DNA of 64,000 nucleotides from Ascidia mentula. Taxonomy: Eukaryota > Chordata > Ascidiacea > Phlebobranchia > Ascidiidae. Positions 1 to 64,000 of this stretch are shown piece after piece; position 1 is the stretch's first letter; the number at the start of each line of letters is the position of its first letter. The position numbers were made by a program, and so were the translations under genes. Where the stretch lies: positions 8,933,001 through 8,997,000 of the forward strand of contig OX387205.1 in NCBI GenBank assembly GCA_947561715.1. The letters run 5' to 3'. The notes under the pieces are model-generated. The model did no database searches. It was not told where the DNA came from and saw only the letters and a program-made list of their open reading frames with translations.

Positions 1-57
1 TTGCGGCATTTTTCGATCAATAGATTATCGCAGTGAAATACAACATCAACAATTCAC

Positions 58-2382
58 CTCGTAACCATGATCCCAAACGGCGAGCGGCTCAATGCATTTT
101 TCAGCGTCGATTGGGGCCCCTGCAGTCGAACATTCCCCGCTTTGATTCACCATAGCTCCAGACTGTCAAAATATACGTGCGTTTTGTTGGGCTCATCTCC
201 TATATGCCCTTGAACACAAATGGCATTTATTAAAAATAAATTGATTGGTTGTTACCGGAATGGGGTCGGTACATAGCGTTAAAATAACGTGGTAAATGTA
301 TTCTTCATTGCCCGGTTGAATCCATGGCTCAACCTACAAACAAAACAACTTCAATTACAAGCGTACACAAAAGCTTAACAACTGGAAATGTGTAAGTGTA
401 TGTTGTGTTGGCATCACCAGGTTATATCATTTGCAACACACTATGTCAATAGGATATTGCATTCAACACAACTTTCCAAAAAAACTATCGTACCAATACA
501 ATATGACGTTTTCCTGGGACGTCGGGAAACGGAATTAGGCGGCAAAGGTAGAAGGTGCTTTGCTGTGGAAGGGTAACACCCCCACTGGTTACGGTAAAAG
601 TGTCATGTTGTTCGCCCTCGGGGTAAGCTGTGCGATTTCTACTCAAGTGACCGAGTAGATCAATGCTCTTTGCACCTGCGGCGTTCAGATCATAAACAAA
701 ATCTTGTATTTATTTCCATTGCAGAAACCACGTCTTGATGACTTATTTACCACTTTGGCATTTAGAAAAAACAACTAAATCGCTGATAAAATACCTTGGC
801 GAACAAAAGTATTCAAAACCCTACAACAAAATTGTTACGCTACCTTGATTTGTTACCAGCGCAACATGCAATAAAAATAATAAAATAAGAAATTTACGAA
901 ACAAAACAAAAATTCTTCGTTTTTCATTACGGCAGCGGTTTTCAAATTTCATGAACCTGTGACCCTCAATCCTAACAAAATGTTATAACGATGCACCCGA
1001 AAAATTATTTGGAAGATAATTATAGCGTTAATCGTTTTGTAGAGACGAAATCGCGTGCTTGAATCGATTATTTATTTTTTATCAGTTCAGCAGCTAAAGG
1101 TTACGCAGTTTGTCATGACAATAAAATTCGTCTTGCGACGTCTCAACAACATTAAAACGCCGACGCATTATTTGACAACGTTTGCATTACGGAATAAAAT
1201 AGCTATATCTTGTGTCTTACCCACTAGAACAAAATTAAACCCTGGCTTATTACATTACCACACATAACATGAAAGCTTACCGTCAAAAACGTGCTTATCC
1301 GCAGGAACTATGTCATCGCCCATGGGGTCAGACCTTCCCCAAGCGTAGATAACCGTCATAGTGTTTCTCTAAACAGCAAATTTGGGATTTACTGTAGAAT
1401 TCGGTTTGTTTGTAAGCTCTTTTATAACAAAACCTTCGGATAATACGGATATTTAATCCGGATCTTCGCCTATTTTCGTATTTCGTGATTCGTATTTTCC
1501 TTGTTAACTTTGTATTCACGTTTCTATAACCATTTTATTCATGACAATTACCTATAGGTTCGTTACAACATCGATTGACTGACCGCCGCTATTGTTGAGC
1601 GTATGATATTCCTATTAACTACCCAACGTTGGAAACAAACATCCAAAAATTCAGATAATCCGGATAAATTTGTCAGACAAATTGTAACCAATTAACCGAG
1701 TTCTACTGAATATGGAATAATTCTGCTTGATATTTTCAAGTACTATTAATGAAAGGTCGTCGTCCAGGCACGTCTCGATGGTTCTTCTGAACTTGAGTAA
1801 CGTCCAACCCGATTCTTCTTTTGCATCCAAGAGTTCCACATTTTGTTTATCGTCTAACGGAGGAAATGCATTTCCCACTCCGTGCCGATCCTTTGATGAA
1901 AACATTCAACTTTTTAATTAAACATAATAAATAAATGCGTTTATGAAGGTTTACTTACGATAAAATTCTCCCAGATATGTACAGCGTGTTAACTTGCAAC
2001 GTATTTTTCGTTGCTTACAAAGGAATTTGAACTTGTTGCCAACATACCGTGATTTTTGCTTTTCCATCTTTCACCCAACCAACAAACATGTCAGCGCCGT
2101 TCATTCCGTAATAACTCGAAAGCCCAACGCCAATCCAACCAGTTGACTTCACTTGTAACTGAAATATACAGTGATTCCGTCAAGCAAGAGCTCAAACTTG
2201 CACTCTACGCCACTCACCTCCATAGTGATGTAATATTCGTCGTAATCCCAAGCCAAGTAGCCATGACCTCCTGCATCCAAGTTAGTGGAATCCGGATATT
2301 GTTGCGTCCACGAAAAAAATTGACCGTTTGACAATTGCAACATTGCCAGTAAAATTGTCAGCGTAAATGTTTTTGTCAACAT
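58..2382 (-). CDS. DBH/MOXD-like copper-dependent monooxygenase (5' part; continues off left edge)
   Basis: Seven exons join in frame: 2382-2218, 2158-2048, 1890-1744, 1368-1281, 627-500, 333-256, 162-58 (274 codons; the gene continues beyond base 1). The ATG at 2382 opens a signal peptide (MLTKTFTLTILLAML). Residues about 25-150 form a DOMON domain: the stretch GWIGVGLSSYYGMNGADMF followed by DRHGVGN is typical of dopamine beta-hydroxylase and MOXD1. Next comes the start of the Cu2 monooxygenase N-domain (TFYLCRLIPFPDVPGKRHI, then VEPWIQPGNEEY, then CIEPLAVW). The family hydroxylates small substrates in the secretory pathway, using ascorbate and two coppers. The usual VHH copper-ligand pair reads IYH here, so one ligand histidine appears to be lost. 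The catalytic C-domain lies outside the window, so activity cannot be judged. MOXD1-like and DBH-like are not separable from this part. Confidence 0.88.
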
Positions 2383-3529
2383 TTTGCAAAAGCTTTAATC
2401 GAAAAGTGCCGCAGCCTAGGTTTTCAATAACATTAACCACGTTAAATAAAAAGATAACCCAAAGTGGTTTTGACAAACTTTGTATCGATAACAAGTCCAC
2501 ATCACATCACATCAACTCCGCAATACGTGCTACTTTTCTACGGTGTAAAAAATTCTTTCCTATCTTACTTATCAAGCCCTGTGCCCTAGGGCACGTCATC
2601 CCTAGCCTCCAAAATTAACACAAGTGGCGGAAGTTGGCCGGGGCATCCTGGAATCTGTGAAAGAATTCTTACAGCACAGCGTTCGGTTAATCAACAGACG
2701 ATGTGTCCCAAATAGCTATTTAGTATTTCTATCCATAGTTTAAAAAAAGTGATCATAGCAGACAGCTCTGAAACCTGCTTGAGTACCTTGGTTAATTTGA
2801 TCCACTTTTCTTCGTATCACACTTACATTTGAGAAAACTCAGTTGTTACAAATTTACTCATTTCTTCAAGAAATCTCATTTCGTTTTTGTTATAATTTTA
2901 AATTTTATATTTTCATATAAACGGGATTTTATTTCCACCTATAGTTTAAGGTATACGTTATAAATTTTTACTGATTAACACGCACAAACTGGTGCAAGAG
3001 GCTACACGAGCCCCAAAGACAATAGTCAAAAAGGTTCAGTGTTTATCTTCTTACTGGGCAGAACTACAGTATATCAGGAAGCTCATCAATAAAAACACCG
3101 AGGTTCAACGGAACGATGATGGTTGAAAAACTTGGATTAAAATCATAACGGGCATGACGTCGCCGTAACTCAATCTGTCAACTGTTCAGTCGGTGTCTGG
3201 GCGTAAACATTGGGCTGATTTTGTTTTTAACCTTTGACCTGTTATCTGATTTCTCTCTGCAAACCTGCCCCAAAGCAAGAGAAATTTTTGACAACGGATT
3301 GTCTTTATGAACCCGCAATTAAACGAAATGCTATTAAGACGATGAGAGAAGTGGCATTTCTTGCCATTTGCACCTTCCTTTCAACAGAAAGGCGACGTGG
3401 TGTTATGTGCATGCTTACGTGGTGTTTCCGAACATGTCTGACATACTCTGAAGGTTAATAAGCTGATGCTGATGAAGTTTGACTTTTCGTTCTAGTCAGG
3501 GTGTCAAAAATATTGCACTGTACCATTAC

Positions 3530-3592
3530 CTTGAGGAAGCCTTGTTGAATAACAGGCGAAACGTCGGTGAATAAAGTTACGTTTTATCTTTG
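3530..3592 (+). repeat. Retroelement 3'-end-like fragment
   Basis: The string GGCGAAACGTCGGTGAATAA, preceded by a GAGGAAGCC stretch, is a common 3' tail pattern of animal non-LTR and Penelope-type elements. A related tail (aggcatcatcgg near aggcgaaat on the reverse strand) occurs in the element at 40.8 kb. Only this tail is visible; no coding part is attached. Confidence 0.35.
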
Positions 3593-4660
3593 CCAGAAGA
3601 ACAGATTATTAAGTTACAATATGCCTGGCAGCAACAAAAACATTATATTTGTCAAAAATATTATTTGGTGAGCAAAATGGTTGTAAGTTAACTTTTCGGG
3701 TTGAACTGGTGTTGCTCATAAGTTATTCCAAAAACATTTAAGCTAACACCATTATATCAAAACCTTTGTCTTCCATGATAGTTTGAAACCATTGGACACA
3801 TACATATTTATATCTGTTTCACTATTTCTACGTGCACCCTAACCAACGAAACACAAAAGTATTCCATTGAGACAGCAATGTATTTGGCGACCGAATACCG
3901 CAGCCACCGACACTGGATGGCGCAGCGGAGCGCAAAAACGGGCGCATTGCAACACTTCATAAAACATACGCAGCTCCATTCGCCGAAGGGCATGAGCTGA
4001 TATTAGGCGAAGACTTGAAACTTGGGACACGAAGGACGAAAAGATACTGTATAAAGTGTATATGTGAGAGATGACACGTAGGATAGTTGTACAAAAATAA
4101 TTCAACTTTACGTTTTTACATTTAAAACACGGAAATTTCTTTACCGGAGACATTTTATATGACTGCATTTCTTATCTGTTTAAACAGAAGTACAAAAGAT
4201 AAATGTAATGCTACAAGTTATCAAGGGCCCAAAATCATCGAAAAAGGGGGATATCAGGCTCTTATCGCACTGATGCCGTTTGATTAACACAAATATGACA
4301 TGGCAAAGATTTTGCCTTCCATATAAAACGGGTTTCATCGCAACAGCGCCATACAAATTCACAACACAATTCACAAGCACCGCAACATGCAATAAACTGA
4401 TTCGTTGTTCTAACGCTCTCACAATGTTTATCACGAGAGTGATCACTTCACAGTACTATGTAGTGTCTGATTGGGTGTCGCAGCACCTACTCGCGTTATA
4501 TAAAGTACCAAGTGTTGCAGAAGGTTACCAGTACCAAGATGGAACACAACTGAAAAGTTGCAACGCACGCTAGTTTGCTAAAAAAATGTGTTTTGATGTA
4601 CAAGGCGGATAATAAAATTCACTGTTAATAACGGGTGTTAGTGAGTATAGGTTAAACACA

Positions 4661-4924
4661 ACATGAGTAGTACCAAGTCAACAACTTGCCGTGGAGAGGA
4701 AAATATCCCCAATCTTGATTTTGATCATGAAGATTTTTCGGATGAACAGTTTTTAGGTGATTGAGCACCAATGCACAATGATAAAAGACAACGAAACATA
4801 ACAAGCGCAAGTGCAAAGTATCAGCAATTCGTTAAGCGAACAAAAAAAAAATTAATGATGTGCCGAAATTGTGGGTCATACCATGGCATACAAAATGAAG
4901 CTAATCGAGTTAATCACCTTTGAA
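4661..4924 (+). pseudogene. Short interrupted reading frame with a CxxC motif, unrecognised
   Basis: An ATG at 4663 opens a 33-codon acidic peptide (MSSTKSTTCRGEENIPNLDF...). A TGA follows, and the same frame then stays open for about 50 more codons, basic and ending in a CRNCGSYHG motif. The composition, acidic then lysine/arginine-rich with a CxxC pair, looks like part of a real protein rather than chance. I do not recognise the family. It could be the decayed end of a DNA transposon protein or a lost exon. No introns or upstream exons were found. Confidence 0.25.
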
Positions 4925-5418
4925 ATATTTAAACAGCTTTTCAGTTTTTTCTGCCCTTAGGATTCAGATAGTAAATACGCAAGGTTTTTTTTTGGAAAAA
5001 AATGTCTTCCAAAAATATATGCTTTAGGACAAACGCTTATTAAATCCAACACGATTACATAATAAAGAAAAATAGATGACACTCATTCAACCGTAAAACT
5101 TGATTCAGGATCAAACTTAAAAGAATTTAATTCCAAAAAAGTGCTTTCGGAACGTCAGTAACGCATGATTTGTTTTAGGAAAAGATACAAATATGCGAAA
5201 AGTATAGCTCTGGGCTTGCTTGGCAGAAAACATGTTTTTTCTTTGCCCTAAAACCGCTACTAAAGTTTATAATGTTTCGTTTGAGAACAACAGAAGATAC
5301 AACAAAAAAACGCCAAAAAAGCATGAATGCATTTAAAAGCTGTGTTAAGAAGGACGGATGAAAAGTGTATCGACAAAGCCGGCAAGCATAAAACGTTATC
5401 ACGATCGCACAACAAAAT

Positions 5419-5633
5419 TTATCCCGTAGGCTTCTCCCTGTTGTGTAAACTGTTCACTGTAGGTTTAAAACGAGACAAATAAGCCTTGCAACTGGAGCAA
5501 TACGTTGCTCCCTCGGGTATTTTGACGAGGCCGCACAAGTTGCAGTTGGGTGGCGCACCGCGTGTTTGTGCACTGGGAGCACCGCCGCTAGAAGACGCCA
5601 CGGAACCCAACTTCCCGTTGGTAACCGAAGGGC
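5419..5633 (-). other. Last USP exon: C-terminal zinc-ribbon-like motif
   Basis: The last 71 codons contain [19 protein letters not shown], a C-x2-C-x11-C-x2-C arrangement with the spacing of a small zinc ribbon. A basic tail and a TAA stop at 5419 follow. It joins the preceding exon in phase 1 with a clean acceptor (TTTTCAG). I cannot confirm whether vertebrate USP53/54 share this motif. Confidence 0.6.
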
Positions 5634-8600
5634 CTGAAAACACGGCACATTGGTAAGCGCAGAAATAAAATTTTGGAAAGATTTGCATGCAGTGGGCATA
5701 GATTTTACCTATGATTATTGCCAAGGGTCTATTAAATGTTTGTGATATTTTTTAAAATCGAGTTCTCGCGGAATAAAAAATACAAACTCCAGGACAATTT
5801 TACTTTTAAATACATATGTACTGTAGGTACAACCTATATTAAAACGTCACGATCACTCACCATTTGCAACAGGAGGAAGCCCTCGTGGTGGTTCCCCTCT
5901 TCTTGAACGGTTTGCAAAGTCGTGAATGAGCTTGGACCTAAACTCGGGGGGAATTCCCGCTCCGGGTGCGCGTTTCTTAGCCTCCTCCGCCCACTTCATC
6001 ATTCCCTATGTTAACATTATACGTGGTTTACTATTTGCGGCGCTAACTTTGAAATTATTTGCACGCTCGACAGTCTTGCTTACACATTATGTAATTTGAA
6101 CTTGAACCGAATCCGAATTTTCGAAAATAAATGACGTCATTTCATATTCAGATTCAGACGAATATTGAGTTAAGATATTCGAATCCGGCCAACATTGTCC
6201 GCGCGCACACAGTAGTTTTTTTGTTTGTGACTCGTACAGTAAAAAGCAACAAATATGTTACACTCAAAGCCCTCGCTTAAAACCAAGATTAGCCTGGTAA
6301 ATTTTATAAATATGGGCCTAGAGGCACCGTCAGTTGACGTAACGTTCACACGGATACAACAACAAACGTAATGTTATAACGTCAGCAACACTAGTTTTTC
6401 GTCATAATTTTCGGTGGTGATGCATTTGACGACAGAGTAGAGAATAACCACCACCACATTTTCAATCCAGCTTTTCCGAGTGTTTTTATTTAATATTGTT
6501 TGAAATACCAGACTGTCCTTGATTTTGAAACAATTGCTGGTGTATATTACCACTAGGATGGCTGTGATCGCAGGGTATTCGTTTGTAATTTAGGTTTCAG
6601 ATCCAAATACACACAATTGGGGTCACCTAATTTGCAATATTACCTGGGCTTACATAAATACAGAGCCTTAGCAATATTAAATGGACCTCAATTAATAAAT
6701 CCCACTCAGTAACCAACCTCTCGCTGATTTTTGCTGATCTCGGATGTGTTGTTGGGAGCATGTTGGGGATGAGGGTGAGAAGAGTTGGAACGACCTTGCT
6801 CCTGGAGGCGACTATCATCTCTCTCTGATCTCCTCTCGTTTGATGAAGAGTTTGGCATCTGGTCCGACGAGGAGGGACTCCTCCGCTGGGGGGCGTACTT
6901 GGAGTTAGGTCGGGATTCTGGAAGAATATAAAATGGTTTAAAAGGGTGTGATGAGGTGTTGGGTTTCTGGAGGTTCCAGGCGTCTCATTAATGCCAGTAT
7001 TGTGTTTATAATTTTATTTACTTTTTCCATTATTGAAACTTTTTTATTTGTTCAATTTTTTGGTTTTGTTAATTTATTCTTTTTTATAATCTTGCCATGT
7101 TTCTGGATAAACGAGCACAGAAAATGCTCCCCCTAACTGGTAAGCGAGTAGAAAAAGTGCGGGAAACACTGGTTTAGGACTAAGACGGTTAAATACCTGA
7201 ACATTGCTACACGGTTACAAAACAAACAGAGCTAAGGAAAAATCTCGTAACGTATTTAAGTACCAGTTTTTAATTCCATGTCCAACTGTTAAACAGCGAC
7301 TGTACGTATAGACCGGTTTTACATTTGAATGCGGGAAAATTTCAACACGCAAAGATTATACGTATGATTAACAAAAAAACTTCAAGTTAGCCACACTATG
7401 TTATTCACAACGCTTAGTTCTTACCGACTGGAGCGCGTCTCATGGGTTGTCGAGTCGAGCGATTAGACGGTTGCTCGCGTTGGGATCTGTCAAGACAAGA
7501 GAAAATCAAATACATTAAACTGTTCTATACCATTCGAAATAATCCACATTTGTCTATTGCACTAATTTACTAATAAGCACAAAAGTGTAGTTTATTGAAA
7601 AAGTATTATTTTAGCATTATTTCACTAAAATGTATTCCACATAGCACAGGCGTATATCAAAAATAAAAAAAAATGCATTCAAAAACTTTTAGAAATTGCA
7701 GTGATGAAAATTTTACAGTAATTACAGCATTTTCATTCTCTACAACCAAGTCCTCACGGCAGAAAGCTGTTGTTGATTTGAATTCTTCATTAAAAACTTC
7801 TTAAGGCCTCTAATACCACATTTTGACAATCTTATCAATCTTCAAAAACCACTGACCTCGTGTTGGGCTCCGACTTCATAAGAGGCTTGGGCTTGTTAGC
7901 TTCATATATGTTTGCATTGTTACTGCGAGACTGGTCGGGGATTTTGTCGATGGAGTTTGTGAAGTTCCTCAGGTTTTTACCCAACTGTATCTTGAGGTTT
8001 TCAAGATACGCTGCCTTCATTGTTGGCGGTGCTGTCATCGGTGAAGAGACGGGGAAAACCTGATTATAGCAGATTTGACTTTAAAATGCGTATACATTAT
8101 GTATGAGGTCGCCAGTACGGGCGGTCAGTTTGGGCGTTTAGAATTTCAGCACTGGCGATATTTAAGCAATTCGAAAGTGCACATTTCAAAGATAAAATAT
8201 AATGTATAAAAACACCACTGTTGCCCTTTACGCTATATAACGGTTTGACCAAAACAGTACAAACGTTTGGTTTTTACTCTGGTTGAATTTTGACATACAA
8301 AGTACTGTCCAATTACAAGGCACAAAACACGTACTTATTTAATTTAACGCTAACCACTGGTTTTCAAAGAACAACACTTGTTCTTAATATTCTAACGTGA
8401 AAATGAAGTGCACATTAAGCTTGCATGTTAATGATAATTTGCGGTTTGCATCAATAAATGGACATTTTTTGTCAAATTATTGGTATTTTAAACTTATGCA
8501 AGGCGCGCAATACAAATTTATCTATGCCATAAATGAGGCATTGTTTTTACATACAAGCTGGAACAAACATTAACAAAAAAACATTATTATTATCATTGTT

Positions 8601-11600
8601 AGAAACACACATAACCTTACCGGTGGTTGATTGGCCATGGGCATGTTTCCTAACATGCTCTTCTGCTCCGGGGTTAGGGAGTTGTAATACTGCCACCACT
8701 CGTACATGTAAGGGTAATAAGTGGGGGAAAACATGGCAGGATTAAACGGCATCGTCATCATTGGATTTGGGGTAGGGGAATTCCAACCGGGATAGGCGAA
8801 CGGTACACCTATGGCCGAAGATGGACGCTCTGTGGGACTGTCTGTATCACTGCTTGATTTGTTGCTTCGTCGACGTGGAGGCGCAACCGGAGCACTATCC
8901 GTCGAGTCATCACTTTTTTGTGCATCCGAAGGCCCACCACCGTATGCGGATTTTGGTCTCTGTCGATGAGCGTCTCCGGGCAACCTGTTGGCTTGTCGCA
9001 TTCTCTCTTTGTTACTCTGTGGTGTTGGGGTCTTGGCACGCCGGTGCTGGCTTAACGAAGGGCGTTCGGTTTCGACTTGTGGTGTTGGAGTCCTGGAGCG
9101 GAACCGGTTGCCGGGATTCAGTGTGAGCGATTTCATATTTTCTGCAATTTCCCTGTCCACGTTAGGAGCCTTTGCCTTCCTTCCTGCATCCGCATGTGAA
9201 CGAAGATTAGATTCCGACACCATCCTCCGGGGGTTGGAATCGACCGGACCCGAGCGGACTTCGCTTGCCGACTTGTTAGGAGTAAGTCTTGAAGGAGGAG
9301 TTGCTCTTCCTTTCATCTCAATTGCTTCCTCCTCATCCTCGGGCCTCTTCCACACGAATATCTTTGTCCTCTCCAGGGAACTGTCCGCGTTTTCACCAGG
9401 AGGGGAGGAAGAGGATGATGCGGGCGAGATGAGGTCGCCGATATTGGAGCTGTTATTGTTGTTTGCGTTGGATGCAGGTCGTGGCGGTTGCTTAGCAACG
9501 CGGCCGATTGGGGGTCGAAAGTTGGGATGTTGTCGCAGATTGTTACCATTCTCATAGATCTGGTTTACCTTGAAAGGAAAAGGGTCTTCTTAGAAAATAT
9601 ACTTTAACCTGCAATTGTACACACGAGAACTACTAGGTGATTCAACCCTTTCAATTTGTGCACTTTAAGGATGTTACCATCTTACCAACATTGACAAAAT
9701 AATTTATGGTGTTTTTACAAATATCCATTTGTTACAGTATATATTGTGTCCACTTGAACTGGTGGCAAAAGTAACCCACATGACAGTGAAAAAAATTAAT
9801 TTTCAGCTCATTGGATCAGAAAGTTTTAATTGTATAATACGCACATACAGGACATTTTCAAAGAATAACATTACACAATTATTTCACTACTGCACAGCAG
9901 AGTGTACCACGGTATTTTAAACTCATCTTACATGATGCTGGAGATTCGTGACACCGGCTTTGTCGAAATTGATCAGATTGTTTTCGTCTTTCACTTCCAT
10001 TTCTTTCACCAGCTCATTTTTACTTTCGAAGACGTCGGGCGCGGTAGAAGCGTTATTATTGGTCGCTTGGGTCATGTGACGATCGGCTTCGGTCATGCTT
10101 GAGCGGTTACCACCGGCCTCTTCATCACGTGCTTTCATTCGCATGTTCTTGCGTCGTTGTAATATTCGCGCTGCAAATAGAAAGTTAGATATAACATATC
10201 ACTAATTATACCGGACTGAATTGATATTACGCCATCTTGTAATTGTTTCAAACACATGTGGTATTACTACATAAACTACCAAGTTAACAAATATATGCTT
10301 TGACAGGGAGAAGCATTACTAACTAAATAAAACATAATTAAAAAAAGATTTATCCGGGAAAATTCTATCAGGTGCGGGAGCCTTTTTTCTCATATCACAT
10401 CAAATTATAAGAGGAACCCAGTCTTTACTACAATAATCTCTTAGTTTTGAAGCAAACAATGGTGTCCGTACCCTCTAGACTGGCATTTGTCCTGGTAAAC
10501 TCTCGTGGACCATGGTGACTGCTGTCATCACAATCACTTAATCCACTTCCAGACGGATTAAAAAAACTTACCCTTGTTAACGCATTCGCCGTGCTTGATT
10601 CTGGCTTTCACCATACACTCTGATGGCACATCCTGCATCATAAGAACAGTTTCCAACATTTTCGTCGCCTCTAAACACAATTGGAGTGCCGAGGAATAAT
10701 CCATGCGAGTGTCGGCAATCCTGCTTTGTTCGATTCTATCCTCAGCGTCACGGAACAAAAGTTCAGCTTTTTCTGGAATCCGATTTGAAATGACCCGGAT
10801 TAAAGATTTGTCGAATGAGCGCGAGTCGAAACACTTGATTATTGATAACGGTAGTTTTCATATGGGGTATTTCCCAAATTATGTTGTACAATGGTAGGTT
10901 ATAAAATTTCGGAAACGTCAGATTTGCCAGGCGGAATTATATGCGGTTAAATGTTATGTAATTGCACAAAAACTTAATTAGTCATTGTCAATTAATAAGT
11001 TAATGCAAGAAATTGTGTACATTGTATCTGCAGCTTAATACGCGATAAAATATACATTCATGGACAATAAGTTCATAAACTTTTATAAAAATAAAAGTGT
11101 CGTTTAGTTTTAGTTTGCACAAAAACTTGGCAATCACGTGCAACGTGCAAACCTGGAGCTTCTGTGCGTAAATTAAATAAATGGAAACAGTGTTGCCAGC
11201 AATTACAAACGTAATTACACGGTGAGTCTCTGTGAACAGGCACGATCGCTGTGCATGGCGCAATGCTGCGTTTTACATAAATGAAAAATTAATGTGCGGT
11301 CAAACGCTATTTCATGCCCAACAGAACAAGGCCAATGCATGCTGAAGGCTATTCCGGTTACAATAACAATAGCACCACACCCAAAACTTGGGGAATCAGG
11401 TCCCGAATAGACGAACGGTTTTTCAGTTTCGTTGGTTTTCAGGGATTTTGCGCTAGGAATATGAAGAACTCTTTTGCAGTTCCAAAATTCCTGACTCACT
11501 TTTAAAACTCGAAGTCGGTGATTTTTACGCGAGGCGGAAATCACACCAAAATACGACATGCGCCTTGGTTTTATTGTGAATCCAGTTTTACAAAATCACA

Positions 11601-14600
11601 CACACATCGAATAGCGACCGCGTGAGGTTCTCGAACGCGGTGAAACGAGCAGGGCTAATAGTACCTGCACATATAGATGTAGAAACACTTTCGCTGGAGC
11701 GCTGTTCCCGCGGCGGAGCGGCCGTACCTCTCATGAACTTAATTTGCGACGCGATTAAATGGGACAGTTGTTGCACGTTTTGGGGGTAGGGCTTATTGGG
11801 GGGATGCCCCTGGGTAGCGTTGTGGGTAAGGGGCTGGCTGAGGAAGGGTGGTTTAGGGGGCAAAGGAGGTTTGGGTTTTGAGCCCGCCCGATTAGTGGCG
11901 GTTTGGTTGAGTTCATGCAAAACACCTGTAACACATGCAAATACCAAGCTTGAGTCAATTTTACGTAGCCATGCAAAGCGACTTTCAACACAGGTTAGCA
12001 GCGTGCAAAGTTATTTTTTACCATTGCAGATTGTGGGAGTCGGTTGTTTGGTGCCTACAGGAGGCGTCGGCGGCAGGTCGGGTTTATTTACAACCGTGTG
12101 GTCGGTTCTCGTAGCATTGGAGGGAGCTGAAAATACTTGCTTGTGTTATTTCGTGGGATCGCAGTTAGTGAGGTAAGCTTTATTATTTTCATTAACGCCA
12201 TAACTAAAAGGAAAAATTTATAAAAAAGATTGCAATTAGTTGATGAAAATTGCCGATCCACGTTTATATTTTTTTCGACTTCATTTCTATGTGATAACGG
12301 TCACTGCATTTCACACTTCAAAACTTCCCTACTTTCAAAAGACAAACATGAAGGCCTACACAGAAATACAAACCTGGCGAAGGAGCAGCTTGTCTCGAAT
12401 GTAAACTCTCCGGTTTCGAACTGGCCAAAGAAACGGTACCGATACTGCTTCCCGAAGTTTGTGACGTCCTACGTAACTTGGAAACGGGCGATTGGCGCTC
12501 AGGTTTGTCGTAGGCACCGGACATTTGTCGAGTGTGTTGCATAGGAGGTGTTTGGTGGGGTGTTGTGGAAGTTGAAGAGCTGGCCTCGGAGGGTTGTCTG
12601 CTGCTGGTCAGAGCAAACGATGCCATGCCTTGCGACTCAACTGACATCACTGACATGTCACTATGTGAGGGTTGGGGTGATGAGTGTTGCGCAATTGGAA
12701 GGTTGACCTCGATTTTGGGTTTTTGAACGTAAACCTAGTTGAACAAGGAACAGTCATAAGTGGATTTGCTGCTAAACTGCGGACTGCCGGCAATCATTCG
12801 GAACATTACCGAGTTTTCAATGTGGGTAAAAAATTTTTACTGGTACTTGTGTTTGTTTACAGTGGAGATTTGAAAAAACTGCGATAGAAAATAAATTCCC
12901 ATGAATCAAAAGTTTGAAACGGCGTAAATTTTTCATGCCTTGCAAGGCAGACGAGATAATAGACGCAAGTAATTGAACGCTAAAAACTGACAACCAATTT
13001 TCATCGGACCATTTTCAGTCATTATCAAATGTCTGCAACCAAATCGGGCGGTGTTATTATAACAGCAAGCTGTGCCCACCGTTTTGCCTTGAGGGTAAGG
13101 CTTGTACTTCGTCCATTGCGCTGGGTTCGGTTCAACGTATTGTCCGACCTTGACGTTCGAACTCTGGGTTTTTTCAGAAGCCATTTTCCATTGGAAAGTT
13201 GGTTTCCTGGGGGCAACGGGTTCGGTCGGTTTTAACTCAACCGGTGCAGGCGCTGGTGTCGGCCTTGGTGCCTTAACCACTGCTTCGGGTTGCATTGGAG
13301 CTGGAAGCGTCACAGGTAACAGTTTTACTGCTGGTTGTGTAACGGTGGTGTGGGTAGGTTGATGCTTTTGCGGTTTGCCAGTAGACGTAGCTTTTCCATC
13401 TGGGAATATATTACGTCAGTTTTTGTGTTGATATAGGTGTTTGAAAACAAATTTCAATCAATACATTGACAGTTTTACCTAATTCATGACAGTTGAGACA
13501 TTAAAATATTGTTTTCTATAAACAAAGTATCTAATTATCTAAAAGATACCAAAACAAGTAGATAAATATGACGCAAAACCCATTCCAGTTATACTACACA
13601 GTTTTAATTCCCTAGATTACAACTGTGGTTATTAGAAGTGAGGCAAACAGTTTAATCACAGAGATGTGTTAAAAACAAATTGCTTCCCCAACTACTATTT
13701 AACATCATGTCCTCCCATGGGATGGAACTGGTAACATGCGACAACATGATATGCTGTTCACAGTGTTTCTGTCAGTGCTTTAAAGGGTTTAATAAGCGGA
13801 TGGGTACACACAAGTAGGAATTTTCTGTTTAAGAATAGCGACTTAATACATATGTTGTAAAATTGCACCATATTAAACCTAGAACTGTAAGTCCCATAAA
13901 TATGATAGACTAACATAATGTAACATAATAAATGTAAAATTTTTTATCTGTGTTTTAAAACAATTTTTGAACTTTAGTTGAGAAGAATGACTGACAGTTT
14001 CTATATATCTTATCTTACCAGTCCAACTTTTATCAAATGTTACTTCACAGACATACATCAAAATGTTACTTTCGACTTTACACAGACCCTGGCATTGATA
14101 TACACGCCATCGACTGTCACTAAGCAAATATCAAATGCGCCACATGCCAGCAAAATAAACAACAGTCTGTGACCACACCTTGCTTGGAGGTTTTGCTGGT
14201 TTTGCTTGTCTGCTTTTCGGTTGTATAGGATGGGGCTGTTTTGTGGTTGATGGGATTTGATGGGGATTTTGACTTAGTTTTGCCACTCGAGGGAGGTATG
14301 TTTGCTGCCAGCATTGATTCCGTGCCAGAATTTTCCTCCTCTGCAAAGCTGGTGGAGTCTCCCTCACTGCTCAGTGAATCCAATTCTGAGCAAAGGCCTG
14401 ATTTTTACAAACGAAAACATTTGTATTGTCATTCATAGTAATGTAGGAAAGAAGCAGTTTTAGGTAAATGAAATCATATATAATGCATTGAGCTGCGTTT
14501 CTATAAACACTTTTTCATCATATTTGGCCCTATTAAAAACCTGCAAAACAATATCAATTAGCTATCTACCTTTTCCTGGCGATGTTGTGCGACTGTAGCC

Positions 14601-17600
14601 ATATCCACCATTCAGTTGATCCATGTAACCAGGTAACATTGTGACAGTTTGAGGAGCGGTTGCATTACTAATGCTGGTGGCATTGGGGTTTGCATACATC
14701 AACAACAAAGGCTGATGGTGACCCTTGATGCACTTTTCAACAACATTTATCCATCGTTTGCCAACCTGCAATAAAGTGTTGTTCTGTTAAGAATAGCAAT
14801 AAGAAAGAAATAAGGTATTGCCATTTTGATGAGTTTTTGCCATTCAAAACAATCATGTATATATAAGTGTATATTATATATATAAGTGTATATTATATAT
14901 ATAAGTGTATATTATATGGCAATATTTGCAATAATATGTGTTTGTAACTTCATACACAAATATCTGATACAAATACAACAATGCAAATAAATATAAAAAT
15001 TGTTTAAAAATGTGCAGAAAACTTGCACTGAAACATGCAACATAAATCTTTGCTACCAGTACATCAGGTAAAAAAGCAATCATCAGTCGACAATCACAAT
15101 GTTTACAAATGTCATCCAATCACAAGTATCAGAACTAGTTTAGTTTATCATAGGTCAATTTAAACCCAGCATAAGGCCAGCAATCCCCCTAGCATCTCTA
15201 CAGTTCAATTAAAAACACTTGTGAGTCCTTCAATGACCACAGTACGCCACTTGATTTACCTCTGAGACTTGGGCATCATCGAAATAAACCCACTTGCGTA
15301 GCTTGGTGTGGAAGAAAAACGTTGAATAGTGTTTGCCGTAGTAGCACACCATCCCAACAAGATACAACTCCATCTGACTTGCACGCTCATCGACTACAGT
15401 ATGAAAAAGCTGCAAAGAGAATTATTGTTGTAGATTGGGAGTTAAAAGAAAAATGTTTCTGGCTGTGCTATGTACATACACAGTAAAACTTAACATTAAA
15501 ACTAAAACCAAAAATTTATATGCATAAAACTTAAAACAACTTTTGCATAAATTTGTAAAGGCACAAATAGTTTTTTTTTGGATGCACATATGAATTAAAT
15601 GGTAAAATACCTGTTAAATAGACACCAAATATTTATTGAATGGCAATAAAAGTATGAGCAAACATACAAAATGAAGGAGTATTAAAAGTAAAGTGGACAA
15701 AAGCTTTATCAAGTGATCTGTATACCACAAGTCTCTTCTAATATGCTTAAGAAGGACTAGACTTTAATATTTCATCAGGTCGTCAAAATGACCCTATGTT
15801 TATAAGGTCAATTTATTGACACCAAACACTTTCAAATATCATAATATCCAATTTAATCCATACTAATACATTTCCAATTCCCAATAGGCATAGCAATGCA
15901 TTTTCCTATTGCAATGTCACTTTCAAAACAAATTAGAATGGGCTCTTACGTCTGCCAGGCGTAGTGTAGTGCCAAGGGCATGAACAAGATCAATAATATT
16001 TTGAACTTGCGGTTCTTCGCTGTCCCAAACGATTCCAAGCGACACGACGTCAGGACAATTCATCAACACTTTACGCATGTCTACTTTTGCACCACATTCA
16101 CTCTGAAATGCATCAAAATAAAGGTTACTATAATTTCAAAAAGCCTTAGACATAAGTTAGTTTTAACTAAGGTGTTGGGTAATGTTTGTGCAACCACCAA
16201 TAATTAAAACTTCATTAGTTAACTAGATGCCTTTGGGGTTTAGTAAAACAAAACACCTTTGCAGAAATTAACAGCTGGTTAAAAAAATCTTTTTACTTTC
16301 AAAACATAAGCATATCATGAGAAATCTTTCATGTGGATGTATATAACTTATAACCTTACACAATACATGTGGAAATGCAACTAATTTTATGGCAATATCA
16401 GCATAGATGTTTAATTTTGCATTTCTAAAAAAATATACAAATAATGTTTTAAATTCACATTAACTGAAATATATGCAATGAAATTTACTTTTTAAACAAT
16501 ATAACCTTAATGCAGCTAAAGTGCAATATGTATGGTTCACATTAGTAATTGCTGTATTGTGTTGGCCTATCGGGTGCAAAGCCACTCTACCAGTTTTCAC
16601 ACTTGACTAAATTACCACTTAGGGTCAGACAGAGCACAAGAAACCATAACAAAAAAATGCCCCAAGGGAAAAGACTAAATTACAATTCCATGGGACAACT
16701 TATATTGCGGTGTGTTTTCATTTGGATTATTAAAAAACATTTGCATTGCAATAATCCAAAAAATAGATTTGAAGTCATGTAATTTCCAAGGTGTAATTAA
16801 ATTACATTGGATGGAAAAATAGATTTATCCAACATTTGTGTTGCAAATAACTCGTTAAATGTATACAAATAGAATGACCCACAAAAGTATAAATCAGTAT
16901 ATAAGATATTAGGTTACATGATGACATCATGCAGCAAGACAGCAGTAAGGTACACTGCCACACACAAAACAGTTCGAGTCACACCACAATGAGGTTTAGG
17001 GGATGGTGGTATGGAGAAAATACATTTAGCTACCTACACGCTAAACCTATGTGTATAAGTCGGTCTGTGGGGTGACGGGTGACACATTACATTGGTATTT
17101 GCACATGTGTTAGATGAAGTCATCTTGACTATGACATCTATGTGTGGTTAAGTGAACTTGCATTCTTGTGTGTAATGGTAACAGCATCGAATATAGTACA
17201 ACACAAAATGCGGATATGTACGATAAATAAAAAAGGTACTAATTTGTAATACATTAATTGATAAAAACAAAATTGTTAATTTTATCATAAATATATACTA
17301 TCTTGGTTTCTAAGTTGGCAAAACTACACAATTTTATTGCTTGATAATCACTTTACAGCAAGGTTTACAGCACCATATCGTCAACTATTTGAGGCCTATT
17401 GCTTCACTTACCGGACAACTTCTCTTTTCACCATAACCTCCAGCAACTCGGACCAATCTTCCAAACATTTGGTTGCTTACTGAAGTTCCATATCGATGTT
17501 TTGTATATTCATCTTCAGCACTATGTACATACAAAAAATTATATACCTATAATATAAATTAGAACACAATCCAGGCATTTTTGCTCATAATAATTAACAC

Positions 17601-19414
17601 AAAATTGTTTTACAATTATATAATCTTAGGGTTACCATTTCCAAATAGAAATCTGTATAAAATAAGCCAATACTGCTCCAAAACAAAGCAAGTGTTGACA
17701 GAATCAAGTATTGCTCCATACAATGTGAAAAAACTTGCCATAAAGCAGTTGCTGAAACATAGTGGACCATCTCGATGAAAGGCAATGGTTCTGAAGTGGC
17801 TCCACAAGAACATACACACTGTTCGACTAATGACAAGCCGAACTTTTGATGCGGTATACAGTGGGCTGCTGTACACACGTCCTCGCGTACTGTGTTACCG
17901 ATATGAACGTGCAGCCGCAGAAGGATGTTTTCCTAATGTGATAATAATATACAATTAACATTATTCAAAGATTTTACATCCGACAAAGAAAAATTAGGTT
18001 TAAAGTGTGCGATATCTTCGATCCTGTGTTTAAGGAGAACTGCCAGGAATATTTTTAACAAAAAAAATCAAAGCTTGTGATAGCTGACTATGATGTCAAT
18101 GCTTGTAATAGCTGACTATGACATCATTCCAACAAGTAAACAGTCCATATTTATCTTTGAAAAGCAAATTATAAACTTCACATTGACACTTTGTTATGAC
18201 AACATCAGGGTAAGGAAGTTTGCCACTATTTGGGCTCCCACTGATGACATGGTTACAGTCTGCAGGTAAATTGTGAAGTCAAGCATAAAATTTCCCACAC
18301 TTTTGAACATCAACTGCCCGGGGAACATTTTACCAACAGTGCTTATTGTGGACCAATCATTGATAGTTTAATAAAACACATATTGTTGAAGGTTGGAAGA
18401 GAAATTAATTAAGCCAATGTATAAATGCAGGTATGCAGCAACAACATGATATGGTGAAATAAGAAATTGAATAGCCTGAAATACAGAGGTACACGGATAT
18501 TGGTTTTTAAATTTGTTAAAGCTGAATAAGCCACCTACAGCTCTTATAACTTATGGGTAAAGGATCACATTAAAAATGCTATAACACTGAGCAAAATACT
18601 GCTAATATTGATAAAGTTAAAGAATTGAAATCCTGCTGACAGTACCGTAATTCACTATTTAAACTTACAAACACTTCAGCAGCATCATCCATCAGTCCAA
18701 GTTGAAAGCGGTTTTGTTGTTGAAAAGTTTCGGCAAGAGCGCTTCGTAGAACATTAGGTGGCAGGGCCTGTGCCTTGCTATGCTGAAACTGCTGGAAAAT
18801 GTCCTTCAGTGCACAGAATATGCAGGATGGGCCCATGCAAGCATGTCCATTAAGCAAACGGAAGCTTCTGCGAAACACATCAAGATGCCACAGAACCTAC
18901 AAAAAATACATATTTTGTTTATTTGATAGAAGAATAGGAAAACTTTTCATTTATACATGTTTAAATTTCATACATGTGACCATTTTTAAAACCCATATTT
19001 CCACTACCAATGCCGCCAGGCATATTATCAACACAAAAAGTCTCTTCTGGCAACAATATTTATAAATACAATGTTTTGGGTTGCTGTGCAGTAGCCTTCA
19101 TTAGGACAGATATACCTGCATGAATGTGACAAACATCAAGGTCAAATGCCGCTTCCTATATTATAAAATGGTATTGACTTGCAACATTGTAAAGCAAGTT
19201 GCAATACCATACATTGACAAACCCAATCTTGAAAATACACCAATTACAGGGCCAGTATTTCTTGTCACAGCAACAAAAACTAATTGTTTCAATGTACCTG
19301 AATTGCACTGTTAAGGAAGCAGTTGTTTTCTCCAGGTTCATTCAACAGCCCTTTGTTGGCGGCTATTGACACTGTTGACATCATACGCTCACGACCCTTC
19401 TTGAACATTGGCAT
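5419..19414 (-). CDS. USP53/USP54-like ubiquitin carboxyl-terminal hydrolase, 20 exons
   Basis: Exons: 19414-19298, 18896-18669, 17932-17739, 17520-17412, 16102-15950, 15409-15260, 14765-14570, 14397-14179, 13399-13080, 12734-12374, 12126-12022, 11925-11665, 10772-10572, 10170-9932, 9568-8621, 8059-7857, 7486-7425, 6917-6718, 6005-5861, 5633-5419. All phases agree and give 1541 aa; human USP54 is about 1680. The USP core spans residues about 20-345. It has a Cys box [15 protein letters not shown] (Cys32), two zinc-finger cysteine pairs (CVCSCG and CPSEC) and a His box [11 protein letters not shown] (His294) with [20 protein letters not shown] and [11 protein letters not shown] match USP54 closely. 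A helical, MIT-like stretch (exon 10772-10572: [10 protein letters not shown]...ALQLCLEA) also has a USP54 counterpart. The middle is low-complexity, Pro/Ser-rich and probably disordered. Vertebrate USP53/54 were long called inactive but are now reported to act on K63-linked ubiquitin chains. Intron 3 is GC-AG. The 13080 exon end is the weakest call (donor GTGGGC). Confidence 0.93.
13021..13079 (-). other. Possible alternative extension of USP exon 9
   Basis: The chosen donor (ACG/GTGGGC at 13080) keeps phase 0 into the next exon but is a poor donor. The reading frame continues past it to a stop near 12933 through [13 protein letters not shown], so an alternative donor or a short isoform ending in the intron is possible. 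cDNA would decide. Confidence 0.3.
14857..14918. repeat. Short tandem repeat in USP intron
   Basis: About three copies of a 19-base AT-rich unit, atatataagtgtatattat, lie in the intron between exons 6 and 7. It looks like an ordinary minisatellite with no coding content. Confidence 0.8.
18064..18125. repeat. Two-copy direct repeat in USP intron
   Basis: The segment gatagctgactatgatgtca appears twice in tandem with few differences, a unit of about 28 bases, in the intron between exons 2 and 3. No function is evident. Confidence 0.6.
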
Positions 19415-21665
19415 GTTGAATTGCTTTTATTCCAATGTCAAAAGATAGATAAGAATTTTTTGCAATGAATACAATATGATCATCTAGGTAGTGGGGGGAA
19501 ACTTGACACAATCCATTCCCAAACTTGTGATGTTAAAACATGGCCGGCAATTTAAGTTTGATCGGCAGCATATATTTTACTCCTGTCTACAACACTTGAC
19601 CTGTACAAGGTCGGCATGACCTGCTAACACAACTTTCTACATTATAAAAATTGAACTACACACACAATATTAAATTGAAACCTCTTATATTAAAGTTACA
19701 GTTTTGTCAAATCAAAAATCTACAGTCTACTTTTTTCATGACGGATAAATGAGTAAAAAATTTAGTGCTGTTAAATCTAAAAGCATAAAATGGTTATGCA
19801 CACCAGCATTGGCATTGCAGCATACAACACAAAAATGTAATTAGAATGTACTGAGTTCGCCCCATTCAAATTTCTGTTAACTGATTTTCAACTAAGACTT
19901 CGCTTGTGGAAAGATCTATAGATGTTGAAATGCTTCACTTAACAATTATAATTGTTACATATTTAGTATTATTTGAAAATAAACAAAACTGCATCCAGGA
20001 AAGTGTTACTTTCTTATCAATGCCAAAACTTGAAGTTGAACTTGCACGAGACTCTCACGACAACTGCCCTAACAAAAGTTTTAGTTTTCCACTGCTTGGC
20101 AAACATATCTTCATAGTCACAACTTTAAATTACAATACAAAAACAAACTCAAAAAGCGAAGCTGTAATTTCTTGTGATGTTGCTCTTTTCCGTCACCTAG
20201 TGGCGGGTTTACAAGTTTTTGAAGTTTTCATCACAAGGGGCAAGTTAAGAATTTTTTTGAGCACAAACGCTCAGCGTCAAAAACTTTCTGTACTTGTTTT
20301 GTATGTAACGAAATAAATAAACGTTTTTCTGACGTCTGGATATTTCCTAAAATTTACAGAGGTGTTCAAATTGGCGCCTGGGAGAAATGACATACAATGC
20401 CTAAATTTCTAGGATTTTACACATTACTTTGTTTTACATTTTATACATATAAGTGACTATAATTCTGCAGTTCCCTCCAGGGCGTCGTGACCATCGATCT
20501 CTATACAACAGAGTCTCGTATTATATAGGCCTACTGCGGTTTCAATTGTAGGCCTAATAATATCATATTTTCTATATTAATGTATTTACTTTCTCTTGAA
20601 CCAACGATAGCAAAACTCCTAGACATAACGACAATCAGGTCCTTCTTGCAACTCAGTGCATCTACACCATAGAAACATTGACATACTTGATAACTAATCA
20701 ATTTCTACAATAGTGCTTTCAAAGAAATCACGATTTTGAGACATGCCACAAAGTGTATCAAAGTAACAAATCGTGCAAAAATTTTACAATTTTTAAAATT
20801 TTTACAAATATTCACACTAGCTTCAGGAGACTTTGTAGGATCTGGTCAGCAATACAATCAACCGCAACATTCATCTACGCATCTTCGACGTCAAAAAACG
20901 ATCTTCTGTCATTTGAAAGGAAATTTTACAAATGTGTACAATTGTCTATCTAATCAAATTGTACACATTTGTTAGACAAAAAAATAAATAAACCTAGGTT
21001 TGGAAAAGGGTTTATTTGATCAAATAACGCCCTTTTATCATCTTTATCGCCTTGTGGATTCGGTTGTATTCTTCAGAATTCTCGTGCTTTTCGCTATGTT
21101 TACCGATCATGAAAAAAAAAATTGTTTATAACATGATATATTCTTCCAAATCAGCAAGCTCAGCAATTATTGCGTTCGCCGAATAGATTTCGCAGTGCAG
21201 CATTTAAGCTTAAGATTCAACTAAGATCAACGGTAAAACAATTCCAAAAAAGCAAAAACCGAACCACATCTCCACACAGAAAAACATTTTGCTTATTGGT
21301 TCTTGTTGCTTCACAAAACAGCAATTTAATAATGACACGAGTAATAAAATTAACACATAAAGCACAAAGCAAAAGCGCACAAAGCAATAACAAAATGTAC
21401 TTAAGCTCATGTACAACCAAAGGTCTGCTCTGGGTAAATATACTATTGCCGCAATGGCTTTATTCATATAGATTTTATACAAAGGCAAAAACACTTTATG
21501 TGTTGCTAGACAAGTTTGTTAGTTTGAAGTTGCGCGGAAAAACTGACTGCGTGTTTACGATTGTTTGACCTATCGATAAAATGAACAGGATTAAACAATA
21601 CGGAGTCAAGAAATTGCAATCAACTGACTCAGACTTTCCCATTTCCATTTCGAGCTCTAGGGGTG
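19415..21665. other. Intergenic region upstream of the USP gene
   Basis: This should hold the USP promoter and any non-coding first exon, but no TATA box or start-site motif stands out. A plus-strand frame at 19906-20316 begins with GTG, shows no family resemblance and is not called. The rest is AT-rich and shows no recognisable gene. Confidence 0.45.
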
Positions 21666-21671
21666 GTTCCC

Positions 21672-22255
21672 AACGAACTACAAAGATGATGTTCCGACGG
21701 CAGTTAGCGTGGAAACCAAGTTAATGATTTCTTCCTGAGTGAAACAAATCTTCCCAAACGAGCAATCAATGTCAGAACGGCTAACCGATCGCCACATGGC
21801 CGTGGTACCTAATGAAGAACAACAATTATTTGAAAAGAAATGCATATTTTTTTTAACTTGAAATAAACCTAGGTTATTTTTTTGTATTTTTGTAAAATCA
21901 AAACACCTTTTTGTTTGACTTGACCGTGAAAACTGCTGATATAATTTTCCCACATATTTAACCAAATTGCATTATAACCTACTTCGTTGCTTCTATACTC
22001 CTGCACGGGGGTAACATACAAAGCTACTTCAATTCCAGAGTGAAACATTTCGCGTTCTACGTGCAGCAAAACAACTTCGGGAAGAACAGATTTTTTCAAA
22101 ATTACTCGCGTGACCTCACTGACAAACAGCGGACAAATTACCAACAATTCTACGAAAAAGTCAGATCAAGGTAAAAAAAACCGCAGCTTATGTTGGCATG
22201 ACAATTTACACCGAACAAGTTCGAGGAATTATTTGCCTCAGTGCATACTGAAATA
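21672..22255 (-). CDS. Unrecognised gene, 3'-terminal exons
   Basis: Three minus-strand exons join in phase. A small one (about 22255-22216, CTEANNSSNLF) is tentative. A long one (22149-21912) reads LLVICPLFVSEVTRVILKK, then PEVVLLHVEREMFHSGIEV and GYNAIWLNMWENY. The last one (21810-21672) reads TTAMWRSVSRSDIDCSFGK, then CFTQEEIINLV, and ends at a TAG. Acceptors TTTTTCGTAG and TTCATTAG and a phase-1 donor (AAAAAG/GTGTTT) support the last two. I do not recognise the protein. It is hydrophobic at first and later mixed, with aromatic-rich GY...W...W...Y. Upstream exons were not found in the next 1 kb, so the gene may be longer or be a decayed copy. Confidence 0.4.
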
Positions 22256-22962
22256 TTCACCCAAGCGACTCGAGTGTGTAACAAGATCTTGATGCTGCGA
22301 CGTTGTATCGTGGAAAGGTTTACAGAAACGCTTCTATTAGCACAACACTGCGTTACGTTTTTTAAAATCTCTTACTTTTTTAAAAATCTCTCTACAAGCG
22401 TAATATTCCACTGAAAATGTATACACATTGCAAAGCATTTCGCATAATTAAAACAATACGAATCTAGAAACTTATCAAGCCATCGGCATGGTAGACTGCA
22501 TGTCACAAGACAAAATAAGACAAACGCCACAAATCGGGTTGGAATATCGGCCCGATAATATAGCAAATGTTATAACCATGCCGTTGAACAAAGCAAATGC
22601 TTCAGTCATTACTGTTCGCGATGCAAGAATCATATTTATGATGGGGTGAAGTAATCATTTGATCGGAAAACTTTAACAATGTGGAGTGTGCGAAGCGAAA
22701 AGTAGTTGGTAACGAAATGATATAAAAATCAGCAAATAAAATAGTGACGATGATATTTATCCCAAATATTTACTGGGATATGCAGCAGAATGCGAAGGAT
22801 TGCAAAGGAAACATTAAGTTGACACATCTATGCATAAACTTGATGAAAGTTAATAAAAGTCAAGTATTAAAACAAAAGCAAATACTGATAGTGTTGACAC
22901 CAAAATTACATTTTAAATGAGCAATTTACATCAACATTAACACCCAAGCATATGATTTTTCG
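22256..22962. other. Intergenic region
   Basis: AT-rich spacer between the unrecognised minus-strand gene and cluster gene A. I see no gene, RNA or strong repeat in it. Confidence 0.4.
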
Positions 22963-23109
22963 GTTATTAATCACGTGCTTGTTATAGTAAGTTGCCACAA
23001 CGAATCATTTCATCCGCTTCCTTGTTGACGTGCACCGATGCGTCGTGAAACACCGGCAACAGCACGTTCTTCATGGTACCAAAACTCCCCACTTAGTTTA
23101 AACACGCGG
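22963..23109 (+). promoter_or_regulatory. Conserved upstream block of gene A
   Basis: About 145 bases, roughly 170 bases before the gene A ATG, closely match a block at 27983-28128 at nearly the same distance before gene B. Shared strings include caacgaatc, tttcatccgcttcctt, gaaacaccggcaacagcacg and ccaaaactccccactt. The segment between block and ATG is much less alike. A core promoter or enhancer kept in both copies is the simplest reading. No known binding site is claimed. Confidence 0.5.
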
Positions 23110-23279
23110 AAAAAAAGGTCGTAGTTTTCGAGAAATGTTAAGGAAAGTCGCAATATTTGTTATGGTAGACAGTGCATGAGCAAAACATAGTTTTGGGTTT
23201 TGAAGAAAAAATTAGCATGCTTAACGAGTAAGAGGACTTTCCTTGTAATGTGCAGATTGCCATATTGTGTATTTTTAAG

Positions 23280-26200
23280 ATGGGCCTGACTGTCCTGTTG
23301 TTTGTAACCTGTTTGGTTTCAATATCAAAAGGTAAGCAAGTTCGTCTGTTATAAAATGTAAATTTGGTTTTCGGGAATCTTCCACTTTGTCCGACCCAAA
23401 CATATATCACATGGTGACAATTGTCTTTCAACGGACAAAAGGGGCTGACGGTGCTATAGTTATACAAGCTTACACGCATGATGAGACACTTCAGAAAAAT
23501 AGACACAGACAAGTTTAAAACTCAAGACGAGATTATGGTCCCTGCCAAAAAGGATGTGACCCCAGTCACGTTTCTATTGTTCTCCTGCCATTCGAATGGC
23601 TACTGATGGTTTTCTAGTTTCCACACATTATAGGCACGAATGAAACGATTTCGTAACATTATATTCGCTAAGAAAATATCATTAGTTTCAGTAGCCTCGC
23701 CCAAGTGCACATTACTTAGGCACAAAATTCAAAGACTGTTTTTACTTTTCCTGTTTCATGCCTGTTTATAAATCAACTAACCTACACAACTGCACTTTAA
23801 AACTTTTCAGGACAAACCTATCTCCGTTGCTACTATTGTAATGAGTTGCTTTTCACCGGCCAACAACATATTAACAATGATTGCTACAACAACCCTTCGA
23901 AACTGCAAAATGAGTCCTGTCGTCTTTTCTACACAACTCCTCGCTGCTATTCAAAGTTCGAGATTCAGGATGGTGAGACTAATTGCATTGGACCAACAGA
24001 AGTGCTTAATTAACGTATTTGGAAACACATTTCTTTTGTGTGTAAGATAATGACCTATAGTTGTCGAAAAAACTATGATTAATGAGGATACCGTAAATAT
24101 GTCTGATTATATGTTATTCCCAGTAAAGATCAACCCATTACTTTCAATAAAGTTGTCTCAGTTAAAGCAGTCGAAATAGCCTATAGGTCTACTACGCATA
24201 GTTGGTTAGTGGTCGGATACTACACTTTTAGCAATACGTTATTTACTCAAATAAAAGCAAACCATCCATTTACTTGTTGGTGTTCCCAAACGAACTATAT
24301 ACTCTCCTCAATCCCAGGAACTGTGAGTAACGTTCAACGGGGATGTTACGATGCATCTACATCTACATCTACATCAGCACACACATGCTCGACAAGTTTT
24401 ATGTCAGTACAAGTGGAAAAAACCACTTGTCGTGATGATTGTTCCACCGACAACTGCAACAACATTCCTACCAGTAAGTTCGTGATGTTGGTGTTTCTTT
24501 AACGATCGCTGTAAACCTGTTAACTGTAGGAGATCTTTTGTCTTGCGCGAACAGTTGCTCGCAAGACTTGAATCAAGGTTTTTGTGACTATTTCACTGGT
24601 TCTTGTAGCTGTTCCAAAGGCTTCACTGGAGTTGATTGTTCAATAGGTAAGTAATCGGATGAGACTTAAGTTAAAACGTTTTGCAAAATCGCCATCACGT
24701 AGTTACTCTTGGATTCTTTTGAAAGAAAAGCAATCTTACAACTACAGTTACAAGTAACAACTCCTTAAATGATGTAAGTTACACATTGCAGTTGTTCCAA
24801 ATCCAGTGCTTAGAAGTTGCGTTCAGTGCAATGAGGAGACTGACCCGGGTTGCGCGACACAAACAGTTGGCAGCAAATGTTCTCAAAGCAGTGAGTTATA
24901 CTGCTCTGCCACCCACACAACTCTTTTGGATCCAAGTACGATGGAAAACTCCTATTTGTTCTATCCACTGAAAACAGTTTTAGTGATGCAAAATGTTTGA
25001 CCGCTAGGTGGAACCACTGTGCGGACAAGAATAGTGCGAGGTTGCACAACGGCTTTGAAATATAGGGATGCGTGTTTTTTCACAACTCCTCCTTACTCGC
25101 AATACAAATATTACACGGAGTACACATGTGTGAGCACTTGCGCCACAGACAACTGCAATACAGCAACACGTGAGATTTTGCAATATAATAGAAATATAAA
25201 CATTGATCGTATTGCTTTATCATTCTTGCCCAGCGAATGGAATCATCAGCGGAACAGAGAAAAAGGCACTTTACTGCATCCAATGCACAGAAACAAGAGT
25301 TTCTGGTGGTTGCACTTATTCCAACACGCGTTCGCTTTGTCCAGCGACCGCCACCCATTGCTATTCGGTTGCAACTTACTACACCGCAACCAAGACTGAT
25401 CTCACCTATATTGGAGGTAAATTACATATGACTAACCAACATTCATACATAAGAAAATTGCTGTGGTATATATATTACATAAATCATTTTGGTAATCTGG
25501 GTTTGATTATTTATTGACATCTATCAAGCAGAATGCCCAGTTAGCGGAGTTTTGTTTGCAGAGCCACCTGAATATCAATTTATTTCCGTGGTTCGTGGTT
25601 GTGGAACAAGTGCATTACCCAAGCAGTGCACCAGAAGCCAGCTGGGAACAACCAATGCTTATAAAACTGTGTGTCAAGAAAGCTGTCAAAGCGATGGATG
25701 CAACGATGGGTGGCGTAAGATTGATTTTATCTGGTATAAGTTGATTAAACGCGGCAATTTTTGAATCCGTAATACATTTGAAGCTGTGCAACGCAAGGTA
25801 GAGTTGTTAGAAACTAAATCCAACGCAAGATATATTAAAGCCTGAAAGTTCCTGCGTTTATTACAATTCAAAACTTCTTCGGCTATCATTTGGACCAGGG
25901 AAACCTAAACACATTAAGGAGACACCAGCTAAACCTTTATATATCTCTGTAGCAAACAGGCCAAAGTGCAGCAAGTGTTCGTCGTCAGGATCAAGTGGTT
26001 ACGACTGGTGTTTACTTAGTCCTTCCATCCCAACCCAGTGTGCAAAACCATACGAGTCACATTGTTACTACGCTGATGTCGGAAAAACTGGTTCAATGAC
26101 TGGTAAGACTTATTTGTTATTTCATTGTTCAAACTCATCGCATGTCGTCTGTCTTTTGGAGCATATTTCTCGTGGTTAAGTTATGAAGTGCTGCTTTACT

Positions 26201-26616
26201 GGCAACGATGGGTTGATCTTTGACATGGGAAACAGTTTATGAAACAAGATTTCTGGATGCAAACAAACGCATTGGATTAGGGGAATATAATGCAATGAAC
26301 CCATACTAGTGGAAACACAAAGCCTAAAGTTTATACAGTTTATTCACCCACTTATAAATTACAAATTCAAATATTCATTCAATTTATTAACATTTAATTA
26401 TTTAGTGATCGGGCGTAAATCCTGTTTTGTTTTTTTGGCCCAGCATCGATCAGCACAGGGTACCTACGTTATATCAAGCGAGGCTGCACTCATTTTGATC
26501 AGGGAAATGGCTGTTTGGGCAAATATGCGGGTCAAGCATTCATGACACAGTGTAACAAAACCTGCACAACTACCGGTTGTAACATGGGATTTGGAGATCC
26601 GACTGTTAACGTTTGA
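23280..26616 (+). CDS. Gene A: secreted LU-EGF-LU-LU-LU protein (no membrane anchor)
   Basis: Ten exons, all introns phase 1: 23280-23331, 23811-23972, 24318-24473, 24530-24646, 24792-24935, 25008-25169, 25234-25416, 25562-25714, 25953-26102, 26444-26616 (483 aa). Residues 1-17 are a signal peptide (MGLTVLLFVTCLVSISK). LU1 at 18-123 has the ten cysteines of a three-finger Ly6/uPAR domain (CYYC ... NDC ... ESC ... PRC / RGC ... HTC ... TTC..DDC.TDNCN). An EGF-like domain at 124-162 ends CSCSKGFTGVDC. LU2 is at 163-264, LU3 at 265-376 and LU4 at 377-483; each is split over two exons and ends in a C-x4-CN signature. A TGA after GDPTVNV ends the protein before the tail that gene B has, so it should be soluble. 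A donor (26632/GTAAGG) and acceptor (before 26691) follow the stop, and AATAAA lies near 26755. LU domains usually bind proteins; the ligand is unknown. Confidence 0.88.
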
Positions 26617-26754
26617 TTGCTGACTACAAATGGTAAGGATATAGTTTTGTTGAAACAAATGCTACAAATGTAGAGTTTTGTTTTTTCCAGGTTTGCTTTC
26701 ATACCGGACACAATAACAAGATGTTTTACTCTGTGTTGTCATCCATATAAGCGG

Positions 26755-26760
26755 AATAAA
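26755..26760 (+). terminator. Gene A polyadenylation signal
   Basis: AATAAA (in ggaataaagac) lies about 65 bases into a probable spliced 3' UTR exon that starts at 26691. Confidence 0.6.
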
Positions 26761-26779
26761 GACTTTGTTTGCTGGTTGC

Positions 26780-27982
26780 GCACAATCGTCCGTAAAACCG
26801 TTATACTGTAGTTTGTAGATAAAGTGCTGAGGTGTAGTTTATCACTAGAATGGTGCGTATATAGCGGCAAATATTTTCTACATACAAACAATAGAATATT
26901 TTGTGTACTATTTGAAGTCCTATCTTTCCCAATTTAGCCGAGTTTGTAATCGAAAATTTACAGCAACAAGGCACAAAACAGGTTTCTCCCAATCTTATTA
27001 CACAAAATACGTCATTCTATAAAACGAAATTTTTCAACCAACAACGCCTGTCTAAAAAATTGCAAGAAATTTGGCGCTTGTGGAGAGTATCGTTTGGCTT
27101 GTTTTGGTTCAAAAAATGTTACAACAAAGATATTGAAATTGAAAACATTGCAATAAAGTATACAAGGAATAGTTTTGATAGATGAAGTTGAGAGTGGCTT
27201 TACGAATTGGCCGATATCCAACCAAGAACAAACCAGGAAATTGTTGCAACAATCAGGACCATCAGTAGACTGTCGTTAGTAAACAATTCACTTTAAATTG
27301 TTCAATTCTAAAGCAAATAATTTTTAATTTGCCTGAATTCGCACCCACGTGGGAAGGACAAACAAAGGGTTATCGAGTCAGGCGCCCATATTCCTGGAAT
27401 CTTATAAATTGTACATAATGCGACAAACACTGATGTATTGTTCTTGTTTACTGTAAAAGCAAGATAGTACATAGGTTTAAGTTATAAAGAACTGTTAAAT
27501 AAAAGCTTAATAATTTTTTAATGTATAATAAAAGCCAAATAATTGTTTTGCTGTACAAAGTGTTACTTACTGTGGATATGCAATAAAATGCCGGATACAT
27601 GTCAAATTCTGGCAGGCCTAAATTTGTCGACCGCTATAAAAATAGTATTATATATTCGTGTTTATATTCGAGCACTTTAAAATGTACACAACATTATAGT
27701 ACTGCCACATTTCAATACTTCTGAATTTCCTTACAATGATGTTTGTATGTAATTACATGATAATTTTTTTTTGTCTTGTTTGGAACATCTCAGAACAATT
27801 GAAGCAACAAACTAGCGAAACACAGTCAAGAGACTGCAATGAGTTTTGGAAAACTGAGGTTTGGAAATATGCTGTCAGTTTTTATAAATTAAACTCATTG
27901 TTTTAAAAGAAATACCACAACGGCTTGCTGGCACCAAAATGCATAAAATCTATAGAATAACAACAAAATACAAGCATTCGGT
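26780..27982. other. Spacer between genes A and B
   Basis: About 1.2 kb of AT-rich sequence with no coding potential that I can support. Open frames in it are short and lack cysteine patterns or splice context. Confidence 0.45.
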
Positions 27983-28128
27983 CTATTAATTACGTGCTTG
28001 TTATTGAAGGTTGTCACAACGAATCGTTTCATCCGCTTCCTTGATGACGTGTACTGATGCGCCATGAAACACCGGCAACAGCACGTTCTTCATGCCACCA
28101 AAACTCCCCACTTCGTTTAAACGCGCGT
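27983..28128 (+). promoter_or_regulatory. Conserved upstream block of gene B
   Basis: Counterpart of the block before gene A. It ends about 154 bases before the gene B ATG. Conservation covers roughly 145 bases with scattered substitutions, including gaaacaccggcaacagcacg and ttcatgccaccaaaactccc. The spacing and the drop in similarity on both sides argue for function, although simple duplication remains possible. Confidence 0.5.
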
Positions 28129-28281
28129 GAAAATGTTCATAGTGTTAAAGCAAGTGGGGAGTCACAATACGACACAAGTGAAAAGTTTAAGGGTTTTGAA
28201 ATGTCAAAAAGCTTGATTGATATAAAATCGTATTGCCAGGTCGTATAGGAGATTTGAATACTGTGTGTTTGGGAGGAAAGG

Positions 28282-31200
28282 ATGAGGTTGTGTCTGCTGC
28301 TGCTAACAAGCTTCGATGTCATACCAAGAGGTAAGCACGTTGAAATACGCAAAACACAAAAAATGCATATTTTGTGATATAATGTATTGACCAACATGCT
28401 TGTGTTTTCTAAGTTTTACTTTGTGCAAACTATACCTATTTCCAATGCGGGGGGCATTTTTTTTCTAATCAAATGTGTCAGACCTAAGACAAGAAACTAC
28501 TTCAAGCTGTATGTTACAACACACTCGATACCAAAATGCACAAATTTGTTAAACAAAGAAGGGAAATAGTATGGGATTGAGCTATAGTGGATATGACTTC
28601 ATACACGCTTCCTAACGTCCTGTTGTCGTTCGATTTGCAACTTGTTATTTTCCAGCCACCACATGACAAAAGTGCTTTTGATGATGATTTTAGAAATCTG
28701 GTTGACGCAAGAGTGGCAAATTTGAACAAATTAGTTTACCAATAACCTGAACATGCGCACAGACCAATGAATTTTAAAATTAACTAACATTTACAGCACG
28801 AGATTGTTTTCAACTTTGTATACGTTAATATATTGATATTCCTACAGAAGTATTTTATGCTTTCCAGGACAAGCGAAACTTTTTTGTTACTACTGTGATC
28901 AGTTGTATTTTAATGGCGAATCATACAGTAGCATTGATTGCTACAGCAACACTACGAATCTCCCGTATTTAGCCTGTCCGGTGCATTTCAAAACTCCACG
29001 CTGCTTTTCACAATTCGGGCTACATGACGGTAAGATTAATCACATTTCAGCATAAGTTACCTTATTTAAAATGGTAGCATATATCATTTTTCAGGCATTA
29101 GAACATTGAGGGATAAGTTTTTCGTACTTAACATACAGCCTGGCGCTATTACCATATCATATTGTACGTTTACATTGTCACAGTGCTATAAAATATTTTA
29201 TTTCGAACAAAAGACACATTTCAAGCATATAAGCACACAGACCGTTTAGACGTCACTCACAATTTCGAAACCAATACGACATGAAACAAAAAGCCATTCG
29301 TCTAGTGATGTGTCATCTCTATCAAAAACTCCTTTTTCCCTCACCGCAGGAACCGTGACTAATGTTCAACGAAATTGCTATGATGCGTCTACATCAGCAC
29401 CAGCATCGGGTCGCACATGTTCAACAAGGTATGTGTCAGTACGAGGGGAAGATACCACTTGTCGATATGATTGTTCCACCGACAACTGCAACAACATCCC
29501 AACTAGTAAGTTCGTGATGTTGGTGTTTCTTAACAATTGCTGTAAACCTGTTAACTGTAGGAGATCTTTTGTCTTGCGCGAACAGTTGCTCGCAAAACTT
29601 GAACCAAGGTTTTTGTGATTATTTCACTGGTTCTTGTAGCTGTTCCAAAGGCTTCACTGGAGTTGATTGTTCAATAGGTAAGTTGTTATGTGCTTGGCAA
29701 CTTAAGCAACAAATGTTGAGGAATTTTTGAGCTCATTTTGCCGAAACAATTGTACACAAATGTATATCTGAAAATTATTTACTGAAATTTAACATTTTGC
29801 AGTTGTTTCAAAAGTGGCGCTTAGAAGTTGCGTTCAGTGCAATGAGGAGACTGACCAGGGTTGCAGGACACAAACAGTTGGCAGCAAATGCTCTCAAATC
29901 CATGAGAAATATTGCTCTGCCTCACAAACAACTCTTATGTATCCAAGTACGATAAAAACTCTTGATATATTTCTTAAAATAATAACAAGTTACAAAACTT
30001 TGGCCGCTAGATGACACCACTGTACGGACAAGAGTGGTGCGTGGCTGCGCTATATGGTTGAAAAATAGAGACGAGTGCTTTTTTTCCACCCCTCCTTACT
30101 CTCGATACAAACTTCATACGGAGTACACGTGTGTGAGCAATTGTGCCACTGATAACTGCAACACAGCAACACGTGAGCTCTGTTATAAAACAGGAATTAT
30201 ACAGAAATCGCTTAAAAATGACCATTTTCGCAGCGAACGGAGTGATTGCTGGAATAGAGAAAAGGGCACTTTACTGCATCGAATGCACAGAAACAAGAGA
30301 CTATGGTGGTTGCGCCTTTAAAACACGTCGCTCACTGTGTCCAGTGACCGCCACCCATTGCTACTCGGTTGTAACTTACTACACCTCAACCAAGAATGAT
30401 CTAAGCTACAACGGTGGTAAACTTCAGACTAATAAGTATATTAGTGAACGTGTATGAATAAAAAATGGAAAATTTTATGTCCAGTATATTCAATTAAATC
30501 AAACAAAACAGGAAACACTTTAGGTTTGAGTTAGTAAGTCGTACACGAGGGATTTTCATTACTCAAGTTTCACCAAATTTTCTTCGCAGAGCCACCTGAG
30601 TATTACTTTATTTCATTGGTTCGAGGTTGTAGAACAACTGCATTGCCCAAGCAGTGCAGCATAACCCAGCTGGGTACAACCAGTGCCTACAAAACTGTGT
30701 GCCAGGAAAGCTGCCAAAGCGATGGATGCAATGATGGGTGGCGTAAGACTAATTTACATTTTCTCCTTATCATTACATATGTGTAGTATACTAAATGCAC
30801 AAGCTTTGGTGCAAAATACTTGGAGTTAATGAGTCTGAATAGGAAAGCCGAAGCTAATATGTTATTGATAATATTATGTAATCGTTTCGAACTCTTACTG
30901 GGTTGATCATCAGCACTAGAATGAACTGCATGCACAAGCTTTTTTGCTTACTTTTCCCAACTATGTCACAGAAAGTGTCTTTAAAACATATTTCAAATAA
31001 GTAGATCCACCAAAGGTGTATTTGTAGTTAAATGTTATGTTATTTGTGCAATTGATCAACAGCACAGTTAAATTCCAAAGAATCTTTCCTTCCGTACAAT
31101 TAAACGTAGATTATTATTTACCCTAATTTCACCTGTTTTTTTTAACTTGTCTTCATCCGGGTACAATTAAAGTTGAATTTGTGAAGTGTTTTTCCTCTCA

Positions 31201-32995
31201 TGGTTCGTTTTGCTCACTTTATATATCTTGTTTACACGCACTGTTTCGACCTGTCAGGTCTCATCAGTGCAGCTGTTGATGTGGCACTGTGATAGCTGGT
31301 AGACTAGCAGGCACACAGATTTCCACTTTGTGGTACCTTTCGGTCAATCGTCGATATGTTGGGTACCAAACTAGGTACCAATCAACAGGCCGAAACAGTG
31401 CGTGTATACACCCTATCTGCAGCTCTCATTGATTATTATGGCTCTTTTGCGCATATAATATCTTGTTTGTTATGCAAAATCTGCACAATTACATAACTGT
31501 TTATATATCTATTCCAACAAAAAAAATCCAACAAGTTTTTATTTTAAGCACTACTTATAGAAGTACGGAAAAACTACATTAGCCTATATGCTCTTTCCGA
31601 CAGAAAAGTATCTGCCAATCATAATTCACATTCAAAACTCAAACATTTGTACCTTTACAGCAAACAGGCCAAAGTGCGTCAGGTGTTCGTCGTCAGGATC
31701 ATCAAGTGGTTACGACTCGTGTTTACTTAGTCCTTCCATCCCAATCCAGTGTGCATATCCATACGAGTCACATTGTTACTACACTGATGTCGGAAAAACT
31801 GGTTCAATCACTGGTAACACAAATCGTTTGTTATTTAACAGTCTAACCAGCGTTATTTACAACTTTTACATATAATGTATTGGTCGATCAGACAAAATAG
31901 GAACCATTTTTTCTACCGTCTGGAAAAAATATTGCAGTAGAATTTGTGAACAATTAAATAAACAGTGAACTATAGTCTGGTGGTTCGGTTTGTTTTATAA
32001 ACACTAGTGACGAGAGAAGTTCAATTTTTGTCAAAACTTTATTTTACAATTTTGCTCAAGTTAATTTTCTTTTAGGTCCTGCGTCAAATCAAACCGGATA
32101 TTCACGATATATCTACCGAGGCTGTACTCATTTTGATAAAGGAAATGGCTGTTTGGACAAATACGCGGGTCTAGCGTCTATGACTCAATGTAACAAAACC
32201 TGCACCACTACTGGTTGTAACATAGGGTATGGTGAACCAGCACTAGTGCCTCAAATTGCTTACTCCAAATATGGTAAGCCCAATTATTTGTTTGGCTGCT
32301 ACAAATGGGTTTGACTGACTATCATTAGTTCCTGCGGATGTTTAGTCTTGTTACGGCGGACTTTCTCAATCGCATGTTTTTCCGAGCACGAGAAATGCTT
32401 TCACTTAAGTTCACACAGAAATAAACCTCTGTCAAATCAAAAATAGTGGCCCATAGTTTTCGTTTTTGTTAAATTTGCCCTAATTTCCTGCGAATTCTTT
32501 TTTTGGGGCTATTTTCGATAGTTTTTTGGCGGGAGAATAAATTCTATAATGTACCAAAATACTCAGCGCTTCAAGTTTGTGTAAAATCTCCAAAATAAGT
32601 TTAGTTGTAAAAATTCGTTTGAAAAACGCCGCCCACACCAACCGATTGTCAGGACCAGTCAAAACAGCAGTCAACAACTCATATAACCCCCACTGTACTG
32701 AAGAAAATAAAACTGGAAACATTAACACCCGTTTTCAACGATATGATGGCAAATAGGCCATTAGAGAGACTATTGTAACTAATATAAAATCGGCTCAAAG
32801 CCATCGTTCTTACATGTAAAAGTGTAGTATTGGCAAGCAAATCCATTTTCCCAAAACTGTGGAGTTTCTGCGTTGTAGAAAAAGTCAAATTACAAAATGG
32901 CTTTTAATATGTTTTTAGGTTTCAGCAATTGCAGAGGTCTCCTCCAGGTCATGATAAGAATCTCAATGGCTCTATTCGTCGGATTTTGGTTATAA
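28282..32995 (+). CDS. Gene B: GPI-tailed LU-EGF-LU-LU-LU protein
   Basis: Eleven exons, all introns phase 1: 28282-28330, 28868-29029, 29350-29505, 29561-29677, 29803-29946, 30011-30172, 30234-30416, 30590-30742, 31661-31813, 32076-32273, 32919-32995 (517 aa). Order: signal peptide (MRLCLLLLTSFDVI), LU1 17-122 (CYYCDQLYF ... CSTDNCNN), EGF-like 123-161 (CSCSKGFTGVDC), LU2 162-263 (CVQCNEETDQGC ... CATDNCN), LU3 264-375 (CIECTETRDYGGC ... CNDGW), LU4 376-492 (KCVRCSS ... CTTTGCNIG), then a 25-residue tail ending IRISMALFVGFWL, hydrophobic to the last residue as in a GPI-attachment signal. It is the closest full-length relative of gene A and of pseudogene C. Intron 30743-31660 carries a snap-back repeat. 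Surface display on the outer membrane leaflet is inferred from the tail. Confidence 0.88.
31225..31410. repeat. Snap-back repeat with gtttcgacct / ggccgaaac ends
   Basis: Inside a gene B intron. It opens with gcactgtttcgacctgtcag, continues gtctcatcagtgcagctgttg and closes with ggccgaaacagtgc, an inverted repeat. The same core (ggtctcatcagtgcagctgtt with aggtcgaaacagttg) occurs in the gene F intron at 53.4-53.8 kb. No protein is encoded. It is probably a non-autonomous element of the MITE or foldback type. Confidence 0.6.
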
Positions 32996-33810
32996 TCAAT
33001 TTTGGAGTTGCATTTTAATGGTCTTACTGTCAACAATGCAAATACATAAGCATTGCATGGCACCTTTGCCAGTGTTCCCGAAATGCTATAGTGTAAACAG
33101 AGTTTAAAAGACCTAAGGTTGCAGATATATATTTCTTTTAGCTTTTTGTTAACATTTCAGCATTTATATTGTTTTTCATAATCTACAGCAACAGAGAATA
33201 CAAAGCTATTCAGGGAATTTTTATGTAGAAAATGTTCGTATCGAGGGTATGCGTGGTTACGCACAACAGGGGTTGCTTGCACGCAAAGTTAAATTCTGCA
33301 AGGTCACAGCGGGTTGCAGTGTGTTTCCACTAAATATTATACGTTCACTGTCCATGTTGTTTTGCAAATATATGCCAAATATATAAATTGGGTATTATTA
33401 TGCAGAGTATATATACTTTATTTTGAACTGTTACATATAGGGCTTAACTCAGCACATGTTGAATTAGCTCAATGCGGCTGGAGTGTGATAGGTTGACTAA
33501 CTGCTGTCGAACTGAATGGCATCGTCTACTGCGCAAACAAATGACCAACAACAAAAACCTTTTGCGTAAAATATTACTTCTTGCTGATCAAAATAATTAT
33601 GAAAGGTTTGCATTTGTTTTGATAGATTGTATTTTGTTGCGACAATTAGTTTCAATTAAAACACGTCAGTGGAATAAATTATATCGTCGCCATTATTTTT
33701 TATTCACAGATATTGCAAATTCATTAAAATAATGAGAGCGATTTTCTACGAATAATCAAGATGTTTTATATATTTTTATGTTAAAAGCCGATTTGTTTGA
33801 ATCCGAAATT
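32996..33810. other. Convergent spacer between genes B and D
   Basis: Holds the 3' flanks of two converging genes and matches 42793-43601. A plus-strand frame at 33472-33732 has a related frame in the other copy. It lacks splice context and family features, and is explained by the duplication. Confidence 0.5.
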
Positions 33811-36800
33811 CTACTGTGCGACGGTGGCTCGGACAATGAATACGAAGAGTGTTGAAATAGATAAAACTGTGAAACTTGTGGCCGGTCTGCTTGATCCTCC
33901 CATTCCTGTTGACACATGATGTAAAACAGTTACACGTGATGTAAAAATCTCCATTTCGTTTTCATGAGGATCAGTATCAAAATGATTCTCAGCCCATCTA
34001 AGGTGCTTTTAGTTTGTGGATTTCATAAAATGTTTAAGTTTGTTTGCCGTAGAATGCTAGTTTTAATATTTTGGTAATGTGCACCGACTTAACAATAGAT
34101 CAAAGTTTACAAAAACAAAACTCTTCGTACCATGGTTACATTCGTCAGTGGTACAAGTTTTGTTGCATTGCTGAAAGGTGACACCTTGGTAACCTCAGTG
34201 CACGAGGAGCCGATGTCTATGGCCGAACAATCTCTCATCATGGTGCGTGAATAACCACGTCTGTTGTCGGCAAGGTCGGCTGAAAACATGAAAGCAACTG
34301 AATAAGCAGTTTTATTAAATGGCTGCAAAGCTAGTAAGAATTAGAAAAAGAACCCTAAATTTACTTAGTCTAAAAGAATTTCTTTTTATAAAACAAAATA
34401 GATTGCACAGTTAGCTGACTTTGCAGCCAAAGTATTTAAACCATCTGCTGGATCAAAGTCACTTTTTCCAGGCAAGCCGGAAAGAGATGAAAAAATCACG
34501 CCTTATGTTAGTATTTTTGTGTTAACTTTCCACAGTCCATGCTTTTACATGTTAGTTTTCCTTTCTCTCCTGTATCTGTATACACACAGTATTGATGGTT
34601 GGCTTGGCCACATTTTGTAGCACTCCTAGGATTGAAAAGACAATCGTCTGAACCAGCTGCTACCGACGCAGTATGGCTGGCGCATCGCAAACATTTGGGT
34701 CTGTTGGCTGTAAACATAATACTAGTGTTAGACTAAATTGTACAATACCAGTGTTTATTTAGTTATGTCTTTTTGATTAGGCACTCAGTTATATGAAGTT
34801 TGACACCTGAGATAAAATTTCAATAGTCCAAAGAACCATCCAAAATAACTCACAAAGACGGATTGACGATCAGCGTCAGTGCCATCTTTTATTTCAAAAA
34901 TCTCTCAAAAATATTATATTTGCCATAACGTTATCGTCAGTTTTGGTGCTTGAATGACATTTTTCTTTTAATCCAAAGAACTATTATTTCAATAAACTCT
35001 GACCTTTTTTCGACAAGTACTGTAATTTTTTTTCCATAAACAGATGCAGCACTAAATTACTACTGAAGGTTGCGCATAATCGATCGTTTCAGTACCAAAT
35101 TTCTTGCATGATGCAAATTTACTATTTCCGAGTTCTTTTATTTTTTCAAATCGGCAACTTACGCCAGCCATCGTTACATCTGTCAGTTTGACAAGTTTCT
35201 TCACAAGCTGTTTCCACTCCATTCGATGAAGGGTAAGTTGTGTCTGTACATCTGGGCGTCAATGATTTGTTGGTGCAACCTCTCTCGATAGAAATTAACT
35301 GGTAGCCTTTACCTTAAATAAATGTCCGATAAAATACGTCTGCCAATCGTAGGATTTGGTTTTAATTTGTGACACACCGGGTGATATTGTGCGGTAAGTA
35401 GCTCTGGAAAGGCAAAGTCCTTGATCCGTTGGACATCTTCTAGGAGATCCGGTGCACGAGGATCCAATGTTGTTGCATTCATAACAAACCAGCGAGGGAC
35501 CGGAACCATCCGCTATTAAAAAAATTTCTGTAAACGGTTCTGGGCCCAGCTATAACGAACTGCACCAAAATTTAAAGGCATCTGACTCATTGATGAGTGA
35601 AATAAAAGTAGTTTATTGTAACAAATTAACTTGTGCAAGGATTCATCTAAATGTGTAAAAGCAAGATTACAAAGCAATGCGAAACCTTACGTGTGTTTGT
35701 GTTACAACCGCTTGTGGCACAGGTGGTGGTGCACGTGTGTTCAACATAATGGTCCAAGCGAGAATCGGCAGGTGATGAAAACGTGCATTCGTCCTTTGAT
35801 GTTGTGTCGCTTGTACACCCACGAGAAATAACCGTTTGAACCAAGGTTCCATCTGATACGTTCATTAATAAGCAAACTTCTAAGTGAGAGCAACAAAAAG
35901 AATTAAAAAACTTACTTGGACCGTATAAACGCGTGTGACTTGTAAAGCAATGTGTTTGGTCTGAACTAGAGCAGTTTGTGGCTTGTAAGTTTCCAGAGCA
36001 CGTTGTTTCTGTTGCGTCGCTGCACTGAATACACTGTTGGACTTGGTCGATTGGTGCTAAAATGATATACAGGAAAAGTCAAACAGATCAGTACAATTCA
36101 CCAGAATACACAAGACCCATAATATCTGCCCCTACCAATTTCACATCTGCTTCCTGTATAATCCTTCGGGCAAACACATTTTCTCTGCAAGTAATCACAA
36201 AAACCAAAACCACAACCCGAGGCCGGACAATCTACGAAGTTTTCTGAAACAGAAAGCGCATGGTAAAAAATTCTTTTCGGAACAAATATTGGAAAGTACA
36301 CAATATTTATAGTAAATATTACACAAATTTGCAAAAATTCCCATAAGCTGGTTTATTATTCTTAAGCTTACGTGTTGTTTGATTGTTGCAAAGGTCTGAT
36401 GTACAGGAATACATGCACGTGGTCGTTTCAACATTTTCAAAGCTGGTGGAACACTGACGGGTTTGAGGTGAAGTACCAGACTCACAACCGCGATTAACGT
36501 CTATCACCAGACCTAGAAACAAAAAATTACCAAAAAGTCAATATAACGAACACTTGCCTCACATCATAATAAATAAGTATTTGGTTGTCGTTAATATTTT
36601 TGTCAAACCAGCTTTGGGCCAAAACAAAAAAAAATTAAAATACAATTTATAATATCTTTGATCATTCCCACTTGGTCACAAGTCATTGAGTTACCATCAT
36701 TTATTGTAAAGGTTGTGAAGCAATATCCTGGATTTGCAGCACTCCCACATGGTAATGTTGCTGTGCTGATTGATTGGTTGTTGTAGCAAGCATCGTTTGG

Positions 36801-37110
36801 CGAGTCGTAGTAGGTATAATCACTACATCTGTAGCAAGTAATCTGACCTTAAATATGTTAAAATAAAGGATTAAAACAAGTTACTGCTGCAGCAATTTTA
36901 AAATCAATCAAACCTTGAAAGAACCTATGGATTTTGTGGTTAAATTTTAGGCGAACCAAAACTACATACAGTCTTTTTACTGTTATATGAGTAAAAATAC
37001 CTCTTAACATGCAACAAAGTATGGTACAATATTCATACCCTACAATAACATTTTGGTAGCTTACCTTTTGTCGATGCAACGGTCACAACTAAAAGCAACA
37101 AAACTTTCAT
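33811..37110 (-). pseudogene. Gene D: LU-EGF-LU-LU-LU copy with frameshifted last LU domain
   Basis: Exons: 37110-37065, 36847-36695, 36512-36372, 36243-36136, 36056-35916, 35852-35691, 35512-35378, 35312-35163, 34707-34549, 34279-34131, 33905-33811. Signal peptide MKVLLLLVVTVAST. The first three LU domains, the EGF-like domain (CPASGCGFGFCDYLQRKCVC) and the first half of LU4 are intact and in phase. The second half of LU4 is 149 bases against 153 in gene E, because four bases are missing after CTEVTK. The frame then shifts, the last cysteines and CN signature are lost, and the GPI-tail exon (MGGSSRPATSF...) is no longer read in its own frame. The product would be a truncated or secreted form with a novel end, or the gene is dying. 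The shift is young, since the rest is well preserved. Confidence 0.85.
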
Positions 37111-38150
37111 ATTACCTATAGTGTTGGGTCACCCTAAAACATGAAATTATTTTCTGATTCGCTTACATTACCTTTTCTTTTTAAAGCAGGTTCAAACTTT
37201 TTTCAATGGGAGCCAATTTTATTCAGATGAACAAGAACCGGGCCAGCGTTTTTACCAAAGTCTGTATACAACACAATTAACACTTTGTCTGATTACGGTG
37301 GTGGAGAACCCCCACTTATATATGCGAGGGTCGCATGGCAAGTTGCACGCTTGCTTACCAGTGTACCTTAACCAATATAGCCCGCGAAGAAGCGTCTGGC
37401 CTGATTTTTTAGATCTCGCTCCGACTTGCCAGGAAAAGTGGCCGATCCAGATTGTATGCAATGCCAATAAACTTTATATAACACAATTGGAAACCACAGC
37501 CACGGGTCGCACTTCCTACATCTCTGAAATATGCATTTGAAGTATAGCCTACAGAACATCTGAAAATATATATGTGTTTTACATTTGGAAACAACCCAAA
37601 ATAAATAATACGGCAACGTGACACCAATTTTTGCTCGGCTCAATGGGTCGTGACTAAAGGTTCTCTGGCAGCTGCGGGCGAGAACGTTCCTTTCATCTTC
37701 ATTGCTTTGAAATGTTATGAAGTCCGTTACCCTACCAACGGTTGTATTTACGACTATCAAGGTAATATATCTCAGTGCTAGACAAATGGTCAAATTTTTT
37801 TTATGTAAGAGGTGGCTTTGCTTGTTGTACAATTGTGAAGCCTTGTTTGGTAAAACTGCCCTGGAGCAGAAACGAAAGAAATTCTTTTTGGAACACTAAA
37901 TGGTCGTATACACGAAAGCAAATTTACTTATCGCTTCTCCATACTCCTTTGAAATCGTTTTATTGCGAATTTAATTGCTGCATACACATTAATATAGAAG
38001 GCAAAAGGTCGATTCATAGAAGCCAGAAGGTCGACAACCTGTTATTTGCTTTTTCTCTTTTTCCTCTTAAAAAATTTTCCTCTTAAAATAGAATCTCTTT
38101 GTTTAAACTGATACGCGTCGACATTGCAAACGAAAAATAACGCTAAAATA
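37111..38150. other. 5' flank of gene D and repeat fragments
   Basis: Nearly identical to the gene E flank (46870-47810) over its first 400 bases. It contains a tRNA-SINE-related fragment at 37395-37460 (agatctcgctccgacttgcc). Open frames here are duplicated between the two copies and are not supported as genes. Confidence 0.5.
37395..37460 (-). repeat. SINE fragment (tail part)
   Basis: Contains ttagatctcgctccgacttg and ccgatccagattg, matching on the same strand part of the full SINE at 42.05-42.33 kb. Its counterpart in the duplicate lies at about 47160-47215. Confidence 0.5.
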
Positions 38151-38860
38151 ACGAGGCAAAAGGCTTTGTCAATTTCTACCGCAAGTACTAAAGCAGGTTT
38201 AAAACATTGATATCTAAAGCCTTTGGTTGCGATTCAATGGTTATTAACTGTATGTTAAAAACTACATCTAATATTTTATTGAACGTGAAAACAATACAAC
38301 GAAAGCAAGACTGCTATTACTGGAAATCTAACATATACTACACATATTTGACTGGTCATGGATTCCTGACTCATTGTATATTCTGGTTGAGTGTGTTTCA
38401 CTATACTATATAATACAAACCCTTGGTTTACAGGAATCAAATTCACTAAATAGCAAACAATGACGGTTCTTGGCAGTCTCTCACACAATAAATTACAGTT
38501 CGTTGTCAAATGGGAAACGTGGCTAGTTACAACGTGGCACGTATTTACTCAAGTGCACGGAGATGTGGAACGTGCTTTGTTTAATATAAGAAAGCACGCC
38601 GATTTGGAGCAGTTTTACAACGTTTTTTTAGGATTGTTAGTCAGGTCAGGTAGTACATTGGTGGCTGGTGTTGTTGAAACTCTGGTTGAACAAGTACCAA
38701 CAGGCGGGTTATGTGAAAAGATTAATGATAAAGGAGACTTCGCATTTTCTTTTCCATTTGGTCAACAGTATAGTCTATCTTCATAAGCCACAAGCTATTT
38801 GCCAATGACATATAGGATATCTATGCCAAGACGATACAGTTGTGTTGGTTGGCTGCAAAG
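38150..38860. repeat. Duplicated non-coding block (copy 1)
   Basis: Matches 49330-49920, beginning aggcaaaaggctttgtcaatttctaccgc or the same with ggt, and running to ttggttggctgcaaagaaaa. Copy 1 keeps segments missing in copy 2. The 38460-38786 frame is broken in copy 2, which argues against coding. Confidence 0.6.
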
Positions 38861-39620
38861 AAAAAAGCTTAGTTTAAGAAAGATATCAAAAAGGAATGTT
38901 TCAGCTGCAAAATACACGTGCTTATGAATAGAAAAGGAAAAAAGATATCGTGCGGTACGACAAGCGGGAATAACAAAATGTTGATGTATTGGACATCTGA
39001 TGAATTCTGGATTGCTGAAGACATTGTCGGCTGATGTCCAAAGTGAATACAGATAACAAGACAACACACGATTTGTTGCAGTCAGTTTCTGCAAAAAGAT
39101 GCACAGAAAATAACTCTGATTAATTTTATCACCAAAAAATTTAGTTTTTAAGTTGCACACATAGAAAAAATTGAACATATTAACTATCAATGTGCGTGTT
39201 CTGAATTAAAATTTATGTCTAAATTATGTTCTAAATTAAAAAAAAAATTTTTACGTCTTTAAAATGTTTATTTAGCCAACACACGGGTCTATGAAATTTG
39301 GCCTGACTACTGCTCCAAGACGACAAAAGAGAGCTTAAATTATATCGTGAACCTTGACCTTGCACCCAAAGTGCAGTAAAAAATGCACTCAAAAAATTTT
39401 TTTTCATTAAAGCTAGCATATCGCTCTTTCCATCTACTACTCATGTGTGAACGTGTTGCAACCATTTATGACGCAAGCTCCTATGCATGTGTGTTCCACG
39501 TATCGTATCAGTGTGGGATTGGCCAGTGTTGAAAACGTGCATTCTCTACATTGTGTCAGTCGTACAGCCGCGAGTATGACCGTTTATACCAACGCTCCAT
39601 CTATTACATACATTTGAAAA
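38861..39620 (-). pseudogene. LU-domain gene relic (copy 1)
   Basis: Two recognisable pieces remain in minus-strand order. One, at about 39610-39430, resembles the second half of LU2 (CN signature region with VEHTC-like context). The other, at about 39060-38900, resembles the first half of LU3 (CPxDQQxCYSR-like). Both match better-preserved pieces at 50.3-50.75 kb. Neither keeps a full open exon. Confidence 0.55.
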
Positions 39621-39689
39621 CCTGGTTATAGCCACGTATCAAGTCTACCTTTGAAAAGAAGGAACAACCCGCGAGACGCGCGGTAAAAT

Positions 39690-40472
39690 CATGAATATGG
39701 TATAGAATATCTATCGGTCTGTGTGGCGTCGTAAAGACGACGATAATCGCCGCAAGGGTGCCCAAGGACTGGCTGATCGGCGCACAATGCCCAAATCCAG
39801 CATCTTTAAAAACTCGGCTTTAGCCAACACTCTTTTCAGGCGAGAGAAACTCGGCTTTTTTTAGGTGACTCGGCAATGTACAGGTCGGCCATCAGTTACA
39901 ATGTGGTGCTGAATACCGTGCTGAGGCAAGGAATCACACAATCGAGGTGTTTTTACCTTTGGAAACTTCTCCAGCAATTTTTCGCAGGGCAAAGCACGGA
40001 ACTGAGAGTGCGGAGTTGTGGCGGTTCGTGTAGAGACATTTTCAAGGGGTAGCTCTCGAACACCTCTGAGTGAACAAGACGTTTTCTGTTAACGTCGACA
40101 AGCAGGCGATTAGCGCGGAGAAAGTTAGCACCGAGTAGTGGGCGTGAGCCGAAATTAAACACCAGAGGGGATGTAGTTGAACAATTCTGTAGCCGTAAGA
40201 TGCTATGGAGCTTCCATCGGCGGCCTTGAGAACGGGACCCTTGGGCATGATGCTACGTTTGAATCCAGTAGGGGAAAGTGCGCTGACTTTAGCACCAGTC
40301 TCAACCAAAAACTTTGCGGCCGGGAACTTTGTCCCAAAGGAAGAACAGGCAAAAAGAGTCGCCGGTTTCCCCAGCCATTACAGGCAACCAGTGTTGCTGT
40401 TTCGCTGATAAGAGCACGGTGGGCAGCATTGGCGCGCGTCTGCTCTAAAGCGCCTGTGATAAAAGCACATGC
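39690..40472 (-). mobile_element. Ty3/Gypsy-type LTR retroelement fossil, internal fragment
   Basis: The minus strand resembles a retropepsin-like protease region (ETGAKVSALSPTGF, then KAADGSSIASYGYR), followed further along by the start of a reverse-transcriptase domain (LKMLDLGIVRRSASPWAP). No terminal repeats are visible, and the fragment is broken several times. It abuts the left end of pseudogene C, so its arrival may mark the breakpoint that truncated C. Confidence 0.7.
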
Positions 40473-40725
40473 TTCGCAGTGCGGAGACTGACCAGGGTTG
40501 CGCGACACGAACAGTTGGCAGCAAATGTTCTCAAATCCATGAGAAATATTGCTCTTCCTCACAAACAACTCTTATGTATCCAAGTACGATAAAAACTCTT
40601 GATAAATTTCCTAAAATATAACATAGTATAAACTTTGGCCGCTAGATGACACAACTGTGCGGACCAGAGTAGTGCGTGGCTGCGCTATATGGTTGAAAAA
40701 TAGAGACGAGTGCTTTTTTTCCACC

Positions 40726-40738
40726 CTCCTTACTCTCG
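40726..40738. repeat. Target-site duplication, left copy
   Basis: ctccttactctcg. The same 13 bases recur at 41626-41638, flanking the Penelope-like insertion. Gene B has this string once, in the uninterrupted exon. Confidence 0.85.
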
Positions 40739-41625
40739 CAGAAAATGATAAATGATAAAAAAGTCGTCTGTCTGTTTTAAGTTTTTACGACATATATATT
40801 TCGCCTGTCTGTGCAGGCATCATCGGTATCGCTAAAAAACAACACAACAACGGAGTTAACCAACAGTAATGCAAATGTAAAAATACCTTACAAACTGACA
40901 ATCAGATTTCACGATTAGGTAGGGTGCGACTGAACTGTCGGCTTTGGCTTGTTTGTGGGGACGCTCGATAAAACATAAAATAAAAGAAAAAAGGGAGAAC
41001 ACAACAAGCTGCAAACGATAGCGGTAAAAAATGACGGCGGTGATCTGGCTCTACGTCATTGATAAGCTTGTCACAATGACAACACAGTTGGTGGACACTT
41101 CAAAGGTAAGCGGAAGTAAAAACAAAACCGACACTTACATTGTATTAGGCAATATAAGGGGGTTGATGTTAATTTTTGCCTTGATTTTGTGAAACCATTT
41201 GTTTTCACATATATCCAATAAATGCACTGGGGGCTGTTCTACGAAGACGACTTTGAAGCATTTTGCCATGTCAACATGTCGGTTCTGCTTGTGTTGTGCG
41301 TGGTAATGGTGGAGCAACGCAGCTCGGTCGGTATTTCCGTTGTCTTTTCCCGTTTTCCAAACAGCTCGATGTCCATTCCATCGAGTGGAAAACTTGTTTT
41401 TCGTTTGGCCAACGTATTGGTCACCACATAAAAGGCGGGTAGCTATATAAATGCCATAGTTTCGACATGTCAATGTCTGACGGAGTGGAATTGGCCCACT
41501 GGGTGTTAATAACTGGTTGGTACTTACAACCTTTGATGTGTGGTTGCCGAAATTCCAACAGAGGGCGCAATGGCCACAAGGCTGTGACAGTCCTGTTTTG
41601 TTCGGGTTTTGATCGTCACAATGAG
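40739..41625 (-). mobile_element. Penelope-like retroelement fragment with GIY-YIG endonuclease domain
   Basis: An 887-base insertion in an exon of pseudogene C, flanked by a perfect 13-base target duplication. The minus strand at 41473-41135 encodes about 112 residues with GIYIATRLL, CGDQYVGQTKNKFSTRW and NGHRAVW, the GIY-YIG endonuclease signature found C-terminal to the reverse transcriptase in Penelope-like elements. The reverse transcriptase is absent, as expected for a 5'-truncated copy. Near 40.8 kb a repeat-tail motif (aggcatcatcgg) marks the other end. Confidence 0.78.
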
Positions 41626-41638
41626 CTCCTTACTCTCG
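41626..41638. repeat. Target-site duplication, right copy
   Basis: ctccttactctcg, identical to 40726-40738. After it the gene C exon resumes with atacaaacttcatacggagt. Confidence 0.85.
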
Positions 41639-42049
41639 ATACAAACTTCATACGGAGTACACGTGTGTGAGCAATTGTTTTACCGATAACTGCAACACAG
41701 CAACACGTAAACAGGAATTATGCAGAAATCGCTTAAAAATGACCATTTTTCGCAGCAAACGGAGTGATTGCTGGAATAGAGAAAAGGGCACTTTACTGCA
41801 TCGAATGCACAGAAACAAGAGACTATGGTGGTTGCGCCTTTAAAACACGACGCTCTCTGTGTCCGGTGACCGCCACCCATTGCTACTCGGTTGTAACTTA
41901 CTACACCTCAACCAAGAATGATCTAAGCTACAACGGTGGTAAACTGCAGACCAATAACTATATTAGTGAACTTGTATTTATAAAAAAGGGAAATTTTAAG
42001 TCTAGTATATTCAATTAAACAAAACAGGAAACATCGCAGAAGTAACGCC

Positions 42050-42335
42050 ATGCTTTCGCATAGCAAGGCAGGATCGCCCCACTGCGCAGGCCCTTTATAT
42101 TTGGCGATCACAGCTCTAATATTCTGATCATAAGGTTCACAGGCTTCACAGCCAAGGCATTGCAGCCAAGCTGGATCAGCCACTTTTCCCGACAAGTCGG
42201 AGCGAGATCTAAAAATCAAGTTCCCGCGGTGAGGTTTGAACTCACGACCCTGGGCGCCCAACGCTCTACCAACTGAGCTACAGGAGCTCAGTGGCTTCAC
42301 GGGGTATATTGTGGCCAAGGTACACTGGTGTGTTC
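42050..42335 (-). mobile_element. tRNA-derived SINE, near full length
   Basis: On the minus strand a tRNA-like head lies at 42288-42221, with an A box (TAGCTCAGTTGG) and a B-box-like GAGTTCAAACC. A body follows with gatctcgctccgacttgtcggg and a stretch on cagccaaggcattgcagcc. The head is too degenerate for a working tRNA. Related pieces occur at 37.4, 47.2, 51.0, 53.2 and 61.4 kb. It occupies the place of the missing 3' half of gene C. Confidence 0.75.
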
Positions 42336-42792
42336 TCAATCGCGTGTTTTTTTCGCGCACGACAAATGCTTTCACTTAAGTTCACACAGAAATAAACCTC
42401 TGTCAAACCTAAAATAGTGGCCTGTAGTTGTAGAGTTTCGTTTTTAGTTTAATTTGCCCTAATTACCTGTAAATTCTTTTTTGGGACTATTTTCGATAGT
42501 TTTTTGGCGGGAGAAACCCGTTTTCAACGATATGGTGGCAAATAGGCCATTTGGGAGACTATTGTAACTGATACAAAATCGGCTCAAAGCCATCGTCCGT
42601 ACATGTAAAAGTGTAGTATTGGCAAGCGAATCCATTTTTCCAATACTGTGGAGTTTCTGCGTTGTAGAAAAGGTCAAATTTCCCGATCACAAAATGGCTT
42701 TTAATATGTTTTTAGGTTTAAGCAATTGCAGAGGTCTCCTCCAGATCATGATAAGAATCTCAATGGCTCTATTCGTCGGATTTTGGTTATAA

Positions 42793-43601
42793 TCAATTTT
42801 GGAGTTGCATTTTAATGGTCTTACTGTCAACAATGCAAATACATAAGTATTGTATGGCTTCTTTGCCAGTGCTCCTGAAATGCTATATTGTAAACAGAGT
42901 TTAAAAGACCTAAGGTTGCAGATATATATTTCTATTAGCTTTTTGTTAACATTTTAGCATGTATATTGTTTTTCATAATCTACAGCAACAGAGAATGCAA
43001 AGCTATTCAGCGGAATTTTTATGTGGAAAATGTTCGTTTCGAGGGTATGTGTGGTTACGCACAACAGGGGTTGCTTGCACGCAAAGTTAAATTCTGCAAG
43101 GTCTTAGCGGGTCGCAGTGTGTTTCCACTAGATATTACGTTCACTGTCCATGTTGTTGTGAAAATATATGCCAAATGTATAAATTGGGTATTATTTTACA
43201 GAGTATATATAATTTATTTTGAACTGTTACATATAGGCCTTAACTTAGCACACGTTGAATTAGCTTTATGGGGCTGGAGTGTGATAGGTTGCCTAACTGC
43301 TGTCGAACTGGATGGCATCGTTTACTGCGCAAACAAATGACCAATAACAAAAACGTTTTGCGTAAAATATTACTTTTTCAAAATAATTATGAAAGATTTG
43401 CATTTGTTTTGATAGATTGTATTTTGTTGCGACAATTAGTTTCAATTACAACACGTCAGTCGAATAAATTATATCGTCGCCATTATTTTTCAATTACAGA
43501 TATTGCAAATTCATTAAAAATAATGAGAGCAATTTTCTACGAATAATCAAGATGTTTTATATATATTAATGTTAAAAGCCGATTTGTTTAAATCCGGAAT
43601 T
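42793..43601. other. Convergent spacer between pseudogene C and gene E
   Basis: Copy of 32996-33810, with small indels. Contains a plus-strand frame (43268-43546) shared with the other copy but with no sign of being a gene. Confidence 0.5.
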
Positions 43602-46600
43602 CTACTGTGAAACTGTGGTTCGGACGATGGGTACGAAGAGTGTTGAAATAGATAAAACTGTGAAACTAGAGGCCGGTCTGCTTGATCCTCCCATTCCTGT
43701 TGACACATGTTGTAATATAGTTACACGTGATGTAAAAATCTCCATTTCGTTTTGTTGAGGATCAGTATCAAAATGATTCTCAGCCCATCTAAGGTGCTTT
43801 TGGTTTGTGGATTTCGTAAAATGTTATAGTTTATATACTGTAGAATGCTAGTTTTAGGATTTCGGTTATGTGCTCCGACTTAACAATAGATTAAAGTCTT
43901 CAAAAACTCTTCGCACCATGGTTGCAATCGTCAGTGGTACAAGTTTTGTTGCATTGCTGAAAGGTGACGCCACCCTTGGTAAACTCAGTGCACGTGGAGC
44001 CGATGTCTGTGGCCGAACAATCTCTCACCATGGTGCGTGAATAACCACGTCTGTTGTCGGTAAGGTCGGCTGAAAACATGAAAGCAACTGAATAAGCAGT
44101 TGTAGGAATTAGAAAAAAAACAATTTGTTCTTTTTTGGAGAAGAATTTACTTTTATAAAACAATTATACAGGCTGCACATTTAGCTGGCTGTGCAGCTAA
44201 AGTATTTAGGCTATCTGCTGGATCAAAGTCAGTTTTTTCAGACAAGCCGGACAGAGATGTAAAAAACCAAGCCTGATGTTAGTATTTTTGTGTTATTTTT
44301 CCATAGTCCCTGTTTTTACATGTTAGCTTTCCTTTCTCTCCTGTATCTGTATACACACAGTATTGATGGTTGGCTTGGCCACATTTTGTAGCACTCCTAG
44401 GATTGAAAAGACATTCGTCTGAAGCATCTGCTACCGACGCAGGATGGCTATCGCATCGAAAGCATCTGGGTCTGTTGGCTGTAAACATAATACTAGTGTT
44501 GGACTGTACAATACCAATGTTTATTTAGTTATGTCTTCTTGATGCTCAGTTATATGAAGTTTGAAACCTGAGATGAAATTTCAATAGTCAAAAGAACTAT
44601 CCAAAATACCTCACAAAGACGGATTGACGATCAGCGTCAGTGTAATCTTTTATTTTAAATTTCTAATAAAAATATTAGTTTCGCCATAACGTCATCGTCA
44701 GTTTTTGTGCTTGAACAACATTTTTCTCTTAATCCAAAGAACTATTATTTTAAATAATTTAATTTTTATTTCCATAAACAGCTGCAACACTAAATTACTA
44801 AATGAAGGTTGCGCAATCGTTTCAATACCAAATTTCTTGCATGACGCAAGTTTTCTATATTTGAGATCCTTAATTAACTATTTAAGTAAAAAAATAATAA
44901 CTATTTAAGTGAAGGAAATTTTCAAATCGCCAACTTACGCCAGCCATCGTTACATCTGTCAGTTTGACAAGTTTCTTCACAAGTGGTTACCACTCCATTC
45001 GATGAAGGGTAAGTTGTGTCTGTACATCTGGGCGTCAATGATTTGTTAGTGCATCGTCTCTCGATAGAAATTAACTGGTAGCCTTTACCTAAACAAATGT
45101 CCGATAAAATACGTCTGCCAATCGTAGGATTTAGTTTTAATGTGTGACACACCGGGGGATATTGTGCGGTAAGTAGCTCTGGAAAGGCAAAGTCCTTGAT
45201 CCGTTGGACATCTTCTAGGAGGACACGAGGTTCCAATTTTGCATTCATAACAAACCAGCGAGGGACCGGAACCGTCCGCTATTAAAAAAAATTCTGTAAA
45301 CGGTTCTGGGCCCAGCTATAACGAACTGCACCAAAACTCAAAGGCATCTGACTCATTGATGAGTGAAATAAAAGTAGTGTATTGTAACAAAATAACTTGT
45401 GCAAGGAATCATCTAAATGTGGAAAAGCAAGATTACAACGCAATGCGAAACCTTACGTGTGTTTGTGTTACAACCGCTTGTGGCACAGGTGGTGGTGCAC
45501 GTGTGTTCAACATAATGGTCCAAGCGAGAATCGGCAGGTGATGAAAACGTGCATTCGTCCTTTGATGTTGTGTCGCTTGTACACCCACGAGAAATAACCG
45601 TTTGAACCAAGGTTCCATCTGATACGTTCATTAATAAGCAAACTTCTAAGTGAGAGCAACAAAAAGAATTAAAAAACTTACTTGGACCGTATAAACGCGT
45701 GTGACTTGTAGAGCAATGTGTTTGGTCTGAACTAGAGCAGTTTGTGGCTTGTAAGTTTCCAGAGCACGTTGTTTCTGTTGCGTCGCTGCACTGAATACAC
45801 TGTTGGACTTGGTCGATTGGTTCTAAAATGATATACAGGAAAAGTCAAACAGATCAGTACAATTCACCAGAATACACAAGACCCATGATATCTGCACCTA
45901 CCAATTTCACATCTGCTCCCGCTATAATCGTACAGACAAACACATTTTCCCTGCAAGTAATCACAAAAACCAAAACCACAACCCGAGGCCGGACAATCTA
46001 CGAAGTTTTCTGAAACAGAAAGCGCATGGTAAAAAATCTTTTCGGAACAAATATTGGAAAGTACACAATATTTATAGTAAATATTACTCAAATTTGCAAA
46101 AATTCTCATAAGCTGGTTTATTATTCTTAAGCTTACGTGTTGTTTGATTGTTGCAAAGGTCTGATGTACAGGAATACATGCACGTGGTCGTTTCAACATT
46201 TTCAAAGCTGGTGGAACACTGACGGGTTTGAGGTGAAGTACCAGACTTACAACCGCGATCAACGTATACCACCAGACCTATAGAAACAAAACAATGACTA
46301 AAAAATCATTATAACGAACACTTGCCTCGCATCATAATAAATAAGTATTTTGTTGTCGTTAATATTTTTGTCAAACCAGCTATGGGCCAAAAAATTCAAT
46401 TAAATTAAAATACAATTTATAATATCTTTGATCATCCCCACTTGGTCACAAGGCATTGACTTACCATCATTTATTGTAAAGGTTGTGAAGCAATATCCTG
46501 GAGTTGTAGCATCTCGACATGTTAGTGTACTGGTTGATTGGTTGTTGTAGCAAGCATCGTTTGGCGAGTCATAGTAATTATTATCACTACAACTGTAGCA

Positions 46601-46869
46601 AGTAATCTGACCTTAAATATGTTAAAATAAAGGATAAAACTAATTACTTCTGCAGTTGTAAAATCAATCAAACCTTGAAAGAACCTATGGATTTTGTGGT
46701 TAAATTTAGGCGAACCAAAACTACATACAGTCTTTTTACTGTTATATAAGTATAAATATATCTTAACATGCAACAAAGTATGGAACAATATTCATACCCT
46801 ACAATAACATTTTGGTAGCTTACCTTTTGTCGATGCAACGGTCACAACTAAAAGCAACAAAACTTTCAT
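43602..46869 (-). CDS. Gene E: GPI-tailed LU-EGF-LU-LU-LU protein
   Basis: Eleven exons, all introns phase 1: 46869-46824, 46611-46465, 46277-46137, 46009-45902, 45822-45682, 45618-45457, 45278-45153, 45088-44939, 44478-44320, 44069-43917, 43696-43602 (475 aa). Order: signal peptide MKVLLLLVVTVAST, LU1 16-111 (CYSCSDNNYYDSPNDAC ... CTSDLCNN), EGF-like 112-147 (CPASGCGFGFCDYLQGKCVC), LU2 148-248 (CIQCSDATETTC ... CATSGCNT), LU3 249-340 (CYECKIGTSC ... CQTDRCNDGW), LU4 341-444 (RCFRCDSHPAS ... CTTDDCNHG), then a tail MGGSSRPASSFTVLSISTLF, which fits a GPI signal: small residues (GGSS) followed by a hydrophobic run. The whole frame is open. It is the intact partner of gene D in the segmental duplication. 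Last-exon donor GTGCGA is weak. Confidence 0.87.
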
Positions 46870-47560
46870 ATTACCTATAGTGTTGGGTCACCCTAAAACA
46901 TGAAATTATTTTCTGATTCGCTTACATTACCTTTTCTTGTTAAAGCAGGTTCAAACTTTTTTCAATGGGAGACAATTTTATTCAGATGAACAAGAACCGG
47001 GCCAGCGTTTTTACCAAAGTCTGTATGCAACACAATTAACACTTTGTCTGATTACGGTGGTGGAGAACCCCCACTTACATATGCGAAGGTCGCATGGCAA
47101 GTTGTGTGCTTGCTTACCAGTGTACCTTAACCAGTATAGCCCGCGAAGCGTCTGGCCTGATATTTTAGATCTCGCTCCGACTTGCCAGGAAAAGTGGCCG
47201 ATCCAGATTGGTTGCAATGCCAATAAACTTTATATAACACAATTGAAAACCACAGCCACGGGTCGCTCTTCGTACATCTCTGAAATATGCATTTGGAGTA
47301 TACAGAATATCTTCACTGCACATGACTGTAGTGTGTGTAGCCGAATGGTACAAAAATATATCAACCATCCCATTTACTAAACCACCTTTCTTTGCAACAT
47401 CCTATCTTTCTGTGGCGAGAGATCAATCTCGGGCAAAGAATACATGCTCACAAAATCAATTATTAAGCCTATACGGTTAAAAAAATATGCAAATATGACA
47501 CAATCCCTTACATCATTATGCTGATGCGGAAACATATATATTGTGCTCAGTTAAACTGTG
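46870..47560. other. 5' flank of gene E
   Basis: Almost identical to 37111-37560 for about 400 bases, including a SINE fragment at about 47160-47215. It should hold the gene E promoter, but no specific motif can be named. Confidence 0.45.
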
Positions 47561-49330
47561 AAAATATACATATGTTTTACATTTGGAAACAACCCAAAAT
47601 AAATAATACGGCAACGTGACACCAATTTTTGCTCGGCTCAATGGGTCGTGACTAAAGGTTCTCTGGCAGCAGCGGGCGAGAACGTTCCTTTCATCTTGAT
47701 GACCTTGAATTTTTACAAAGTCAGCCACCCTTCCAACGGTCGTTTTTACGACTATCAAGGTTATATATCTCAGGACCAGACAAATCGTTAAAAATTTTCA
47801 TGTAAGATATATTTTTGGAACACTCAATGGTCGCACACACGAAAGCAAATTTACTTATCGCGTCTCCACTCTAGCTTGAATTTGTTTTGTTGCGAAATTG
47901 ATTGCTGCGTACACATTGATAGACGCCAGAGCAAGAAAGTGTTTAAACAAAATGTGTGCTAAGACATGTCAAACGTTCATTGTGACTGTTTCGTTGTTCA
48001 AACCAAAAACAAGCGTGTTTAGTTTTCTCATGTGAACGTTCCTGTTTTTCGTTACAGTGCAAGTGACATGGAAAATTAACCTTTTCAAAAACACGACTTA
48101 GGAGGACACAAGCAAACCGATGTTGGTGAAGCATCGCTATTTTGCCCTCTCCATGTTCGATATTACTACTAAGTTATTTTTTTAGAAATGTTAAAAACAT
48201 CAGATTAGGTCACCGCAAGGGTGAGGTTAAAGTTCACACCTAAAATGACGTCATGTGATGTCACTGAATGAAGAAATGTACTTTCCACTTCTTATTGCAT
48301 TACAGGGTACGCACGCAAACACAAGCTTACTTCAGGTGTAAAACAGTGCTTCACATTTTCACGTGATCTTTTAGGTTAGTTACTAGTAGTATTAAAACGT
48401 GAATATATCATAATGATTAGTCATTATCCTCATTGTTGTTGACGGGTTTGTGGGTATTACAAGGGTATTCAGAACCCTTTCAATAATAATTAAATCATTT
48501 CATGTATTTTATAAATCGCACACCACCTTTAGAAACAATTACTGTAGTATTATGCAAGAACAACCCCGTGCAGAATATTTGGTTAACAGGAGCTCAATGT
48601 TCAAGAGCTTCAGTACTTTCAGGCAATATTGACACAAGTTCTTGTTATCTGTTAACGTTGGAAGGTAATTTTTGCTACATCCCTTGAAGGGCAGTCAAAA
48701 TGAAACAACGTATACTCTCTGTGTACATTTACTCATGCTTAAGGGTTTTATTTGCGTACTCTCTGTGTACATCTACTGCTGAAGGGTTTTTATTGATCTT
48801 CAATATGAGTCCGACGAATTCTCCTGCCCTACAAGTGTTTTGTGCAAACAATTCTTCGTACTGTTTTTTTATTGCTGAAAAAATTTTGTTATTTTGAAAC
48901 CATACCTAAGAAAAATGCCATAATAATCACATTGTGCACAATGCTATCATTAGTACAGCTAGTGACTGTAGCACTGGACCAGGTTTTTAACCAGTAGGCA
49001 CAAAAATTTCGAATTTATGTTACCCTTTCGGCCAACGATCTATTGAGTACCCAGATGGGATCTCGACATGGCCAAACAACTGCATAGGTAACCAGTAGTG
49101 CTAACGGCTAGGGATCGCCCAAATCAATACTTAATGAAAGATTTGTTTCTATGTACGTAATTTTCAGTCCCAGAACCCAACCTGTTATTTGCCTCCAATT
49201 TCCCCTTAAAATATGTTCTCCTTAACTGTTGACAACCTCTGCCAAGTCAACAAAAACTGACGCCATTTTTTGAAGGATAATCTAACCACTTTACCACGTT
49301 TTCAAAAGCTCCATGATACTGCATTGGGAG
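47560..49330. other. Spacer with extra sequence unique to duplication copy 2
   Basis: The first 240 bases match the D flank. From about 47.8 kb the sequence has no counterpart in copy 1. It includes a direct repeat around tactctctgtgtacat (48712-48770) and, at 48960-49110, a repeat-like stretch with gtaccctttcggccaacgatc that resembles part of the element at 31.3 kb. No gene is supported. Confidence 0.45.
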
Positions 49331-49920
49331 GTAAAAGGCTTTGTCAATTTCTACCGCAAGTACTAAAGCAGGTTTCAAACATTGATATCTAAAGCCTGTG
49401 GTTGCGCTTCAATAGTTGTTAACTGTATGTTAAAGACTATGTCTAATATTTTATTGAACGTGATAAAAACAATACAGCGAAAGCAAGATTGCTATTACAG
49501 GAAATATAACATATACTACACATATTTGACTGGTCATGAATTCCTGGCTCATTGTTCTTCTATATAATACAAACCCTTGGTTCACAGGAATCAGATTCAC
49601 TATATGGCAAACAATGACGGTTCTTCTCTCAAGCTATCATTCACAGATCGTTGTTAAATGGGAAACATGGCCAGTTACAGCGTAGTACGTACTTGCGCGA
49701 GTGCACAGCGATTTGGAACGTGCTTTGTTTGATATTGAACAAGTACCAGCAGGCGGGATGTGTGGAAAAATTAGTGATTAAGGTGACTTCGCATTTCAAT
49801 TTTGTACACTGTCGTGACGCAAGCTGGAATCAGTTTTTCCATTGGTCAACAGTATGGTCTATCTTCATGAAACGCAAGCCATTTGCCAATGACATATAGG
49901 ATATCTATCTCAAGACGATA
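49330..49920. repeat. Duplicated non-coding block (copy 2)
   Basis: Matches 38150-38860, with deletions. No conserved reading frame. Confidence 0.6.
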
Positions 49921-50026
49921 TAGTTGTGTTGGTTGGCTGCAAAGAAAAATCTTAGTTTATTAAGAAAGCTATATTTGCTGAATGGTCTCAAATGTGGAGT
50001 GTAAGAATGAACAACATTTCACTTAC

Positions 50027-50745
50027 GCCACCCATCGTTGCACGCGTCAGTCTGGCAGGTAGCTTCACAAGTTGTCACCACTACATTCAAAAGAGGATAA
50101 GCTGTGTTCGTACATCTGGGCGCCAATGCTGCGTTGGTGCAACTTCCCTCGATGTAAATAAGCTTATGTAAACTTTCATTACACAAAAGAAAAGGCTACG
50201 CGATGGTATTCCAGGTGGTACGCGAGGACCTTTCCGTAATTTGCGGATATAGTTCGAATTTAAAAAATCTTAAGGGATCTTAGAATGTTTGTTACTTCAT
50301 CCCCTAGACAACATAGAACAAAAATACCGCGGAAGTTGGAAGATATCGTGCGGTACGAAAAGCGGGAATAACAAAACTGTTGATCTATTGGACATCTGAT
50401 GAATTTTGGATTGCTGAAAACGTTGTCGGCTGATGTCCAAAGTGAATACAAATAACAAGATAACACACGATTTGTTGCATTAGCTGTTAAAAAAGATAGA
50501 CTGATAGTATTAATAAGTCAGTTTCTGCAAAAAAGCACAAAAAACTCTTTCCATCTACTACTCACGCGTGAACGTGTTGCAACCATTTGTGACGCAAGCT
50601 CTTATGCATGTGTGTTCCACGTAACCTATCAGTGTAGGGTTGGCCAGTGTTGAAAACGTGCATTCTCTATTAGAAGTTGTGTTAGTCGTACAGCCGCGAG
50701 TAATGACCGTTTGAACCAACGCTCCATCTAATATATACATTTGAA
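50027..50745 (-). pseudogene. LU-domain gene relic (copy 2)
   Basis: Minus-strand order as in the family: second half of LU2 (about 50735-50560, ISRGC-like TRGCTTNTTS, CVTNGCNTFT), first half of LU3 (about 50440-50330, FIRCPIDQQF) and second half of LU3 (about 50164-50027, SCTNAALAPRC ... CQTDACNDGW with a good GTAAGT donor). Two of the three pieces remain open, but no signal peptide, EGF, LU1 or LU4 is found. It is therefore a decayed gene and not a working short form. Confidence 0.65.
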
Positions 50746-50859
50746 ATTAAGATCTCTTGATCCTCCCATACCTGTTAATATAGGATACCCCAAGACAATA
50801 TATTTATGTTGTTTGGCTGCAAAGAAAATTCTTTGCTCAAGCTTACACCATACTTTGAT

Positions 50860-50950
50860 GTAAGAGGTGTAACTGTGCATCTGAGCGTTAATGCTGTGTT
50901 GGTGCAACCATCCTCGATATAAAACAGCTTATAACCTTCATAACACCAAA
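50860..50950 (-). pseudogene. Second relic of the LU3 second-half exon
   Basis: Reads KLFYIEDGCTNTALTLRC, like the exon at 50164-50027, then decays. A further copy of the family must once have stood here. Confidence 0.55.
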
Positions 50951-50994
50951 AATATATATTTGAAAGGAATTGGAAAAAAAACCTTGCAAATATA

Positions 50995-51160
50995 TTTTAG
51001 CTGTAAAATTAGGTTGCGGGCTTGGCAGCCCAGACATGCAGCTTAGCTGGATCAGTCACCTTTTCCTGAAAAGTTGCAGCATAATCAAGCTTCCTGTGAG
51101 GTTTGAACTCACGACCCTGTTTTTTTATTGTGTGGCCAAGGTACACTGGTGCGCAAGCGC
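50995..51160 (-). repeat. SINE fragment
   Basis: Contains tgaggtttgaactcacgaccctg (B-box side of the tRNA-like head) and agcttagctggatcagtcacc of the body, as in the SINE at 42.05 kb. Confidence 0.65.
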
Positions 51161-51721
51161 ACAACTTGCCAGGTAACCTTCACATATACGTGCGAAACAG
51201 TTTTAATGACTGAGATTTTAAGAAGTACTACTCGACTTTGTCGCAACAGATGAAATCAGTAAGCAGCTCGCGAAAACTCGTGCTATTGAGACTGTTTAAA
51301 AAATATTCAGTGTGTCACATAAGGGGCAGTAAAGCTAGGAGATAAAAAATCGGCAAACCAAGAGTAGTTTTAATGCAACATCTAATTTAGCTTCGCAAAT
51401 GCGAAATTATTACGTCTGTTTGTCTCACCCCAGCACTGTACAATTATTTCAATTGTGTGTTGTTCCAGTAGACAATAAAATTTTTTGTATTTTTATTAAA
51501 TATTTTTGCATAATTCTATTTCATTTGCAAATGCAAAGTCACACAAGAATACGTGGTTAATATACCAGACCTTCTTGCACAAAACACTACTTTAAAAGTA
51601 AATTGACATTAATGCGGCGAAAACGTTAAAATACAAATGGCATAAAAAACGGCGTATATGAATGAAACACAATATTTGTGTCCACTTAAGCAACTTGATG
51701 TAACATATAGGTACATTTTTT
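51160..51721. other. 3' flank of gene F
   Basis: AT-rich; the part 51520-51720 resembles the 3' flank of gene G (59860-60134; shared string caaatgcaaagtcac, then gaccttcttgcacaaaacacta). No gene seen. Confidence 0.5.
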
Positions 51722-54700
51722 TTAGGAGGATGGGAGTTGGACAATGTATGTAAGGAGTGCTGATATCGATAGAACGACGAAGCTCGTGGCTGGCTTGCTT
51801 GATCCTCCCATACCTGTTAATGCAAGTTGTAAATTGTAAGACGTCAACATACATGCCTATTTTATGCCATGATACTTAAATTGGGAAATATTGTGATTGC
51901 TTTTCTCTTTTGGACATTTGCAAACTATTTTACAGGTTGGTTGTTGGGCATATAGGAAACTTCATATATAGGAAACTTCATATATAGGAAACTTCACATA
52001 TAGGAAACTAGGATCTACAAAAAAAAAATTTGAAAATAGGTTTGGATACTGTATACAAAGGAGTTGAAATGGATAGAAAAGTAAACCCGGTACCGGCCTG
52101 GTTGATCGTCCCATTTCTATTAACGTAACGGACATATTAAGTGCAAAAACGAATATAAACTAATTTAACACACAATAATATGAAATTAACGATAAGTTTC
52201 GCCTACCGTGGTTGCATCCATCAGTTGTACAGGTTTTGTTGCATTGCTCAAAGGTTGTTCCTCCACTTGTTATTTCAGTACACGTGGACCCAAGGTCTGT
52301 AGCTGAACAATATCGAACCATCGTGCGCGAATAACCTCGTCGATTGTCGGCTAGAGTGGCTACATTTGGTAAATAAAAAAATTAATATTTATTATCTCTG
52401 TCTATCAAGACTTAGGGCAAATGTCAGCTTGTCGCAAGCAATACTTACAAGTGAGCCTTCCCTTTTCCCCGCGATCTGTGTAAACGCAGTACTTGTAATT
52501 TGCTTGACCACAAGCTTGTATCAAATTGGGATTGTAAAGGCAGCTGTCAGAACCGTCAGCAACACTAGCAGAACTACTGACGCATGTAAAGCAAATGGGC
52601 CTTGCAGCTACATCAAAAAAAAACAATGGGTGTATGGTAATAGGCCTATAAATTTAAAATATTGAGACATGAACTTACGCCAACCACTGTTACACCCTAA
52701 AGTCTGGCAAGTTTCTGCACAAGTTGTCTTAATCCCGTTCGATGACTCGTATGTTGTGTCTGTACATCCGGAAGTCAATGCTGTGCTGGTGCAACCTCTC
52801 TCGATGGAAATCTCTTGGTAACCTTTATCGTGTCAAGCAAGCTTTAAAATTAAGTTCCTTATTTTTGACAAAGTGTTTTTATGCGATTTTTGATTTAAAA
52901 CCTCTTGTTTTGTGGGTGACATATAAAAACACGGATATTTAAAAACATATAATCAAATATCTACCTTGGTTGGTATTGGTAGGTATTGTACGATATACCA
53001 CACGGGAGTAACAATATTGTTGATCTGTGGGGCATCTGATCAAAGATCCGAATCCTGGTCCACATGCGCCAGTTGTGGAATCGCATTGGTAACAGAACAG
53101 CCCGGGACTGTTTCCATCAGCTGTTAACATAGTGTGATGTTATTGAAATAACGCAGAATACTTCATGTTATCGCATCACAAGGCAAGATCGCCCCACTGC
53201 CTAGGTCCTTGCTCGGCGATCAAACCTATCGTATTGAGCTCATTATGTTCACTGGCATAGCAACCAGGGCATTGCAGTCAAGTAGGATCAGCCACTTTTT
53301 CTCGACAAGTCGGAGCGAGATCTGAAAAATCAAGCTCCTCCAGAAAGTGTGGCTGATCGATCTTGAAATGTCCGCGAACTTGCATAAATTATGAATTGTG
53401 TTAGCTGCGTATAAATGGCCAACTGTTTCGACCTAAAAGGTCTCATCAGTGCAGCTGTTGTGACTATCAGTCGACTTTGCCGATTAAACGGCTAAGCAAA
53501 GGTCTCGCAACCTTATAGGTCGAAACAGTTGGCCACCTGTATGTAGTTTGCACAATTCAGAATATTGGCTCCACTTTGCTTATCATATGATTATTGCATT
53601 TCTTGTCCATAGTATTTCCACCTTGTTTTCTCCGTAAGGTTGCACCTAGTTTGGTGCCCAACGGATGATGGTGATTGAATAGTCACCACAAAGTGGAAGT
53701 CTTTGCTTGGCCGTTTGTTCGGCAAAGCTTGTCTGATATTCACCAGCTGCACTAATGGGACCTTATAGGTCGAAATAGTTGGCTGTAGGCAGCTAACAAA
53801 ATTATTATTATCGGCTCCACTTTGCTTATTACATAAAATAAGTTATTATATTAATAGTTTGTTTTAACGACACTGGATTGACAAAAACCAAAATACACTA
53901 TTTTTGGCGAATATTTGCAGGTTTTACTTGCAGAAGTATATTTGCAGAAGTTATTTTGCTTTCTTGGATTTCTAGGATTGTAGCGCAGTCGTCAAGTAGT
54001 TGTTATACGCCGAAAATTTAAGCGGGGTTTTAAGCAGCGCTTAAAGTTAAGGGCAGGATTAAGCCAAGCTTAAAGACAAGCGGGGTTTCTGGATATCACC
54101 CCACCCTATACCTTAAGTACAGCATTGTAGTCAGTTTTTTTCACATTTCATAACATAAATGCAACCTTGTTTAACCCTTGTTATATTGCTAACAAATATA
54201 CTTACGGTTGTTTGTGTTACAACCGCTTGTGGCACAGGTGGTGGTACACGTGTGTTCAGCATATCCGACCAAGCTGCGGTCGATAGGTGATGAATATGTG
54301 CATTCATCCTTTGATGTCGTGTCGCTTGTACATCCACGAGAAATAACCGTTTGAACCAAGGTTCCCCCTAGCACGTACATTTGTTGGCAAACGCAAAAAA
54401 GTTAGAGTAACAAAAGAATAAAAAACTTACTTTGATCGTATAAACGCGTTTGACTTGCAGAGCAATGTGTTTGGTCTGAACTAGAACAGTTAGTGGCTTG
54501 TAAGGTTCCAGAGCACGTTGTTTCTGTTGCGTCACTGCACTGAATACACTGTTGAAATGTGGAGGTTTGGACTGAAAGACAATAAATATTTGGGCGAGAA
54601 CATTAGAAAAGCTAGAATAACTTTTTGGGAACTGAAATTCGAGGCCAATATACAATAAAGAATATTTGGTAAACTAGAACTGTCAGTTTTGGAACACAAG

Positions 54701-55666
54701 AGATTACTACCTCGGATTAGGGATTTGAAAGGCAATTTTTATAGACTGACTGAAACCCACTGACAAATTAAAATTACCGGTATTACATTTGGTTCCTGAA
54801 AATCCTGTCGGACAGACACATGTCCCTTGCAAGTGACCACAGAAACCTGCACCACAACCCTCGGCTGGACAATCTTTGTACTTTTCTGTGAAAGAAAGTG
54901 TACCTTTATCGCTGAAAAACGTGTAAGCTCTTTTCAATGTAACAGTTAACTGAATGTCAATACACTGCTTTACGAAAAACTTACGTGTTGGTTGGTTGTT
55001 GCAAAGGTTCGTTGTGCAGGAATACGTACAAGTGGTCGTTTCAACGTCTCCAAAGATGGTGGAACACTGACGGATTTGAGGCACAGGACCAATTATACAA
55101 CCGCGAACAACGTTTGTCACCAGACCTACAGAATTGAATTTTTGAAACGACACAATGAAAGAGACATAAAACTTTGTATGTAACACACATTTATAATCCT
55201 TAATTTGTTTCAATATGTTGTCGTGTATCTTTTGTCACAACCTATACCATATGCCATATGGGGAATGTGATAATATAACGCAGTTTTCTCCTAAATTATT
55301 ACTTAGTTTAAAATAAAATATTTGCTTACCATCATTAATTGTGTAAGTCGTGTGGCAATACCCTGGAGTTGTAGCATCTCCGCATTGCAATTTTAATAGT
55401 GTACTGGTTGATAGGTTGTTGTGGCAACCGCTACACGAGTAGCAATTCATCTGACCTTAGAAAGAAATATATTTTCAGGGTTTATCTAAAAAAGTTAATT
55501 CAACACGAAGCATGGAAACGAAACACATAGTGATTGGGGTTTGTTCTGATTCGTTTTTCTCTTTTTATGGTCTCTTAATAAATCGGTAACCATTAAAACA
55601 CATGGATATCCTACCTTTTGCCAATTCAACGATGGACACGACCAAAATCAACAAAAATACTTTCAT
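51722..55666 (-). CDS. Gene F: GPI-tailed LU-EGF-LU-LU-LU protein
   Basis: Eleven exons, all introns phase 1: 55666-55615, 55455-55330, 55125-54985, 54885-54778, 54571-54431, 54367-54206, 53120-52965, 52822-52679, 52607-52449, 52359-52207, 51813-51722 (477 aa). Order: signal peptide MKVFLLILVVSIVELA, LU1 18-106 with a shortened first loop (CYSCSGCHNN ... CTTNLCNN), EGF-like 107-142 (CPAEGCGAGFCGHLQGTCVC), LU2 143-243 (CIQCSDATETTC ... CATSGCNT), LU3 244-343 (CYQCDSTTGAC ... CQTLGCNSGW), LU4 344-447 (CFTCVSS ... CTTDGCNHG), then tail GMGGSSKPATSFVVLSISAL, GPI-like. Intron 53121-54205 is swollen by a SINE and snap-back repeats; the same intron in gene G is under 300 bases. A decayed extra tail exon lies at 52035-52130. 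Confidence 0.88.
51951..52010. repeat. 16-base tandem repeat
   Basis: Four units of tataggaaacttcata, the last incomplete, in the last intron of gene F. Confidence 0.85.
52035..52130 (-). pseudogene. Relic of an extra GPI-tail exon in gene F
   Basis: On the minus strand, after an AATAG acceptor-like site, the frame reads EMGRSTRPVPG and then leaves the tail pattern. It lines up with GMGGSSKPATSF of the working exon at 51813-51722. It is an old duplicate of the tail exon, probably unused, although an alternative end cannot be excluded. Confidence 0.5.
53160..53345 (-). repeat. SINE fragment in gene F intron
   Basis: Shares ggcaagatcgccccactgc, ggcattgcagtcaagtagga and acaagtcggagcgagatct with the SINE at 42.05 kb. 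The tRNA-like head is not recognisable here. Confidence 0.65.
53390..53870. repeat. Composite snap-back repeat in gene F intron
   Basis: Two copies of ccttataggtcgaaa(c/t)agttgg face one ggccaactgtttcgacctaaaagg. The core ggtctcatcagtgcagctgttg is shared with the gene B intron, and attggctccactttgcttat occurs twice. The arrangement suggests a foldback element, possibly one inserted in another. Confidence 0.6.
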
Positions 55667-55678
55667 GTTTTGAATTGT

Positions 55679-55903
55679 TGCCACCTCTGTATTATATTTG
55701 TTGTGGCAACGTTAAGGATGATTTTGAAATGTACTGCATAATACTGATACCTCACAACGAAATTAAACCTTCAAAAATACAGAAAGCTACTAGGCAATTT
55801 ATCATACACAACTTACACTGTGTTTAGTATACTTTTACACATAAACCTTGGAATAAACTTTTCTGCAAAAAATTCTCCTACATTGGAGAAAAAACATCTT
55901 GGT
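55679..55903 (-). promoter_or_regulatory. Conserved upstream block of gene F
   Basis: Matches 63151-63377 upstream of gene G. It starts gccacctctgtatt, includes agaaagctactaggca and tatcatacacaactt and ends aaacatcttggtaa. It begins within about 15 bases of the gene F ATG, so it likely contains the promoter and 5' UTR. Confidence 0.5.
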
Positions 55904-56179
55904 AAACAAAAACCTTTGGTTTTCATGCCACGCCCCAAATATCTTTCTAACTGACCACTGTGTGGGTGACTTACACTGCGACATGCTGTCAACATATCCG
56001 AACTGGTTTAACGCGGAACAATTCGAACAGAACAAACAGATTTCAACGTCAGCAACTCCCACACAGATTTACTTAGATTAACTTATTCAAATAGACACAA
56101 CACAAATAGAGAAGTTAGTTCAGCTACAAACACAGGCATAAACTGACACGACACGCCCAGCAACTACACATACCATTTA
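55904..56179. other. Spacer upstream of gene F
   Basis: No gene or repeat that I can name; it separates the F promoter block from the BEL/Pao fossil. Confidence 0.4.
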
Positions 56180-57425
56180 GACAGTAAACCCCCAAGACCT
56201 ATAAATATGACTATTGATGCACAGCACGCACTACAATGTGACATAACACAACACTGTAGCAGGCAAAATTAAATATATAAAATAATGTCCGACCAGGGGG
56301 CGATTTAAGCCAATCCTGCAACTAATTTTGTCCTGAGTGCGTAACATAAAATGACAAATGAAGGTATACGTCTGTAATTCACTTCTTAGCTACGTCCAGC
56401 TGAACATTTTAATGGCTTTGGCCCTAACTTTTTGACAACACCCAGCACAAGGTGACTGGCTGAGTGAAAAGGTCAAAAATTGCACTAAAACTGCATTTTG
56501 AGGAACTCGATGTGTGAACCAACACTCTCCGAACAACTTATTCTACATCCGGAAATGTTTCCTCAATCAAAGCCAAGGCTCCGCGTGGAGTGTGATCATC
56601 GACCATCAGCACGAGATCGCCCTTCTGGAAGTTGTGACTTGACTGCAACCATTTTTGGCAAATACTCTTTCAGCCATCTCTTCCAGAAAGCATTAGCAGG
56701 GAAATGCACATGATTTCAGGATTTGCGACGTCCATCTGTCTTTATAGTGTCCGGGTGGAAGACCAGGTTCCTGTTTCCTTATGAGCAGTGAATTTGGTGA
56801 CAGGGCATCCCAATCTCTTGGATCATCTATCAAGGAGGTGAGCGGTCGGTCATTGAGGATTCTTTCCAGTTCCACCATGAATGTATAAAGTAATTCATCA
56901 CTTAACAGTTCTATCTTGTATCGTCTCCCACACTACTTCTTGGTGACTAAAGCATGTGGGTTGAAGTACCACCAAGTCCATACGCAGTTGTAACGGATTT
57001 CTTTCCTTCGCAAATACCTTTGGATTCTTCTTTACTTCTGGATCATTATCATCCAAATGAGGCAAAGTAACATGCCTTGGAGGCCAATGCTCTTCCGTTG
57101 CATGCAAAAGCTGGACCTTCAAATCACATCGCAACCTGATCTACATTGTCGGGTCATCACACCCCGAGAGGCAATATCTGCTGAATTCTTTTCTGAAGGT
57201 ACATGTTTACACTCACTACAATTTGAGACATCGGGGAATTCCCCCAAAAATTTTGACCCCCCCCTTTAAAAAACCTGGATACGACTATGATAGTATACCC
57301 CCTAGACCTATAAATATGCCCTGTAAAGCACAACACAACTAGCGTCGTATGTCCATTGATGTACAACATACACTACACTGTGACATACCACAACACGAAG
57401 CTGTAGCGAGCAATTACATACACTG
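56180..57425 (-). mobile_element. BEL/Pao-type LTR retroelement fossil
   Basis: The minus strand of 56.5-57.2 kb resembles the C-terminal integrase region of BEL/Pao elements (VELERILNDRPLTSL, ALSPNSLLIRK, then FWKRWLKEYLPKM). Similar sequences at about 56186-56290 and 57297-57420 (agacctataaatatg, cactac(a/t)... tgtgacata(a/c)cacaacac) look like degenerate direct terminal repeats. Most of the element is missing and the remainder carries several breaks, so it is old. Confidence 0.7.
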
Positions 57426-60134
57426 AAATACAAGGCTATGGCGTCACGAATGTTTCAGCGCTGAAACACGAACTTAACTGCAACAGCCAAAGCGATGTCG
57501 CACAATTTGGAACCCAACCTAAACAAGCCAAACCATGGATGCAGCTCACACAATTAACATTATAACATTGACTGACTATGGTAGACCTTAAACACTATTC
57601 ATAACTGCAGGTAAAGATTGACGGAAAATGCGTTGGTTTAGTACATGGAAGTTTTATTCCAAAACGCATGGAGCGCTACTGTAAATCAATTTGTGGGAAA
57701 TGATTTTGGTTGGACAAAGTAGAAATTGTCGAAGAAAAAAGTACCAAGTACCAAAAAAAACTCATGTTAATGCGGAGAAAATCGTCTGGAATTGACCGCA
57801 ACTAACGCGTCTGGCAACTACATTGCTTTGACATGAGCGTTTACTGTCTCGTTAATAGGGAAAATCGCAGCCTTTTAAAAAAAAAATTAAATTACAAACG
57901 TGTTATATAACGAGACAAAAAACATAACAGACAAGCTTTAGTGTCGTTCTCCTGTCAGTTTCGACACGATGAAGACTTATTCGCCGCAGTTAAAACGCAC
58001 GCATTGCCATATTGCTGCCGGGCGCGCGAGTTGCCGTTAATTCCAGACACTTTCGCCCAAGCGTAGATTTTCGTTTTTGGGGCTTGGTGTTTATATTCTT
58101 CGACAGTTTCGGCTTTGCCTAAACGTAAAATTTTGGTAACAAAATGATTTAGGGCTGCGCTGCACGCGTTTTAGTAAATAACTCCTATCTAAACCAATGC
58201 CTTTATTAGCCAATCTTTACTTGTAGCATTGTGACGTCAGACCTATTGTTGACGCGAAGTAGGAACCATGAATTATTTAAGTAAAAGACAAGCACTATGA
58301 ACCATATAACTGTACTCCAAAAATCATAGCACATGCACCTAGACATAACTAGTGGTTGCCTCGTGTACGACACTTGCGGAGGAAGCCCCAGCACACGCAC
58401 TTATGAAAAATTATTATAGATATGCATCATTGACTCTTGACCAGAACAGTATCTGCAAGTCAAGTTGCGTAGAAAGTATTGTAACGTCTCGCCTGAGGCT
58501 GTATGCAACAAAGCGCATATTAAACCTCTTTTCGGTGTGAACAAGGTTTAAACGGTAAGTCGATACTCCCGAAAAGGCATGACAGTTGTTTATTGCCGAA
58601 TGCATGGTTTTCTATAGGACAGACTTATTTGAACTAGAACAGCTGTTAATTTTGGTAAATAATAAAAGAAGCAATTTCTGTTCTGGCGTTTTCACTAAGT
58701 TTTGACCGGAACGATCTCTGTACAAAATCATAACCCAATCCCATTTTATTCGACTGTCTTTAACTTGAGATGCAGCAGAATTAACCAAACATAAAACAAG
58801 GGTAACAACAACTGTCTTGGACGTTGCCAACATGTACGTCAGACACCCAATCAGTTGAGAAATATTTTGACGTAATATCGAACGTCACGTCACTCGGTAT
58901 ATCTGCAGCGACCGGTGACTTATTACAAAATGACCCATAAATGCCCAATAACATACTGACCAGAGAAACGACAACTTCACGATATGTTATTAACCTTCTT
59001 AATAACTGCGTGTACTCCACAATTGGCGAAAAAAAGGTGTCCACCTTACGCGACAATATGCTTTGCAACATGTACACACATCAAGAATTGTCTAAGAGCG
59101 AAAAAGCTCCTTCGAGGAGAAAAAAAGCACTTAGGCTAATCTTCCATTCGCCTGAGGGTGTTTATTCTGTTGACATTTTATGCCGAAGTTGAGATTTCCC
59201 GCGCGTTTATCGTCGAAAAAATTGCACGTCTGTGACCTACTAGGTGTTGCCGAATTCATTGCTATTCTCCTAAATTTGTTAGTCAGTTCTTTTTAGTCGC
59301 TACATCATAAATGGTTAGCTTTCTTCACATTAGTTTAACGTTCATACCTAAAAATTGACTTGAATTCTTGTCATCTGTCGAAATATTTTTTTCCCAAATA
59401 ACCAAGACACATGTAGCTTATGAAAAACCATGAAGACACACGTCCTGACCAGTAACAAACGCGATGTTTCGTGATTTTGAAACAATTACAACATGCATGT
59501 GGACATCCAACCTTGACACTTACAGTGAGTTTTCTTTTCATGAAAATGGCCACGACAGAAAAAGAGTTTTTTATCCCACGAAATGCTTGCGGTTTAAAAA
59601 AGACAACATATCGTCGCCAAGGCAGTGCATTGCCATATGAAATCAAAATACGGGTCTTCGTATTCGGACAAAGTATACATGATTGTAGATCTTGCTTCAA
59701 GGTCAACTCTAATTCAAATTTCTTAGTCAGTTTTAAAAATTTAACACCTTATTTAGCTTAAAAACTGCGAAATTATTTCTTCAGCTTGATTTGCTTAAAC
59801 ATTATACAAATATTTGAATTGTGCGTTGACTAGCCAATGAGAAATATTTTATTACAGTACAATTTTCTGCATAATTCTATATCATTTGCAAATGCAAAGT
59901 CACAAAAGAATACGTTGTCAATATACTAGACCTTCTTGCACAAAACACTACCTGAAAGGCCATTGACATTAACACGGCAAAACTTTCAAATACAATTGCA
60001 CAAATTAACGTCGTTGTTTTAAATTTTCTACATATTTGTGGCTACAATATAGGATATAATTAACTTATATACGAATGAAACACAATATTTGTGTCTACTT
60101 TAGCAACTGGTTGTGACATCTATGCGAATTTGTT
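57426..60134. other. Spacer between genes F and G
   Basis: About 2.7 kb. Open frames (for example 58352-58605 and 59371-59761, both strands) are short, overlap each other and show no family motif. The right end resembles the 3' flank of gene F. No RNA gene or complete repeat is recognised. Confidence 0.45.
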
Positions 60135-63101
60135 TTAGGAGAATTGGAGTTGGACAATGTATGTAAGGAGTGCTGATATTGATAGAACGACGAAGCTCGT
60201 GGCTGGCTTGCTTGATCCTCCCATACCTAATAATGTAAGTTATGAATTGTTAGACGTCAACATACATGCCTATTTTATGGTAAATAGGGAAATATTGTGA
60301 TTGTTTTTATAAATAGTTGTGGATTTCCAAACTATTTTATAGGCTTGTTATTAAGCATACAGAAACACTTGCTTACCGTGGTTGCATCCATCAGTTGTAC
60401 AGGTTTTGTTGCATTCCTCAAAGGTTGTTCCTCCACTTGTTATTTCAGTACACGTGGACCCAATATCTGTAGCTGAACAACTTCGAACCATCGTGCGCGA
60501 ATAACCTCGTCGATTGTCGACTAGAGTGGCTACATTTGGTAAATACAAGAATATTTTTATTATCTCTATTAAAACGTCAGGCTTGTCGCAAGCAGTACTT
60601 ACAAGTGAGCCTTCCCTTTTCCCCGCGATCTGTGTAAACGCAGTACTGGTGATTTGGTTGACTACAAACTTCCATTGAACTGGGATTGTAAAGGCAACTG
60701 TCAGAACCGACAGCAACACCAGTAAAACTGCTGGTGCAGCTGAAGCACCTTGGCCTGGCAGCTACATAAAACCAATGGGTGTATGGTAATAGGACTATAA
60801 ATATAAAGTTTTAAATTATCAACTTACGCCAACCATTGTTACACCCAATAGTCTGACAAGTTTCTTCACAAGTTGTATTAATCCCGTTCGATGACTCGTA
60901 TGTTGTGTCTGTACATGCGGAAGTCAATGCTGTGCTGGTGCAACCTCTCTCGATAGAGATCTCTTGGTAACCTTTATCGTGTCAAGCAAGCTTTAAAATG
61001 AAGTTCCTGATTTGTGAGTTTATTTGTGAAAAAGTGGTTTTTCCGTTTCACGATTTACGATTTAAACCTTTTAATTTTTTTGTGTATAACATGTAAAACA
61101 CGGGTATTTAAAAACATATAATCAATTTTTTACCTTGGTTGGTATTGGTAGGTATTGTACGATATGTCACACGGGAGTAACAATATTGTTGATCTGTGGG
61201 ACATCTTATATACGATCCAAAGCCTGGTCCACAAGCGCCAGTTGTGGAATCGCATTGGTAACAGAACAGCCCGGGGCTGAGTCCGTCAGCTGTTAACAAT
61301 AGTGTGATATTATGGAAAATAAGTGTTTTATGTTATCATCATGTTCACTGGCAGAGCATCCAAAACATTGCAGTCAAGCAGGATCTGCCACTGTTTCCCT
61401 ACAAGTCGGAGCGAAGTCTGAAAAATCAAGCTTCTTGGGCAAAAGTGGCTTATAGATCTTAGATATAAGCCGAGCTTAAAGTAAAGCGGGGTTGCTGCAT
61501 ACTCTCAATATTACTGTAGTGATATTTTTGCTTATAGCCCTTGTTATATTAACAACGAATACTTACGGGTGTTTGTGTTACAACCACTTGTGGCACAGGT
61601 GGTGGTGCACGTGTGTTCAACGTATCCGGCCAAGGTGGAATCGGCAGGTGATGAAAACGTGCATTCTTCGTTAGAGGTTGTGCCCGTCGAGCATCCACGA
61701 AAAATAACCGTTTGAACCAAGGTTCCACCTAGCACGAACATTTATGGGCACACCGTTAAGTGGGACTAACAAAAATAACAAAAAAACTTACTTGGATCGT
61801 ACAAACGCGTCCGACTTGCAGAACAATGTGTTTGGGTTGTTGAACCAGGGCAGTTGGTGGCTTGCAATGTTCCAGTGCATGTTGTTTCTGTTGCGTCGCT
61901 GCACTGAACACACTGTTGAAATGTGGAGGTTTGCACTGAAAGACAATAAATATTAAGGTAAGAACATAAGAATATCTGGAATAAATAGTTAAGAACTGAA
62001 ATTCAAGGCCAATTCGCAATTGGCAGACCATGGAACTATCTTATCTTGAACACGAGGTACCATTTTGGACTACGATTGGGAAATACATAAAAAAAAAATA
62101 ATTGGAGGCTGACTGAAAACCACAGACTAAATAACATTACCGGTTTCACATCTGGTTCCGGAAAATCCAGTCGGACAAACACATGTCCCTCGCAAGTAAT
62201 CACAGAAACCTGCACCACAACCCAAGGCTGGACAATCTACGAAGTTTTCTGTAAAACAAAGTTTACCTTTATCACTGAAAAAAGAGTACGCTCTTTTCAA
62301 TTTAAAACAGTTAACTGGATGTCAAGACACTGCTTTACGAAAAGCTTACGTGTTGCTTGGTTGTTGCAACGGTTTGTTGTACAGGAATACGTGCAACTGG
62401 TCGTTTCAACGTTTCCAAAATTAGTGAAACATTGACGGGTTTGAGGTGAAGTACCAGACACACAATCTCGAACAACGTTTGTCACCAGACCTACAGTCGG
62501 ATTTAAAAAAAACAGATATAATCAAAGAGACAGATAAATCAAACTCCTGTATGCACTACACATTTATAATCTGTAATTTGTTTCATATATAGTATCGTGT
62601 TTATTTTGTCACAGCTCCATTAATGTAAATAATGTAATAACGCACGAGAGTTCATTTACAGTTAATATAATGGAGTTTATCTTAAATTACTACATAGTTT
62701 GGAAAGAGTATTTGCTTACCATCACTAATTGTAAAGGTCGTGGAGCAATACGCTGGAGTTGTAGCACTCCCACATGTTGATGTTGCTGTGCTGGTTGATT
62801 GGTTGTTGTAGCAAGCATCGTTTGGTGAGTCGTAAAAGGGATTAGAAAATGAATCACTACAGAAGTAGCAATTAATCTGACCTTAAAAAGAATTGATGGT
62901 TTAGGAGTTTATCTAAAATTTCTGAAATAGGTAGCACGAAGCCTAGTAACAAGACACATAGTGATACATTGGCGTTTGTTCCTAAGCGTTTTTCTATTTT
63001 TATGGTCTCTTAATAAATCGGTAACCAGTAAAACACATGGATATCCTACCTTTTGCTAATTCAACGATGGACACGACCAAAATCAACAAAACTACTTTCA
63101 T
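60135..63101 (-). CDS. Gene G: GPI-tailed LU-EGF-LU-LU-LU protein
   Basis: Eleven exons, all introns phase 1: 63101-63050, 62881-62720, 62490-62350, 62248-62141, 61935-61792, 61728-61567, 61289-61134, 60971-60828, 60761-60603, 60529-60377, 60226-60135 (490 aa). Order: signal peptide MKVVLLILVVSIVELA, LU1 18-118 (CYFCSDSFSNPFYDS ... CTTNRCNN), EGF-like 119-154 (CPALGCGAGFCDYLRGTCVC), LU2 155-256 (CVQCSDATETTC ... CATSGCNT), LU3 257-356 (CYQCDSTTGAC ... CQTIGCNNGW), LU4 357-460 (RCFSCTSS ... CTTDGCNHG), then tail GMGGSSKPATSFVVLSISAL, GPI-like. It is the closest paralogue of F, but its LU1 keeps the longer first loop seen in D. The cluster therefore mixes features between copies. Confidence 0.89.
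61340..61450 (-). repeat. SINE fragment in gene G intron
   Basis: Contains acattgcagtcaagcaggatc and acaagtcggagcgaa, as in the copy at 53.2 kb in the corresponding intron of gene F. It probably predates the F/G duplication, or both inserted nearby. Confidence 0.6.
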
Positions 63102-63150
63102 ATTTTGCAAATACACTGTGTCTCTCTGAAACGTAGAATTAATTGAAATT

Positions 63151-63377
63151 ATGCCACCTCTGTATTGTTCTCATAATGGTAACGTTAAGGACGATGTTGG
63201 AAAGTACTCTTTGTGCTGATACTATACAATAGAATTAGACCTTCCAAACTAAAGAAAGCTACTAGGCAGATTATCATACACAACTTGCACTGTGTTTAGT
63301 AAACTTTTGCAAAAAATCTTGGAACCAACTTTCCTGCTAAACAAATCTCCTCCACTGGGGCGAAAACATCTTGGTAA
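63151..63377 (-). promoter_or_regulatory. Conserved upstream block of gene G
   Basis: Counterpart of 55679-55903. It begins about 50 bases upstream of the gene G ATG. Confidence 0.5.
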
Positions 63378-64000
63378 CGGTATATATTACAATCGCAGTG
63401 TTTATTTTTTGCTATGGCGACAACGTTCAAGCTAACCTTTTATGGGCAACGACTTTTGTTTCCACGACAATGTGCTGTGCCCGTTCAGCTATCATCTGGC
63501 TCTGATAAACGTTTTCCCCCGAAAAACGAGAGAGATTGGGCACACCTTATGGGAAGGTCAATATTCTTTATTTGCTTACCCGCGAGTTCGATCGCTGAAA
63601 AACATTTTACTGTTTTGTCATGAAAAACTGTTTTAATGAGGAACGTGGCCATTTCCTCCCAAGAAGGAAGTGCTGGTATTTCCTAATCCTCGACAACATA
63701 AATACGTTCGTTTAGTTTTTTAGTCCAACTTTAACGTAATGTTTTTTTTCTTGCTATCGCCGACTTGTATAATGTTGATCGTAATAAAAATATTAAAACA
63801 ATTCACTTCACAAAATAACACGCCGGATGTTTTATTATTGGACGAGAACATTCACCTTTAACAGGTCCTGAGAAATCTTGAATTAAATGCAAATCACTCC
63901 GTGGTTTCAGACGTTCTCTTTACAAAGATAGGAGATAACAAAAGCCTTGCAAACAGAAAGATGGGTTTTATACGAGTTCCGTCAACTAACGATCATTCCC
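63378..64000. other. Right-end spacer
   Basis: No supported gene. A plus-strand frame at 63414-63623 has no signal peptide, cysteine pattern or family motif. Confidence 0.4.

Follow-up and report, generated by a model that had tools for sequence, protein, structure and literature searches.

Six copies of a gene of one domain order are arrayed between positions 23280 and 63101 of the window analysed here, a 64,000-nucleotide stretch of the genome of the ascidian Ascidia mentula, and relics of the same gene lie among them. The mitochondrial code, too, marks the source as an ascidian. Each complete copy (A-F) encodes a signal peptide (SP), an LU domain (LU1), an EGF-like domain and three further LU domains (LU2-LU4). 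We consider it likely that these proteins pass through the secretory pathway, are mostly GPI-anchored and serve as binding proteins at the cell surface, as members of the Ly6/uPAR superfamily; four three-finger modules would follow one another, with an EGF-like module separating the first from the second. The best reading of the predicted proteins is that LU1-EGF-LU2-LU3-LU4 represents a new architecture inside this known superfamily.

Gene copies and relics in the window

The sequence-only reading counted seven gene copies in the window, and our scan gives six. The domain order that it described is borne out by exons with fitting splice sites from 23280 to 63101, and the tandem arrangement and the relics that it noted are likewise present. 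The copies and the relic pieces are as follows.

Copy A, 23280-26616, plus strand: SP 23280-23331; LU1 23811-23972 and 24318-24473; EGF 24530-24646; LU2 24792-24935 and 25008-25169; LU3 25234-25416 and 25562-25714; LU4 25953-26102 and 26444-26616; stop after LU4 (gene model, cysteines)
Copy B, 28282-32273, plus strand: SP 28282-28330; LU1 28868-29029 and 29350-29505; EGF 29561-29677; LU2 29803-29946 and 30011-30172; LU3 30234-30416 and 30590-30742; LU4 31661-31813 and 32076-32273; last exon not found (gene model, cysteines, tail search)
Copy C, 33811-37110, minus strand: SP 37110-37065; LU1 36847-36695 and 36512-36372; EGF 36243-36136; LU2 36056-35916 and 35852-35691; then LU3 and LU4; tail exon about 33905-33811 (model to LU3, remainder from the window scan)
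Relic LU2 second-half exon, 39446-39598, minus strand
B-like relic, 40484-41937, plus strand: LU2 first half; LU2 second half, interrupted by an insert; LU3 first half
Copy D, 43602-46869, minus strand: SP 46869-46824; LU1 46611-46465 and 46277-46137; EGF 46009-45902; LU2 45822-45682 and 45618-45457; LU3 45278-45153 and 45088-44939; LU4 44478-44320 and 44069-43917; GPI-like tail 43696-43602 (gene model, cysteines)
Relic between D and E, 50028-50939, minus strand: one LU2 second-half exon; a partial LU3 first half; two pieces of the LU3 second half
Copy E, 51722-55666, minus strand: SP 55666-55615; LU1 55455-55330 and 55125-54985; EGF 54885-54778; LU2 54571-54431 and 54367-54206; LU3 53120-52965 and 52822-52679; LU4 52607-52449 and 52359-52207; GPI-like tail 51813-51722 (gene model, cysteines)
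Copy F, 60135-63101, minus strand: SP 63101-63050; LU1 62881-62720 and 62490-62350; EGF 62248-62141; LU2 61935-61792 and 61728-61567; LU3 61289-61134 and 60971-60828; LU4 60761-60603 and 60529-60377; GPI-like tail 60226-60135 (gene model, Pfam QVR, cysteines)

Open frames with splice sites are present in A, B, D, E and F. Copy C has a 4-base deletion relative to D in the second and last LU4 exon, near 34185, which shifts the frame, and it is therefore probably a pseudogene or a truncated allele. Among the relics, the DNA at 39424-39619 is 89.6% identical to that of the relic between D and E at 50545-50746. The insert inside the B-like relic contains a weak GIY-YIG-like frame.

Each LU domain is encoded by two exons and the EGF-like domain by one, and the window models combine a signal peptide with nine or ten phase-1 introns at GT-AG sites. 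All 48 exon joins in A, B, D, E and F are of phase 1, with splice sites that were placed by hand and with phase 1 in mind, and the automatic models of copies G-K and M took phase 1 as given and so form no independent test of it. The intron inside each LU domain interrupts loop 2, at a point that in these genes separates cysteine 5 from cysteine 6 (at the hand-placed sites of A, B, D, E and F, and of C as far as LU3).

A GPI-type tail exon, that is, a patch of small residues followed by a hydrophobic end, was recognised by eye and by hydrophobicity in 12 of 14 copies, namely C-F, G-I and each of the five distant copies included in the scan (J, K, M, N and the copy at C73:88 kb). Such a tail had been ascribed to every copy, which stands for C-F, but a hydrophobicity scan downstream of A and B, which listed three frames for A and ten for B, gave no convincing tail exon for either. 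A candidate for B at 32948, with NGS before a hydrophobic end, was rejected; its distance is 675 bases, and it falls inside a block shared with the downstream flanks of C and D. GPI anchoring is put forward as a putative property of most copies.

Assignment of the LU and EGF domains

Ten cysteines in LU order, ending C-x3-C-x4-C-N with an asparagine after the tenth, are present in all 22 LU domains counted in A-F (a count that leaves out LU3 and LU4 of C), and all six EGF exons of A-F have six cysteines and end C-x-C-x8-C. An HMM search, which the sequence-only reading had proposed as a check, upholds these assignments in part. The whole F protein passes Pfam QVR with 42.5 bits against a cut-off of 27.3, the only Pfam LU model to be passed above its cut-off, and at E up to 1 EGF_2 matches 6/6 EGF exons of A-F, QVR five of 20 single LU domains and UPAR_LY6 four of 20. 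However, whole A and whole E give no LU match, J and M have EGF matches alone, and the QVR match of G's LU1 is below cut-off, as are the EGF matches wherever a curated cut-off was printed (F's exon and whole A, J and M). Much of the LU and EGF assignment thus rests on the spacing of the cysteines, on the exon structure and on alignment.

Among sequences of solved structures, an EGF profile found 26 relatives at E up to 0.1, the best being Notch; an LU profile found none at E up to 10, and the only matches for whole F were two to WIF1 (E 0.3). NCBIfam returned no matches. A genome search with Pfam QVR gave three matches that stay below cut-off (E 0.02-0.07); all three are located on C2 and lie outside the LU-EGF-LU-LU-LU family; that with UPAR_LY6 gave no match, and its controls were silent as well, so that it is uninformative.

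Copies beyond the window

The array runs on past the window with three more copies, G-I, within 38 kb, and the same domain order recurs at five further loci of the ascidian genome, making six loci in all. At least 19 copies genome-wide have LU1-EGF-LU2, and 17 of them were followed through to LU4; these 19 were selected for carrying an EGF exon after LU1. Additional LU4 matches on C69 stand outside this count, as do three incomplete copies: one at C2:3.69 Mb with three LU domains and neither LU1 nor EGF within 5.5 kb, one at C69:14.4096 Mb that runs from the second half of LU2 to LU4 with no LU1, EGF or LU2 first half in 14407501-14416500, and one at C73:10.016 Mb with the end of an EGF and LU2 and no LU1 in 2.5 kb. 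In a domain tree LU1, LU2, LU3 and LU4 each form one group (none of 500 label shuffles scored as low), and therefore whole genes were duplicated. Gene-conversion patches were found among the copies.

Relation to known LU proteins

The family had been proposed as undescribed. Searches of an open-access library listed nothing on an LU-EGF-LU-LU-LU architecture, which weakly favours that claim at the level of domain order, but the superfamily is already known. In the text of PMC11595613 and PMC4839075, the words EGF and tunicate are absent. According to a 2019 review (PMC6600238), most LU domains stand alone or in repeats made up solely of LU, with a few exceptions, and on this ground LU is there considered hardly a bona fide mobile module, the term 'proto-module' being kept for the few exceptions, GPIHBP1, SP-10 and the TGF-beta receptors.

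The human protein CD177 resembles the ascidian family in having four LU domains and a GPI anchor (putative here), where LU1+LU2 and LU3+LU4 make up two units with a flexible linker between them in CD177 (PMC13022285). A CD177 LU domain contains three or four disulfides, against the five that we expect from the ten cysteines of each LU domain counted in A-F, and the word EGF is absent from the main text of PMC13022285. A CD177-like class of four LU domains without EGF does not fit the copies, in which the EGF exon is present. With uPAR (PLAUR) and the human 19q13 multi-LU group (C4.4A, Haldisin, TEX101 and others) the family shares LU domains on exon sets with phase-1 borders and, putatively, GPI anchoring (PMC8417595, PMC6600238), but uPAR has three LU domains only, and the group lacks the 7-8 bond from LU1. 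Here cysteines 7 and 8 of LU1 are retained in 19/19 copies, and we reject membership in the mammalian group on these cysteines and on the EGF exon, since the group has LU domains alone extracellularly. The zebrafish chromosome 21 two-LU cluster and the single-LU Bouncer are likewise clustered LU genes, GPI-anchored (putatively so here) and with ten cysteines per LU domain, but with fewer LU domains than the four found here, and EGF goes unmentioned for them in the part of PMC6600238 used. Finally, the passing of Pfam QVR by F recalls the Quiver-type insect proteins, as a profile match rather than a test of orthology; Quiver has one LU domain against four here, and flies also have multi-LU proteins with 2 to 44 LU domains (PMC6600238).

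Within the family, LU1 cysteines 4 and 6 are both present in 13 copies and both absent in six, so that all 19 are concordant, and the window copies keep the cysteines for all five LU1 bonds. These two cysteines are bonded to each other in LU domains (PMC6600238), and the paired loss was probably a single event. For the disulfide pattern of LU domains (1-5, 2-3, 4-6, 7-8, 9-10), this concordance is indirect evidence. The losses named in the sections of that review cited here are of other bonds, 2-3 (often lost) and 7-8 (rarely lost); we do not present the 4-6 loss as the first of its kind, since LU domains of CD177 also have fewer than five bonds.

The position of the EGF-like module admits another reading, a uPAR-like receptor with a built-in ligand, in which a tethered EGF-like domain would occupy the LU cavity and LU1 would open and close over it. 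The part of uPA that enters the uPAR cavity is its EGF-like domain, and the loop that uPA uses is longer than the corresponding segment between EGF cysteines 3 and 4, which is 6 residues in A-F and argues against such a role. The chain order, with EGF between LU1 and LU2, suits the idea, as does the loss of an LU1 bond in one group of copies and in mammalian uPAR, although the bond lost is 4-6 rather than 7-8 and the window copies have lost neither. The model itself is uPAR, which holds uPA in a three-LU cavity and has a mobile LU1 (PMC8417595, PMC6600238), and we regard its extension to the ascidian proteins as improbable.

Selection and function

Whole-length dN/dS is below 1 in every recent pair: A-B 0.33 (Fisher p 6e-15), E-F 0.53 (p 3e-4), G-H 0.45 (p 6e-3) and C-D 0.58 (p 0.066). 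Purifying selection is thus significant (p<0.01) in three of the four pairs, which, together with the open frames and splice sites of A, B, D, E and F, speaks against mostly decaying, functionless gene fragments. The relics, the frameshift of C, the failure to find a tail exon in A and B and the incomplete copies elsewhere would all suit such decay, and yet as an account of the family we find it highly implausible.

Tested by domain in the four pairs, positive selection was nowhere significant; values above 1 are confined to the EGF of E-F (1.22, p 1.0) and to LU2 of C-D, with one nonsynonymous and zero synonymous changes. Strong positive selection was dropped on these results and on the whole-pair values. 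In 4/4 pairs, dN/dS of LU1 exceeds that of LU3, marking LU1 as the faster-changing end relative to LU3; ligand binding there is compatible with this but is not proved by it.

Two more specific functions sit within or beside our preferred explanation, and each is possible while being rather unlikely. One, a special case of it, is a recognition family for gametes, for self and non-self, or for microbe binding by blood cells, whose variation would be kept through duplication and conversion. The copy number, relics and conversion patches point that way, as does the LU1 excess, and Bouncer, a single-LU GPI protein, acts in fish fertilization (PMC6600238); the whole-pair and by-domain dN/dS values, however, weigh against it, and many animals have clustered and duplicated LU genes (PMC6600238). 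The other, to which we give the same tentative standing and which is compatible with the preferred explanation, is epithelial or structural adhesion in barrier or tunic tissue, in the manner of the fly single-LU proteins that function in septate junctions (PMC6600238). Purifying selection in three of four pairs and QVR as the sole Pfam LU model over cut-off agree with adhesion, but the extensive lineage duplication, conversion and relics seem beyond the needs of a single barrier role.

Proposed origin and arrangement

For the family of mostly GPI-anchored binding proteins that we favour, we propose an ancestral gene, common to the copies, in which phase-1 exon shuffling placed the EGF exon between two sets of LU exons. 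LU2-LU4 would form the part near the membrane and LU1 with EGF a distal arm, the LU modules would use their concave faces and loops to bind a protein partner, by analogy with other LU proteins, and copy number and conversion may yield variants of this LU binding surface.

An EGF-like domain between LU modules, with matching phase-1 introns and in at least 19 copies, would be a clear case of LU in a mixed modular protein, set against the 'proto-module' view of PMC6600238. It is conceivable, if doubtful, that these genes constitute an ascidian recognition system, in which LU-EGF-LU-LU-LU receptors from six loci, reshaped by conversion, would vary at their LU1 end from one individual to another and serve self or gamete recognition. 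If true, a recognition role would be of wider interest, because tunicates are close relatives of vertebrates.

Gene models in the window

Six complete copies of the gene (A to F) lie in the window, not the seven claimed in the sequence-only reading, since A, B, D, E and F (n=5) run in frame from the signal peptide through LU1 (LU, the Ly6/uPAR three-finger domain), EGF, LU2 and LU3 to LU4, and C is frameshifted. Exon positions were set manually on the DNA and then checked computationally. Each LU domain takes two exons and the EGF domain one, and all 48 joins in these five copies, at hand-placed sites, are in phase 1 with GT-AG borders. Copy C follows this order and includes a tail exon; its second LU4 exon carries a 4-base deletion relative to D. 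The tail exon is reached in frame by D, E and F; A has a stop after LU4, and no last exon was recognised in B. Three relics accompany the copies:

Window 39446-39598: relic
Window 40484-41937: relic, split by an insert
Window 50028-50939: relic

In the insert, a minus-strand frame (41138-41629) scores weakly against GIY-YIG (19.2 bits, below the cut-off) and is perhaps a mobile element. Elsewhere in the window, minus-strand exons at 8570-18896 come from a gene in which one stretch looks like a ubiquitin hydrolase (Pfam UCH at 18582-18896, 21.0 bits, below the cut-off); we take this gene to resemble USP53/USP54.

Domain identity and candidate anchor

All 22 LU domains counted in A to F have ten cysteines in the LU order and end in C-x3-C-x4-C-N, and the inner intron lies in the loop-2 region, between cysteines 5 and 6. 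The LU definition in the relevant passages of PMC6600238, with an Asn after the tenth cysteine, an exon pair, phase-1 borders and a loop-2 inner intron, fits these domains. Profile searches gave a less definite picture: whole protein F passed Pfam QVR (42.5 bits vs a cut-off of 27.3) and EGF_2 was found at E <= 1 in all six EGF exons, with F's exon below its cut-off, but no Pfam LU model matched whole E or whole A. When single LU domains were compared with Pfam at E <= 1, QVR was found in 5 of 20 and UPAR_LY6 in 4 of 20. Notch EGF repeats were the best solved relatives of the EGF profile, and a sequence search of solved structures gave no LU relative.

After LU4, C to F have an exon that combines a patch of small residues with a hydrophobic end, as do the three further copies beyond the window (G to I) and 5/5 copies scanned at distant loci (J, K, M, N and that at 88 kb on contig C73), a total of 12 of the 14 copies examined, the exons having been picked by eye from scans that also list other frames; none was recognised below A and B. 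These tail exons have the pattern of a GPI signal and are a candidate anchor.

Extent of the family

The window lies on C73 in a genome of 195.8 Mb and 79 contigs. Genome searches with protein F and with J (463 residues from DNA) gave at least 104 and at least 105 matches, respectively, both lower bounds because only the best candidates are scored. LU1-EGF-LU2 was found in 19 copies, ten being A to J. Copies G, H and I come next on the same strand, at most 38 kb beyond the window, and have candidate signal peptides; in I, one border of two exons could not be placed.

Copies and incomplete copies elsewhere in the genome, from fetched sequence
C73:15.28-15.295 Mb: copies J, M and N, same order
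C72:8.31 Mb: copy K, same order
C69:14.42-14.48 Mb: three copies with LU1 and EGF, same order
C73:85-88.5 kb: one copy, same order
C73:10.02 and 10.04 Mb: two copies, same order
C2:3.69 Mb (stretch L043, C2:3688001-3693500): incomplete gene, three LU resembling LU2-LU4, neither LU1 nor EGF within the fetched stretch
C69:14.4096 Mb: incomplete, LU2 second half to LU4 only, in the fetched stretch
C73:10.016 Mb: incomplete, end of EGF and LU2, in the fetched stretch

All of the 19 except the two at C73:10.0 Mb were traced to LU4 (17/19), by exon and partly by F or J search matches (the second half of LU2 in K, that of LU3 in M, and the three C69 copies). The EGF pattern C-[DN]-Y-F-T-G-[ST]-C occurs at six places in the genome, which are A, B, J, K, M and N, and a control pattern at none. 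At C73:10.025 Mb (stretch L054, C73:10024601-10026600) one open stretch spans the EGF domain and the first half of LU2, so the intron between them seems to have been lost in this copy.

Between copies beyond the window, LU1 first-half exon pieces (L002:8641-8712 and L004:3079-3159) are probably further relics. A separate LU place at C2:11.03 Mb (stretches L010-L012) gave weak Quiver-type matches, apparently LU first halves. The mitochondrial COX1 frame has 18 AGA/AGG codons, presumably at conserved glycines by COX1 motifs, and TGA is read through, which is the ascidian code.

Duplication, selection and conversion

In a tree built from 41 LU domains (11 copies), a branch separates each of LU1, LU2, LU3 and LU4 from the rest (support 92/96, 90/91, 86/96 and 98/99). 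The program warned that the branches of K, I's LU1 and D's LU3 are long and that some joins may be false. The four groups recur in 90, 89, 90 and 98% of 200 bootstrap trees, and 0/500 label shuffles scored as low. Because each LU position forms one group, the architecture most likely preceded the copying of whole genes.

Pairwise dN/dS is 0.33 for A-B (Fisher p 6e-15), 0.53 for E-F (p 3e-4), 0.45 for G-H (p 6e-3) and 0.58 for C-D (p 0.066, second LU4 exon left out). LU1 exceeds LU3 in all four pairs (0.32/0.28, 0.65/0.27, 0.71/0.29 and 0.74/0.30); single domains exceed 1 twice, in the E-F EGF (1.22, p 1.0) and in C-D LU2 (one nonsynonymous and no synonymous change). The LU1/EGF intron of A and B (24473-24530, 29505-29561) differs at 2/55 sites, and the other eight A-B introns at 36-48%, the picture of a gene-conversion patch. 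Together with this intron, the identity of the C-D intron inside LU2 (0/63 sites differ) and the contrast in D vs E dS (LU2 0.2, LU3 1.1) are read as signs of conversion.

Cysteines 4 and 6 of LU1

The LU1 alignment covers 19 copies, with N's first cysteine lying beyond the fetched stretch. Thirteen copies have both cysteine 4 and cysteine 6, six have neither (K, M, N and the three C69 copies), and in no copy does one occur alone. The consensus LU bonds, as set out in part of PMC6600238, are 1-5, 2-3, 4-6, 7-8 and 9-10, and two random cysteines of ten would form a bonded pair with a chance of 1 in 9. The six LU1 domains are probably one lineage, and the loss would thus be one event, not six.

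Proposed working

Sections of PMC8417595 and PMC6600238 describe uPAR and its human neighbours as multi-LU proteins that carry a GPI anchor and are encoded by phase-1 exon sets; their first LU is without the 7-8 bond. CD177 has four LU domains, according to part of PMC13022285, and a chordate survey from cartilaginous fishes to coelacanths reports, in the part concerned (PMC6337849), no three-LU gene except one in a teleost; LU genes of tunicates are not dealt with there. No description of LU and EGF as one protein was found in the titles, abstract openings and selected passages covered in the open-access literature, a weak sign that none exists.

We propose that the protein would be GPI-anchored, with LU2-LU4 on the membrane and LU1 and EGF at its far end, and we consider this anatomy, and the class of GPI-anchored multi-LU proteins, quite likely. 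A uPAR-like cavity may be occupied by the protein's own EGF, a reading weakened by the short EGF loop. LU proteins bind their partners through loops and concave faces, as stated in part of PMC6600238. A recognition role, as the sequence-only reading inferred alongside defence, may apply, as may a barrier or structural one; for the proposed GPI-anchored protein, a putative role in surface binding or adhesion is the most likely.
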